64,000 nucleotides of DNA from Petrosia ficiformis. Its lineage: Eukaryota > Porifera > Demospongiae > Haplosclerida > Petrosiidae. Every line of letters starts with the position of its first letter. Within the stretch, counting starts at the first letter, position 1. The notes under the pieces are model-generated. The model worked only from the letters and a program-made list of their open reading frames with translations, did not search any database and was not told where the DNA came from. The stretch is from the NCBI GenBank assembly GCA_947044365.1, contig OX345637.1:13424916-13488915 (forward strand). The letters are read 5' to 3'. Below, piece by piece: positions 1-64,000 of this stretch. The position numbers were made by a program, and so were the translations under genes.

Positions 1-28
1 ATTTTGGTTATATTAATTATTTGTATAC

Positions 29-2432
29 CTGTTTGAAAGTATAGTGATGATATAGTAGTCTTTTCTCCATTACCTGCTCCATTATAACCTGCTACTGTTA
101 TACTGATCTCATCACATGGATCAGTATTATTAGGAGCTGTTAACACATAGTAAGTATCAGTAATAAATTCAGATATATTGAACATGATACTAGTAACTGA
201 TATGTTATATCCAGTGATATGTGTCTCAGGAAGAGTGAATGGTGGATTCCATGAGATATTGAGACTTGAGGAATCAACAAACTTATAGCGTACAACAACT
301 GCTGATAACCGATCTAGATTTTAGAAATGGTGGATAATCATGATTTCAGTGGTAAAAGAATGTCATCTTTACCTTGTACCAATAGAATAGCTGTTTCACT
401 TACTACTGTGAATAATTCAATACCAACAAAATTCCAAGCTATACAGTACACTTCAGTATTATTGTATTTTGTCATAGCAGTTGCTGTTAGAGTTCTTCTT
501 ATTGTAGTATCATTCAGATCTTCAGTAAGTTGTTGCATGAAACCTTTATTAACAACAATCTGGTCTGATGCAGACGTGCCATTCACAAAAAACACAATCA
601 GACTTGCTTCCACAGCAACACAGTTGAACTCCACTTCATCACCATTAACAGCATTAACACTGTTAAATACGTTTAATAATTCTGTGAAATAAATACAAGT
701 GCTTGTTCAATCTAGAATATATACACTAACAATTATTATAAACTATATGTGTATTAATTATGACTGCAAATGAGAACTACAGGCGCCTCACTTGCTATAT
801 AATAACATACCCTCTCATGCTTTGTAAAATTCATAAATATTTGATGTATATATAATTTTGCATAATAATGGCTGCGTCTACTCCAGTATAATATGTACAA
901 CTGATGATGCTATAAAGATACATGTGCCCACAACAAACTTGGACAGAATATACCTTGTTGCCAAAAAGGTAAATGGCATCCAAACAAAAGAATACTCAAC
1001 TCTGTGTGCATGAAGTGTGTCAATGATTGAAAATGGAGATTTAAGATTAGTCATACATAATTATCTGTTTTTGCTTCTGTGTTCTATCTGTTAGTGAATG
1101 TGAGTATATACTCTCAAAATTTGTCGATAGCACACTGGATTAGCTGCTCTATAAAATTATTACTAATAAAGTTTTGAACATAACTTTGCTTCTATGGAAT
1201 TCAAGCCACAAATATAGCTTCTCACACTATTAGTTAATGGGCCAAATGATTGTTCTATATGAATGATTGAGTTCATTTACTAATTACTTAATGATGTACA
1301 TCATTGTTCATGACCAATTAATTTACTAGTGGGGGTAGCTGTGGATACATTCCTCATTGTGACCATAATTATACACTTCATACTTCACTTTTAGTAAATG
1401 ATGCATATAAATATTCCAATGTACTATAAATGAATTTAAAGATTACAAATACTTATGGAGTTGTGTACTCTAGGTAACATAGATCACCAACAACATTTTA
1501 CCTTTATTACATGGCCACTATTCAGCAACAAAATTAATGGTACATTGAAGTTGTTTCGAAACTTATATAACCAATCAAAAACTTACATAAGCTTGTGTCT
1601 CTTATGATTTCAGTTTATAATAGAAATGTTGGAACACTGATTCTTAGCTCCAGTCAGCAATATTGGTGATGTTGCTCAAATTGTTTGCTCCTGGACAGAT
1701 ATTTTTAAAATGATCTGCCTTTTGTAAAATGGTCTAAAGAATTAGTTACCATGCTAAAGTAGAGGCAGTAATGGGGTTTGACCATGCTGATGAGACACTT
1801 TTGTTTTGATCTCAGATAAATTGGTAGGTTTTATATTCATTTGGGAAGACAAGAAAATAGAATGAATAGTTGCCATGTTTCTCTGATATGGGCTTTCCTG
1901 ATAGTGCTTTCTCTTAGAGAGTTCTGTAATTGCATGGATAAATGTAGTTAATAGAGGACATGCATAAGTGCTGGTAATGACCTGCTGAGCACTGTAGAGG
2001 CAAATAGAAGGCATGTAAATTGAAACAGTTTCTCATTGGCAAAGTAATGTTAAATAGATGATTACTTTTTAATAGGCGGGAAGTTTCAGAGGAAACTTCT
2101 GTTAGCTTAAATTCGAAGTATAATTATATATTCAAAGATTCTAACTTGATTTGTTAGAAAGAGGAGTTGTTAAGACAGCCAGTGATGTAAAACTCATACT
2201 TCATTAGATGCAGGAAGACTGAAAGAAGCCATGCCTAGCAGATTTCTTACCTTTTTGATAGCTTCTAGTATGGTAGTTAGCAAGCGCTCATTCTTGCCAC
2301 TTCAGAGGAGTGTATACATGCCAAATATGGAAGTATAGTTTTTGAACTACATCGGAGACAGATATTTTTCCCGACTATTTACAGTAACCTTCCCGAAGGG
2401 GGAGGGTGAAATATAATTAGGAAGACAAATGG

Positions 2433-2486
<54 letters not shown>

Positions 2487-3062
2487 CTATTATATGTACA
2501 TATATAGTTGGAGTAGCCATTATCCCTATTTTAGTAAAGTAATATTCCTTGAGCCAAACAAAACTTTGGGTTTTTCCACTGATTATATAGCTAAATTGAA
2601 TAACAAAATTGATGTGTTGCATGTGTTGTAGTACTATGCTACTCATTATTAGTCTTTATCCCTTGGTCTTTTCCTTGTAATGTGTGCATGTGCTTGAATA
2701 GAAAGAGTGCAGCCTTGTTGATACTGCAACCAATAGCTGTTATACGTAGGTAAAAATACTTGCAAGTATGAAAAAAATATAGCTTTCTGAGTTTCAGATA
2801 AGGAAGTCAGCACTGATTTAGAGATTAACAATGACACCACAAAGCAATGATAGAAATATTTTTTCTCCATAATTGTATTGTTAGTTTTTTAGGTTTATGT
2901 CATACAAACAACGAATCGGTTGGTGTAGTATATTACTCAATACAAGATGATTATAATATTATATCTCTAATCAAACAAAATACACTTACCAGGTTGCTGA
3001 GCATTTACTTGCGTTCTCGGTATCAGTAAGAGTATGAAAAGGACAGACATTACATAAACCAT
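29..3062 (-). CDS. Receptor A, Ig-FN3 membrane receptor, 5' part only
   Basis: First three coding exons of a secreted or membrane receptor that leaves the window on the left. Exon 1 (3062-2990) encodes a signal peptide starting MVYVMSVLFILLL and ends in phase 1 at a GTAAGT donor. Exon 2 (681-373) encodes an Ig-like domain with cysteines in EFNC and EVYC and several N-glycosylation sites. Exon 3 (313-29) encodes an FN3 domain that nearly matches receptor B, for example SWNPPFTLP and SSLYF. All joints are phase 1 and the frame is open throughout. It is divergent from receptor B, with 8 kb of repeats between them. The membrane segment and tail are not visible, so it could share B's ZU5-Death tail or have another. 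The large first intron is about 2.3 kb. The Ig call rests on the cysteine pattern and on the close match to B. Confidence 0.8.
682..2989. other. First intron of receptor A
   Basis: The 2.3 kb between the signal-peptide exon and the Ig exon contains no convincing coding sequence. It holds a TA microsatellite near 2434-2480 and AT-rich DNA. The short open frames here have no recognisable domains. Confidence 0.5.
2434..2480. repeat. TA microsatellite
   Basis: About 47 bp of alternating T and A within the first intron of receptor A. Similar TA tracts lie near 7018-7052, 29709-29731, 30790-30808 and 53188-53230. Confidence 0.9.
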
Positions 3063-3586
3063 ACTGTGTGAAAATAGGAATTTATAATAGTATTTATTAA
3101 TATAATTATTCAAGCAGTTTGCACACAGAATAATGATGTATATTTTACAAGAGAACAAATATTTACTTGACTAAGTATCATGATAATCAAATCTTACTAT
3201 AGAGGTGACTGACCTTTGAACAAGAACGGTTCTACTGTCCCGTATCCTTGTTTCAGTAGTTCTTAGTGAGGTCGAAGATCTGATGGTAACTTTCATAATC
3301 AACTGAACTCCCACACTAAATAAATGTTGACTAGAGAACAATACCTGTGAATTACAGAAATAAATGTATTTTGTTGACAGAGAAATCAACACAGTTCATG
3401 GTTGAGTTTTTAAAAACCAGGAAAAAATTAATTCAAAGCGGATTTATTTTTCTGAACTACTCACCGACAACAGTGACACAAACTACAAGTACTCACCTGA
3501 TTCTAACGCAACACAAGTGTTATATATAATTAAAGGAGAAGTGATTCCTTTCCAACACACTGTCGCACACACAGTCTGGCGAGCAG

Positions 3587-4155
3587 CCTCCGCTTTTACA
3601 TTGGGACCGGGCGGAGTATTTCACGGGTCGTAGGAATGTCATATGTACGTCACATGATTTTACCACGCCTCGCGTCTGTGTTTGGTGGTCTGCAAAGTGA
3701 TTGTATAGTGTCGTTCTACAGTCATTTAAGGTTGAAGCCACTAGATTTGGCCTTGATCTTCAAACACCTATATATACCAGTGCCACAGACCAGAGGGATC
3801 TTTCCTTTGTCTGCCTTCGAGGTATTTGTCGAAAGTAAGGCCAAATCAGTGTTACCAGAGGACTGATAATGCACTTTTGATAACAATTTTTTTTGAGAAA
3901 GACTTATATTATGTTGCATACTACTGGCATTATGTAGTAGCAAAAGCTTTGCTGCTACAAGTTGGGAGCGAAACAAAGACATCTTATACCTTGTAGATCG
4001 CTTCTTTCTGTTTTACTCTTAAATTCGTGTAACCTAGCTCTTCAACTGCTGCCTCTTCCATTTTAATCCCATGCTCTTGTGACTACTTGTTCTCATTGGC
4101 TCTATCAACATGTCTCCAGACCTTTCCTCCTCCCAGTCCCAATGTAAAAGCGGAG
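3587..4155. repeat. Inverted-repeat element, ~570 bp
   Basis: A GC-richer block is bounded by near-perfect 20-bp inverted arms: CCGCTTTTACATTGGGAC at 3590-3607 and its complement at 4136-4153. It contains short open frames on the minus strand, including a cysteine-rich one. Its base composition differs from its surroundings. It is probably a short non-autonomous transposon or a remnant, but no target duplication was identified. Confidence 0.45.
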
Positions 4156-4246
4156 CTGAAAGGTCTGCTTGCCAGAATAAGTTGTTACGTTTTACATAAC
4201 ATCTGATCGAGAGCTCGGTAAGGCAGACCATATCGTCTTGAATCTG

Positions 4247-5990
4247 TGTGTTATATAATTATAAATTTGTATGTAGTTTTTATAACTGTGGTTTATATAA
4301 TTATGCTGCAGATTCATTTCTAAAGATTATCCACCAGTAACTTTATGTATAATGTTAGAGTACAAAATAGGCTGTTAGGTATTTAACAAATACAGCATAT
4401 GGTTCTCTTTCCTTTGGTGAGTATGGAACTCAAGTTGGTATAAAGTAATTTGTTTCCCAATTACAAATTATTATTGAAATCTTGTCTGGTAAAATAACTC
4501 CTGTAAAAGTGAGTACAGCTGGCAATAGTCTATATGATACATGGAGAAAAAAGTATCCTGGTGTGCTGTAGCTCAAATGTGCATTCATTTACATGCCATA
4601 TTGTTGGCACCAGAACTGCATGCACAATATTATTTTACATGGTTTATTTTCCAGGTCATTTTGGTACAGAGATTTATGAGATTCATTTTTATTGAATACT
4701 ATAATGATATGAAGACACTGAACTTCCAATTATATATTCAACGCGACTTTACACCTCTTGGTTTGTAGTTGTATGCATAATTATATAGACTATGTAACAG
4801 TTATTTAGAGAATGATTATAGTTAAGTAAACAAATACTGTGGGTTACTTCCCCATTTGTATTTAGTACATAGTATATACACTTTATAAAACACTAATGAC
4901 ATACATGACTGAAGTGTTAATGATTGTACGTACTGGTTGACATACACTCCTCCATAAAGTTTGTATGAAACGTTTTGCAACATAATAATTATATTACTAT
5001 ACAACATGTTCACCCTTGAGCTTTGAACAGTGACTAATAGAACTACAAAACATCACTGTTGTACGTATAATTACAACTGGATCACATGCGTCAGCATATA
5101 TGTAAGTACGCTTTCCTTTGTTGACTCATGTTATCTAATTATAATAAAAGAATAATTTCACTGATAAAACTGGAAGGAGATGTAGTTAAAGAAATATTCT
5201 ATATAATTATATTAAGAAAGTCACCATGTGCTGCAAAAGGTTAAAGAACCAATCTGTTTTCAAAGTGATGAATGCCATTATAAGAGCAACTCTGGAAACA
5301 CATTTTATTATTATTTTCAAATTTAGCCTTGAGAATAACCTTAAATTATTTAATATACATGACCACTGCGACCTCTGTGAAATCCAATATATGAAATAAT
5401 AATTTCCAGTGATCCACTGTCCTTGGTTATTCATAAAGAAATCAGACATGTTAGTTAAATGAAAGAATGATTTTTAAAACATTTTGATGGTGAATTGCCT
5501 GTAAGATGGTTAAAAAAATTACTTCCACAATGATAATATGTGATAACATTTTAATTTTTAGTTTGCACACACATGATTGCATCTTAGCCTATACAAATAA
5601 TTGACAGTAATCAACATACACAAAGCACCTATATATCACTTCACATCAGTAGTTATAAGCTGATATGAAGTGACATATGAATCATGCAATCAAGTGTATT
5701 TAAAAGAATTAGCAGAATGCATATGAACAGCTCAACATTTGCAACGATGAACAGTCACGAGTACACTGCAAAAAGAGTTTGGTTATTTCAACCAATCAGT
5801 TGGATACTTCAATTGTCAATTTAATACCTTTTCACACCATACTGCTGTATTCAGGTATTGAAGAGTAATCAGTTTTGCATTTGTAATTTTGTTGTTGTTC
5901 ACAATGACTAGTGAATTGATAGTGGAGGATGACTGATATGATGTCAGTTCTTAAATATTAATTTTAGTGGGGAAGTATTGACATGTAAAT
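4247..5990. repeat. Duplicated non-coding unit, copy 1
   Basis: Blocks of this segment recur in the same order and orientation in 6361-10150. For example, TATATAATTATGCTGCAGAT at about 4294 recurs near 6410, GTGCATTCATTTACATGCCA at about 4577 recurs near 8108, TTAAAGAACCAATCTGTTTT at about 5241 recurs near 9432, and TTATTTCAACCAATCAGTTG at about 5784 recurs near 10041. No coding function is seen. Confidence 0.6.
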
Positions 5991-6205
5991 GTAACAAAAG
6001 ATAGCAGAAAGAATCAAAGGGGATTTCATTTTATCAAAATCCTGCTAGTGGAGAAAAACGTCAGTTGTGGCTAATGCATCAATCAAAGAAATCAGTGCAA
6101 AGAAGGGGTTAGATCATCTTTAAGTTTTTTGGGTAATTTGAATCGTTATGTGACGTCACGTGCAACTACTAAATTTTTATATAACGACAGCTTGTATACA
6201 GAGGA

Positions 6206-6318
6206 TTTCAGTTTCGTTGACACAATTATTCCGTTCCGTAACCACACCCTCCATATTATGTACTATTATATGGAGGGTGTGGTTACGGAACGGAATAATT
6301 GTGTCAACGGAACTGAGT
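6206..6318. repeat. Long near-perfect palindrome
   Basis: Two arms of about 40 bp are exact inverses (6215-6255 against 6269-6309), separated by about 13 bp, with imperfect pairing for a few more bases on each side. The arms include CCGTTCCGTAACCACACCCT and its complement. Transcripts would form a very stable hairpin. It lies at the left border of duplicated unit copy 2. Confidence 0.9.
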
Positions 6319-6751
6319 ATTTCCGAAAGGCAGACTTCGTTTCACGTTTTCAGTTGGAATCAAGTGAGTGTTATATAAGTTTGTACGTAGTTTATAAAAC
6401 TGTGGTCTATATAATTATGCTGCAGATTCATATCACATTTGTTTACTTTTTCCGCTTATTGGTATGTAATTATAAAGACTATGTGTAACATGGGTAGCTA
6501 ATAATTATTTATGTATAATTTAGAGTACAAAGGTAGGCTGTTAGGCCTATCTAACAAATATAGCTTATGATACTCTTTCTTTTGATGACTATGGAATTTG
6601 CGGTGGTATGAATTAATTTATTTCCCAATTACCAATTGTTGAAATCATGTCTGGTAAAAGTGTCACAGTAGAAGTAAAAATTAGAGTACAGCAATTAATT
6701 ATACATGTATGTTATGTATGTATATAATTATATATATAGATGTGTGTAACA

Positions 6752-6897
6752 TATGTAGTATGCCAAAATACAGGACCTGAGTTAGTGTCCAAGGATGTGA
6801 TAAAGCCCGAGCCTGCAAGGGCTATATCACATCCGAGAACACAAAACAAGGGTCCTATATTCAGTATATAGGATTTTAGTCCTCTTAGCATACTAGC
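6752..6897. repeat. Fold-back element with GC-rich centre
   Basis: Imperfect palindrome. GTAGTATGC near 6752 pairs with GCATACTA near 6889, and the inner arms GATGTGATAAAGCCC and GGGCTATATCACATC flank a short loop. It is one of several elements in this window with a CCCGAG-type centre. Confidence 0.65.
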
Positions 6898-7013
6898 TAT
6901 ATACAATGTATTGTATGATGGTGACATCTCCTGCCTAGTGTACACATGGAAGGTCTATATAGAACTCACCACATCAAAAGGATGGTGTCACATCATACAA
7001 TATTATGTATATG

Positions 7014-7057
<44 letters not shown>

Positions 7058-7071
7058 TATATATATGTATT

Positions 7072-7235
7072 AGTTAAAGCACCGGTGCGAGTGTTGTATG
7101 GAAAATATAGCATGAGGGGTGGGGTCGAGAAGCTCATAAAGCACGAGGCGTAGCCGAGTGCTTTATGAGGCTTCAAGACACCACCCCCAGTGCTATATTT
7201 TCCAAGTCAACACAAGCAAACCCGGTGCTTTAACT
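7072..7235. repeat. Fold-back MITE with perfect 14-bp ends
   Basis: The outer arms AGTTAAAGCACCGG and CCGGTGCTTTAACT are exact inverses. Inner arms contain GGAAAATATAGCA and TGCTATATTTTCC. The centre is GC-rich around a short stem of CATAAAGCAC and GTGCTTTATG. It follows a TA tract at 7018-7052. Confidence 0.75.
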
Positions 7236-7444
7236 GGTTTATAGTACTTTGGATTGATGCAATGGAGAAGAAGAATGAAGTACTTAGTGTTCTTGCACTA
7301 AACCCTAGGTAAGCGCGTTGTTTTCTAGTGTTATAAACAACATCCGGAAAATATAGAACAGGATGTGGTCAAAAAAGTGTGCTAGATGGAAAATATAGAA
7401 CAGTCGGCACCTTTGATGTTAGGCGTCAAAGTGCTATAAGTAAA

Positions 7445-7561
7445 GGTTATAACACGGCACGAGGGTTATATCACATTTATAAAAACCGAAGCCCGAGGGG
7501 TGTAGCCCCGAGGGCGAGGTTTTTATAAATGTGATATAACCCGAGTGCACGTGTTATAACC
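7445..7561. repeat. Fold-back MITE, CCCGAGG centre
   Basis: Arms GGTTATAACACGGCACGAGG and CCGAGTGCACGTGTTATAACC pair with few mismatches, and the inner arms pair over TTATATCACATTTATAAAAACC. The centre contains GCCCGAGGGGTGTAGCCCCGAGGGC, so this could form a long hairpin. Confidence 0.75.
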
Positions 7562-7570
7562 AATTTATTT

Positions 7571-8037
7571 CATGATGAAGCCACACTTTTTTCTAATGCG
7601 CATGCGTGCCTTTGTGCCATAGTGTTATAATAATCCATAGGCTGCTTATAGCTTCTCTAAAGTTGTCTGGTTTTGTCAACTATATCCACAAGAAATCCTA
7701 CTTGTTAGGAATGGAAAAAGAGAACATACCTCCAACTAAAAAAGCCAAGGTTTTTTGTCTAGCTGTATACACTTTGCTATGGTTGATGGCGTCTTCTGAG
7801 TTTATCACAGGCATAAAATACAAAAATGGGAGATCGTGTCAGTTTTAGGACAGGCTGCGGGACTAAGGTACATCTCTGTGTTTTACAAATCTTGTCAGTA
7901 CGTGCAGCATTCGGTATATAGAGCTGATGTTTACAGGTGTTAACCGCAAAACGTGTTATATCCAACATCAAAGCCAAATATATCACTGTAGCAGATATAT
8001 AACCCGGTCGGAAGCTTTGAAGTGTGGCTTCATCATG
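7571..8037. repeat. Inverted-repeat element with 16-bp perfect ends
   Basis: CATGATGAAGCCACAC at 7571-7586 and its exact complement at 8022-8037 bound a 467-bp segment. It encloses an 80-codon open frame (7606-7848) with no recognisable domain. It lies directly beside the preceding fold-back element, so the two may be nested. Confidence 0.55.
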
Positions 8038-9072
8038 ATATAATTATATATCCATACAATCATATATAACAGGAGAAAGAGGTATCCTGGTCTGCTGTGG
8101 CTCAAATGTGCATTCATTTACATGCCATTCTGACCAAAACCACACATCTGGAATGAGTACAACATATACCATATGTAGTATAATATAATTTATATAGATC
8201 CAACCTTTTGGAAAACACTCATCGAGTTGGTACTATATAGCTCTGCGGACCACAATATTATTTTGCATGTTTTGCTTACTAGGTCATTTTGGTATAGTAA
8301 TAACATATTTATTATACGGATTTGGAATATTAAGCCATATATTTATTATGTTATTGAAGCATGAAACATTTATATGGTCAATATAGGGGGTAGTCTTATT
8401 AACATGGCTGTAAGAAGCTTGAACAATAAGTGAATAGTATAAACATATAACTATCACAATGAAGACAAAAATCAAAGTGTTGAAATGAGTTGCACTTCTA
8501 ATTATATATTCAACACAACCTTTCTTTAATTATAACATGTTTATCCATGAGGTTTGAACAGTAACTACCAAAAAATTCACTGTTGTATAATTATAGGTGG
8601 ATGACATGGTAAAAATAGAAGGAGATGCAAACCCAATAGTATGCATAAGTCAAACTATTTTTTGTCTTCACATTGTTCAAGGGAGGCCATGAACGCAGCA
8701 CTTTTTGTGACATGAATTTGGAGCAAACTGTTTATAAACATGTCTACAATAGTGCTGGTATGTTGTTTTTAGATATACTATCCACTGGAAGTCTCACTAA
8801 TCAATATACAATGGCTGATGTTATATTCCTCGAGTTACACAGTTATATTCTTGATTTATATATTTGTATTGGGAGTTGTACAAAGTTAATTTCCTACTCA
8901 CATCTTTATGACACCTTTTAAAACATGATTCCGAAATAATTACAGTTAAAATGTCAGTTCCGGTTTTTTACAATAAATTACCTAAGAATTAACTGATAGC
9001 AAAATGCACAAAGCAGCCTATAACACTTTACATCAGCAGTTTAAGGAGATATGTCAGGAAAGTCATGCAAAT

Positions 9073-9412
9073 ACACTGCAAAAATAAAATTGTATTTATT
9101 GGTAAGTACAGTTACAAGGAATAAGGAATTATAATTTCCTTATCTAGTCTAATAGATATACAAAAAAGCAGATAAATATTTTAATGAAATTACTTTGGGT
9201 TTCCAAACCCACTTTGTGCATCTAATATGAGATATTAGGCATTATAATTGGTACATATATATCTTTTATGTAGTTTGATATAATTAGTAAAATGTAACTC
9301 TGGCATTTGATGTATATATATATATTAAACTGAACAACCAAATAGTTGTTAAATCCTTGCAACTGTACTAACCAATACATTCGTTATTTTAACAATTCTG
9401 TTTTTGCAGTGT
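9073..9412. mobile_element. MITE with ACACTGCAAAAA terminal inverted repeats
   Basis: Long terminal inverted repeats of about 60 bp start ACACTGCAAAAA, share an inner GTACAGTT block, and enclose about 340 bp. The outer bases suggest a TA target. A related end is present at 63658-63745 and a similar element at 10020-10357. No transposase is encoded. Confidence 0.7.
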
Positions 9413-10019
9413 AGCCAAGTATTGTTAAAGATTAAAGAACCAATCTGTTTTTAAAGTGATGCATGACCTTATAGGAGCAACTCTGGAACACCTTCTATTA
9501 ATATTTTCAAATTTAACATTGAGACAAATAAACAATACAAGATTTGAGGGTAATAAATTCTTTACAACAGTGATATATTAAAATTCCTGAAGGATCAACA
9601 ACCTCAGTGAATTTTACTTGGTGCATGATCCCAAATTCTTTCACCCTATAACACCGGCTTTATCAGGCTCGATATTAATCAGTGTGTTTATGTTTTTCAT
9701 GTGGGAAGCCATACACCAGCGTATATAAACTTCGAATGGATTGGTTCTCTAACCACGTTTATACATGTGATACATCAAATCTCCTTACTACTGATACATA
9801 TAGGTGCTGTAGATATAGGCTGCTTTGTGCATGTTCTGTTTTCTTATGTAAATTTATGGTGGGAGAAGTGCTGATATGTAAACTGTGAAATGTGGATACA
9901 GTCATCCTCCACTTAGTTATTATGAAGAATATTCAGCGGTAATAGTGTCAATGGCAAAATTGTACTAAACATTGCAATTGTGATGATAATATACAATGCA
10001 GATGATGAACAGTCATAAG

Positions 10020-10357
10020 TATACTGCAAAATAAAGTTTAGTTATTTCAACCAATCAGTTGGATACCTCAGTCGTATAATATGTCTTTTCACACCATTCT
10101 CATTCTCAAGAATTTACTTAATTTACCATTTAATGTCATTGTATCTGGCAGTTTTGGCCAACAAAAGGTTTTGGAAACCTGCAAAAACATAATTTAATTT
10201 ATTCTAGAGTGCACATTTTTATACTTGGTGCACATAGTGTCATAGTAACATCATGTATGCAGCCACAACAACCTGTATGACAAACTACATTGAAATTTAT
10301 GCAACTTTACTAACCAATAAAAAAAATTGGTTATTTTAACAACTTAATTTGCAGTGT
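10020..10357. mobile_element. Second TIR element related to the ACTGCAAA family
   Basis: The left end ATACTGCAAAATAAAG and right end TTAATTTGCAGTGTA are inverted, and both inner parts share TTATTT and TTGGTTA blocks. The left end also occurs in duplicated unit copy 1 near 5763, so the element may predate that duplication. Confidence 0.45.
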
Positions 10358-10624
10358 AATTGTAATGGTAAAGGAAAGTTGGTGATAGAGAGGATATTGG
10401 CTAAATGCAAATTAAATAATCCGCAATAAACACTCAGAGTCCGAATTTGTAAGTTATAAATAACATATGGGAAGATTTGCAGCTATTTTGACACAGTGAG
10501 GTGAAATCCATTCTGCTGTCCTTTAGGAAATCACCTCAGCCCACTCCTCCTTATTTGTAAATATAAATTGTATGTTAGCTATACTATGCATTCCAAGCAA
10601 TAAATAGATAATTATGATAACACT

Positions 10625-11050
10625 TTTTATGGCCCGCAGGGCCATCCCTTATAATTGCTTTCCATGGAGTTCAATATGTATGTTGTGACACTTACGAGAG
10701 TATGCGTTGTAGTTAATTAAGGTGTGTCATTCTAGCGAGCGGTATGTCAATTAATGGGTGTGGCGCGTAAGAACGACGATTCACAGGAATCAGGATGACT
10801 GGTTGTATATATTATAGTAGAGTAACATAAGTATAATAAGTTGTTGAGTCTCAGACATGAGAAAGTCATCATTTATAACCTTTAAAAAGTATACACTTCA
10901 GTTTCTGTGCACTTAGACTGCAGCTGCAATTACTTCAGGCCCCAGTTTTCGGGTGCACTGAAATGTAGAGACACTAGTGCCCTCAGCAATGATGAATACA
11001 TAGTCATCAGAAAGCAATTATAAAGATGCATTATATCTTGTTTTATCCAC
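10625..11050. repeat. Dispersed repeat upstream of receptor B
   Basis: This segment resembles 58317-58630. Shared blocks include AGGGC-ATCCCTT followed by ATTGCTTTCCAT, and GTCAATTAATGGGTGTGGC. In the second locus it lies between B-like exon remnants, so it is more likely a mobile repeat than a conserved promoter. The class is unknown. Confidence 0.45.
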
Positions 11051-11072
11051 AATAGAGTACTGCATGTGGTAT

Positions 11073-14000
11073 ATGACATCAATGAATCTTCTACTTCCAC
11101 TGTTGGCACTTTTCAGTGTTGATCTTACTATAGTCTTCTCAGAGGAACTACGTAAGTATATATACTATTGCCTGTCCACGCAATCTGGTGGGTAGCTGAT
11201 ACATTTTACTTGCTATAAAACTGGAAATCGTGGGTATAGCTAGTGCCATCATACAGTGGGGTCGTTTTGTTTGCCCCAGTTAAGAGGGAGAGCACTGCAT
11301 TTAAATTAATCCTACAAAGTGCTTGGGGACTTTGGAGTGTCGGTAAGCAAGTGGGTAGAAGTAGTACTCCATGTCAGAGAAGGAGCCACAATTGGGGAGG
11401 AGAAAGTAAGCAGTGGCCAAAATATATGCAGCAGAGACACCAGTATTACAAATGAGAAGAATTTTGAAAAACAAGCTCTGTCCTCTAAGATGTATTAAAA
11501 GTACCCAAAATGGGGAAGATACCGCATTTTTAACCCCTACAGTACGCGATACGTATTATTAACCCATACTACACGGGAGGATTTCGAAAATTAGCGAGGG
11601 TCTGCTACCTTCCACTGCTGGTAGTAAACGACAATGATACTCATGCAACCATCAATTTTGTAAATTACAATCTGTTAGTCATTTGAAAATGTCTACAGTT
11701 AGCCACTGTGAGTTTATAATGTTTGGTTGAAATAAGTTATCCGTTTGAAGATAATAATGCTGTAAATAATAACTAAGCCCACCATCTGCAAAGAACAGAG
11801 TGGGGCAACAGCCCCTCTTTCATATCCCTATGATTGCATTCATTAAGCAATTTTATAAAATATGTAAATAAATTTTAACTTGTACACATATGTATAATGA
11901 ATCCGGTTCTTACTCCATCAGTACATAGTACATTATATAATTGTCAGTATAATAATCCCAAGTTCTGAAAGCTCTGAAACTCTGCCCAGTATATATTGAT
12001 CTATCGCAATCACATGATATCTAGTGCGTGAATAGGAGAGTGCTGTATGGGTTAAAAATTATCTAGTATACGTATCCGGTCCTCTTAACCGGTTGATTTC
12101 CCAAAACAGACACTTTTAATATATGCCTCTAAGGGTAAAATTAATTAATAATGAAAACCCGCAATGAATGATCAATACAAAATGAAAATCTTGTTCTAAA
12201 GGGGAAAGTGGTTACTTAGTCTATATTACTGTAGTCCTCTGTCCACATGGTTACTAATTTTGTACATGCTGGCCATGGAACATGTACATAATTAATAACC
12301 TTTGCAATGTTGGTGGTCTAGTTGTCATGCATATCGTACTCATTGTACTCCTCATAAATATACAATTACAAGCAAAGCAGTTACTGATTGTGAATTAAAT
12401 ATGACATACAACTCTGTCAATAGTTTTTTTGCAGCATCCAGAAAGCATAGTTGCTATTAATGGTGAAATAGTAGATTGGCAATGCAAGGCCAAAGGAAGT
12501 GATGAAATCCAGTTTTTAGTAAACAACACATTTGCATCTGACAAACGTGTTGATGATAAAGGATTCGTTCAAACTGTTCTTGAAGATGTCAATAACACAA
12601 CACAACGGATAAATCTAACAGCAACTGCATTAACACAATACAATAATACTGAAATACAATGTGCAGCTTTTATCACTAGTGGAAATGCAACAGTACTATT
12701 CAGTAACATTGGTAACCTGTCGGTACAAGGTAAATCACTAAATATTAACCTGTTTTCTTGTACTAATGTAATATAATATTACAGGTCCATTATCATCAGT
12801 TGGTGGTATATCTCATTATTTTATTGATTCCTCAAGTCTCAATATGTCATGGAATCCACCATTCACTCTTCCTGGGACACATATCACTGGATATAACATA
12901 TCAGTTACTAGTATCATGTTCAATATATCTCAGTTTATTACTGATACTTACTATGTGTTAACAGCTCCTAATAATACTGATCCATGTGATGAGATCAGTA
13001 TAACAGTATCAGGTTATAATGGAGCAGGGAATGGAGAAATGACTACTATATCATCACTATATTTTCCTGAAGGTGATAAATGTTTTGTTGCATTTTCGAA
13101 TTAATCATTACTGACAATGTTGATTATTAGTTGTCAATGTGTATTTATGTTCTTCATAGTGAGTTAACTCATGTCATATTTTTTTCCAGTACCTGCTCTT
13201 GATACCAGTATTCAAGTAACCACTGTACTAGTAGTCACTGGTAAAATGGTAGTAATAAGACTACTTGTGAATGTAAGTAAATGATTATTATATACATGTT
13301 TAATTATGTAATTATAATTATATTATTTGGAATTTGTAAGTGTGACTATGTTAGCCAGAGTAGCAACCCATGTAGAGTGTGTATGTATTTGCCAACTCCA
13401 GTGTATTTTAGTCTCCAACCACTGGTTCACTGTTAACAAATGAAATGGTGTCTGGTGACTTTAGTGCTATTTGGCATTGAGCCTGATTTTGAGTCACCAA
13501 TCAGAATGTTCAAGGTTTGTGGTATTGCAGTTACGAGCTTTTGTAGCAAGCATATGGTTCAGTTTGTAATACTTGCCCAATTCTAACTGTGAAAATTCAT
13601 TTGTCACAACTTTGTGGCTGTATCTATATGCATTCATTCATCTAACAGAGAATGCAATATTATCTGCAGCATCAACTCATTTGTGCCTACATTAGAATAT
13701 ATATCTGATGAATGTCCTCACGATTCTGTGTGAGGTTATGTTTCACATGCATTTCTCAGTATTTAAGCATTGACAATACTTTTGACACCATTTTTAGATT
13801 TTTAAAGTGTTCATTATTGTCATTGTACTTTATGTATATTTCAATTATATCCAGTGGAGTATCTTCATTAGACCAGAGGTTGTTAATTTTTTTGTTTCTC
13901 ATTAACCGCCCGCATCAAAATTCATAGCTGCAAAAAATTTGACCTTTATGTCACTTTCGCATCGCACATTTCACACAATGATTCAACAATAATTACCTTA

Positions 14001-17000
14001 CAAATTTCAATTTTGTGTGGTTGGTTGATACCCTAATCGTTTTTATACTATAGTTCTTACTATTTAGTTCACCATGTCAGTTATATGCTTCTCAAAAGGG
14101 CTAATACTGTATTAATGATGTTTTTCAATTGGTTTTTGAAAGAAATATTTGTGGTTTGTTGTGATACCGACCTGCCTGCATTAATCATTGTTGAACTTTA
14201 GGTGAGAAACTAGAAATCAATAATCCCTGGCCTTAGTTAACACACACCCTCAAATCAATATCATCGGTATTAGTATCAAACCATGGCGTGTTAGGATTAG
14301 TACAACAGTAACTCATATTCATCACAATTCTGTGTTTGACATATAAACTGATGATGAGTTTATACAACATAATTATGAAACTGAAAATAATATGGATAGG
14401 ATGCACATGCAGCCTTTATTTTTCATGTTAATAATGTACCTATATATTAGACAAAAACAACAGTTGATTATAATAATGTCTTTCAAATTCTATCTCAGCA
14501 AACTATGGATGACTGTACACCCTATAGGTGCAAGTATCATGTACCATCTCTTTATTGCTGATCATGTGACCTGTGGCCAATCAGAGTACAGATATTGCGT
14601 CACGTGATTGACCATTAAATCACTTATTGCACACTTTTGCGTGCAATAAATAGTTATTGCACACTTTGCTCACCTCTACTAACGAAGCTGCTTCAACGAC
14701 AGTGGTAGTTCGCCAGATCATCAATAAATCACTTAGAACACACTTGACAGTGGATTGTGTGTTTCAATGTAGCACTTGGGCGGTCAATAAAGGTCTCGTT
14801 TACATAACGCACTCGCCTTCGGCTCGTGCATTATGTAAACTCGACCTTTATTGACCCGCCCTCGTGCTACATTAAAACACGTAATCACGATAAAGTGTGT
14901 TCTAACTATTACATAATCCTGCACGTATGCACTACATGTGCATAATATTATACTAAAAATTATTATTATTCATACTTATATATGCACAGGTTAGTGAACT
15001 ATGTCCTGGTGAATATCCCACTACTACTGACATAAAAATTGCTAATTCAACTGATGATACAGTGGGACAATTTAATGATGTACTGTTAAAAGATGAATCA
15101 CAGACCCATATACTCACTCCTGTGAATAATATTACACTTAAGCTGGATATTAGTTATGCTGTACAAATGTATTTTAGTAATCTGGATGGAGAGTTTAATA
15201 TCACATCTTTTGTTAGCTCAAGTGAGTTACCACTTGGTTGCAACTATGTTTCTATTTTGCCTTCTGTATTATAGTGATGCATGATATTCAGTCAATTGAT
15301 ATAACTAGTACAAGTGGAGAAGTGTGTGTGGTGTGTAGATTCTCTACAAATACTACAGCAGTAGGTTGTGAAGTACAGCTACAAAATAACAATATCATAC
15401 AAACAGGAAGGTTTAATAGAGATGTCAACAACAGCGCTGAGGGTTGCATATTAAATATTATTAACGGATATTATAACTTGTATGTATATGATGTTGAGAA
15501 TGATAACACACTGAGTCAATTACCAGCTATTATTAAGAATCAAGTTTTTGTAGATGAACAAACAACCACATCAGTAAAACCTATCTTCACTTATTCTGCT
15601 ATATCTTCATCTTTGACTATCTCTACTACATCAGGTTAGTGTTACTTTGTGCATATCTCATACATCCATTTTCCTTCTAATCTGTAAACAATAAACAATA
15701 ACACCTGCAGCCAGAGCCAAAACAACAATCATGTCAACTTTGGTTTTGTCAACTGAGTTATTAATTTCTTCACAAGGTTAGTTCACTTGGGTAATACATA
15801 GAATTCATGAATAATCTAATAACTGTAAAATAATTAATTATAATGTTTAGTGTCTGTATGACTTTGTGGATTGGGTGGGGGAGGGATTATATAAGTGTGA
15901 TGTAAAGACAGGTATATGTGTAATCATTCTATACAGTGTCAGAAGTATTTTACTTATGTACTTAAATATTTCAACAATGACTTTACTCTTTATACGTTAG
16001 TCACATATACTTCCACATCAATACCAGATGAAGGTCATTTAAAGGAAATTTTGATAGGTAAGTTGTACGTCACTTTAACATCGACTGTGATTTTCATTAT
16101 TTCTTACTAATAGGTGTCTCTGTATTTGGAGTAGTTGTTGTAGTTGTATTGATATTCTTTCTCCTGATAGCTCTGAGAATTTATTTAAAAAGTGAATATG
16201 AAGTATATGTGTGAAATGATTATATTATATTATATTATATTATATAGAACTGTCCCAAAGAAGGAATGTAGAAAATGAACACCAAAGGTAATTTTTAAAT
16301 TATCTGAGTACAGTATGGTATTAGGGGGGGATGGTCACAGAAGAATAGCCACCCATACTTTACAAATGATGTATTAAATTTACTAGAATACAATATCTAC
16401 AATTTAAATTGGCAATAATCATCAGTGGCTTAAAGAACTGTCAAGGGGCAAACTGATATATTTGATGTACTTGACTTTGTCTTGTTTTTTAACGATTAAG
16501 TTTAATGTACACATCACTATACAGCAATGACTACATTATACTTTCTACTGACAGTTAATGTTCAGAGCTCATAGAGTGACTCACTACATGTGCGGTTTAA
16601 CATTCCACAGTGGCAAGGGTTCTGCACTTCATTTTTGTATTGCTAGTGGCAAGGGTTCTGCACAGCACAGCCAGCATTTTTATATTGCTATGAAATTTTA
16701 ATAAACCACTTCTTTATAGTCCTACATAAGTACAACTCCTTGTCTTTTGCTTTATAGCAGTGTAGGTAATCATGTAGGGCTATTATGGAAGTGGTTTGTT
16801 TAAATTTTAGTTTTACATTAGTATCACCCTGACTTTGTTTGTATATTTTGTGGGTTTTAATATCCCTACATCTGTTTTCAGTGTTATTGAAATAACTATA
16901 TATAATTGATAAGTGATATAGATATATTATAATAGCACTGCAATGAATATTACTATTAATTTTGGTATTCATTTCATTTTCAGAATATTCAAATATTAAC

Positions 17001-20000
17001 TTGCTTACTTGGTTTGTAGTAATATACTACATATTAGTTCCACCACAAATTTGTATATCAAAAATTTGTGTTTTTTCCTGCTAAAACATGTACCATTATC
17101 TGTAACAAAAATTATTGTCTGAGGGAAACCTAAATAAGCAAATGTAGAATATATTGTTCCTAAAAGTGGGAAATATGTTACGTGGTTTATTAAAATTTCA
17201 AAATGTTTCCAATTGTTGTTGACTAATGTAAACGACAATTGGAAACATTTTGTTTTCAAATAATTCCGAATGGAGTTTTGAACAAGATCTTGCTGGCAAT
17301 ATCCATGTTTGAGTTAGGCTTTAGGTAGTTTCGGCTGAATCATTTGGCAATCTTCGTATTGTCTTACTCACAATCTTCAATTTCACTATTCATACCTAGC
17401 CACCATAATTATGCACACATTCTGCTAAACTCTTCCTTCAAAATATGTCTGGATGACATTCGTGCAGTTGTACATTCAATGATTTCCTACCGGATGGAAG
17501 GATGCCTACTCTAGATCCTAACAATATACAGATATTCAAAGTTCATCTTTAATAGACATTAGACACAAATAGTAAAATTTCTGTTAGAGATAAGAGTTCT
17601 GTATATATAGAATCATGATGTTAGCTGATTTTTATAGGTTGGGTAGACGATTCATAGCATCTGCATTCATGTGCTTGTGTGTTGAGCAAAAGGCTAATGT
17701 ATATGCATTAGACAAGAGTATTACTGCCCAATGTTTGTATTCAGCCTGAAGCCTGGACATGCAGGGATTTCTTTTCCTCATGGCACAATGTCTTTAGAGC
17801 TAAGGGATCTGTATGTAATCATAAGCTATAATCTCCTATATAGTATAATAAAAATGGATTTCCAAAAACATAAGGATGGATTTATTTACCCTAAACACAA
17901 ACCATACACTTTATTTCAGAGTCTGAAAATGTACAAGAAATTATGTGCTAGTACAGTACCGATGCCATATCACACAACAGAGATAAGGGTCACGATGTTT
18001 GAGTGCCTGAGATGATGTTAGTAAGTTTAGATTTCTCAAATACGTTATGCTCTACATCCGCCATGACATTTCTTTTCTATAATAACTCAATACTACAAGA
18101 TACAATTTCAGTTGTGCAACATTTTTTGGGCTACAATATTTTTTTCGAAGTGGGTACAGAACTTCGTCATCTACCGTACAGCAGGTTTATTTCGTGGACA
18201 TAAATATTCGCAGTAAGAGAAAACGTTCTAATAGTTGCTGTATTTCGTGGAGCAAATATAGATGACGCACGCAAAAATTAAATTTCACCACGTGATAGTT
18301 ATAAATGTCTGGTGCTGTATTTGTTGAGAGAAATTGTTGTGTTCGTGGCTACTATGTTTATAAAGACCTTTGGAAGGCAGTAATCGATGAAGAACTCGAA
18401 TGTAAGAGGGAGACTACTAACTCAAAAGACCACTACGCAGTTGCTGTTTTCAAAAATGGAGAAATAGTTGGTCATCTACCAACTCACGTGTTTGTTCTCT
18501 GTTTATCAAGAGAGGAGGAGTTATCATCTGTCGAGTGACAGGCAGACAACGCTATTCCTCTGATCTTCCTCAAGGTGGTCTAGAGATACCGTGTAGACAA
18601 TGATGTTTTTCACACTGCACACACGTGGTAGAAATATATACGGTATGAAATGTCAACTGTTCTAAAAATTCACTGGATAAAAAGTTTCATGCAATGTTAT
18701 TTTCGCGTTTCTTAATTGACCGCGAATTTAAGCGAAAATAAATTTGGAGTTAAAAATACCAGCTATACGGTATCTTGCATCCCGAGACTGAACTGTATAT
18801 TTGTCTTTTCTTTTCAATACCTCTTCCAGATGCTCCTCATCTGTGGCCCCTTTGACAATTATATAACTTCGATATAAACAATGACTCCAGGAATGCCTTG
18901 AACGATTCTGTCCATTGATCTATGGAATATACAACTGCCAGATGTGGTGCCAAACAGGAGATGATTTTATGACCACGAACTTCTTAGTTTCTTTGTCATG
19001 TTGTATTTGCTGGTACTCTTGCATCAAATCTTATTTAGTTTTACTTCCAATAGGGCCAAGAGTAACTCTTCAAATCTTGGGATAATGTAACAGTCCAGTT
19101 TTAAGAGAGAATTACTGTTACTTTAAAATCCACGAAAAATACATACTGTTCTCCCAGACTTTTACATTAGTGCTGCTAATTCGACAAACTATCTATTACC
19201 TCCATCTATCACTAACTTATCCAATTGGTCTTCACTTTTTGGCTACATAGAATTAAGGGTTGGAACATGGCTTTAAATAATTTGGTTGACATTTGTGTCC
19301 AGCTGAATCTTTGCTTTTAATCCATCAATACACCTATCTATACCTTTCTAAAAAATTTAAAAGAAACTTCTTGAGTAACAACTGCAAGTTATCTTCATCT
19401 ATAAAATATAATGTCTGACAATCCATGTTCATACGATATTCAAACAGTGAGTAAAAAATCTATTTGTTCTGAGTCTTCATTAAGAAGTTATAATTATAAA
19501 GAAATGTGTATAATTGGTGAAATTGTTGAGCAAGCAATAGTGTCATGGATATTGTATATTCTTAATTCTAATTTACTTTAACTAGGCAGCAACACTTTAT
19601 TTTCATATAGAATGATAAAAATCATCTGCGAAAACCATAAAGACTTCCCAACTTTCTGTTCTTCGCAGTGGGCCTTTTAAGCAAAAAGTCACCATTAATG
19701 ACGTCACACTGCAAATAAAACTCATTTGAGCTTCCACTGGCAAAATCACTGGTAATAATGATTATAATAAGTAAAACCATTGTATGCACCTTGCAATTGG
19801 GCCTATATATATACACCAGTATTTCTGTAATCTACAAACGTTATCCACTATTCAGAAAAACAATAGAACAATAGTAATAAACAACATTTTCAGTAAAAAT
19901 GAAAGTGGTTATTTAATTTTGGGTGCTATATTAACCTCCTGTGTTAGTACCATCCTGATCGTGTTTGCATGTTTTTGAGTTTTGAAATCCCTACATCTTT

Positions 20001-23000
20001 CATTTTTATTGACAATGTTTTTTATTATTCTTGTATTTATAATAATTACAAGAATAATAAAAAACATTTCCAATAAAAAGGGAAGAAGATGTAGGGATGT
20101 CAAAACCCAAAAAGGATGCGAACAAGGTTAGGTGGGGCCCAAATTTAAACAAACCACTTCCATATAACCCTACATAAGTACTTAAACCACTATAAAGCAA
20201 AATACGAAGAGCTGTACTTATGTAGGGTTATATGGAAGTGGTTTGTTTAAATTTGGGCCCCACCTAACCTTGTTCGCATCCTTTTTGGGTTTTGACATCC
20301 CTACATCTTCTTTCATTTTTATTGGAAATGTTTTTTATTATTCTTGTTTTCATTGCTTTTTTTTCTTAATGATGTGAATATTTTTGTACATTGTAGAAGT
20401 ACCGGTGTAAGTTATATATCATATCATTCAATCATAAAGTTTGTTCATCAATGAAGGTCAGTCTTTTATTATATATCAATTATTTATGAATTGATTATCA
20501 TTCTCTTTCACTTACAGATGATGTCTATTCTCTTAGCTACAGAACTGTCTGCAGTCCTACAAGAAGTAGTGTCAGTCACTGTGTCAACAATTCACTATTC
20601 CAATGCTTATAGCATAGTATATAATATTATTATACAATGACTTTAATATTAATCATTATTATAAGAATGTATTTCCTCACAAATTTTATTACTATGCCAT
20701 CTTCCATGTTATGAGTGTACAAATGCGCATGCGCAATTAAAGACCACGTGACTTAATCAACTAAAATGGCGTCCGATTCGAGATAAATTCTTTGTAGTCG
20801 TTGAGACTGTCTTCTTTCATAGTATCTAAATAGATCATCTTGCTACTTTCAGACCAGAATTTTACTATAAATGCGACTGGAATTGTACTAGAATCAGCGT
20901 GATAGTTCAACAAACAAAAAAAATGATTTGTCTGATAAATATTAATATTAATCATATATGATGAAGATTTTGCCAGTTTGGCCACCTGCCGGTTCTCTAC
21001 CTTAGCGACAATGTTTGGCCATTTAGAAGGTGTTGGTAGTCATAAAAATACTAGATATGAATAGGTATGTGTGCACTGGCGTGTTTAAGGGGGGGGCCTG
21101 GGGGGGCCCAGGCCCCCCCTGTTGTCAGAGCATTGAATCAGTAGACCCACGAAGATCGTGAACAGCATCATCAATAATAGACCATTATGTACGTAACGTA
21201 CGTCGCAACGTCGACCACACCTCTAATGAATAAATCACGCCATTATTACACCAATACAGCTAGGTACTAGGCCCCCCTGGTATTCAGGTCTGGGCACGCC
21301 ACTGTATGTGTGTATTAAAACATACCTGTATATATTACCAGAGATTTCAAGCTCATCACTCAGTTGCAATTGAAATGTATGGGCGGCCATTTTTTTTCCG
21401 TGCCATCCCTACATAGAGAGTACTACCGTACTCTCTGATAAGTTTGTGTTACATACAATCAATGAATTGCAATTTATTCACATGTATGCTAGGTTTAATC
21501 ACTTTTATAACAAGCACCAACAGATGGGACCCTGGCCATAATACGTGGCAAAGTAATAGTACATGTGAAACAAACAATAGTCATTTATAAACATACACAA
21601 ATAAATCATAGTGATAAATATCATGTGTGTTATGTATATATTATTACTCATTTGTATGAGTCTGTGTTTTATAATCATGAAAAAGGTTAACTTCAGATTG
21701 TTTAATGCATATAAAAGGTATAAAGTAACAAAAGTCAAGGATGAAAATTCTGCTATCATCTAAAGTAAAACTGTGAAGGACTGAATGGCAACTGAACTCA
21801 ATTTAATATCTATTTTTAAATACAAGAAGTACATGAAAAATACATGCACTCTGTAATATATTTTTACATTTTAGTCTCTGTTTCATCTAGAAAAAAGAAA
21901 GAAAGGTCATCTGTAAAGCACTTAACAATCCTTAGAAAAACACTTACGCGTGTGCGAATCGCGTGCACAACACATTACTTGAAATAAGTAGAGCTAGAAA
22001 GTAATAAGATTAATTGGAGCTAGTGCTCAAGGTTGTAGCCAGGACTACTAAAAGTTTTAGTATAATTTATAATTTGAAGTCTGCCAGTAGCATGTTTGAA
22101 CTACCAATGTTTTTAGTATTCCCAGACATTTGCAAACAGACAGACACCAGACACACAATAGGATTACTATATATGGAAGACCAGAAAGACATTCCGATTT
22201 TGCATCACTGAATCATAGGGTCTCACGTAGTTAGGGTTCCATTCAGAATCAAATTTTTCGGATTGGAACCCTAACTTTATAAGATCCTATGGTTCGGACA
22301 TTCGAACATGAAAGTTGAGAATCGGACTGTCTCTCTGGGCTTCCATACAATGGAATTGTCCCTCTGGGCTTCCATAACTATATCTTCCACCTATGTTTTG
22401 CAGCAAAGGGTAAATATTTGAAGGTGCTGTTGATAACTTTGATATAAATAGCATACTGAACTTCTTTTAGGCATTGACATCCCCTAAATTTCAATAGAAT
22501 GCATGGTTTGTATTTTATTTGCATAAAATAGTGTTGCCTTTACAATTTCTGAAGGTCTGAGAGTCCATCTGGAACTTCAATCAATTCTGATGAGCAACCA
22601 CTATTAATAAAAGAGGTATTGTAACTGAAAATTGTGTTGTCATAATGATAATTTCAATATTAATTTTATTCTTTACTAATTTCTTTCTATAGCCATCACT
22701 GATATCTAAATCTGAGAATCTTGACACTTCTTTATGTAAGCAATAATGTTTTTATGCTAATAATTATTGTAAGGTCTAATAGCATAGTGTTGTTTTTGTT
22801 AACTATAATAATTAAATTCCTGTTTAGTGACTTTAGTTAACTAAACTATAAGTAAAATGCAGCTCTGCTGCAATAACTATAACTAAATAAAATGATCTAA
22901 GGTTTCTTTGCTTGTTTCAACACAGATCGATTTGATGACACAACTGAGATGCTACTTGATGAGAATGGATTATTTTATCACTCTTACGAGTATGGAATTA

Positions 23001-26000
23001 CAATCATTATACCTCCTGGAGCAGTTCAGCAACAATGTACTTTACGATTTGGATCATGTTTAGTACTTCCTCATTTTATATCTAATGGCTCTTTCATACC
23101 AGTCTCTCCATTTGTAAGGATAGACATTGATATTGTGTTGTTAAAACCTGCTGAACTATATATTCCCCATTATGCTGATATTAGCAGTGATAAAGACAAA
23201 AAGAAACTATTTGTGTTAAGTACTGAAGATAACACTTCAGAAAAGGAAGACCCATTTATATTTACAGTTAACACAGAAGCTAGTGTTAGTTTCTCACCAA
23301 CATTAGCCACAATTCATACAAAACATTTCTGTTCAACGTGTATTGCAACTAAAAGTAAAAACCCACCACCCAAGAGATATCATTTATTGTGTGCAGAAAA
23401 AAGGGTTGAAAATGGTGGTTTACATGTGGATATATGTATAATGTATCATATCAAATGCTTAGAGGTAATCATAATCAATAGGTATGACCAAGGCTTTTAT
23501 ACATTAATTTTTATTATAGAAAGTTAAGGAACAGTTCAAAGAACATGATGATGTTTCCTGTTGTGGTCCTGTTTTCTTCAGTGATAATAGTAGTGGTGTC
23601 AGTATTACACTTGATCCGAATCGTGTTCCTGGTTGGATAATTAGTCATCCTGGTATTTATTGTGAACATGTAAGTTATTTCTATAATTACAAGTCTTTGC
23701 TGATGTAAATCATATTTATGCAGATAACAGAAGACATGATTGACTTCTATAAGGTACTAGATTGTACTCCAGAATCAGTGACTGATGGTGATATTGAAAC
23801 ACTGAAGATATATGAGAAAGAGAAGCAATATCCACCACGATTTCAACTCTTATTTTCTCCGGTTGATTCACAAAGTGATAGTACTGAAGCTGAAGTGAAA
23901 TTATCTTTACCTGGACTTAATGCTGAATATTCTAAAACAATCAGATTATGCAAGAAAGAAACAGGTATATCATGTGTATGTGTTTATATTTCATCTATAA
24001 ACTAATACTACACAGAAAATTTATTTCTTTTTAAAAAAATGAATGGGCAATGAATTGATGATATTCTAATTCCTCGCAGAGTTCTGTCAAAAAATTGAAG
24101 TCTCATCAACTCTTTTTTTTTCACGCAGTAAGCCCTTGTATCCTGAATTGTCAAGAAATGGTAAGTCAAGCTCATGATTTGAAATTTTTCACTCTCTTCA
24201 TATTTATAGACTCTGAGCATGACACATTCTTCATTAATATCATGGAATACTTGCAATCAAAAGAACATTTAAACTGGTTTAAGCTTGGTTATTATATGGA
24301 TCTTCCAGTTCCAGACCTTCATAAAATTGAAATCAATTTGGGTCAAGATAAGAAACGTTGTATAACGCAATTAATGTTTGAATGGAGGAAATTACATCCA
24401 GATGCATCATGGGAGCCAATAGTGGAAGCACTTAAAGACTCAGGATATATGTTACTCTCTACTGTGGTCACTAAACTATGTAAAAATCCTGGTTCTACAG
24501 TTTGGGAGCACACTCATGGTTTGGACTTCAATGATGTAACTGCCTGTTTTCCAAACAGTATGACATAAATATTTTATTTTGAACGTATTATATAGTACAT
24601 GTAATTTTGAAATAATTTATAGCAACGGTTTGATTCATCTGCCAATGCAATCCCTGGAACAACAATCCTAACGATTGCTTTGTGATATCATTAATTAGTC
24701 CAGCAATGTAGACATTGGTTCTCACTTATATTGAACCGTGTATTATGATAATTGTTTTGTAGTATGTATTGTTGCAGCATTTTTCTTCCTACTGGTCTAG
24801 CTTGACCATATCCCCTTTTGCCCATTAATTGACTGAGCCCTTTGGAATGATACAAATGAAAACAGTGATAATCATTGCTAAGAAATAAAATACACCTCAA
24901 TATTTATGCAGCAGGCTAAACTAATTTATGAAAATAAAAAAAATTATGTCTTGATATTATTATTATGGTTCCAAAAACATGTTGTTTTACCCTTTCAGTT
25001 GATTCTGATGCAATCTGAGATAAAGCAACATATTTTTGAAAGTATAATAATCATATTATATATAATTTATATAATTATTTATCCACATTTTTTTAAAAAA
25101 ACAGGTTCAACAATACTAAGTAGCAAACCTGATATCAAAGATCTCAATGAACATGTGGCTAGTAAAATACCTCACAAATGGGAATTGTTTGGAGTGCAAG
25201 TGGGACTAGAGCAATCCGATTTAGATTGTATTCGTATGAAGTGTCATGACTGTAGGCTCCTATTTAATCATTTGTTTAATCTTTGGAAGAGGAAAATACC
25301 TTCTGATTTCACATGGTACAATGTCCTCGAAGTATTGAATTCCAAAAGTATTGAAGAATTTGATTTAGCGGAAAATATTTTTAGAAGTGTAGTCCTACCC
25401 AAGAGCACAATGAGCACTCTTCCATCTCCTATAGCTGTAAAACAAAATCAATACCCACAAAATGAGTCTATTGTAAGGTTCTCACCAGCAACTACACCAT
25501 CACTGAACAGCTCTATACTAACTTCAACTATTCATGTTCATGAAGAAAGAGAGGTATTAGCATCAACAAACAGTAGTTTTATTTCCCTTAATTTCTTAGG
25601 AGTTTACACTAGCCTAAGCTCAGTTAGCAAGGCTGTGCTAAAGAGTTAATCTGACCATAATGCAAACCCATAGACATACTTTGGTTTATGTTTAATTTAC
25701 TCTTCTTCTTTCCTAATTACTTTTTTAACATGGCTTTTACTTCACTTGAGTTAGAGATATCACTTTAATCCAATTCTATTAAACGTATCACACTAGTGCT
25801 TGAATTAGAGAATCATTTTTACTTCACATCACACACACACTGTTTTATAAAGCATTGTGCATCATTTTGTGTGATGTTTTTATTTTTCTCACAGGGAATT
25901 GTCAGTATTGCTTTACAGCCTCGAAATCTTGAGTTTCAGAGTAGCACATCACATGATGATCACGATTTGGAAACTCATTTCATACATCATACGTATAATT

Positions 26001-26002
26001 AA
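11073..26002 (+). CDS. Receptor B: Ig-FN3 receptor with ZU5-UPA-Death-Death tail
   Basis: Eighteen phase-compatible exons give about 1169 residues: 11073-11151, 12442-12729, 12785-13072, 13190-13272, 14990-15221, 15275-15634, 15711-15776, 16001-16057, 16114-16191, 16248-16287, 22555-22615, 22693-22735, 22926-23464, 23520-23669, 23724-23964, 24210-24557, 25105-25553, 25895-26002. In order they encode a signal peptide (MTSMNLLLPLLALF), an Ig domain (WQC...IQC), FN3, a split FN3-like region, a cysteine domain (VCVVCRF...GC), a stalk, a membrane helix (VFGVVVVVVLIFFLLIAL), a ZU5 domain (GITIIIPPGAV), a UPA-like region and two Death-fold domains (WFKLGYYMDLP; WELFGVQVGL). UNC5 receptors end ZU5-UPA-Death, and PIDD shares that module, but neither has this ectodomain or two Death domains. 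It probably links surface recognition to apoptotic or NF-kB-type signalling (inference). The Ig acceptor at 12441 was chosen because it keeps the frame; a stronger-looking acceptor 7 bp upstream would not. A stop shortly after the first Death exon would give a shorter isoform. Confidence 0.8.
11165..11300. repeat. Dispersed repeat, copy 1
   Basis: The block around GAAATCGTGGGTATAGCTAG and CAGTGGGGTCGTTTTGTT matches 35125-35290 (GAAATCGTGGGTGTAGCTGG and CAGTGGGTTCATTTTGTT). Both copies lie in introns of receptor genes, in B here and in E there. The class is unknown; it is perhaps a SINE or MITE fragment. Confidence 0.55.
14734..14904. repeat. Fold-back MITE in an intron of receptor B
   Basis: The outer arms TAGAACACACTT and AAGTGTGTTCTA are exact inverses. 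The inner arms pair over AATGTAGCAC, GGTCAATAAAGGTC and GTTTACATAA. The centre is GCACTCGCCTTCGGCTCGTGC, a tight GC hairpin like the other CCGAAGG-type elements. Confidence 0.8.
16690..16960. repeat. Long fold-back family, degraded copy
   Basis: Contains the family motifs CCTACATAAGTAC, ATGTAGGGCTATTATGGAAG, GTGGTTTGTTTAAA and GGGTTTTAATATCCCTACAT, which also occur at 20.0-20.35, 51.8-52.1, 55.8-56.4 and 60.1-60.25 kb. Its left arm is mostly lost. Confidence 0.6.
17005..19330 (-). pseudogene. Decayed Ty3/gypsy retrotransposon pol, usual domain order
   Basis: Reading the minus strand downward there are scattered reverse-transcriptase pieces between about 19330 and 18795 (LLFGTTSGSCIFHRSMDRI, then QGIPGVIVYIEV and ATDEEHLEEVLKR), the end of RNase H near 17675-17637 (HMNADAMNRLP), and integrase pieces from about 17500 to 17005 (LHECHPDI, then IFVTDNGTCF). 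Many stops and frameshifts break it. RT-RNase H-integrase is the normal gypsy order, in contrast to the intact element at 43-48 kb. The middle is interrupted around 17.7-18.6 kb. Confidence 0.7.
18305..18603 (+). pseudogene. HIRAN-like domain ORF, frameshifted
   Basis: An open frame from 18305 to 18538 reads SGAVFVERNCCVRGYYVYKD and later DHYAVAVFKNGEIVGHLP. This pattern resembles HIRAN-like domains in many invertebrate repeat-associated proteins. The continuation (CRVTGRQRYSSDLPQGGLEI) is in another frame from about 18514, so a frameshift breaks it before the final part. It lies inside the decayed gypsy copy in the large intron of receptor B. The assignment is by recognition only. Confidence 0.55.
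19790..20350. repeat. Long fold-back element with ~130-bp arms
   Basis: A tandem arrangement of arms. One degenerate arm lies at about 19850-20035, and a nearly perfect palindrome follows at about 20036-20348 with a short loop near 20190-20215. Shared motifs are AGATGTAGGGATGTCAAAAC and CTTCCATATAACCCTACATA. It forms the left end of repeat copy alpha. Confidence 0.8.
20351..21437 (-). mobile_element. Three-copy repeat unit, copy alpha
   Basis: Minus-strand copy of the unit also found at 50985-52126 and 58971-60260. It starts at 21437 with CAGAGAGTACGGTAGTACTC, includes a conserved open frame (20985-20761) with DSSTIPVAFIVKFW and MKEDSLNDYK, and ends in the long fold-back element. The open frame is found in all three copies but is degraded in gamma. 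The family was not recognised. A hAT-like MITE is inserted at 21074-21304. Confidence 0.65.
21074..21304. mobile_element. hAT-like MITE with 8-bp target duplication
   Basis: The ends CACTGGCGTG and CACGCCACTG are inverted with one mismatch. Both flanks carry TATGTGTG (21066-21073 and 21305-21312). The interior includes a G/C palindrome, GGGCCTGGGGGGGCCCAGGC. The related unit at 51.1 kb has a single uninterrupted copy of the target, which confirms the insertion. An 8-bp duplication is typical of hAT transposons. Confidence 0.85.
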
Positions 26003-27784
26003 TTATAACGATGCTATTGGAAGTCATTGGTTAAAATTATAGCTATTTTTGTATTAGAAATATTGTTTGCTACATAGAGGCATGGGCAGAGGTAACCAGT
26101 CTCTAAAATCATTTTGCAATTGGATAAGATGAACCTTATCTTTCTTATCACTGCTCCTTCCTTGTTTATATTATATATATATATAATTATATATAATTAT
26201 ATATATATATTTATTATCATTACTGTATTGTTATTATTATTATAGTTATATTACCCTAACTATTATTAATTAATTATCGATCAATAAACTGCATGTGATC
26301 TTATATAATCTTTTTAATATAAATATCTTTTGGCCTCCCCAAATAATATGCAAACACTTTCATTCAATATTAATTTTATTGTCAACTAAATTTTCAGTCA
26401 TGGATTGTATCAACATGTAGTGTATTGTAGTTATGTATATTTAATTTATGTCGATTCCCGCATATTCCTGTGTATGTTTGAGTTGTTATAGATAAGTTAT
26501 CCTTTTTAACACATGGTAATCCTGCTGTTTCCATATTCTGTTATAATATTAAATACTGTTGTAGGGTACAAGTATATACAATCCATGTGAAGTAGAGATA
26601 TAACACTACAGTAGTGTTTCCGCCAAAGGGTGGTGCTTCCCTACCCTTTAAATTTTAAAGTTTATACTGAAAACACTTGTTGACCAAACATCATGTAGCA
26701 CTGATGCACTCTCCTGAGGGACATACTGCAGTTAGATACATATTTATGTGTATAACATACAGACTATTACAAAATCAGAGAGTACATATGGTAGTCCTCT
26801 ACTCTTTATTTAGCCATGCACCATATACATTTCAAATAAGCTGTTAGATACAGACTGACTGATCTTGTTGGTGCTGTGATGCCTGCAAAATGGGAATTTT
26901 TGGACAACAAGTGGGACTAGATGAAGGGTGTTTAGATTGTCTTCGTGCCGATTATGAGCATGATTGTGTACTGCGATTTTATCATGTGTTTATTGAGTGG
27001 AAAAAGCGAAAGTCTTCAGATTTCACATGGGCCACTGTTATTAAAGCACTGCATCCAAGAACAATCAGTGAATATTGTTTAGTAGAAAATGTTTTGAAAA
27101 CATTAAATGTATTTGATGTAGCTTATTCTGTGGATGTTCATGATGAAAGACATCCTAAATTTAAAGAAACATGAGTACATGTTGCTTCTAAAAATGCAAT
27201 GCTAACACTTTATCAAATGAATTATATTTTATTCTCAATAGTTTCTTTCCTACTTCACCACATCCTCAAATCACTGGATATGCAAGTAACGCATCGTAAT
27301 AATATTTCAGTCTATTATATAGTTAAATGATGTCGCCAAAATAATTATTTTATTAGTAGGTTCCACTTATTACATATTGCGTATATGATTATTTTTGTGT
27401 GTTATCTATTGTTTTAATTATTATTATAATAATTATATAAAAATAATTGAATTTAATTATTATTGTTGTCACAAACACCACATCCCAAGAAGTATTTCAG
27501 TCTTATATTTACTAGTAGCTGTAGTGTACAGAAGATTGCAAAGTAATTATGAACTTCCACTTCCTTTGAAGTATATACATACATGGCTGAGCTAGCTATA
27601 GACACTATAAACAAACATTCACAAATCACGTATGCTATTAAGCACATCAATATTATTATATATCATAATTAAGGGTAATTATGGAAAACATAGTGAAATC
27701 AAAGAACCACAACTCACTTAGAAACTAATCAAAGTATGTACTCATGCAATTGTATTGGGTTCACAAACAAAATTGTTATCATCA
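26003..27784. other. Spacer between receptor B and the oxidoreductase gene
   Basis: AT-rich sequence with TA-rich tracts near 26177-26215. The only coding-like content is a decayed Death-domain exon at 26850-27174. Confidence 0.5.
26850..27174 (+). pseudogene. Decayed third Death-domain exon
   Basis: Resembles receptor B's second Death exon: LVGAVMPAKWEF, then FGQQVGLDEGCLDCLRADYE and SDFTWATVIKALHPRTI, ending VDVHDERHPK. The two parts lie in different frames. One base is missing in the run of T at about 26893, where B reads WELFGVQVGL. It is 0.85 kb beyond the last exon of B. It is probably a leftover of a tandem exon duplication or of another receptor. Confidence 0.65.
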
Positions 27785-28816
27785 TCATTTTTGTTTACTG
27801 TAGACAACACCTAGTTGTTTCAAAACCCCATCAGCTATTTCAGCTACAATTAGAGATTGTTCTAGAGGCATTATATTACTCTCCTTCTTTCCTTCCTTCA
27901 GACAGGTATATACCTCCTGAGCTTCATATCGTAGTCCTGTACAATTTGGATAATTACCAGGTAGGTAGGGTTCAGGTAAAGGAAACTCTTTTGATATAGG
28001 TGTCTTTTGGTAAACACCCTCTGGTGACTCAAGTTTTGTAGGACACCAAAAAGGATGAGGTAGCCTGAGTTCTGCTTCAGTACCACATATCACAGCATCA
28101 CAGGATATATCATAAGAAATACTACAACTGATCTGTGCTATCCTACCTCCTGAATATGTCAGTGTGATCACTGCTAGATCATCAACACCAGTAGATAGAA
28201 GAGTACCTTGGGCATAGATCTTCTCAGGCCGTTCGCCTCCAAAGATCATGGTAGCGAGGCTAATTGGATATACACCAATATCTAGTACACTACCTCCTCC
28301 TAATACTGGGTCTATCAGCCGACCTTTACATCTTTCAGGAGGGCGTCTAAATGAGAAGTTGGCTCTGATAAATCTCACTTCACCAAGAAAACCTTCAGCA
28401 ATCATTCGACGTAGCTCCAGTATAGCAGGAAAGAAACACATCCATGTTGCCTCCATCAAGAATAGATTTTTTTCTCTAGCCTTGTCAATTATTTCTTTAG
28501 TATCACTTGCTCTCATAGTCATTGGCTTCTCACAAAGAACAGGTTTACCAGCTTCCATAACCTTCAAAGCAATATCACGATGTGTGACATGTATTGTACC
28601 TATATAAACTACATCAACCCGAGGATCTTTCAGGAGTTCATCATGACTGCCATAGGAACAAGGTATAGAATGTGTAGTAGCAAATTTCAATGCATCATCA
28701 GACAATCTGTCAGCTACAGCCACCACTTTATGTTCAGTCTCTGATAGTGTCTTTAATCCAATAACAAAGTCATGAGATATCATACCAGCACCTATGATCC
28801 CCCAACGAAGAGCCAT
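27785..28816 (-). CDS. DHDH: Gfo/Idh/MocA-family dihydrodiol dehydrogenase-like oxidoreductase
   Basis: A single uninterrupted exon of 343 residues, close to the usual length of about 330 for the family. The N-terminal NAD(P) Rossmann fold begins WGIIGAGMIS (residues 5-14). The catalytic-region motif CEKP is at 95-98 and DIGVYP at 179-184, with the C-terminal substrate domain following. Family members oxidise trans-dihydrodiols or sugars with NADP+ in the cytosol; trans-1,2-dihydrobenzene-1,2-diol dehydrogenase is the nearest by recognition. There is no signal peptide. It is unrelated to the receptors around it. The lack of introns in an intron-rich region could reflect retroposition or a naturally intronless gene. 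The exact substrate cannot be told. Confidence 0.88.
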   Translation of the reverse strand: MALRWGIIGAGMISHDFVIGLKTLSETEHKVVAVADRLSDDALKFATTHSIPCSYGSHDELLKDPRVDVVYIGTIHVTHRDIALKVMEAGKPVLCEKPMTMRASDTKEIIDKAREKNLFLMEATWMCFFPAILELRRMIAEGFLGEVRFIRANFSFRRPPERCKGRLIDPVLGGGSVLDIGVYPISLATMIFGGERPEKIYAQGTLLSTGVDDLAVITLTYSGGRIAQISCSISYDISCDAVICGTEAELRLPHPFWCPTKLESPEGVYQKTPISKEFPLPEPYLPGNYPNCTGLRYEAQEVYTCLKEGKKESNIMPLEQSLIVAEIADGVLKQLGVVYSKQK

Positions 28817-29163
28817 GTTGCATCTACAAACTATGTATAAACTTGTAGCTAACTAGCTAGATTTTTACAGCACACTGCAACCCCACCTCCTCATTTTACT
28901 CTAATTTGATTACTCAGTTTTTATAGACATTTAAAGATATAACCACAAAGCAATGAACTGTTGCATTAGACTTTACTTCGTAAAGGCCTGAATGATATAA
29001 TATGATGTATACATTATATCAAGTGTGTATTAGTAATACAGTGCTGCATTATTTATAAGTATAACATAACTGATAACTTTAACTCTTGTGTTGAAAATAA
29101 TAATATTATACTATCCACATGCAGCAAGCATATTATTATGCACACAGGCAGTAAAGTAAATCT

Positions 29164-29193
29164 AGTCTCGCGGGCCAGCTGGCCCGCGAGACT
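29164..29193. repeat. Perfect 30-bp palindrome with flanking 9-bp direct repeats
   Basis: AGTCTCGCGGGCCAG followed immediately by its exact complement. AAGTAAATC lies on both sides, offset by one base on the left. The GC-rich core stands out in AT-rich DNA. Confidence 0.85.
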
Positions 29194-29859
29194 AAGTAAA
29201 TCATCTTCTATCTTGTACTTCATGCTAGACTACTTAAATCTGTACACATCATATATAAATGCATCCAATCATAATCATTAAATCATTTCTGGATCCATGT
29301 TTACAATTCTAGCTATGGTAAGTTACAGGTGCTTCACAATCATGCATGGATATTGGATAGTTAATAAAGTATCGATATCAGCATGCAGAATCACACAAAT
29401 GCACTATATATATATAACATAAATTATGTGATGGTATATATATGAAGTACAAGGTACTTTACTTCATGTGTGCATAATTATAAGAGACCCTTTGTACAGT
29501 TTTGCAGGACACTCTAAGCAGAGAAGTGAAACAGAGCACATCATATTCTCCCATAAACTCCGTGGGTAGGGGGAGAAATACCTTGATAAAATATAAAATA
29601 TAAAACCAAAACAAAAGATAGGATAAAGAGTCCTCGGACACATGCGTACACATTAACAACTTAGAAGAACTAAAGAAGATAAAAAGTGAGCATGGCAAGG
29701 GAAAGATAATATATATATATATATATATATACTTATTTAAGTTAAAAATAATAAATAGATTTGCAAATTGCGATAGGTTCAATTTATCATGGGCCTGGAG
29801 CTGGACCAGGAAATTTGTTTGTGTGCCAGGAATATTTGGTGAGAACAAGCAATAACGAC

Positions 29860-30320
29860 CTTGGCAGCCTCAAGAAGGATGGAAGTGACCAAATGGGAGA
29901 CAATGTGTGAAATGGCTTCCAAAGAAGATGATGGCAAATGACCTAATGATCCAATTTCAATAGTGTCGTAAGATGGACTCCATCCAATAACTTTTAAATC
30001 AGATATCAGGTAATTGTACTCTGGCTTATTTAATTTTCGTTTATCTTTAGTAACATCACAAGGTACTTTAATGGATGATCAAGTTTCTCCTCACCACCTT
30101 CAACATCAGTGACCACATATTTGCAATGCCTCGAGATTATTTTCAGTGTACTCAGACAGAACGATCTCTAAACTATAAAGAACAGCACTGATGACATTGG
30201 CAATAACAGGACCATCTAAAATCTTCAGCTTTTTGTCTGAACCAAAGATCGGTAGAACTGGTAAATATGCGGGAAATGGCACTTCCGTTGAAAAGGTCAC
30301 TAAACTTTTCAGCAATGTAT
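29860..30320 (-). pseudogene. Unrecognised degraded coding block
   Basis: A minus-strand frame from 30315 reads AYLPVLPIFGSDKKLKILDG and SAVLYSLEIVLSEYTENNLE. Coding-like phrases continue in shifted frames (TDVEGGEEKLDHPLKYL, then FHTLSPIWSLPSF) with stops between. It is probably a broken copy of an unknown protein. The family was not recognised. Confidence 0.35.
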
Positions 30321-30441
30321 AAGCTTACTGGGGTTTTCCAAGGGGATTTCCGGCCTGCATGTCAGCAAATTGTACTAGCTTCTATAATTATTATTATTAT
30401 TCTGAATTTAATCATTTTTTGCGTTAAGATTAACAATAGAT

Positions 30442-33400
30442 ATGGCGCAAATTGTGTATTTTATGTATCTGCTCTCTTGGGTTCAAGTATGCTTGGCAGC
30501 AACTTGTCACGATCTTCTTCCTAATTGTCCAATACCACCTCCTGGAGAGGCTGACGAGTGTTGTAAGTACTCATAATGTATGACTTTTTGTAAATATAAT
30601 ACATAATTACATAATTATACATATATAATTATGTATTTTCATTGATGTGCTCCTGTCAGTAATTTAAAACATAGACTCATGATTTACAGCTTGCAGATAG
30701 CTTGGTTGTACAAATTTGATAGGAGCTGTTTTTAGTAGCCAAAATTATGATAAAAATTTATTGTAATTATATGTATAATATATAATTATATATATATATA
30801 TATATATAATTATATATTATATATATATCTTAATTATACACATGGTGAAAATTATATGATATTCATTTCTTGATAATTGTAATTATTTAAGTTACTTTTA
30901 ATTCTTACTCAGATTTAAATGGTTTAGTTGACATCCCTCATAATGTCACTGTATTTGCTGGACACTCAGGGAGTTTCACTGCATCCACAATCAGTGGATG
31001 TGCTCCAAAAGTCTACATTAATGGTTGCGGAGAGGACAATGGAATTTATTATAATACTGATCAAAATGACACTATATTGAAATTTCGAATTGAATTTAAT
31101 GAAACAAACGTTTCACAAGATAAAACGAAGGTTGATATTTATGTTATTAAGAAAGGAATAACTTGTTTTCCAACAGTTTATTTACATGTTATAGGTACGT
31201 TACAGTTTAAATAATAGTATAACCACTATTATGCTGTGTTTTTTAACAGGTCCACCTTTCCATGTCAGTAACACAAGTGTTGCTCCTCTGTGCAACAGTC
31301 TACTGGTCAATGGTGTTTGGCCACCAAATACAAATATTGTGTACTATCGTGTTACGCTTAAAGATAGTATTATGTTTGAAAATTTCACTGAAACTTTCCC
31401 TGTAACAATCTCCGAAAGTGTTTTTAAGAATCGCACAAAAGATTATATGATAGAACTAATTGCTTCAAATCCTGCTGGAAACAGCAGTGTATCGGTGGTG
31501 CCTGTTAAGATTAAGAATTGTAAGTAAAATCAGAAATTTTTTTTATCACTATTATTAATTGATTATTCCATATCTAGTTCTTAACTTCAATTTAAGTAAT
31601 CCAAAAATTAAAGTTTCCAACTCAAGTTTTTTTTTGAATATGGAGGTAAACATGTTTGTTAATCTTTGAGGTTTTGAGTCTAACAAGTATGTGTATGATT
31701 TCAATATTTAGATACAGTCCATGTGTGGAATGCACATACCTTCTGATTTATTGATAAAGTCGAATTGCTTAAAAGATAGGAGTATATTATATAGTATTGA
31801 ACGTCCTCAAACTGTGAAAGATACGTGGAATAGAAGTCTAGATATTCCTGTTTCATTTAAATCAAATCGATTGAATTGTGAAGTTGTTGTCTCTTCAGGA
31901 GAAATTGAATACATTTTTCCAAATATAAGTAAGTATAACTCTACATGCATGAGCTAGGTAATGAATATGTAGTTACTATAGGTAATGAAGTGCTATATAA
32001 TGTAGTACAAATCCCTACATTAGTATAAATAAACTATAGCTAACCACAACAGGTTTTCAATTAGAGCAGTATACATGCATGTTGTGTGTATTATCATCAT
32101 TATTTAATATCATAGTTTATACACACAAAAGGCACATGATGTTTTATGGAATTCATACCTCTATAATACATACATATACAGTACATATAGTCAGTCACAT
32201 GTTGTTTACTGAGTTTTCATATCCTACTACACAACACTCTATATATGGTCACAAGTTATCTTTGGCTACGCAAGGTGTAATAATTTTTTTTTCTATGTTG
32301 GTACTATCACATCAGGAGAGTAGGAACAGTGTGTACAAGGGCTGGGCCCAATATAAATAATGGTGAAATGGGATAATAATTATCTTCTGTCCATCAATAT
32401 AATTATGTAGTAAAATGAATCTGTAGTATTATTGTGCTGTACTAATCGCACTATAGTTACATGCGAAGATAATTGATTAACCCCAGACACATTATATACA
32501 TCTATCCTATTCCACTGTACATATTTCTGAAACATATCTGCAAGGTATGAGGTAGTGTTTGTGGGTGGCCACTACATTTTAAAGCACTGGTTCCATGCAT
32601 TATATATACTACCATGGAAATCACATTTTTGCTATGTTTCATGTCATTCTTCACGACTCAAGCATACTTGTAATACTATAATTCTACACATTAAGCTGTA
32701 GAACTATGACAAAAGTTCTGCATAGCACTGTGGTTCATCTTATAAGATGAACCATAGTAATCTTACACGGAGTGGTCTAATGTGGATATGAATACTAGAC
32801 CAATCTGTATACATTATAGTCACATGTTGTTTACTACATTTTCTTACCTTAATTGTATTCATTTCTATTCCCATTAGAATACTGTACATAGTCATATATA
32901 CATACAGTATATAGTGTTAATATTGATATCCTATATACTGTATATACACTACACAGGTACTTTTGATTTGCAAAGTATGAGTATATCAACACAACCAAAC
33001 GGTGAAGTAGAAGTTATATGTAACTTCTTAGAAGGATCAATTGCTAAAGGATGTCATTTAAAAGTTACTAAATTAAATGGAAATACTACAAGATATGATG
33101 TTATTCGAGAAGGTCAACATGGGTTAAAAGTTAGAGTGCCCTATGAAGTGGGTAATTATACTATATTTGGCTATGACTGGGAGAGTGATGGAAGTTTCAA
33201 CTCGACTCAAGTAGCGGTAACAGGATATTTTAAGATTGATTGTGAGTTTCGTTCTAGTGAAAATAAAGAAGTCATTATTTCTCTGGATATTTCCTTTAGG
33301 TGGTGAGGCAGCAAATTGTAAGGATGAAGGCAATGATAATGGTGATGGAGATGATGATGATAGTAATAGTGGTGAAGACAATAATAACAATGATGATGAA

Positions 33401-35417
33401 AACGATACTAGTGACAGTGGAGCTGACAATAAAATAGCAAGTGAGCTTTACATTGAATATTCTTAGTTCAATGTTTACAATCTGCTTCATTCATTATTGC
33501 AGAAATTATTGGAGGTATTTGTGGTTATTTTGCTTATAAGATTATATTAGTGATAGTTAGTGCTATTGTATTGTTAGCATTATATTATCGACGTCGTGGT
33601 TTACATCCAAGACGAATGCAACAACCTGTTGATTGTGAATTAATGTAAGTATACTTTATATCTTCTTTTATCTTCACATGAGGTTGATTATTGTTCCTAT
33701 TAGATATTTCACAGACAGGAAAACACCAGAAGTGCAGACTAATAGGTGAGTTATTTTATCAAAAAATATGCTTTGTCGTAATAGTCACTATAATTATACA
33801 CTTAATAACAAATTAATTTAAATTACAATTAGACATGAAAAAAATTCACTTGTGTCCAAAAATATATATAATTATCAGAAGCCATGAAAAAGTATCCAAA
33901 TGCAATGATAATCTAGAATGTCTATTATAATTATAGGCATAATGATTACTACATGCAGGAAAACTTCCTATTATAGTAATGTTGTGGAGAAAAAGTTCCT
34001 GGAGTGCATTTAGCTACATCCCCTGTTCTAATGAGAATCATAGCTACTTAACACTATAATAACTAATCATAATTATAATTATGTGTATGTAAAATGTGTA
34101 ATATATTTACGTACACAATAATGTTATGATATTTATATCCATAACATGACACAAGGGGGTTGGGTCTGGACAAAGAAGTGTAGTGTGAGAGTATATAAGG
34201 GTGGGTGCCATTGTGAAATGTTCAATCATTGAGTATAGTATTAATGTTAACTTAAGTTAATCAATTTATCAATTTCATATCCATTTAATCACTTATGCAT
34301 TGGGGTGTGGTCAGGCTCGAAACTTGTTGGTGTGCCTTTTCTTTTGTCCATCATGAAAACATCACACTTGAATGACTTAATACACGTTACCAGTTGACTA
34401 ATAGTCAATTGACTATTCTGAACACATTTCATTTGACCTTACGACACTAATTATTATTTTGTTAGTGAAAATGAAAGAGGTACAATGTCGTCTACCAGTA
34501 ATCTTGAGGCTCCACTGATAAGAAAATCTGAAGAGTCACACTCTGAAATGGTGGAGGATTTTGCAGCAAAGTCAAGATTTGTGTACCAAGAACATCCTCA
34601 TCGACAACAGCATATAATGTATGGTACTGTTCCAAAACCAATAGTAGATATGACAGGAAGTGGGAAGGCTGTGTCACTACCTGATCCAAAATCAAATGAT
34701 GGATTTGAAGATGCTGGGTATCTCACAGGTGATCATTTAGCTCAAAAGAAAGACTCTAGTTTTGAGGTAAGATTTGTTTAATTTTCTGGACAGTTTACTT
34801 GCATTGTATGGCAGGGCATTATAAAAAATTCTTCTTGCATTGCCGACTCAAATTATTAACTCTTAGAAGACTGATGTCACATATATGTGACATTTCACCC
34901 CTACATGAATCGGAGTATGTTCCTAGCATTACGAAGCTCTCCAAATGTTTGTGATTGGTGTCAGGCACAAGCCCATGAAAATAGCTAAAAAGGTTGATGG
35001 TTGTTCAGCCGCCCTTTGGCCTAAATAATGACTACAGGGGGAATTTTAAAGGGGGGTGTCCCCTCATTAATGGGGTTAAAGGGGGCTGCGTCCCCTTGCC
35101 GCTCACGCAAACTGTGGTTCCAGTGACCCCACCCACGCACTCTGGTAGGTACCTAAGGCTTTTTCTTTGCTGTAAAACCTGAAATCGTGGGTGTAGCTGG
35201 TGCCAGCATGCAGTGGGTTCATTTTGTTAGTCCCAGTTCCAGTCAAAAGAGGGAGCGCACTCACTGCATGGGATATGAAATTTGACTGTAAAAGCTATCT
35301 CCTCCTCTTTAGAATAATAGCAATACCATAAAACATTGTTTAACTCTCAACATAATTTAGGTTGTGACACCTAATAACCCAATGAGTGATCAAGCTGGAA
35401 CGAATTGTGATCAGTGA
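30442..35417 (+). CDS. Receptor E: Ig-FN3 membrane receptor with ITIM-like tail
   Basis: Eleven exons give about 641 residues: 30442-30562, 30913-31194, 31250-31519, 31578-31645, 31712-31928, 32957-33241, 33300-33440, 33503-33644, 33704-33745, 34466-34766, 35361-35417. They encode a signal peptide with a cysteine-containing start, an Ig-like domain (weakest of the set; cysteines ISGC, NGCG, ITCF), FN3 (ending NPAGNSSVSVVPVK), a split FN3-like region, the cysteine domain (VICNF...AKGCHLK), a long Asp/Asn/Ser-rich stalk, a membrane helix (IILVIVSAIVLLALYY) followed by RRR, and a tail of about 150 residues. The tail contains HIMYGTV, which fits the ITIM pattern I-x-Y-x-x-V, and other tyrosines (FVYQEH, AGYLTG). 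The exon phases match the other receptors. It is convergent with receptor F, whose stop lies 262 bp away. Ligand and signalling partners are unknown. Confidence 0.8.
31929..32956. other. Intron of receptor E
   Basis: About 1 kb with no coding signal. It includes the perfect 22-bp palindrome GGTTCATCTTATAAGATGAACC (about 32733-32754) and a TACAGTATATA/TATATACTGTA inverted pair near 32902-32945. Confidence 0.5.
35125..35290. repeat. Dispersed repeat, copy 2
   Basis: Matches 11165-11300, including the block from CGTGGGTGTAGCTGGTGCCA to GGGAGCGCACT. It lies in the last intron of receptor E, next to a G-rich block (GGGGGGTGTCCCC near 35052). Confidence 0.55.
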
Positions 35418-35679
35418 GTGACACAGTCACATAACTCAGATATATAGGACTTTTTTGTGTGTTATAATTATATTTGCAAAATATTTTTTAAAGTCAAAGT
35501 TTAGAGACTCACTGCCGTATTACTTTGTTTTCTGTATTCATAGATTTAATTTCTCTTTTTTTTTAAATCCCTTGTTTAAAAATAATTTTTAAAATAATTA
35601 CTTTTTTTTTATGAAACTTGTAAATGTGTATACGGGCAAGATTTTATGAACACACAAAGAGTAATAGAGTATATATTGA

Positions 35680-38600
35680 TCACAATGGTGATGTCAATGT
35701 TGAGTGTTTTGGTTTAACCGGTACTGTTTCATAAGCTGGACAATGTGTCATTAGTACTGTACCCTTGTCAGGAATTTCACGTGAATTCTCATACAATGGT
35801 TCCAATGTCTGTGTACTATCTGGTGAAGTAACTGTGCTAATTAATGTTTCCAAATTTCTATGTTGCCTTGAAATCTCTTGTTCCCCTTAGGTGTGTATAT
35901 TATATGAAAATGTATATGTGTGTATATGATGTATGTTTTAGTATAGTATATAAACATGTGCATACATTCTAATATGCATACATCTATTTATCTTAAGTCT
36001 ACTTTTAATTGCATGCACTAAGTTTAGCAATTTTAGTGACCAGTGTAATAATTGCTAAAATTAGTATGTGCGTTAGGCATATTAGGCATAGCTCAGAAAT
36101 TCGCTAAAATTAATGCATGCTAAATCCAAGCATTTAAGAATCAATAAACTTAGTTGACGCAATTAATGGTATACAATTGTCCATAATCAATTTCCTTGCA
36201 TAAGAATAGTACAAGTACACAAGTAGTATACATGTATGCAAGTGTATATGTTTACACTTGATATATTAGGCACATATTACTAATCTTCATATGTAATATG
36301 TATGTTTGTGACATGATACCATAGAACTTCAAAGGGACCACCCAGTGGTTTAGACATGATAATATTGTGTTACAGCAAAATTGTTAGTGGTTTATTTAGA
36401 TTGGTAACAGTTGTCATGCCACAAACAAGTTATTGACCGATCATGAGTGCTGTATGCCAAATATTGTGCTGTGACATCGCCAGCGTTCTCGGGCTGCAGC
36501 CCTCGAAGCGCTGTGACGCCACCGCACAATATTTGGCATTCAGCACTTGTGAGTGGTCAATAACTTATACATGTATGTAGGAATACTCATACATACACAA
36601 GTGCATAATATTATAATACATTACATATGTACTGTACATAATATGTATGTTTGTGAGATATGCTTACTAGTTCTGTATCTCTGAACCTTTTTCTTTTGTT
36701 TTTTAAGATGAATTACTAATGCTATGATTATGAAACCCATTATTCCAATGATTACTGCAGTCACGCAAAACAGAGTTACTGACAAAATTGTATAGCTTTC
36801 AATGTCTCTAGTTGTTGATACTAGAGATGTTGAAGCAGATAAAGTAGAAGCGTATTCAACAAATGTGTACTGTTGTGATGTTGAATGGTTTCTGCAAATA
36901 CCTGTTGATTTAAGATTAAGTACATCATATATGTTAAACCAAACTAGTGATCATCACAACACTTGAAGTGATATCTGTGGCATCGCCATGGTAATATTAT
37001 ATATAGTAAGCCACAAAGTGTTCACTATAATTATTGTAATGATGCTCACTAGTCTTTTTTTACTGTTTATTAGAATTATTATGATAAAAATTGCAATACT
37101 TGTTTCATCTTCAATGTTTTCCTTGGCATCTGTTGATCCTGTTGGTCTCATAATAATAACGTTTGAATTCATTTGAAATGCTATTGATCCGTCATCATTC
37201 TCTTGATAAATCTCACTATCTGTTATTAATACTTTGTATATACCATCTGGTAGATCTTCTATACATTTGTATGCAATTACTTCACCAGGTGTACGATCAA
37301 TTTGTCTTGAGATGTTTCCATTTTTTCCACTTGTGTCTTGAAATATAACGACACAACCTTGTGAAGTAGAACCTGTCTTTAGTGTACATTTAATACATAC
37401 ACTAGTGAGTGTGGCTGATGTTATTTCAGCTTTCACAGTATGAAAGGTACCTACACATGACATTACAGGTAATTAATAACAGACTATGAATTCATGAAAA
37501 TACATGATTAGCTCACTTATGTAAAAAGACTTGACAAGTGGTGATATTCCTTGTATTTCTAATGTTATTAATATCACATCAAGTTCATAGTAATATCCTG
37601 ATAATAGATGCTCTGATAAATCTATGATGACGTGTGTATTACTACTAGTTGAGTTAGTTGTAATAGAGCAATTCCCAGAGCTAGTCTTGTTGTGATCTAG
37701 CAGGTAGAGAAAACAAGGTCCAAGATGGACTGTTTCACATCCAGTATTCTTGCAGTCGGCTGTGATGGTAACTGTTTGAGGGATTGCACCCACACAGGAT
37801 GTGTTCACCTAAAAGCACAGTTTTAAAGCAGCCATTGATGGAATAATAATAATATACCTCAAATTGAATGTAAAGAAGAAATGTGGTACGATTGTATTGT
37901 GTAAAGTGTAGTAGGGGTGTTGCAATTTGAGGATCTAAACATAAAATAGATAATAATTATTATAATTATAATATTATTTATAATTGTGCAAATATGTTAG
38001 CTATAAATTGATATGTTTATACTAATACAGATGTATTTATTCATGTAATATTTGAAATGTAATGTCTATTTTCGTTTATTATCTTTTATCTTAAAGATAA
38101 GCATAATAATATTATTATTATGTAATTGTCACTTACTGTTATAAAACACCACATCAGAAACAATACTTGTTTCACCACCACCAAGTTCGTTCCATGGAGT
38201 GATATATATTATGTGTTTATTGCAGTATTCACTGATATTTATGAAACTCGTCAGTGATGTAGTATTTATAATAATAACATCACTGGTATCTTCATCTTTT
38301 ATTTCAATGATGTAGTAAATTATAGATACATTCTCAAGTGAGAAAGAAGCAGAGTACGTCAGTTTTAATGTTGTGATATTAAACTGCGCTGTTTTTAAAT
38401 CAGAAACAGATGCTAGTTTACCTATAAGACACCAAATAAACTGTGAAAGAGTACACAAACTGAATGTTTGTACTATAGTACAATTAGTGATAGTCATGTA
38501 ATCAACATTACTTTACAACTAGATATACACAATACCTTGAATTTGCAGATATGCATAATCACTTATCAACTTTACTGGATTTTTATAGATGGTACATGTT

Positions 38601-39003
38601 ATATTACTATTATTCAATTCTTCTGTTGCTGGAATTGTCAAGCTATAAAGTTTATCACCATTTTCTTGTGTGACAGGCATACTTGTCTTGATTCCTTTTG
38701 CCTCGTTTTCGTCAAAGTTTGCATTTACATTGTTAACTTCCCATGACTGTGATTGACAGTTCCTGCAAATACACTGAAAGTATGCAGTATCATTCAATAG
38801 GGTCCTCACTGTAACAGGTCCCTCAACGATTTCTAAGCATTAGTAATAGAATTATATGATTACAATTACAATTATATTTTTGTACTTAATTTTATACTGC
38901 AAGTTGTATAAAAATAGTAACATATTGTACCTGTATCTTGAGCATCTGTGATATTTTGTTGAAGCAACAAACTCAACAGTGCAACGAAAATGATACTCGC
39001 CAT
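35680..39003 (-). CDS. Receptor F: Ig-FN3 membrane receptor
   Basis: Eight exons on the minus strand give about 604 residues: 39003-38931, 38832-38536, 38421-38137, 37934-37858, 37808-37517, 37450-37100, 36901-36668, 35885-35680. They encode a signal peptide (MASIIFVALLSLLL), an Ig domain (FQCICRNC...ITCTIY), FN3, a split FN3-like region with extra cysteines (DCKNTGCETVHLGPC), the cysteine domain (VCIKCTL...SQGCVVIF) and a Ser/Thr-rich stalk. The membrane helix (FCVTAVIIGIMGFIIIALVI) is followed by KKQKKK. The short tail contains PLYENS and CPAYETV. All joints keep the frame. The terminal acceptor is AAG, which is less certain. It starts 83 bp from receptor G in the opposite direction, and its 782-bp last intron holds a fold-back MITE. 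Confidence 0.8.
36427..36566. repeat. Fold-back MITE in an intron of receptor F
   Basis: The outer arms AAGTTATTGACC and GGTCAATAACTT are exact inverses, and the inner arms pair over GCCAAATATTGTGC. The centre (CGTTCTCGGGCTGCAGCCCTCGAAGCG) is GC-rich like the other elements of this class. Confidence 0.85.
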
Positions 39004-39086
39004 CGTCGTTATTCGATTCTTACAAATTAAGGGTACTCTCTTTCTAGGATTTACCCTAGGGGCGTAGCTCTAATAGATAGTGAGAA
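39004..39086. promoter_or_regulatory. Short bidirectional upstream region between receptors F and G
   Basis: Only 83 bp separate the two start codons on opposite strands, so F and G probably share a promoter region and are co-expressed. It contains a CTAGGATTTACCCTAG near-palindrome. No TATA box is evident. The duplicated locus upstream of H has a related hairpin at the same place. Confidence 0.55.
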
Positions 39087-42000
39087 ATGAATATGAAATT
39101 ACTACTGTCTCGACTACTGTTGATACTGGTCTTTCTTCCTGGTATTAATACTTGTTGTAAGTTGTTTTATTCCTGTGTTTCATAATATGTACATGTATAC
39201 TTCCTGTATGTAGATTTTGACAAAGACCCATCATCCAAGAATGGAACGTTATTTCAGATTGTGAACTTCACTTGTGCAGTTTCTGACTGCAATGATAACA
39301 CACCAAGGATACCTAATGACACGAAGTTTATTTGCGAATCAGGTTTATGTAATTCAAGCTATTGCCAAAGTGTGTGTACAGTGAATTTAACTAAAGAAGA
39401 TAACAACACTACAGTTCATTGTGAAGTTTATGATGGACATTTTATAACTTCTAATAATGCTACCATCTTAGTTCAAAGTGAGTTAATTCAACACTTTATC
39501 ATTGAGTAATACATGATTTTGAAGATACTGGTTATCATGTTGTTAATTATAACCTTTGAGCATTTATATGTGAACAGTATTCATATGATCATGCATCCTT
39601 ATTTTAGCTTTCAGATTGCACTAGAAGCAATCTTAAAGAACCCAAATTTAGAGTTTCCTGGGGGGAGCATGCCCCCAGGGCCCAAGGCATAAAAGTGTTA
39701 CCACGTATCCTTGCATGTACTATCCAACAGTCTTTAGCCCCTCCATGTTTACTTCGCTATTTCCTCCCCTGATCTAGTTAAAACCTAAACATCCAGATAT
39801 AGAAATCGTCATGTCAAAAGTTAATGTCTTTATTTAATAGCATGAATACTTGCAAGTTGAAATGTTTTTATAATGATTTAATATGTAATTATTTATATAG
39901 CTGAACTTGATGCAGTGATGAATATTACTCTTGCAAAGGCCACATCGGAGATCATAAAATTTTTATGGTCATCACCTTATGTATACAATGGAATTAATGT
40001 ATTATATGATGTGTTATTACAGTTGAAGGATATGTCTTTTCCTATTGTTAATCAAACATTGAATATCTCTATGTTTGAAATTAATTCTACTTTGGTGGAG
40101 CTTGAATCATTCTGTAGTGAAGTCAACCTTACCATCACTCCTAAAGCAGAAACACTTACTGGTCCACAAAACAATTGGATTGGAATTCTACCTCATCGTG
40201 AGTATAATTGTAATTTAAATTAACAGTCAATATAATTAAATATATGATTTTAATGTAGCTCCACCTAACAGTTTGATAAATGCTGAAACTAATATACTAA
40301 ATATTACGAAACTATCAAAAGGCAGTGCCTGTATTTCTTTTATGTTTAAGGTTAGCTGATATACTTTACTTTAACCGTAATACAAATTATGCTGAGTTGA
40401 CAAATGGGAGATACCATGTGATGTCATTGTCATAATTGTATTACTAGGTACTGATTATTATTTGACAACTATATTGACAGAGCTTTACACACTCTTCTCA
40501 CCTAATTGTAACTAAAATAAGCAATGTAAAAGAAGACCTATATCAAAATAATTAATTGTAATTTTTCTTTAAGTATTAAATAGATACAATTTGCTACTCT
40601 GTAATTATGTTGGAATTTAAAATAACTAGTTTCTTAATAACTATTATGTTGCAATAGTGAATGTTGTGAAATGTTGTTTGTACTGAATTTATTCAATACA
40701 TTTCACACAGGAGTTCCAGAATTGTTCATGTCTTGGTCGAAATACTGCTAAAGCAAATCTAACAGCTTATTATCAGTACAATGATATCACAAAGGATTAT
40801 TTATTAAACACAACACATGTTATCAAGAATGAGACATGTCTTGTGACTATTGATTGTGATGATGTTACATTTATTGGAGAAGATCTCATATCAGTTATAA
40901 CAGCATTGGGTAATGATGCCGGATTTACTGTACAAAGTTCTATCCTCAAATTCAGTAAGAAATATAACTGTAGATATACACATTAATTAGTCTCTATCTA
41001 TCTATCTATCTTCCATCAATCTACCTAGTCTCATCACCAGCTGCACCCCCTCTAAACTTGGGAGAGCGTCTGGCAACAGTGGCTAATATTTTGGGGCGGG
41101 ACGCATCTTCATGCGATTGGGGGTGTGTGCAAAGAAGTTAATGATATCTTAAACATTTAAAAACAAGATTATACAACAACGAAAATACTCAATTCCATGT
41201 CTGTACTTCTTAACATTGACTCCAAACCATCATACACTAGCGACAACAACCAAATCACTAACTGCCAACAGTGGCAGAGACACAAGACATCTTGTTTGGT
41301 TTAATTCACCTGGACAATATACAACAGACCTTCTTACCCTTTTAATAGTGGTTCACATGACTCAGTATCAAAGAATTTACCAATAGAAGCCAGAAGATCT
41401 TGAATTCAAGTTGATCTTCGAAACACATGACATCCCCATGTTAAATATGCAGTTAATTAAGCATTATGCTCATCCTGCCCCAAAATATTGGCCACTATTG
41501 CCAGACGCTCTCCTGAGTTTAGAGGGGGTGCAGCTGGGGACGAGACTACAATCTACCCACAATTCATTTTCTGATTTGTTGTTCCACTTGTCACATGTGT
41601 TTGTATTTTCATATCAACTGTTTGATCGTCTAAGAAAATAGTAAAATACACAATAATATAATGTATATTATAATATATATTTATAATATATATATACTGA
41701 TATAATATATATATATTATGTATACTTATATGTATTCAATCAGGTACCTTTGATACTCAATATGTCACTCATATTGACACTGAGAATCCCTGTTTCATTG
41801 TAACATATGCACACAACTCAAGTGTAACTGGAAGTCACTTCACTATAGCTGGAACTAACAATGACTATGAAAACCATACTAACATTTACAGACATAAGGG
41901 ATCACACTCAGTTACAGGATGTTTTCCTTGGCTTTACAATGGAGTGTATGATATATGTATTACAGATATACCTACCAGTAATACACAGAGCATATGTGCT

Positions 42001-45000
42001 GTTAAACTTACTTCTGTTACAATCACAAATAACCCTTCTCCTAGTCCATCACCTAATCCATCACCTACTCTATCACCTAGTCCATCTCCTGGTCCATCAC
42101 CTAATAGTACTGATTCAAGTAAGTTTGTTTGAGAATCAAAACATGATTTTAATAATAACATCTCTATTTACACTTAACAGACTCACAATTTTGTGGAAGT
42201 GAGTAATGCAAAAAACTTATCTTTGGCAGTGATATTTGCATGACTAATTGTTGTATGTAGTAATTTATTATAGACCTCTTTTTCATTTTATTTTACAGGT
42301 TATTTTTTAGCTTGTGTTATCGTGCCAATAGTGGCATTGATTGTCATTGTGACTGTAGTTTTGATTCCTGCTTTCATTTGCTACAAATGCATGTCTGGAA
42401 GTAAGGATAGTCTTTTTGTCCGTGGTTCTCCAGACAATTATGGTTCTCTTCAACAAAAGTAAATTTTATTCCTGCTAACTACCACATCATTAGTATTTAT
42501 AATTACAGGATACTTCCAGTTGGCAGTTCACAAACTCAATCAATGCCTACTCTGTCAGTATATATTGTAATCGCATGATTCATAGTATTAATGTTAATTT
42601 ACTTTTTTTCCTGTAGTCAAACCGATGATGGAACAGAATTGACTGATTTAACAGTTACTGACAGAAGGTTTATGTAATGAAGACTTTGTTATATCTCATT
42701 TACTGGTTTTTCTATTATACAGTGATATTTCAGATACCGAAGCTGGTTTTCCACAAGGTGATGAATATTCTGTCCTTTCGCAGCAAGCTACAACAGATAA
42801 TCCTTCTAAAAAAAGCGTAAGAAATGTAATGGTATTACAATTGCTGGGTTTTAATTGCTTAACATTAACAAAATGCAGCACATGCATAATGAGAAATAAT
42901 TATTTCAACGCAAGTGATCTTCCTTACCTGATAAAGCTTCACAGCTAGCTAAAGAATATTCGACAAAGTTTATTGTTGTGTTAATTAATCTCAAAGTAAT
43001 CACACTGTAATAGACTAGTCTCTTTCTAACTTTATTATAACTCAACAACATACAATACAATACAATGTCTGCTTTTATATCCAACTATAATTCTAGAAAG
43101 TTCTAGACTATATTAAGAACCACATGTACAATTCCAGAAAGTTCTCTAAGTACATAACAAAATGACATCACACATTAACACCTAAAGTTCTCTAAGTACA
43201 TAACAAAATGACATCACACATTAACACCTAGACAAATCACAATTCCAGAAAGAAATAAAACACCTATTTTAAGGAATACAATATTATCCATGAAGTACAT
43301 GAAAATCCCTTACACTCCTCTCCCCTTCTTTTGCGTCAAACTGGTTTGTCGCATCAAGTAATACGGGACAATGCATCAGCATTGCTGTTCTTCTTTCCAC
43401 TTCGATATTTGACTTCAAACTGGTATGGTTGGAGAGAGAGACTCCATCTTGTCAGACGAGCATTGTTCTCTTTCAATCTATCCAGCCATTCTAACGAACG
43501 ATGATCCGTTTCAATGGTGAACTGTCGACCCAGAACATATACTCTGAAGGCTTGGACCCCCAGTTTGATTGCCAGGCACTCCTTTTCGACAGTTGAATAG
43601 GATTCCTCTCGAGGTTGTAGCTTGCGACTAAAATACGCCACTGGGTGGTCATCCCCACTGTCATCATACTGACTAAGAACAGCTGCTACTCCCCGATTAG
43701 AGGCATCAGTTTGGATTGTAAACTGTCGATCAAAGTCAGGGCTTTTCAATATTGGAGCACTACATAAAATATCCTTAAGTTTCTGAAATGCCTCCTGGCA
43801 CTCTTTAGTCCAGTTGACTAGACTAGGTGCCAACTTCTTCGTTAAGTCTGTCAATGGGACTGCAATTGCCGAATAGCTCGGAATGAATTTGCGATAGTAT
43901 CCTGTTAAACCTAGAAAGGTTCGTACCTCTTTTTTAGTCTTCGGAGCTGGAAACAACTTAACTGCTTCAACCTTAGATGTTTCCGGGCGAACTACACCAC
44001 TCCCCACAACATGTCCTAAATACACACACTCAGACATACCAAACTGACACTTCTTTGGTTTGGCTGTGAGCCCAGCTCTATGTAACTTATCCAGAATAAG
44101 TCTAACACATTGCAAATGGTCCTCCCACGAGGAAGTATATACAACCAGATCATCTAGGTAGGCTAAAGCAAATTCTTCACTTCCTCGGAGTAGATGATCC
44201 ATCAACCGCTGGAAGGTGGCTGGGGCCCCACTAAGGCCAAAGGGCATAACAATGAATTGAAATAGTCCAAAGGGTGTAATGAATGCAGTCTTGTGGCGTG
44301 CCTCTTCTGCAACTGGCACCTGCCAATACCCTCTCGTAAGGTCCAAAGTGGAGATAAACTTGGCTTGCCCAATTTGGTCAATCAGATCATCTACTCTTGG
44401 CATTGGGTAGGCATCAAATTGTGAGACTGAGTTTAACCGACGATAATCAACACATAGACGGAGACTGCCGTCTTTCTTTTTTACTAACACAATAGGCGAG
44501 GCCCAGTCACTTGTAGAAACCTCGATGATACCATTTTCTAGCATTTCCTTCAGTTCTGCTTGGACTGTCTCCCGATATGCATGGGGCAGTCTATAGGGAG
44601 GTAATCTGACTGGAGTGGCATTCCCAGTGAGAATGTGGTGCTTTGTCACTTCAGTTTTACCAGGCAGGTTTTGCAATACATCTGAGTACTTCCCCAATAA
44701 CAGTTTCATTTCATGCTGCTGTTCAGTGGTGAGTTGATCACCAATTAGGGGTCGATCATCAGAGTCACCTTCACTGTCATTCCATACCAGTACTTCATCA
44801 TTCTGGTCAGAATCTGTTTGATCTTGAGCAAAGAAAACGGAATTGCTTGGCACATGCCATCTCTTCAACATGTTGATGTGAAAAATTCTTTTACGTTTCC
44901 TCTTATCATTCATATCGACTTCATAATTCACGGTTCCAATTCGACTAGTAATCGTATATGGTCCCTGCCACTGAGCCAGTAACTTGCTTGTGGATGATGG

Positions 45001-48000
45001 CAGTAGGACTAGTACTTGATCCCCATTTGAGAACTCTCTAGTCCGGGCATTCCTGTCATACCATAGCTTTTGATGTCTTTGGGCATCTGACATATTCTGA
45101 TTTACTACCTCAGCCATCTTTGAGAGTTTCTCCCGTATAGACAACACATGTGACACAACACTCTCTGTGCTTCTTTTCTTGGCTTCCCAAGATTCTCGTA
45201 CAATGTCCAATGGTCCCCGTACAGTACGACCATACAGGAGTTCGAATGGAGAAAACCCCGTTGATGCTTGTGGGACCTCCCGGTAAGCAAATAAAAGATA
45301 GGGAATCAACTTATCCCAATCTTTCCCTTCGGTAACTGCTGTCTTACGAATCATTGCTTTCAGTGTTTGATTAAACCTCTCGACTAGTCCGTCGGTTTGC
45401 GGATGATACGGGCTTGTTCGTATCGGTGAGACATGTAGCATACTATAAATCTCCTTCAGTAGTTGTGAGGTAAAGTTGCTTCCTTGATCTGTCAAAACTT
45501 CCTCTGGTATACCTACTCTTGAGAACAACCTGATAAGCTCCTCTGCAATGGTTCCTGCATCGATACTTCGAAGTGGGACTGCTTCAGGGTATCGTGTAGC
45601 GTAATCACAGACTACTAGAATATACTGGTTACCTGACCTGCTCCTGGGTAATGGACCAACGATGTCCATTGCTATTCGATGAAAAGGTTCTGACATTATT
45701 GGCAATGGGATCATTGGTGCTGGCTGTACTCTTCTGGAAGTGGACTTCTGGCAACTCTCACATGTCCTGCAATGTTCCTTCACGTCCTGGTATATTGTTG
45801 GCCAATAAAATCTTTGCAAAATTCTTTTGGCTGTCTTCTCCTTCCCCAGGTGTCCAGCCAAGGGAATTTCATGGGCTAAATGTAGGACTGGTTTTCTACA
45901 TTCCATAGGAAGGATCAGTTGCTCTTGTGGTTCACCATCCCCCCTCTGGTTCCTTGGGGTCCAGTATCTATAGAGCAGTTTGTTGCGGATGAAAAACTGA
46001 TCTCTTTTTGCTTCTTCTGCTTCTTTCTTTATGTATTGGAGGGTGGGGTCCTCACTCTGGAGCCTCTGCAACTCTGCTGATGACATGTCCAATATTCCAT
46101 AGGTAGATTTCCTCTGCAGGCATTGGTACTGATGCCTAACAGCTCTTTTTTGACTCCTGCTCAGTCTCCTCCTTTCTCTTCCTGTAGAAAATAAATCATC
46201 ATGGAACTCACTTCCTGGACAAGATTCTTCTTTATCAGGTAGTTGGTCCTCTTCCTGTGTAACATTCTCCAATACTTCCTGCAGCTTTTCACTGCTATCT
46301 TGAAGATTGTTGAGTTGTACATCCAATTCCATTTCTCGTTGTCGAGTATTGGCTTCCTCTTCCCTCTTCTGTACTCTAGCTCGAGTCATCACTACCATAG
46401 CTTCATCTGCCGTACAATTGCCCTTCAGCATATCTAACAGCTCAGGCACATCTGTACCTAACAACACGTCCATTGGTAGTGACTTCGAGACCGCTGCTTC
46501 TACTATCAGTTTTAGCCCATCTACTTCAATTTCTACTTCCGCTAAAGGATAGAGAACTGTATCTCCATGTGCACAACAAATGGTGGTCGCTTTTCCCTCC
46601 AGAATCTTCTCCGGTGGCACAAACACATCTCGAACTACAGTCCTTGCACAGCCTGTATCTAATAGGATGTTTTCAGCTTTCTGCCCCTCCACTAGTCCTT
46701 GCCTTGCAATCGCTGGGACACCAGCAGCTCTGTTTCCACCTGCTATCCTGGTCCCACAGAATAGGGTACTACTGGGACAATTTTTTGAAGTATGTCCCTT
46801 CTGATTACAGTTGAAACAGCGGAAATCACCCTCTGTTTTCCATGGTCGATCTTTCCCTAACATCTTGCCAATACTCTTGTTTCCCTTTGGACAGTCTCGT
46901 GCCAAGTGTCCTACTTGGTTGCAGGTGTGACATCTCTTCAGTGTGGTTGCTTCCTTCTTAATCTCCTGTGGCTGATTCCCGTTAACACCATTTTGTGTTC
47001 GTCTACGAGCTTGCTGATAATCATCGGCCAGCTGCCCTGCCTCTTGGCTTGTCTTGGGTTTCCTTTCACTCACCCAAATTCTGACACTTGAAGGCATTGT
47101 GTTTAAGAGCTGTTCCATTATCATTCGTTCTGCTAGCTTCTCCATAGTATCACAGTCCTTTGTCCATTTCCGGAACAAGTCCTGCAGACGGGTAGCTAAC
47201 TCTCGGTTTGTCTCCTCCGGCATCTTCCTGGCTGCCGACCGAAAGCGTTGACGATAGGTTTCCTCATCGATGTCGTACCGTCGTAAGATCGCTGCCTTGA
47301 CCTCATCATACTTCCCTGATTCCGCTACTGGCATTGCCGCATATGCATGCTGGGCCTTTCCAGTTAGTTGAGGTGCCAGCTTGAACACCCATCGAGACTT
47401 GTCCACCTCGTATGCTATCATCATACACTCAAAGGTAGTGAGATATGCTTCAATATCATCTGCCTCAGTCAGCTTCGATAATCTAACATCAGTTTCGTTT
47501 ATAGTACTCGCTGAGCTTCTTGAGCCTCCTTCCCTACTGGATGTAGATTCCTCCAACAGCTTCGCCAGCAACTCCATTTGGTACTGCATTGTTTTCATCT
47601 GCTGCGCTGCTTCCTGCTCTCGACGTTCTCTTTCTTCGTTTAATGTCTGCCGGTGCAGCGTCATCTCTTCCTCTCTTTGTCTGCGTTCTTGCACGATCTC
47701 TTCTTCTCGTCTCCTTCTATCGTCTATCAACAATCTCATCATCTCTGTGATGCTGGTGTTCTCTATCTGTCCTTCTTCATCACCCATTCTATCTCTGTGT
47801 GTATATGTCCTTCCTGATCGTGTAATCATAGGCCAAACAAAATGCTAATCTGAGCGTGGTAAAGTCACTACTGCTGAAGACGAACTTATCCCACCTCTGA
47901 CACCAAATGTAATAGACTAGTCTCTTTCTAACTTTATTATAACTCAACAACATACAATACAATACAATGTCTGCTTTTATATCCAACTATAATTCTAGAA

Positions 48001-48466
48001 AGTTCTAGACTATATTAAGAACCACATGTACAATTCCAGAAAGTTCTCTAAGTACATAACAAAATGACATCACACATTAACACCTAAAGTTCTCTAAGTA
48101 CATAACAAAATGACATCACACATTAACACCTAGACAAATCACAATTCCAGAAAGAAATAAAACACCTATTTTAAGGAATACAATATTATCCATGAAGTAC
48201 ATGAAAATCCCTTACACACACACCCTTAATTATAGTGAAAAATGTCTTCAAACCAGTTTCCTGTGTGTGTGTGCTCTGATAATAACTTTTGATACTTTCA
48301 CATTCTTAATAATTATAATACTTCTTTCTTTTGTATGCAGACTAAGTCAGAACCAGTATTACCAAAATTTCAGCCACAGGCTCTAAATCTGACAGACTCT
48401 GAAAATCAGGATCATACAATGTCAACAGAGCACTCTGATGCTATTTTAATGACTGTTACAAGTTAA
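39087..48466 (+). CDS. Receptor G: Ig-FN3 membrane receptor with proline-rich stalk
   Basis: Twelve exons give about 611 residues: 39087-39156, 39214-39477, 39901-40197, 40259-40350, 40711-40954, 41744-42118, 42181-42198, 42299-42458, 42509-42553, 42617-42667, 42723-42816, 48341-48466. They encode a signal peptide (LLLSRLLLILVFLP), an Ig domain (VNFTCAVSDC...TTVHCEVY), FN3, a split FN3-like region, the cysteine domain and a PSPSPNPSP-type stalk. The membrane helix (VIVPIVALIVIVTVVLIPAF) is followed by a palmitoylation-like CYKCM and a tail with NYGSLQQ and EYSVLS. The first of two in-frame ATGs (39087, 39093) was taken. The last intron contains a complete LTR retrotransposon in antisense, so transcription must cross 5.2 kb of it. 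AATAAA lies at 48506-48511, shortly after the stop. The closest relative is receptor H. Confidence 0.8.
41026..41548. mobile_element. Mutator-like MITE with 9-bp target duplication
   Basis: A 523-bp element with about 70-bp terminal inverted repeats starting TAGTCTC(A/G)TC and continuing CAGCTGCACCCCCTCTAAA. CAATCTACC flanks both sides (41017-41025 and 41549-41557). Long inverted ends plus a 9-bp duplication are typical of Mutator-like elements. It sits in an intron of receptor G and is not seen in the matching intron of receptor H. It encodes no transposase. Confidence 0.82.
43006..43314 (-). repeat. 3' LTR of the Gmr1-like element
   Basis: A 309-bp repeat identical by eye to the LTR at 47908-48216. 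It contains a tandem duplication of a roughly 46-bp unit that includes AAGTACATAACAAAATGACA (about 43141-43230). Confidence 0.95.
43315..43332 (-). other. Polypurine tract candidate
   Basis: On the minus strand AAAAGAAGGGGAGAGGAG lies directly before the 3' LTR, where plus-strand DNA synthesis is primed in LTR retrotransposons. Confidence 0.8.
43354..47829 (-). CDS. gag-pol: Gag-Pol polyprotein, integrase upstream of reverse transcriptase
   Basis: A single 1491-residue ORF. The N-terminal coiled-coil region is rich in Arg and Glu (about 33-95), followed by a Gag retrotransposon domain (about 125-275) and two CCHC knuckles (300-313, 338-351). The aspartic protease has LLDTG (389-393). Integrase comes next: an HHCC zinc domain (about 653-693), catalytic D722, D781 and E817, then a GPY/F-like part (GPYTI, about 956). 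Only then come reverse transcriptase (LCVDYRRLN about 1125, YLDD 1224-1227) and RNase H (D1375, TDHRSLEW 1441-1448, NADALSR near the end). The sequence types are Ty3/gypsy, but this order is that of Ty1/copia and of the Gmr1 group. There is no frameshift between Gag and Pol. Confidence 0.95.
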   Translation of the reverse strand: MITRSGRTYTHRDRMGDEEGQIENTSITEMMRLLIDDRRRREEEIVQERRQREEEMTLHRQTLNEERERREQEAAQQMKTMQYQMELLAKLLEESTSSREGGSRSSASTINETDVRLSKLTEADDIEAYLTTFECMMIAYEVDKSRWVFKLAPQLTGKAQHAYAAMPVAESGKYDEVKAAILRRYDIDEETYRQRFRSAARKMPEETNRELATRLQDLFRKWTKDCDTMEKLAERMIMEQLLNTMPSSVRIWVSERKPKTSQEAGQLADDYQQARRRTQNGVNGNQPQEIKKEATTLKRCHTCNQVGHLARDCPKGNKSIGKMLGKDRPWKTEGDFRCFNCNQKGHTSKNCPSSTLFCGTRIAGGNRAAGVPAIARQGLVEGQKAENILLDTGCARTVVRDVFVPPEKILEGKATTICCAHGDTVLYPLAEVEIEVDGLKLIVEAAVSKSLPMDVLLGTDVPELLDMLKGNCTADEAMVVMTRARVQKREEEANTRQREMELDVQLNNLQDSSEKLQEVLENVTQEEDQLPDKEESCPGSEFHDDLFSTGRERRRLSRSQKRAVRHQYQCLQRKSTYGILDMSSAELQRLQSEDPTLQYIKKEAEEAKRDQFFIRNKLLYRYWTPRNQRGDGEPQEQLILPMECRKPVLHLAHEIPLAGHLGKEKTAKRILQRFYWPTIYQDVKEHCRTCESCQKSTSRRVQPAPMIPLPIMSEPFHRIAMDIVGPLPRSRSGNQYILVVCDYATRYPEAVPLRSIDAGTIAEELIRLFSRVGIPEEVLTDQGSNFTSQLLKEIYSMLHVSPIRTSPYHPQTDGLVERFNQTLKAMIRKTAVTEGKDWDKLIPYLLFAYREVPQASTGFSPFELLYGRTVRGPLDIVRESWEAKKRSTESVVSHVLSIREKLSKMAEVVNQNMSDAQRHQKLWYDRNARTREFSNGDQVLVLLPSSTSKLLAQWQGPYTITSRIGTVNYEVDMNDKRKRKRIFHINMLKRWHVPSNSVFFAQDQTDSDQNDEVLVWNDSEGDSDDRPLIGDQLTTEQQHEMKLLLGKYSDVLQNLPGKTEVTKHHILTGNATPVRLPPYRLPHAYRETVQAELKEMLENGIIEVSTSDWASPIVLVKKKDGSLRLCVDYRRLNSVSQFDAYPMPRVDDLIDQIGQAKFISTLDLTRGYWQVPVAEEARHKTAFITPFGLFQFIVMPFGLSGAPATFQRLMDHLLRGSEEFALAYLDDLVVYTSSWEDHLQCVRLILDKLHRAGLTAKPKKCQFGMSECVYLGHVVGSGVVRPETSKVEAVKLFPAPKTKKEVRTFLGLTGYYRKFIPSYSAIAVPLTDLTKKLAPSLVNWTKECQEAFQKLKDILCSAPILKSPDFDRQFTIQTDASNRGVAAVLSQYDDSGDDHPVAYFSRKLQPREESYSTVEKECLAIKLGVQAFRVYVLGRQFTIETDHRSLEWLDRLKENNARLTRWSLSLQPYQFEVKYRSGKKNSNADALSRIT
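47890..47907 (-). other. Primer binding site candidate
   Basis: Directly after the 5' LTR the minus strand reads TTTGGTGTCAGAGGTGGG, the position and TGG-type start expected for a tRNA primer binding site. The tRNA was not assigned. Confidence 0.6.
47908..48216 (-). repeat. 5' LTR of the Gmr1-like element
   Basis: Identical to the 3' LTR as far as can be read. It starts TGTAAGGGATTTTC on the minus strand and ends CTATTACA. Confidence 0.95.
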
Positions 48467-48764
48467 CACACATTGCATGTGTCTATTATTTTGATTACAG
48501 CAAACAATAAAAAAGTAAAATAACATTTTCTTGATGTATGACATATGTATGTATGTATGTTGTACAGTTAAAATTGAAAGAATGATGCACTAAATAATGA
48601 ACATATATTATGATCATGTGATTGATAATAACATAATTTTATACTACAATATACTTCCATACTCATACATACGTACAAACTATATATACTTGTGGTTAAC
48701 CCACTGTTTTTATTATCACCAATGAAATATGTTTTCAAATAAGCTTACTTGTTACTTACACAGT

Positions 48765-49105
48765 CTCATAAACAGGAGTATTAGTTCATATAGAGTGAGT
48801 ATCCTGATAGCTGGATATTCTTGTTTGTATTATTAGAATTCCTATCACTGGCTATTCTAGTGTTAGTAACTGTTTTTGGATAAGCATAATATATAAACTG
48901 GTAAATTTGTAACAGTATGCATTTTCCTGACAGGATCAAATTTGCTTGTGTATTCATTATACAGTGAACAGTACTATAGTATTGCTGCATATATAAAACC
49001 ATTATTTACCACAATAAAAGTCAATTCTATTAATCCTAATACACACACTCCAATAGTGGTAGAAGTGGTTGTAATAATAGCATTGTCAGTCAAGTTGTTG
49101 GATCT
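48765..49105 (-). pseudogene. Decayed receptor tail and membrane exons
   Basis: On the minus strand this resembles the tail and membrane exons at 56603-57130. Shared plus-strand blocks include TCATAAACAGGAGTATTAGT and ATCAATCCTAATA-like AT-rich borders. Stops and deletions break the frame. With the fragments at 49276-49550 it marks a dead minus-strand receptor beside H. Confidence 0.6.
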
Positions 49106-49275
49106 AAACTCTTAATCAATGTCAATATAAGTGAAGAAAGGAATGGAAATACAATGTAAAATAAATTGTGATTTATATACACTAACGATAAGATAAGTTG
49201 TCATATATATGTTAACAAAGTAGATGGAAACTTTGATGAAAACAAGGGAAAGGGAATCAAGTATATTTATAATTA

Positions 49276-49550
49276 GATGGTACGTGTCATATTACTATTA
49301 TTCAATTCTTCTCTATCTAGTCTTGTTAACTTTCCATGACTGTGACTGAAAGTTCCTGCAAATACTTTGAAAATATGAAGTATCATTCAATACAGTCCTC
49401 ACAGTAACAGGTCACTCAATGATGTCTATATATATATATATACTATTATAATTACAATTTATGCACATTTGTACTTTAGACTACCTGGATCTTGAGCATC
49501 TGTGGTATTTTGTTGTGGAAACAAACAGCTATATAGTGCTAGTGCAATGG
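49276..49550 (-). pseudogene. Decayed first exons of a receptor F copy
   Basis: The Ig-exon remnant (49276-49427) matches receptor F near 38582-38832, with shared blocks such as ATATTACTATTATTCAATTC and TTCCTGCAAATAC. The signal-peptide remnant (about 49481-49550) shares ATCTTGAGCATCTGTG and TATTTTGTTG. Mutations remove the start region and frame. Its head-to-head position relative to H repeats the F/G arrangement. Confidence 0.75.
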
Positions 49551-49590
49551 TCTGTCCTGTTTCCCAATTATAAGTCAATTACAAAGGTAC

Positions 49591-49646
49591 ACACTCTTGG
49601 GATTTTCCCCAAAAGATTATTAATCTCTTGGGAAAATCCCAAGTGT
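49591..49646. promoter_or_regulatory. Hairpin with two inverted kappa-B-like sites before receptor H
   Basis: GGGATTTTCCC (49599-49609) and its exact complement GGGAAAATCCC (49630-49640) lie in arms that form a hairpin ending 7 bp before the start codon of H. Both fit the Rel/Dorsal consensus GGG-(A/T)n-CC. A binding function is inferred only. Confidence 0.4.
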
Positions 49647-50984
49647 AAAAACTATGAAGTTAGTACTGTTAACACTGGTATATCTTCCTTGTCTTAAAAG
49701 CTGTTGTAAGTTGTTTCATTAGTTGCATCATGTATACATATACTTCATGTATATATTTATAGATTTTAGTGAAGATCCATCATCTATAAATGGAACATTG
49801 CAGCAGATAGTGAACTTTACTTGTGCAGTGTCTAACTGTAGCCGACCTCCAACAATTTCAGCTGATGATAGGATATTTAAATGTAAACAACCAGGCACAT
49901 GTAATCTAAGCTATTGTCGGAGTGTGTGTACAGTGACATTAACTGAAAATGATAACAATACTAGAATCCGCTGTGAGACAGATGAATTTCTATTTTCTAA
50001 AAATGCCACAATTTTAGTTCAAAGTTAGTTAATTTGTCACATTTGATTACCTTAAGCCTATACATTTAATTGTGTGTAAGCAGTTTTAGCGACTAACATA
50101 ACATAATAGCTAAAATTAGTGCAAACAAAAAATTATATTTGGTGATCATCAAATTATGCATATCAGACATGGCTCAGAAATTTGCTACAACACTAACTAC
50201 ACAATTAATGGTAGGCTTAATGATATTCTAAATACAGGATACCATGGCAAAATGAAAATTGAGTATTTGCTATTTCAAAAAATGATGAAAGAGTTAAGAA
50301 TAGTTAAACATAAGGTATCAAAAGGTCTTCATTAATTTTTACTAATGAAGATTTTCAAGTCAAATGATTTAGATGAAGACTTTTGAGTCAAAAGAACAAT
50401 CTAGTTTTTAAATGACGTGAAGACATGCATATTGAGTATAATTCATATTACTTTTTGTATACACTATAGCTGAACTTGATGCAGTACTGAATATTAGCCG
50501 TTCAAATGCAACATCAAAGATCATCGAGTTCTCATGGTCATCACCTTATATATATGAAGGCATTGATATCTCATATGATGTGTTATTATTGTCAAACAAT
50601 ATGTCTTTTGCTATACAAAACGAAACTGTGAATAAGACTGTTTTGGAGCTCGATACTACTTCATTTAAGCATGAATTCTGTAGTGAAGTCAACCTTACCA
50701 TCACTCTTAAAGCAGAAACACTTACTGGACCACAAAAAAGTTGGATTGGAATTTTACCTCATCGTGAGTATAATTGTAATTATGTTTATAAAGATAATTT
50801 GTTGTATATACAATTATAGCTCCAACTAACGATCTGATAAATTCTGAGACTGATATACCACATATTACAAAACTATCAAATGGCAATGCCTGTATTTCTT
50901 TTAGATTTAAGGTCAGTTATTGTTGTTATACCATAGCAGTGTTGGTTTTCAAATGGGAGATACCATGTGATGTCATTATCATAA

Positions 50985-52126
50985 TCAGAGAGTACGGTAG
51001 TACTCTCTATGTAGGGATGGCACGGAAAAAAAATGGCCGCCCATACATTTCAATTGCAAGTGATGACCTGAAATCTCTGGTAATATATACAGATAGGTTT
51101 TAATACACACATACCTATTCATATCTAGTGTTTTTACGACTACCAACATCTTCTAGATGGCCAAAGATTGTCGTTAAGGTAGAGAACCGGCGAGTGGCAA
51201 AACTGGCAAAATCTTCATCATAATATTAATATTAATATTTTTCAGACAAATCATTTTTTTGTTTGTTGAACTATCACAATGATTCTAGCACCATTCCAGT
51301 CGCATTTATAGTAGAATTCTGGTCTACATGTATCGAGATAATATCTACAGATGCTATGAAAGAAGACAGTCTCAACGACTACAAAGATTTGATCTCGAAT
51401 TGGACGCCATTTTCCTCAATGGAATTTAATTACGCATGCGCATTCGTGTACTCAGAACATGGAAGCTGAAATGCTTGTTGCATTGGAATTGTGTGAGCAA
51501 ATACATTCTTATAATAATGAATTATTAATATTAAAGCCATTGTATAATAATATTGTATACTATGATAACCATTGGAATACTGAATGGTTGACACAGTGAC
51601 TGACACTACTTCTTGTAGGATGGCAGACAGTGCTGTAAGTGAAATAGAGAATATACATCATCTGTAAGTGAAAGAGAATGATAATCAATACATAAATACA
51701 AAAGACTGACTTTTATTGATGAACAAATTTTAATGCATTTATTTTTGTAAGATTCCATAATGATAGTATTTCTGTAATCTACAAAACATATTCACACCAT
51801 TCAGAAAAAAAAACAATGGAAACAAGAATAATAAAAAACATTTTCAATAAAAATGAAAGAAGATGTAGGGATGTCAAAACCCAAAAAGCATGCAAACAAG
51901 GTTGGGAAGCTAACATAGGACCCAAAATCACTTCCATATAACCCTACATAAGTATATACAGCTCTTTGTATTTTGTTTCATAGCAGTGTAAAAACTTATG
52001 TAGGGTTATATGGAAGTGATTTTAGGTCCTATGTTAGCTTCCCAACCTTGTTTGCATGCTTTTTGGGTTTTGACATCCCTACATCTTCTTTCATTTTTAT
52101 TGAAAATGTTTTTTATTATTCTTGTT
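50985..52126 (+). mobile_element. Three-copy repeat unit, copy beta
   Basis: Starts CAGAGAGTACGGTAGTACTC at 50985, directly after a stretch (AAATGGGAGATACCATGTGA) that is uninterrupted in the matching intron of G. It contains the open frame 51263-51469 (DSSTIPVAFIVEFW, MKEDSLNDYKD) and ends with a long fold-back element. It has no nested insertion, so it serves as the reference copy. Confidence 0.7.
51821..52126. repeat. Long fold-back element, nearly perfect 133-bp arms
   Basis: The arms 51821-51954 and 51992-52126 appear to differ at one base only. They carry AGATGTAGGGATGTCAAAAC and CTTCCATATAACCCTACATA. It forms the right end of repeat copy beta. Confidence 0.9.
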
Positions 52127-52948
52127 ATAGTTTATTTTAGTGATGGATTCTGTGTAAAGTATGTTCCAATCAACATAGTATGTTTCACACCCCAACATCA
52201 CACATTTTGCATTATTCTTGCTGTCCTGCTGTGTATATTCCACATTTATTCTTATAGTTCTATAATTGGTATTTACGGTTAATGAATGTGCTACTCAATA
52301 TAAATGAGTGATTTCCTAGAACCACTCATTAGTAAATCTAATATGCAGTTTTTGTGTTTGTAATGATTATTCTCTTTCTATCATTGCATTAATAGGAGTT
52401 CCAGAATGGTTCTTGTCTTGGTAGAAATACTGCTAAAGCAAGTCTAACTGTTCATTATCATTACAATGATATTGCAAAAGATTATTTGTTAAACACATCA
52501 CACATTGTCAAAGATCGAATATGTCTTGTGACTTGTGATAATGTTATATTGATTGGAGGAGATCTCTTATCAGTGCAAATAAGCACTGGGTAATGATGCT
52601 GGATTTACTACACAAAAATCCCTTCTTAACTTCAGTAAGTTATCTCAATAATAATAATATTTTTATTAGTATAATTGTATTTATTTTTGATGGTGGATGA
52701 TTGCCATTGTAACCATTCATGTACTTGGGAATTATAAGCCAACAAACTATTGCTGTATACAGTAATTAAATACTTCCATGGTTAGTTGATATCAGTTTCA
52801 AGTTGTTATTTTGTATCCTCCCATTCATCGCTTAAAATCTTAAAACTTAATTCCTATTGCTCATAATGTAACTATACAATAATATATATTTAACTACAAC
52901 AAACTGCTTCCATGGTAGCAAATGCTATAAGTACATGTTATGTCATAC

Positions 52949-53028
52949 CACGAGTGCTACATGTATATCAGGCTTATAATCACTGAGCCCGAAGGCAACG
53001 TAATTATAAATCTGATATTGCACAAGTG
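52949..53028. repeat. Small fold-back element, CCCGAAGG centre
   Basis: The arms CACGAGTGC...ATCAGGCTTATAATCAC and GTAATTATAAATCTGAT...GCACAAGTG pair imperfectly around GAGCCCGAAGGC. In an intron of receptor H. Confidence 0.6.
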
Positions 53029-53190
53029 GGCAGCTAATATATTTCCTGCACTTCAAAGCATTTTGGCCACACTATAAATATTGTTTATACCGAAAACCTA
53101 AGGGCATGTATCACAAACCGCGATGAACATATGTATCATAGTTTATGTCATGGTCAAAAGCTTTGAAATCATGACATTATTGCACATATA

Positions 53191-53236
<46 letters not shown>

Positions 53237-53410
53237 CCCGATATGGCGAAACATCAAAGTAAACCACAGGTCTATAAATCACATATAACTGTGGTCAGAT
53301 ATAAAACCTGCCGTCGACACAGACTACAAGCTTACCTTCTCCAAAGTGAAGAAAGAAATGTTCAAGAAGCAACAGCTATCAACAAAGATTTTGTCTTTCT
53401 GGAAATATAA

Positions 53411-53524
53411 TAATTATAACATCTACTCGTGCTATATCAAATTTATAATCACCTCACCCTCAGGCCTATGGCCCTGGTGTTTGGTGATTATAAATCTGAT
53501 ACAGCACTTGTAGGTGTGTTATAA
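53411..53524. repeat. Fold-back element related to 52949-53028
   Basis: The outer arms run TAATTATAACATCTACTCGTGC against GCACTTGTAGGTGTTATAATA, with inner arms TTTATAATCACC and GGTGATTATAAA. The centre, CAGGCCTATGGCCCTG, is GC-rich. It shares the TTATAAATCTGATA motif with the preceding element. Confidence 0.7.
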
Positions 53525-55043
53525 TAAATACATACATAAAATCATATGTAAATATAAAATTATATGTATATCTATTTATATATGTTTCATTTGAAGTATA
53601 TCCTTTTGTATTCATAAGGTACTTTCGACACTCAAAGAGTCACTATTTATTATAACAGTAAGGAACCCTGCTTTAATGTAACGTATGCCGACAACTCAAA
53701 TGTAAATGGAAGTCATTTTATTATATCTGGAGCTAATAATAGTGACTATGAGAATTATACAAATATTTATAGACATAATGGATCACTGTCAGTCACAGGG
53801 TGTTTCTCTTGGCTTTACAATGGAGTATATGATATATGTATATCGGATATAGGTACCGGTAAATGTGCTATTAACCTAACATCAGTTACAATCACAAATA
53901 ATCCATCTCCTAGTCCATCTCCTAGTCCATCACCTCCCAATCCATCTCCTAGTCCTGGCCCACCTCCCAATCCATCTCCTAGTCCCGGTCCACCTCCTAA
54001 TCACAGCTATGATTTTCCTACATGTAAGTAATAACTGATATGATTCATTTTTGTTAACATTCTCTCATTATAGATGTTGTCATCATTATAACAGTACTAG
54101 TGCTTTTAACTGTGGTATTTACTAGTACTGTAATAGCTGTAGTCACTGTGTTAGTTGTAATACATTACAAGAAAATTGTACAAACACCTACATCAGTTGA
54201 TGGATCTTTGCATCCTACACCAGAAGAAGGTTGATAGTTACTTAATAATTAACATATGATAATAACTATTTTCCTACTTTATAGACAATAGGCAGAATGG
54301 TACTGATAGAATTGTCACGACTTCTAATTTAAATTATGGTTCTATTCAAAACCAGTAAGTAATGCAGTTCACTTGTTACTATGGTATACTATATCTTCAT
54401 CAAATAGGAATGAGGACGCTGATATAGAGTTGACAGAGTCTACATATGTACCACCATCGGATGAGGTATGTGACATTTTATATAATAATTATTATTATTA
54501 TATTTTCATATTAGAATCATTATAATTACAAGAATAATAAAAAACATTTCCAATTTATTTGCATTGCATTAAATAGTACCTGAGCTAGTTACATACCTCT
54601 TATCAACTCTGATACTAATTATCTTGTATCATTATCTTTCCTGTACAACAGCTACCAGAAGGATATGTTTATTCACCTTCAATTGACGCAACTGAAACAG
54701 TTAGTTCTACTATACTATGTAAACTAGGGTTGGGCAATATTGAAAATACATCTTGAGCCAATTAACGAAGTGTTAATGCTGTTATTGACAATATAATCAT
54801 AAATAATTTGCACCATTGCCTAAAAGAGAGAACTGCACAGTGCCAAATAAGAAGCTCTATGGGCCAATGGTGTGCCATATGAACTTATTAAAAACATTGA
54901 TTGCAATGTATGTGAATTATTTCCCAACCTAATGTCAATCATTAATTAATAATACTATAATTTTTCATATCTAGACTGAGTCAGAACCAGTATTTTTACA
55001 ACCTACTAAAGAAGAAGATTCAATCAACAATGATCGAACTTAA

Positions 55044-56602
55044 TTATAATTCATGGACTGATTTAACATTGCCAAGTGGTGAATAATAATTGGTATGTCT
55101 TCAGATTCTATTCAGTGTTTTTTAATACTACAAGTAACTAAAGAATATTAGAAGTTTGCAATTTATATATCACATTTTTTCTTGAATTGTTAATGTATGT
55201 GTAGTATAGCACATTTAATTATTGTTTTAATGTGGCACATGGGTCAAGCCCACATTTAAAGACATGTATTTATAGAAAATGGCATTATAAATATTTTATT
55301 TCAATTATTATTGTCACACATGTAATAAGTGATTTAATGTGCTATGAGGTAATGAACTTCAAGTAATAAATATGATTTTTGTGAGATGCAATAAATGTAG
55401 TTAGTAGTGTTGTTTTAGTTTACTATAACTAAACCCCTTTTAGTAAGACATCTTGACTTTTAGTTAACTAAACTATAACTAAAACAATAACTATAACTAA
55501 AAATTGGCCAATAGTTAGAGTACACGTGTATCACTGTACTATGTATATACACTATGCATATTAATTTGTAACCATGAACGTTAAAAATGATTTTTTCTAA
55601 TTGCTAATAGTAAACATGCTTACATACATTATAACTTTACTATTATCACACATACAACATAAAAACACACAGAAACCATAATAGAATAATTGTGGTTAAT
55701 CTACTATTTCATTACTGTTTATAAATACACCGTGGTTAAATATATGAGCTACTATTTAACAGATTATGTACCCTGTTAATAATAATTTCAACTCAAGCGA
55801 CATTCAAAAAAAGAAAAGAAACAAAAACTTAAAATGAAAGAACATTTAGGGATATCAAAAACGAAAAAGTACACAAACAAGATTTGGATTGTACCTTAGC
55901 AACAAAATTATTTCTATATAGCAACATTCAACTTACATAAGTATAGTTTCCTTGTGTTTTCCTTGTATACTCTAGTTGTACTTATGTAGGGTTGTTGTGT
56001 ATAGGATTATAACACCCTTGAGATAATTAGTCTCAGGCTACACCCTTTAACCAATTGTCTTGTGGGTGTTATATGTCCCATAACTGCCTCCAAACAAGGC
56101 TATATACATGTATTTTATACCATGGTAACACATTTAAACACACAATATATGCAATTAAAATCCTGTTGTGTCAAGTAGAAGCCATAGTACTATACTAATT
56201 ATAATTAGTGTTTACTATAAAAACTGTGAAACAATTAGTGGCTGTCTACAGTATGGCCATAAATTACTCACTGTACATCAAAGGTTACAACGGCAATCAC
56301 CCATGCATCATGGTATAAATTATGAAGTTGTACATGTTATATTAATTTTGTTGCTAAGGTACCATCCCAATCTTGTTTGTCAGTTTTGATATTCTTCAAT
56401 CTTTCACTTCAACTTTTTATTGTTAATAATTATTGTGTCTACATACATACAGTGATGATATAATATTATATTCACTAAAGAAATAATAGGTTAACTGCGA
56501 GTAAACAATTATAAAAAGTCTTATCAGTTTAATGACAATCTGTGCATGAATGATAATACATTTCCAAATTTCAAATGAAATTAGCACCATTTTTTGAAGT
56601 TC
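55044..56602. other. Spacer after receptor H
   Basis: AT-rich with no coding signal. It includes repeated TTAACTAAACTATAACTAAA-type motifs near 55430-55505, also seen near 22836-22886, and a degraded fold-back element (55820-56430). Confidence 0.5.
55820..56430. repeat. Degraded long fold-back element
   Basis: The arms near 55845-55930 and 56325-56400 pair over CAAGATT-GGAT-GTACCTTAGCAACAAAATTA. The motifs GGGATATCAAAAACGAAAAAG and CTTACATAAGTA relate it to the 20.0 and 51.8 kb fold-back family. Confidence 0.55.
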
Positions 56603-57640
56603 TTACTGTATTACTGTCAAATAAACAGGTGCAGTTGTTTGTCGTACAGTGTCATAAACAGGAGTATTAGTTTGTATGGAGTGGATATCTTGATAAGCTG
56701 GATTCTTGCTAAGTAGTACTCTATGATTAAAACTTCTTTCACTGAGTATTATTGTATCTCTTGGATCAGCATAAGCAGGATTAGTTTGTACTGATACTGA
56801 TTGTTCTGAGAGAATACAATTGCTTATGCATACAGGAACAGTACTACAATGCTCATCCATCCATTCTATCCCACATTCAACTAGTACATGAAGTAATTAT
56901 TTAATGTACTAATAATTGTATAACCTGATTTTTTATGGAATCTCAAACAGGTATAGACTACAACCACTACAACAGTCAATGCTATCAATCCTAATATATA
57001 AACAGAATAATATGATGGTTGTAGTATTAATTATTTACAAACACACCAACTATAGCAGAAGCAGTAACAGTGGTTATGATGATAGTATTATGAGTTCTAA
57101 TTTCATGAGCTGGAGTCATTGTAGTAGAAACTAAAGAAACACAATAATATCGAGGTTACGTTTTAAATAATCTGTACAATTCACTAACTGTAAGATGACA
57201 ATATTGATGTGAGTGAGGTTGTAATGAAAGTGGATGTAGTGGAAATAGTATCTGTTGGTGTTGATGATATTGTTGTTTGTTCATCTACAAAGACTTGATT
57301 CTTAATAATAGCTGGTAATAGACTCAGTGTGTCGTCATTCTCAATATAATGTACATACAAGTCATAATATCCAGTAATAATATTTGATATACAACCCTCA
57401 GCAATGTTGTTGAAGTTTCTATCAAATCTTCGCGATAATGTCACAGTGCTATTTTGTATCCTTAGTTCACAGCCAACTGCAATAGTATTTGTATAGAATC
57501 TACACACCACACACACACGTGTCCAAGAGTACTAGTTATGATTGAGTGTCATGAGTTGCTGAGGAATTGTAATTATTGATAGAAATTTAGAAATATAAGT
57601 ACTCTCCATCCACATTACTAAAAGACACTTGTATAGTATA
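56603..57640 (-). pseudogene. Truncated receptor relic with NPxY tail
   Basis: On the minus strand the last four exons are open and phase-matched: cysteine domain and stalk (about 57516-57189), 57130-57047, 56990-56925 and 56880-56603. They encode part of the cysteine domain (CVVCRFYTNTIAVGC), a membrane helix (ASAIVGLIALTVVVVVVYTC) and a tail with two NPAY motifs, PVYDTV and PVYLTV. The cysteine domain is closest to that of receptor B. Upstream, a GT-repeat expansion of 2 bases near 57511-57522 shifts the frame to a stop, and only a scrap of the FN3-like region remains (about 57597-57635). The Ig and signal-peptide exons are absent. It is probably a dead receptor, although the intact tail could be spliced to another start. 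Confidence 0.7.
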
Positions 57641-57756
57641 TATCATGTATTAAATAGCATGATAACTTGTGCCCCCAGTATCTCTGCCACTGCAATTGAA
57701 TCCAGGCTCAACCCACTAAGGTGCGTTGTTGCTATGCAACTACAAACATCCAAAAC

Positions 57757-58745
57757 TGAAGCCAAATAATACTGATCCATGTGACAAGATCAATGTAACA
57801 GGATCAGGTTGTAATGGAGCAGGGAATGGAGAAATGACTACTATATCATCACTATACTTTCCATCAGGTAATCATAAGGATTAATGTTTAATTTACCTAT
57901 TGAATATGATGTATAATTCCCAAAATGAGCACTATTTGGTCAGCATGTATTACTAATTATGTGTTGATTATACAATAGACCTTTTCACCTTGAGCTAAAG
58001 TATGCAATTACGTACCAGCTAGGGGTATTTTGTATTTCTTTCAATATAGAAATACTCTGTTTTCAGTGCATCCACTTCCCTCTGATCCTCGAGTATACCA
58101 GTCAAATATTCTTAAAAGCAATCATACTGAACACAAGTTTTTACCGTCAGCCATTCTAGCTCCTGTGAAAACAGCAGATGTTACTCATTTCGAAATTAGT
58201 GTGTTAATATTAGTATTTAATGTTAAGATATTGATGTTCATGATGAATATAGGATTATTTGTAATAATGATATAAACAACAATGTTAGCAATTACTTTAG
58301 TAAAATAGTAAATAATGACACATAGGGCAATCCCTTTATGATTGCTTTTCCATGAGTTTGACGTATGTTTATATATTGTTTATGTCACTTATGTGAGTAT
58401 GTGTTGTATATGTAGTGTGTTATTCCGGTAAACTGTGTCAATTAATGGGTGTGGCATATAACAGAACACAACAGAGCTCAGCAGACCAGCAAGGAGAAAA
58501 CTGCTTGTAGTTTTATGTAGAAACTGGAACTAATAGCTGTTTGATTACTCAATGTTGGACACCAGAAAGCAATCATAGAGAGACTTTCATCTATGTTTAT
58601 CTTGTTTGTCTTTGTAATTAATAACTTTATTGTGACATATTAGTGTATAATTATTAACTTAATTTCTCAGCAGTTGATTCGTAATCATTAATCAAGTGGT
58701 CACTAGTAATATGGTAGAAATAACCGTCTCAGTGATTGTAAGTAA
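57757..58745 (+). pseudogene. B-like receptor exon remnants, plus strand
   Basis: 57757-57868 matches the 3' end of the FN3 exon of receptor B (AATAATACTGATCCATGTGA; GGAGAAATGACTACTATATC) and keeps a GGTAAT donor. 58676-58740 resembles the next B exon (13190-13272) but has an in-frame stop early. Between them lies the dispersed repeat related to 10625-11050. A short open frame at 58030-58275 has no recognisable domain. Confidence 0.6.
58317..58630. repeat. Dispersed repeat related to 10625-11050
   Basis: Shares GTCAATTAATGGGTGTGGC, ATTGCTTT-CCAT and AGAAAGCAAT-ATA with the sequence upstream of receptor B. It lies between two B-like exon remnants. Confidence 0.45.
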
Positions 58746-58970
58746 CAATGAGATTGTATGTTTACCTCTTGTACATACATGTATAGTATAGTGTGGAATA
58801 CTATCACTATTTGTGATTTACAATAATGACATACCAATATTTATGATCATATTTGCATTTTGGAAGCTGTGGTATAAACTAACCATAGGTCTACATCAAC
58901 CTTGTTATATCATTATAATCTTGTTGATAGTGTTAATTGTTTCTACTAATAGTTGTGCATCAGAGAGTAC

Positions 58971-60260
58971 GGTAGTAATCTATGTGTAGGGATGGCATCG
59001 AAAACAAATGGCCGCGCATACATTTCAATTTCAAGTGATGAGCTGAAATCTCTGGTAATATATATACAGAAAAGATTTAATGCACACATTATTGGAATTA
59101 ACTAGATTGTTTGTAGGTGTTTGTGTGATATGCGTTGATACCTTTGTATGATTAATTCTAGAAGTTTCTTATGCACATGTTTTTGTAGAACATTCTAGTT
59201 GAGCACATGTTTTCTGTAGATCCTTCTATATAAGGAATCAGTTCATTTATGTATAGTTAGTTATCTATCTTCTTTCAATATAATCAATTTGCATTGACTA
59301 ATAAACTATTGGTTATTCGACTTGCTGCCATAAAACTCTAACACACATACCTATTCATATCTAGTGTTTTTATGACTACCAACGCCGTCTAGATGGTCAA
59401 AAACTGTCGTTAAGGTAGAGAACCAGCGAGTGGCAAAACTCGCAAAATCTGCTTCATAATTATTATTATGATTATCAGTTTTTTCAGACAAATCATTTTT
59501 TTGTTTGTTGAACTATCACAATGATTCTAGCACCATTCCAGTCGCATTCATAATAAAACTTATAAAATACAAGTCTACAAGTCTGGAGATAATATCTGCA
59601 GATACTATGAAAATGAGAATCTGAACGACTACAGAGATTTGATCTCACAATTTTGATAAGTGTATTCGTTAATCAAGCCACATAGAATTTAATATGCGCA
59701 TGTGCATTTGTGTCACTCTGTGAAAGGAAAGTTGGATCATAAGGTAATATTTGTGAGCAACTATAATTATATTTATAAAAATTTTTAATCAAATAAAATT
59801 CGTAATATTTAAACTATTGTATACTGATAATAATAGTAATAAAATTATTATTGTAATCATTATTCTATAAGCAAGTGAAATAGAAAATAGGCATCATCTG
59901 TAAGTGAAAGAGAAGGATCATAAATAATTTATAAAGACTGACCTTCAATAATAAACAAGCCTCATGATTGCGCCTATATATAATTGAGCAATTACAATTG
60001 TATGATTTCATGTGATATATAACTTACATCAGTATTTATGCTATCTACAAAAATATTCACCACTATTCAACAATGGAAACAAGAATAATGAAAAACATTA
60101 TCAATAAAAATAGAAGATGTAGGGACGTCAAAACCCAAAAATTATGTGAACAAAGTCGGGAGGTTAACGTAGGACCCAAAATTAAAACAAACCACTTCCC
60201 TATAACCATACATAATAATAAGGTGGTTATTGAAAATGTTTTTCATTATTCTTTATATTT
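58971..60260 (+). mobile_element. Three-copy repeat unit, copy gamma
   Basis: Begins CAGAGAGTACGGTAGTAATC and follows the order of copies alpha and beta, with TGGCCGC-CATACATTTCAAT, then DSSTIPVAF-coding DNA near 59520, and a fold-back end at about 60069-60255 whose right arm is truncated. The open frame is degraded. A solo LTR interrupts it at 59090-59343. Confidence 0.65.
59090..59343 (+). mobile_element. Solo LTR, copia-like
   Basis: A 254-bp insert flanked by CACAT (59085-59089 and 59344-59348) that is absent from copy beta. It starts TATTGGAATTAACTAG (expected TG... with one change) and ends ACTCTAACA. It contains TATATAAGG, a likely TATA box, and AATAAA near its end. It probably formed by recombination between the two LTRs of a full element. 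Confidence 0.75.
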
Positions 60261-60647
60261 TCATGTTGTGTATGTTGCTTATTGATATAATAACCACAGA
60301 AGCCATCCACATGACTTGGGCTGGAAATCAGGCTAAGATTCTTATCACCAACTTCAAATTGATTGATAATTGATTAACAATATGTCTTGTGATACAAGTA
60401 GGTAGTCACCTACTTGTATCACAAGTATTCAAACATTTGCCCTTTACTTTGTGGTGAATCATTTTCTGCAGATGATGGTAGATGGCTGGAATCCAAGATG
60501 CTTTACAGCTTCTTTTCTTACCTGTTTTTGTGGTGTGAATCGGTGTCAATGCAAAGTGGAACAGTAAGTATAAACATGGCTACTTTATGTATTATTGTAG
60601 AAGTCTTTGTATGGCTTACAGAATCATACAATATTTGTTATTATAAG
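60261..60647. other. Gap between repeat copy gamma and receptor I exons
   Basis: A short perfect inverted pair around GATACAAGTAGGTAGTCACCTACTTGTATC (60392-60421) lies here. A 90-codon open frame at 60414-60686 overlaps the first exon placed for receptor I but is in a different frame. No exon joins to receptor I in phase. Confidence 0.4.
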
Positions 60648-63455
60648 GTGATATTGGTTTTGTTACTGGTAAAACTGGTAATGTGAATTCGGAATCTAAA
60701 GAAGTATCCACATATGAGGTAAATATACTCAGTCTCTATACTATACTATTGAAAATCCATAATATATTGATTCTTGATACTCATACACAAATATTGATCT
60801 TGAGACATGAACAAAACTTAACATAACAAACATGACAAAAAAATTGTGTTCTCACATTATTTCTTCCACAATTTGAAGTGTAATGCAAATTAGTTTTGTC
60901 TTGTCATCGTTGTAAACTTCAACAATAAAGAACAGCTAAGTCATGTTTCTATTTTTCCTCTCATTTCAACATTAGCTTCTAAACTATCCATTTTCCACTG
61001 CTTTTTTTTTTAGGCTATATAATGTTTTTGTGCCAAAAGTCTGGCATGCAGCGGTGAGTTGAAAAAATCGTCATAACTTCATAACTGTCCCATATTTTGA
61101 TACTTGTATAATTTGAAGTCTGTTGGTAGCTTGATCAATCGCCAATGTTGTGCAGACATTTTGGGAACACAGACACACAACATCACTACAGTAACCCTCT
61201 GCTTCACCTGTATGCAGGCTTGGGTTAATTAACTGGCAACTTATTTTAACTGATGTCAAATTTATGATGATAGGTGTATCTGTATTAGTGAACCATGCAT
61301 TGTATTGTCAATAGAGGAGTCGGAGTAAATGTACCACTCTTTTATTCTCTTTCATATGTTTCATATCACAATATATACTTTATTGTATTTTGTTTTACAG
61401 ACAAAACCCAAACCTGATCTTGCTGTTACTAAACGGAAGAACAGACTGATACCTCCAGCACCAGAGGACAACGTTGTCTATTCTGAATTGATGACGAAGG
61501 ATCAAGCTGATATTATGCGTCAACAACTGGAACAGAAACCACCTCCTAATGATGATGTTGAGATCAGTTCATCCTCTTTTCAAACCAGTGTTACTGTTAT
61601 ACCCCCTGGTATCCATGGTGATAGCACTTTCAAAGAAGAACGAATTCGTCTGTCAATAAACAAAGTTGAGGAAAGACCACAAAATATTGAGGAATCATTT
61701 GAGAATCAAAATCCTGTTTCTCATTGTATCCCAACACCTGAAGATAATCAGAATGATATCCCTCCTCCAGTACCAGCTCGTGTATTGTTACAAACTAGTC
61801 CACGAAGGACACCTCCTATTCTTCCACCAACCACACCTACTCCAACCTTCTCACTTGTCCTCTTCCTCTCAAGTGAGTCAGAGTGGTGATATTATTCAAT
61901 ATTCACAGGACGAAATGGAAAAGGAAGAAATATTCAAGCCTGAACCAGGACACTACCAGAAAGTACGTCAAGTAAGTGAGAGATAACTGTCATAATGCTT
62001 AACATAATGGTATGATAATCTATTTTTTAAATTCCTTCTTTTTGTATAGGAACTCAGAAAGTTTCTCAGGACATTCCAAAAGGACAATTACTAGTAAGTA
62101 CCAAAGTGATACCCAATACATTAGAGAGCATGTGTCCATATATCTTATACTACACTTCTAAAGCAGGGTGATTTTGTACATGTATGTTACTAGCACCCTT
62201 GTTAGCTCACTGATAATTAATGTTGCACCCTTATTGTAATAATAGAAAATAATTGTCTATTGGAAGCTGTTTAATGTGCCAATCTTCATAGATTTCCAAA
62301 ACGTTTGGGAACAGACAGACAGACAGACAAAGCGATTACAGTAACCAAGGGTTAATGATAATAAATAGCAGAGCCTAAAATATTCCTTTATCTAAGGTTA
62401 CCTATCAACTAAGGCTGGGATAATTAACCGATTAACCGATGAATCAATCGATATTGAAAATTCTTTTTATTATTGATAGCAAGTCTGTGATATCGATTAT
62501 GCTAATTATTCCAAAAGGCAAGTATGTGACAGCAAATAATGTACAATATGGAAGTGACAGGAAGCCTTTTTGAGCCGATTCCCAGCCCCACTATCAACAC
62601 TTAGACATTTACACCTACATGGACAATATTTAACTGTAGTATGTGTTGAAATGAATATGAAACCACCCAATCTACATTTGTCTACCAACAGCACCAGAGA
62701 TTCTGTCCAAAAACTAAAATGAGTTTGGTCTAATCAATATATTCTCCTAGGCATTATAATGAGGTTATCTTGCTCATCCAAGATCATATTATGCCCTGTA
62801 ACAAGCAGTACTTGTTTACCTAGCTAGCAGTCCCTCTTAGTACTCCTGGCCCATTGTCTCAATAGAGAGACCAGATACTATAACTCACACTATTTATGTG
62901 GTACTACTCTAGCACTTACAAAAACAGAACACATTAAAGTAATAGCCAAATCCAATAACCATTCCCACATCACTAAAGCACAATGCCTAACAATGTAGTA
63001 TTTTCATTCTATATAATTAATCATTGTTTTAGCACATTAATTATTATCTACTTTTACTGTACCATGGTGATAAGTGTTCCCGGTGGCTTTCACTACAAAA
63101 TTTTGAACTACTTGTAAAGTTGTAATGTTTTTGTTTTGTGGTGTAAAGTAACAGGTAGTGTAGTGGAAGATCAATCGGTTCAATCCCGTATCTACCTGAG
63201 TATTACTTAGTATGTCAAGTATTATACTCCATTTAAGTGCTTTTCATGTATTTGTATGTATAAAATGAATGTTTCTTATTATAGGATGATGTGTCTTCAG
63301 GTAGTACTGAGGAGTCGAACTTGGTCTCTAAAGAAACAACCACTTTGCAGGTAAGAGTTAAAATGTTGTGGTTAAAATTTTGTGCCAGCAGAAAGTTAAC
63401 CACAAATGTATTGACTATATAGGTGCTCCAGCTTTTACCAGGCAATGAAGCATAA
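60648..63455 (+). CDS. Receptor I: 3' part, cytoplasmic tail with ITIM-like motif
   Basis: Exons placed: 60648-60718 (phase 1 to 0), 61401 to about 61971, 62058-62093, 63285-63350, 63423-63455 with stop. The tail starts TKPKPDLAVTKRKNRL, matching the T-K/E-S/P-x-P start of tail exons in G and H. It contains NVVYSELM, which fits V-x-Y-x-x-L, and proline-rich stretches (IPPPVPARV; TPPILPPTTPTPT) of SH3-binding type. Within the long exon the frame used up to about 61856 differs by one base from the frame open over 61909-61971, so an unusual short intron or a frameshift is present. The ectodomain and membrane exons were not found; the repeat copy gamma and B-like remnants lie where they would be expected. 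It may be the 3' end of a damaged gene. Confidence 0.5.
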
Positions 63456-64000
63456 AGATAGCTTTTATTATATATAGCAAGTTAAGATTCCAATCTAATA
63501 ATAATACATAATGTAACTAATGGATGAAGGTTGTACATTTATATGTTACTGTGTTACAACAGTCACATTGGTAGATCAGTGTTTTCCACAAAGGATGGTA
63601 CTATTGTGCCCTCCCATCCTTAAATTCTAAACTATGCCGAAAAATACTGTTTTACAATACATTGCAAAAACAAAATAGTTAAAATAACTACTTTAATGGT
63701 TGTTAGTACAGTTGCAAGGATTCAACAATTAGTTGGTTGTTCAGGATACATACATCTTATACCACAGATAATTTATACTCATTATAATTATTTAATTATA
63801 TATAGCTGAAGCATTATAATTTCAGGGTGCTGTCTACTCATATTTCATGTCAAAGATTTAATACTAAAGTACATGTAATTATATCAAAAGGCTTTGTATA
63901 TAAACATAATATAATAATTTATACCATTCAAACTTGGTTATGTAACATCATGCATAACAATTGAGAAACTAAATTGAAACTAATGCTATTCCATGCAACT
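63456..64000. other. Right-hand end of window
   Basis: No coding signal. It holds one end of the ACTGCAAAAA inverted-repeat MITE family at about 63658-63745 (ACATTGCAAAAACAAAATAG...GTACAGTTGCAAGGATT), matching the right end of the element at 9073-9412 in inverse orientation. Confidence 0.55.

What the first reader, a model, noticed from the sequence alone, without database searches (positions are those of the whole stretch)
29..63455. Cluster of shuffled Ig-FN3 receptors with interchangeable cytoplasmic tails
At least six receptors plus several relics share signal peptide, Ig, FN3, split FN3-like region, cysteine domain, stalk and membrane helix, but the tails differ: ZU5-UPA-Death-Death (B), ITIM-like (E, I), short tyrosine tails (F, G, H) and NPxY (56.6 kb relic). 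Mixed orientation, recent duplication and decay resemble birth-and-death evolution of paired or allorecognition receptor clusters such as cnidarian Alr genes. The exon structures are seen in the sequence; the immune or self-recognition role is inference.
Basis: partly seen in the sequence, partly recalled or inferred. Interest (0 to 1): 0.9.

Follow-up and report, generated by a model that had tools for sequence, protein, structure and literature searches.

The report
Sponge receptor cluster with swapped tails
The window is one piece of a roughly two-million-base cluster of cell-surface receptor genes in a sponge, in which a fast-changing outer domain sits beside one almost unchanging exon and is recombined with different signalling tails, which makes the cluster a candidate for how a sponge tells self, other sponges or microbes apart.

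Summary
The assembly matches Petrosia ficiformis, chromosome 2, by size and GC. B, E, F and G have the stated exon plan and open frames as far as modelled; H is frameshifted; A is cut by the window edge and has laminin-G-like exons instead of the Cys exon; I and J are remnants. B-type exons recur at C2 13.22-15.18 Mb: 98 of 105 FN3, 85 of 89 Ig, 79 of 117 Cys and 53 of 53 J-tail matches (30, 49, 53, 54). New: in 15 paired genes the FN3 exon is nearly identical even at synonymous sites (mean dS 0.085), while the Ig exon beside it (0.73) and both flanking introns have diverged (68, 69, 123). Ig distances do not track the exons downstream of FN3, and two recombinants are plain (84, 104). Three tail classes hang on one ectodomain type. 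I read it as a fast-evolving recognition-receptor complex with FN3 as homogenised exon and probable recombination joint. Positive selection on Ig is not established. Allorecognition is plausible but untested.

The parts
1..706 (-). A: receptor cut by the window edge; Ig exon within ORF 341-706, FN3 exon within 1-320 and continuing left; x5 and laminin-G-like exons lie outside the window
12327..12389 (+). B exon 1, signal peptide
   Evidence: start and donor chosen by eye
12435..12729 (+). B Ig exon (variable module)
   Evidence: Unc5_NetrinR_N 25.2 bits on the ORF, cut-off 27
12785..13072 (+). B FN3 exon, 288 bp (homogenised module)
   Evidence: fn3 24.1 bits, cut-off 25
13190..13272 (+). B exon x4
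14990..15221 (+). B exon x5
15275..15634 (+). B Cys exon, predicted FN3-like beta sandwich
15711..16191 (+). B stalk exons and membrane helix
16248..22735 (+). B juxtamembrane exons at 16248-16287, 22555-22615, 22693-22735
22926..25649 (+). B tail: ZU5, UPA, Death, Death (exons 13-18)
26863..27174 (+). Further Death-like ORF downstream of B
   Evidence: Death 16.9 bits, cut-off 22.6; 44% identical over 73 aa to B's last exon
30442..35400 (+). E: Ig-FN3-x4-x5-Cys-acidic stalk-TM-tail with IMYGTV; last modelled exon is partial
35680..39003 (-). F: Ig-FN3-x4-x5-Cys-stalk/TM-short tail
   Evidence: one close relative of its Cys exon at C2:13.307 Mb
39087..48466 (+). G: Ig-FN3-x4-x5-Cys-stalk-TM-tail; last exon 48341-48466 lies beyond a retroelement in the last intron
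49172..49411 (-). Relic of an F-type Ig exon; its two pieces match on opposite strands
49654..55043 (+). H: paralogue of G, frame broken in exon 5
56603..57531 (-). J: relic with Cys exon, stalk, TM and tyrosine tail
57720..57881 (+). FN3 scrap, inverted relative to J
61401..63455 (+). I: tail exons (VVYSEL, proline-rich) without a recognised ectodomain; the first exon's family recurs in the cluster; later exons read by eye only

Best explanation
A multigene complex of single-pass recognition receptors in a demosponge. SHOWN (from sequence): a family with 60 loci of adjacent Ig and FN3 exons in one 2-Mb stretch; a divergent Ig exon beside a near-invariant FN3 exon; conflicting genealogies upstream and downstream of FN3; at least three tail classes on the same ectodomain type. 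INFERRED: the outer Ig domain binds a variable ligand; the FN3-like domains and the stalk are spacers; the tail sets the output, which is phosphotyrosine signalling through YxxI/V, NPxY or ITIM-like motifs, or a death-fold platform in the ZU5-UPA-Death form. INFERRED: short-tract gene conversion keeps FN3 exons alike, and recombination in that stretch of identity joins one gene's Ig to another's x5-Cys-TM-tail, so binding and output are reassorted over evolutionary time. The ligand is either another sponge's surface (allorecognition, about 0.35) or microbes and symbionts (about 0.3); adhesion or another role takes the rest.
For: Copies and location. Mean Ig dS 0.73 against FN3 dS 0.085, 105 pairs of 15 genes; identity 0.46-0.58 in the flanking introns where alignable, 0.87-1.00 (rounded) across the FN3 exon; fourfold sites differ 780/2428 in Ig against 250/4293 in FN3, Ig higher in 103 of 105 pairs. 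Recombinants in the flanks: g-83 has B's Ig (dS 0.10) with g-27's Cys (0.06) and ZU5 (0.15); g118 has an Ig nearest g131 (dS 0.37; 1.23 to g67) with g67's x5 (0.04), Cys (0.06) and tail (0.05). Mantel, 8 genes: Ig-x5 r 0.25 p 0.11, Ig-Cys r 0.08 p 0.32, x5-Cys r 0.55 p 0.019. Tails: of 90 FN3 or Cys loci, 38 J, 10 I, 3 ZU5, 2 mixed, 37 none of these. FN3 relatives alike within other groups of contigs, and one of them at most 57% identical to the 72 matches listed in this genome.
Against: No expression, binding, haplotype or population data; flanking genes were put together by strand and proximity. The 15-gene sample required both exons to pass profile thresholds, and searches with a conserved query favour similar FN3s. 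Diversifying selection on Ig is not established: median pairwise dN/dS 0.64, dN above dS in 4 of 105 Ig pairs but in 22 of 105 FN3 pairs; site model p=0.009 with 3% of sites in a gappy loop. In g-83 against g-27 the closeness does not last through the tail (Death exons dS 0.53 and 0.56), and x5 is intermediate (0.20 against 0.29 to B). The Mantel test has 8 genes. Crossover within FN3 is inferred, not seen. 37 of 90 loci show none of the three tails searched. E, F, G and H do not share the homogenised FN3.
Confidence: 0.68

Rival explanations
1. The complex is the sponge's allorecognition locus: Ig variants compare self with neighbour, and the tails give fusion or rejection.
For: Cluster of variable Ig receptors with ITIM-like, tyrosine and death-fold tails; Hydractinia Alr genes are clustered Ig-superfamily genes and Botryllus FcoR genes are Ig receptors with tyrosine-motif tails in one locus (passages); sponges reject allografts (abstract).
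Against: No link to graft outcome; no polymorphism data; far more loci than the at least two genes known to control outcome in Hydractinia; Ig dN exceeds dS in only 4 of 105 pairs.
Confidence: 0.35
2. The complex senses microbes or symbionts, like other large invertebrate receptor families; diversification is an arms race.
For: The species hosts a rich microbiome (112 binned bacterial genomes, abstract passage); large NLR and SRCR expansions in sponges (passages); size and decay of the family.
Against: No known microbe-binding domain seen in the exons scanned; no induction data.
Confidence: 0.3
3. FN3 sameness reflects strong purifying selection on its nucleotides (DNA or RNA element), not gene conversion or recombination.
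For: 64 of 94 third positions are invariant in 15 copies; identity is confined to the exon.
Against: FN3 median dN/dS is 0.51, so protein constraint is not extreme; no unusual RNA fold in B's copy (z -0.71); no Rfam match in the window; groups of contigs from elsewhere have their own versions.
Confidence: 0.15
4. Ordinary tandem expansion of adhesion receptors, with the FN3 exon spread recently by duplication and no recombination mechanism tied to it.
For: Close duplicates exist, such as the L030 pair and B with g-83 at Ig.
Against: Introns on both sides of FN3 look like those of old paralogues; Ig and downstream exons conflict.
Confidence: 0.12

Closest known systems
Hydractinia Alr family (allorecognition complex)
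   Same: Clustered single-pass Ig-superfamily receptors, many models that look like pseudogenes, low identity among members (passages of PMC11067881)
   Different: Different phylum; no homology tested or shown; here Ig plus FN3-type domains, a homogenised FN3 exon and a ZU5-Death tail class; allodeterminant role untested
Botryllus FcoR genes in the fuhc locus
   Same: Ig receptors with ITIM, hemITAM or core Y-x-x-I/L/V motifs in one locus (passages of PMC12065747)
   Different: FcoR has a sushi domain and three Ig domains; no sushi match on spliced B and G ectodomains
UNC5 netrin receptors
   Same: Ig ectodomain (B's Ig exon is weakly like the Unc5 N-terminal profile) and ZU5 plus Death in the tail
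   Different: No thrombospondin match in B; one Ig; multigene cluster; the ZU5 exon is 60-66% identical to 15 long copies outside the cluster on C12, C1 and C4, the one examined lying behind ankyrin repeats and a Roc-like stretch
Mammalian KIR and LILR clusters
   Same: Birth-and-death Ig receptor cluster with differing tails (recalled)
   Different: No homology tested; tails here include a death-fold class
Sponge aggregation factor genes
   Same: Sponge allorecognition candidates in the literature (review passages and reference titles; link to aggregation factors partly recalled)
   Different: Their domain content as recalled (Wreath, Calx-beta) is not seen in the exons scanned

Membership tests
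Alr family | Single-pass receptor with Ig-superfamily ectodomain | tested here: inconclusive
   Ig-like by sequence, below Pfam cut-offs; best PDB profile hit shark V-NAR E=0.06; no structure model of the Ig exon obtained
Alr family | Many related genes clustered in one complex | tested here: met
Alr family | Alleles decide fusion or rejection | not testable with these tools
   needs grafts and crosses
Alr family | Common descent with cnidarian Alr | not tested
   no Alr sequence was compared
Botryllus FcoR | Sushi domain beside Ig domains | tested here: not met
   no sushi match on the spliced B and G ectodomains; E and F scanned as single exons only
UNC5 | ZU5 and Death in the tail | tested here: met
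   (ZU5 24.4 bits, cut-off 21; Death 30.7 bits, cut-off 22.6); receptor B only
UNC5 | Thrombospondin type 1 repeats in the ectodomain | tested here: not met
   no match on the spliced B ectodomain
Sponge Ig-TIR receptors | TIR domain in the tail | tested here: not met
   no TIR match on the B tail or on the E and I tail exons; F, G, H and J tails were not scanned
ITIM-bearing receptors | [SIVLT]xYxx[ILV] in the tail | tested here: met
   E IMYGTV, I VVYSEL; none in F, G or J; the pattern also hits inside B's Death-like exons, and the 64-kb I relative lacks VVYSEL

The most novel reading that the evidence does not exclude
This is the long-sought allorecognition complex of a sponge. It makes diversity through a homogenised FN3 exon that serves as a standing recombination joint, so that fast-evolving Ig exons are dealt out to ITIM-like, phosphotyrosine or death-fold tails; a similar FN3 pattern recurs in other lineages.
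Probability: 0.22. Interest if true: 0.96.

Novelty: new variant of a known kind. Interest (0 to 1): 0.8.

Why it matters
No title or abstract start in ten listings described such a complex. The library holds open-licence papers only and I read passages of five papers, so print elsewhere is not excluded. A chromosome-scale sponge locus with a defined variable exon, a conserved joint and a small set of outputs would make self/nonself recognition in an early-branching animal testable by grafts and genotyping. The 288-bp island of identity between old introns is a clean case for studying gene conversion and exon swapping as a source of receptor diversity.

Tried and rejected
Considered and rejected: UNC5 orthology for B (no thrombospondin match; the ZU5 exon is shared with 15 long copies outside the cluster, and the one examined lies behind ankyrin and Roc-like stretches). 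RNA structure as the reason for FN3 sameness (B's copy only). Positive selection on Ig: median pairwise dN/dS 0.64, dN above dS in 4 of 105 pairs; M2a against M1a p=0.009 but only 3% of sites, in a gappy loop, with recombination present, so not claimed. E, F and G as members of the homogenised set: G-type FN3 has 2 matches in the genome, G and H (50 of 50 candidates scored); F's Cys exon has one close relative; E's exons were not searched on their own.

Rows dropped: one search used 64 of 89 Ig, 81 of 105 FN3 and 62 of 117 Cys matches (weak, partial and distant ones left out), 53 of 53 J-tail and 5 of 34 ZU5 matches; one search used 18 merged places from 24 I-tail matches, 6 of them not assigned to a gene. 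In one search, 19 Ig and 19 FN3 exons passed thresholds and 15 pairs were kept. One search used 10 of 15 Cys exons, leaving out E, F, G, H and J. In one search I kept 27 of the 38 fetched relatives and dropped 11 (mostly more divergent), which raises within-group likeness; the grouping was mine, made after seeing contigs and sequences; the 25 own-like proteins are the best-ranked; only 3 of 100 columns are fixed within all four groups and differ between them. The strand test left out one locus with both J and I tails.
Full report
WHERE IT IS. The window lies at C2:13,424,916-13,488,915 of a 191.2-Mb assembly in 29 contigs. Contig length 15,999,405, total span and the window's GC match chromosome 2 (16.0 Mb, 33.5% GC) of Petrosia ficiformis odPetFici3.1, 191.25 Mb in 35 scaffolds (passages of PMC12648040). 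The identification rests on that match; the scaffold count differs.

THE CLUSTER. Own-genome searches: the B FN3 exon gives 105 matches (150 of 227 candidates scored), 98 of them in C2 13.22-15.18 Mb, 6 weak ones elsewhere on C2 and 1 on C1; an Ig exon gives 89 (121 of 121 scored), 85 there; the Cys exon gives 117 (150 of 155 scored), 79 there and 38 more distant ones elsewhere on C2; the J tail 53 of 53 there (62 of 62 scored); the I tail 24 of 24 there (29 of 29 scored). These counts include fragments. Chaining the typed subset gives 60 loci with adjacent Ig and FN3, 40 with no in-frame stop flagged in either; some flagged stops may lie in intron sequence taken in by the match.

THE FN3 EXON. 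For 15 paired genes the mean pairwise values are Ig dN 0.46, dS 0.73; FN3 dN 0.053, dS 0.085; Cys (10 genes) dN 0.14, dS 0.25. Sliding identity in 40-base steps is 0.46-0.58 just outside FN3 on both sides where alignable, 0.50-0.78 in Ig, and 0.87, 0.95, 0.98, 0.98, 1.00, 0.97, 0.88 (rounded) across FN3. At fourfold sites 780 of 2428 comparisons differ in Ig and 250 of 4293 in FN3; Ig is higher in 103 of 105 pairs; the longest run identical in all 15 is 31 bases in FN3 and 6 in Ig. As DNA the 40 scored copies (of 102 candidates) are B itself and 39 at 95-98%, all on C2. An identity peak that falls off towards the exon edges is what short-tract gene conversion between diverged neighbours would leave; that is inference.

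EXON SWAPPING. Among B and genes in the flanks, put together by strand and proximity, g-83 pairs with B at Ig (dS 0.10) but with g-27 at Cys (0.06) and ZU5 (0.15), where it differs from B by 0.47 and 0.57; x5 is intermediate (0.20 to g-27, 0.29 to B), and the Death exons are far from both (0.53 and 0.56 to g-27, 0.64 and 0.68 to B). g118 differs from g67 by dS 1.23 at Ig but by 0.04, 0.06 and 0.05 at x5, Cys and J tail; its Ig is nearest g131 (0.37). Over 8 genes with all four exons, Ig distances do not track FN3 (r 0.12, p 0.27), x5 (r 0.25, p 0.11) or Cys (r 0.08, p 0.32), nor FN3 x5 or Cys (r -0.22, -0.16), while x5 and Cys track each other (r 0.55, p 0.019). In g118 the change of partner lies between Ig and x5, where FN3 sits; in g-83 between Ig and Cys. 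With 8 genes the lack of correlation alone would be weak; the two recombinants carry the claim.

TAILS. In the four J-type tails read, NPAY occurs twice each, with a run of PxYxx[ILV] and no strict ITIM. The I tail has VVYSEL in the window copy, not in the 64-kb relative. The ZU5 exon has 34 matches, 5 in the cluster; 15 long copies at 60-66% lie on C12, C1 and C4, and weaker ones on C1, C12 and C2 2.56-3.10 Mb. The one C12 copy examined follows ankyrin repeats and a Roc-like GTPase stretch (Roc 24.5 bits, cut-off 27), so capture of that tail from a cytoplasmic family is likely, its direction inferred. Of 90 loci with FN3 or Cys, 38 have a J tail, 10 an I tail, 3 ZU5, 2 mixed, 37 none of the three. 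J tails lie mostly on the minus strand (31 of 38) and I or ZU5 tails on the plus strand (13 of 14), Fisher p 1.4e-6; tandem duplication makes the loci dependent, so the p value overstates this.

OTHER SOURCES. The protein collection holds FN3 relatives at about 44-63% identity over most of the query on contigs other than the own-like ones. 27 of 38 fetched, grouped by me, are alike within groups (means 0.90, 0.82, 0.71; own-like 0.86) and less alike between groups (0.51-0.73). One of them has 72 matches listed in this genome (150 of 254 candidates scored), none above 57%, so it is not from this assembly. This fits concerted evolution in several lineages; species names are not given, the third group is loose, and only 3 of 100 columns are diagnostic. 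The Ig query found 22 proteins, 45-99% identical.

SELECTION. Median pairwise dN/dS is 0.64 for Ig, 0.51 for FN3 and 0.59 for Cys; dN exceeds dS in 4 of 105 Ig pairs and 22 of 105 FN3 pairs. M2a beats M1a at p=0.009 with 3% of 98 codons at omega 2.9 (17 sequences), the two best sites in a gappy loop near the second cysteine. I do not rest the case on this.

MECHANISM. Shown from sequence: divergent Ig, homogenised FN3, conflicting genealogies, several tail classes. Inferred: ligand binding by Ig, output by tail, recombination through FN3. Not shown: expression, ligand, polymorphism.

VERDICT.

Noticed in passing
window 43006-48217, minus strand: A retroelement with one 1496-aa ORF, integrase ahead of reverse transcriptase, and a SCAN match in gag (order recalled as Gmr1-like); its two end repeats are identical over 310 bp, so it is young; it sits in the last intron of G.
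   Followed up: partly
window 27785-28852, minus strand: Intronless gene like dimeric dihydrodiol dehydrogenase; fragmentary copies, several with stops, to its left on C2 (13.35 and 13.41 Mb) and at C2 1.60 Mb.
   Followed up: partly
C2 7.40-7.55, 10.40-11.36 and 13.00-13.03 Mb: Distant relatives of the Cys exon form further groups on the same chromosome.
   Followed up: no
C2 9.18-9.31 and 12.80 Mb: Close relatives (79-85%) of the laminin-G-like exon of receptor A.
   Followed up: no
C2 13.22-15.18 Mb: Tail class goes with strand: J tails mostly minus, I and ZU5 tails mostly plus.
   Followed up: partly
C2:13842450-13850700 and C2:13826269-13827434: Places where an I-tail exon and a ZU5 exon follow each other on one strand, as if one gene had both tails; the first I exon has stops flagged.
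   Followed up: no
L030 and L029: Neighbouring gene pairs in opposite orientation with very similar Ig exons a few kilobases apart; only the L030 pair was measured (dS 0.03).
   Followed up: no
C1:28106428-28106622: A single B-type FN3 relative (62% over 69 aa) on another chromosome.
   Followed up: no
window 4200-10100 and 16.7, 20, 51-52, 59-60 kb: Short inverted-repeat elements and small dispersed duplicates, as of miniature transposons.
   Followed up: partly
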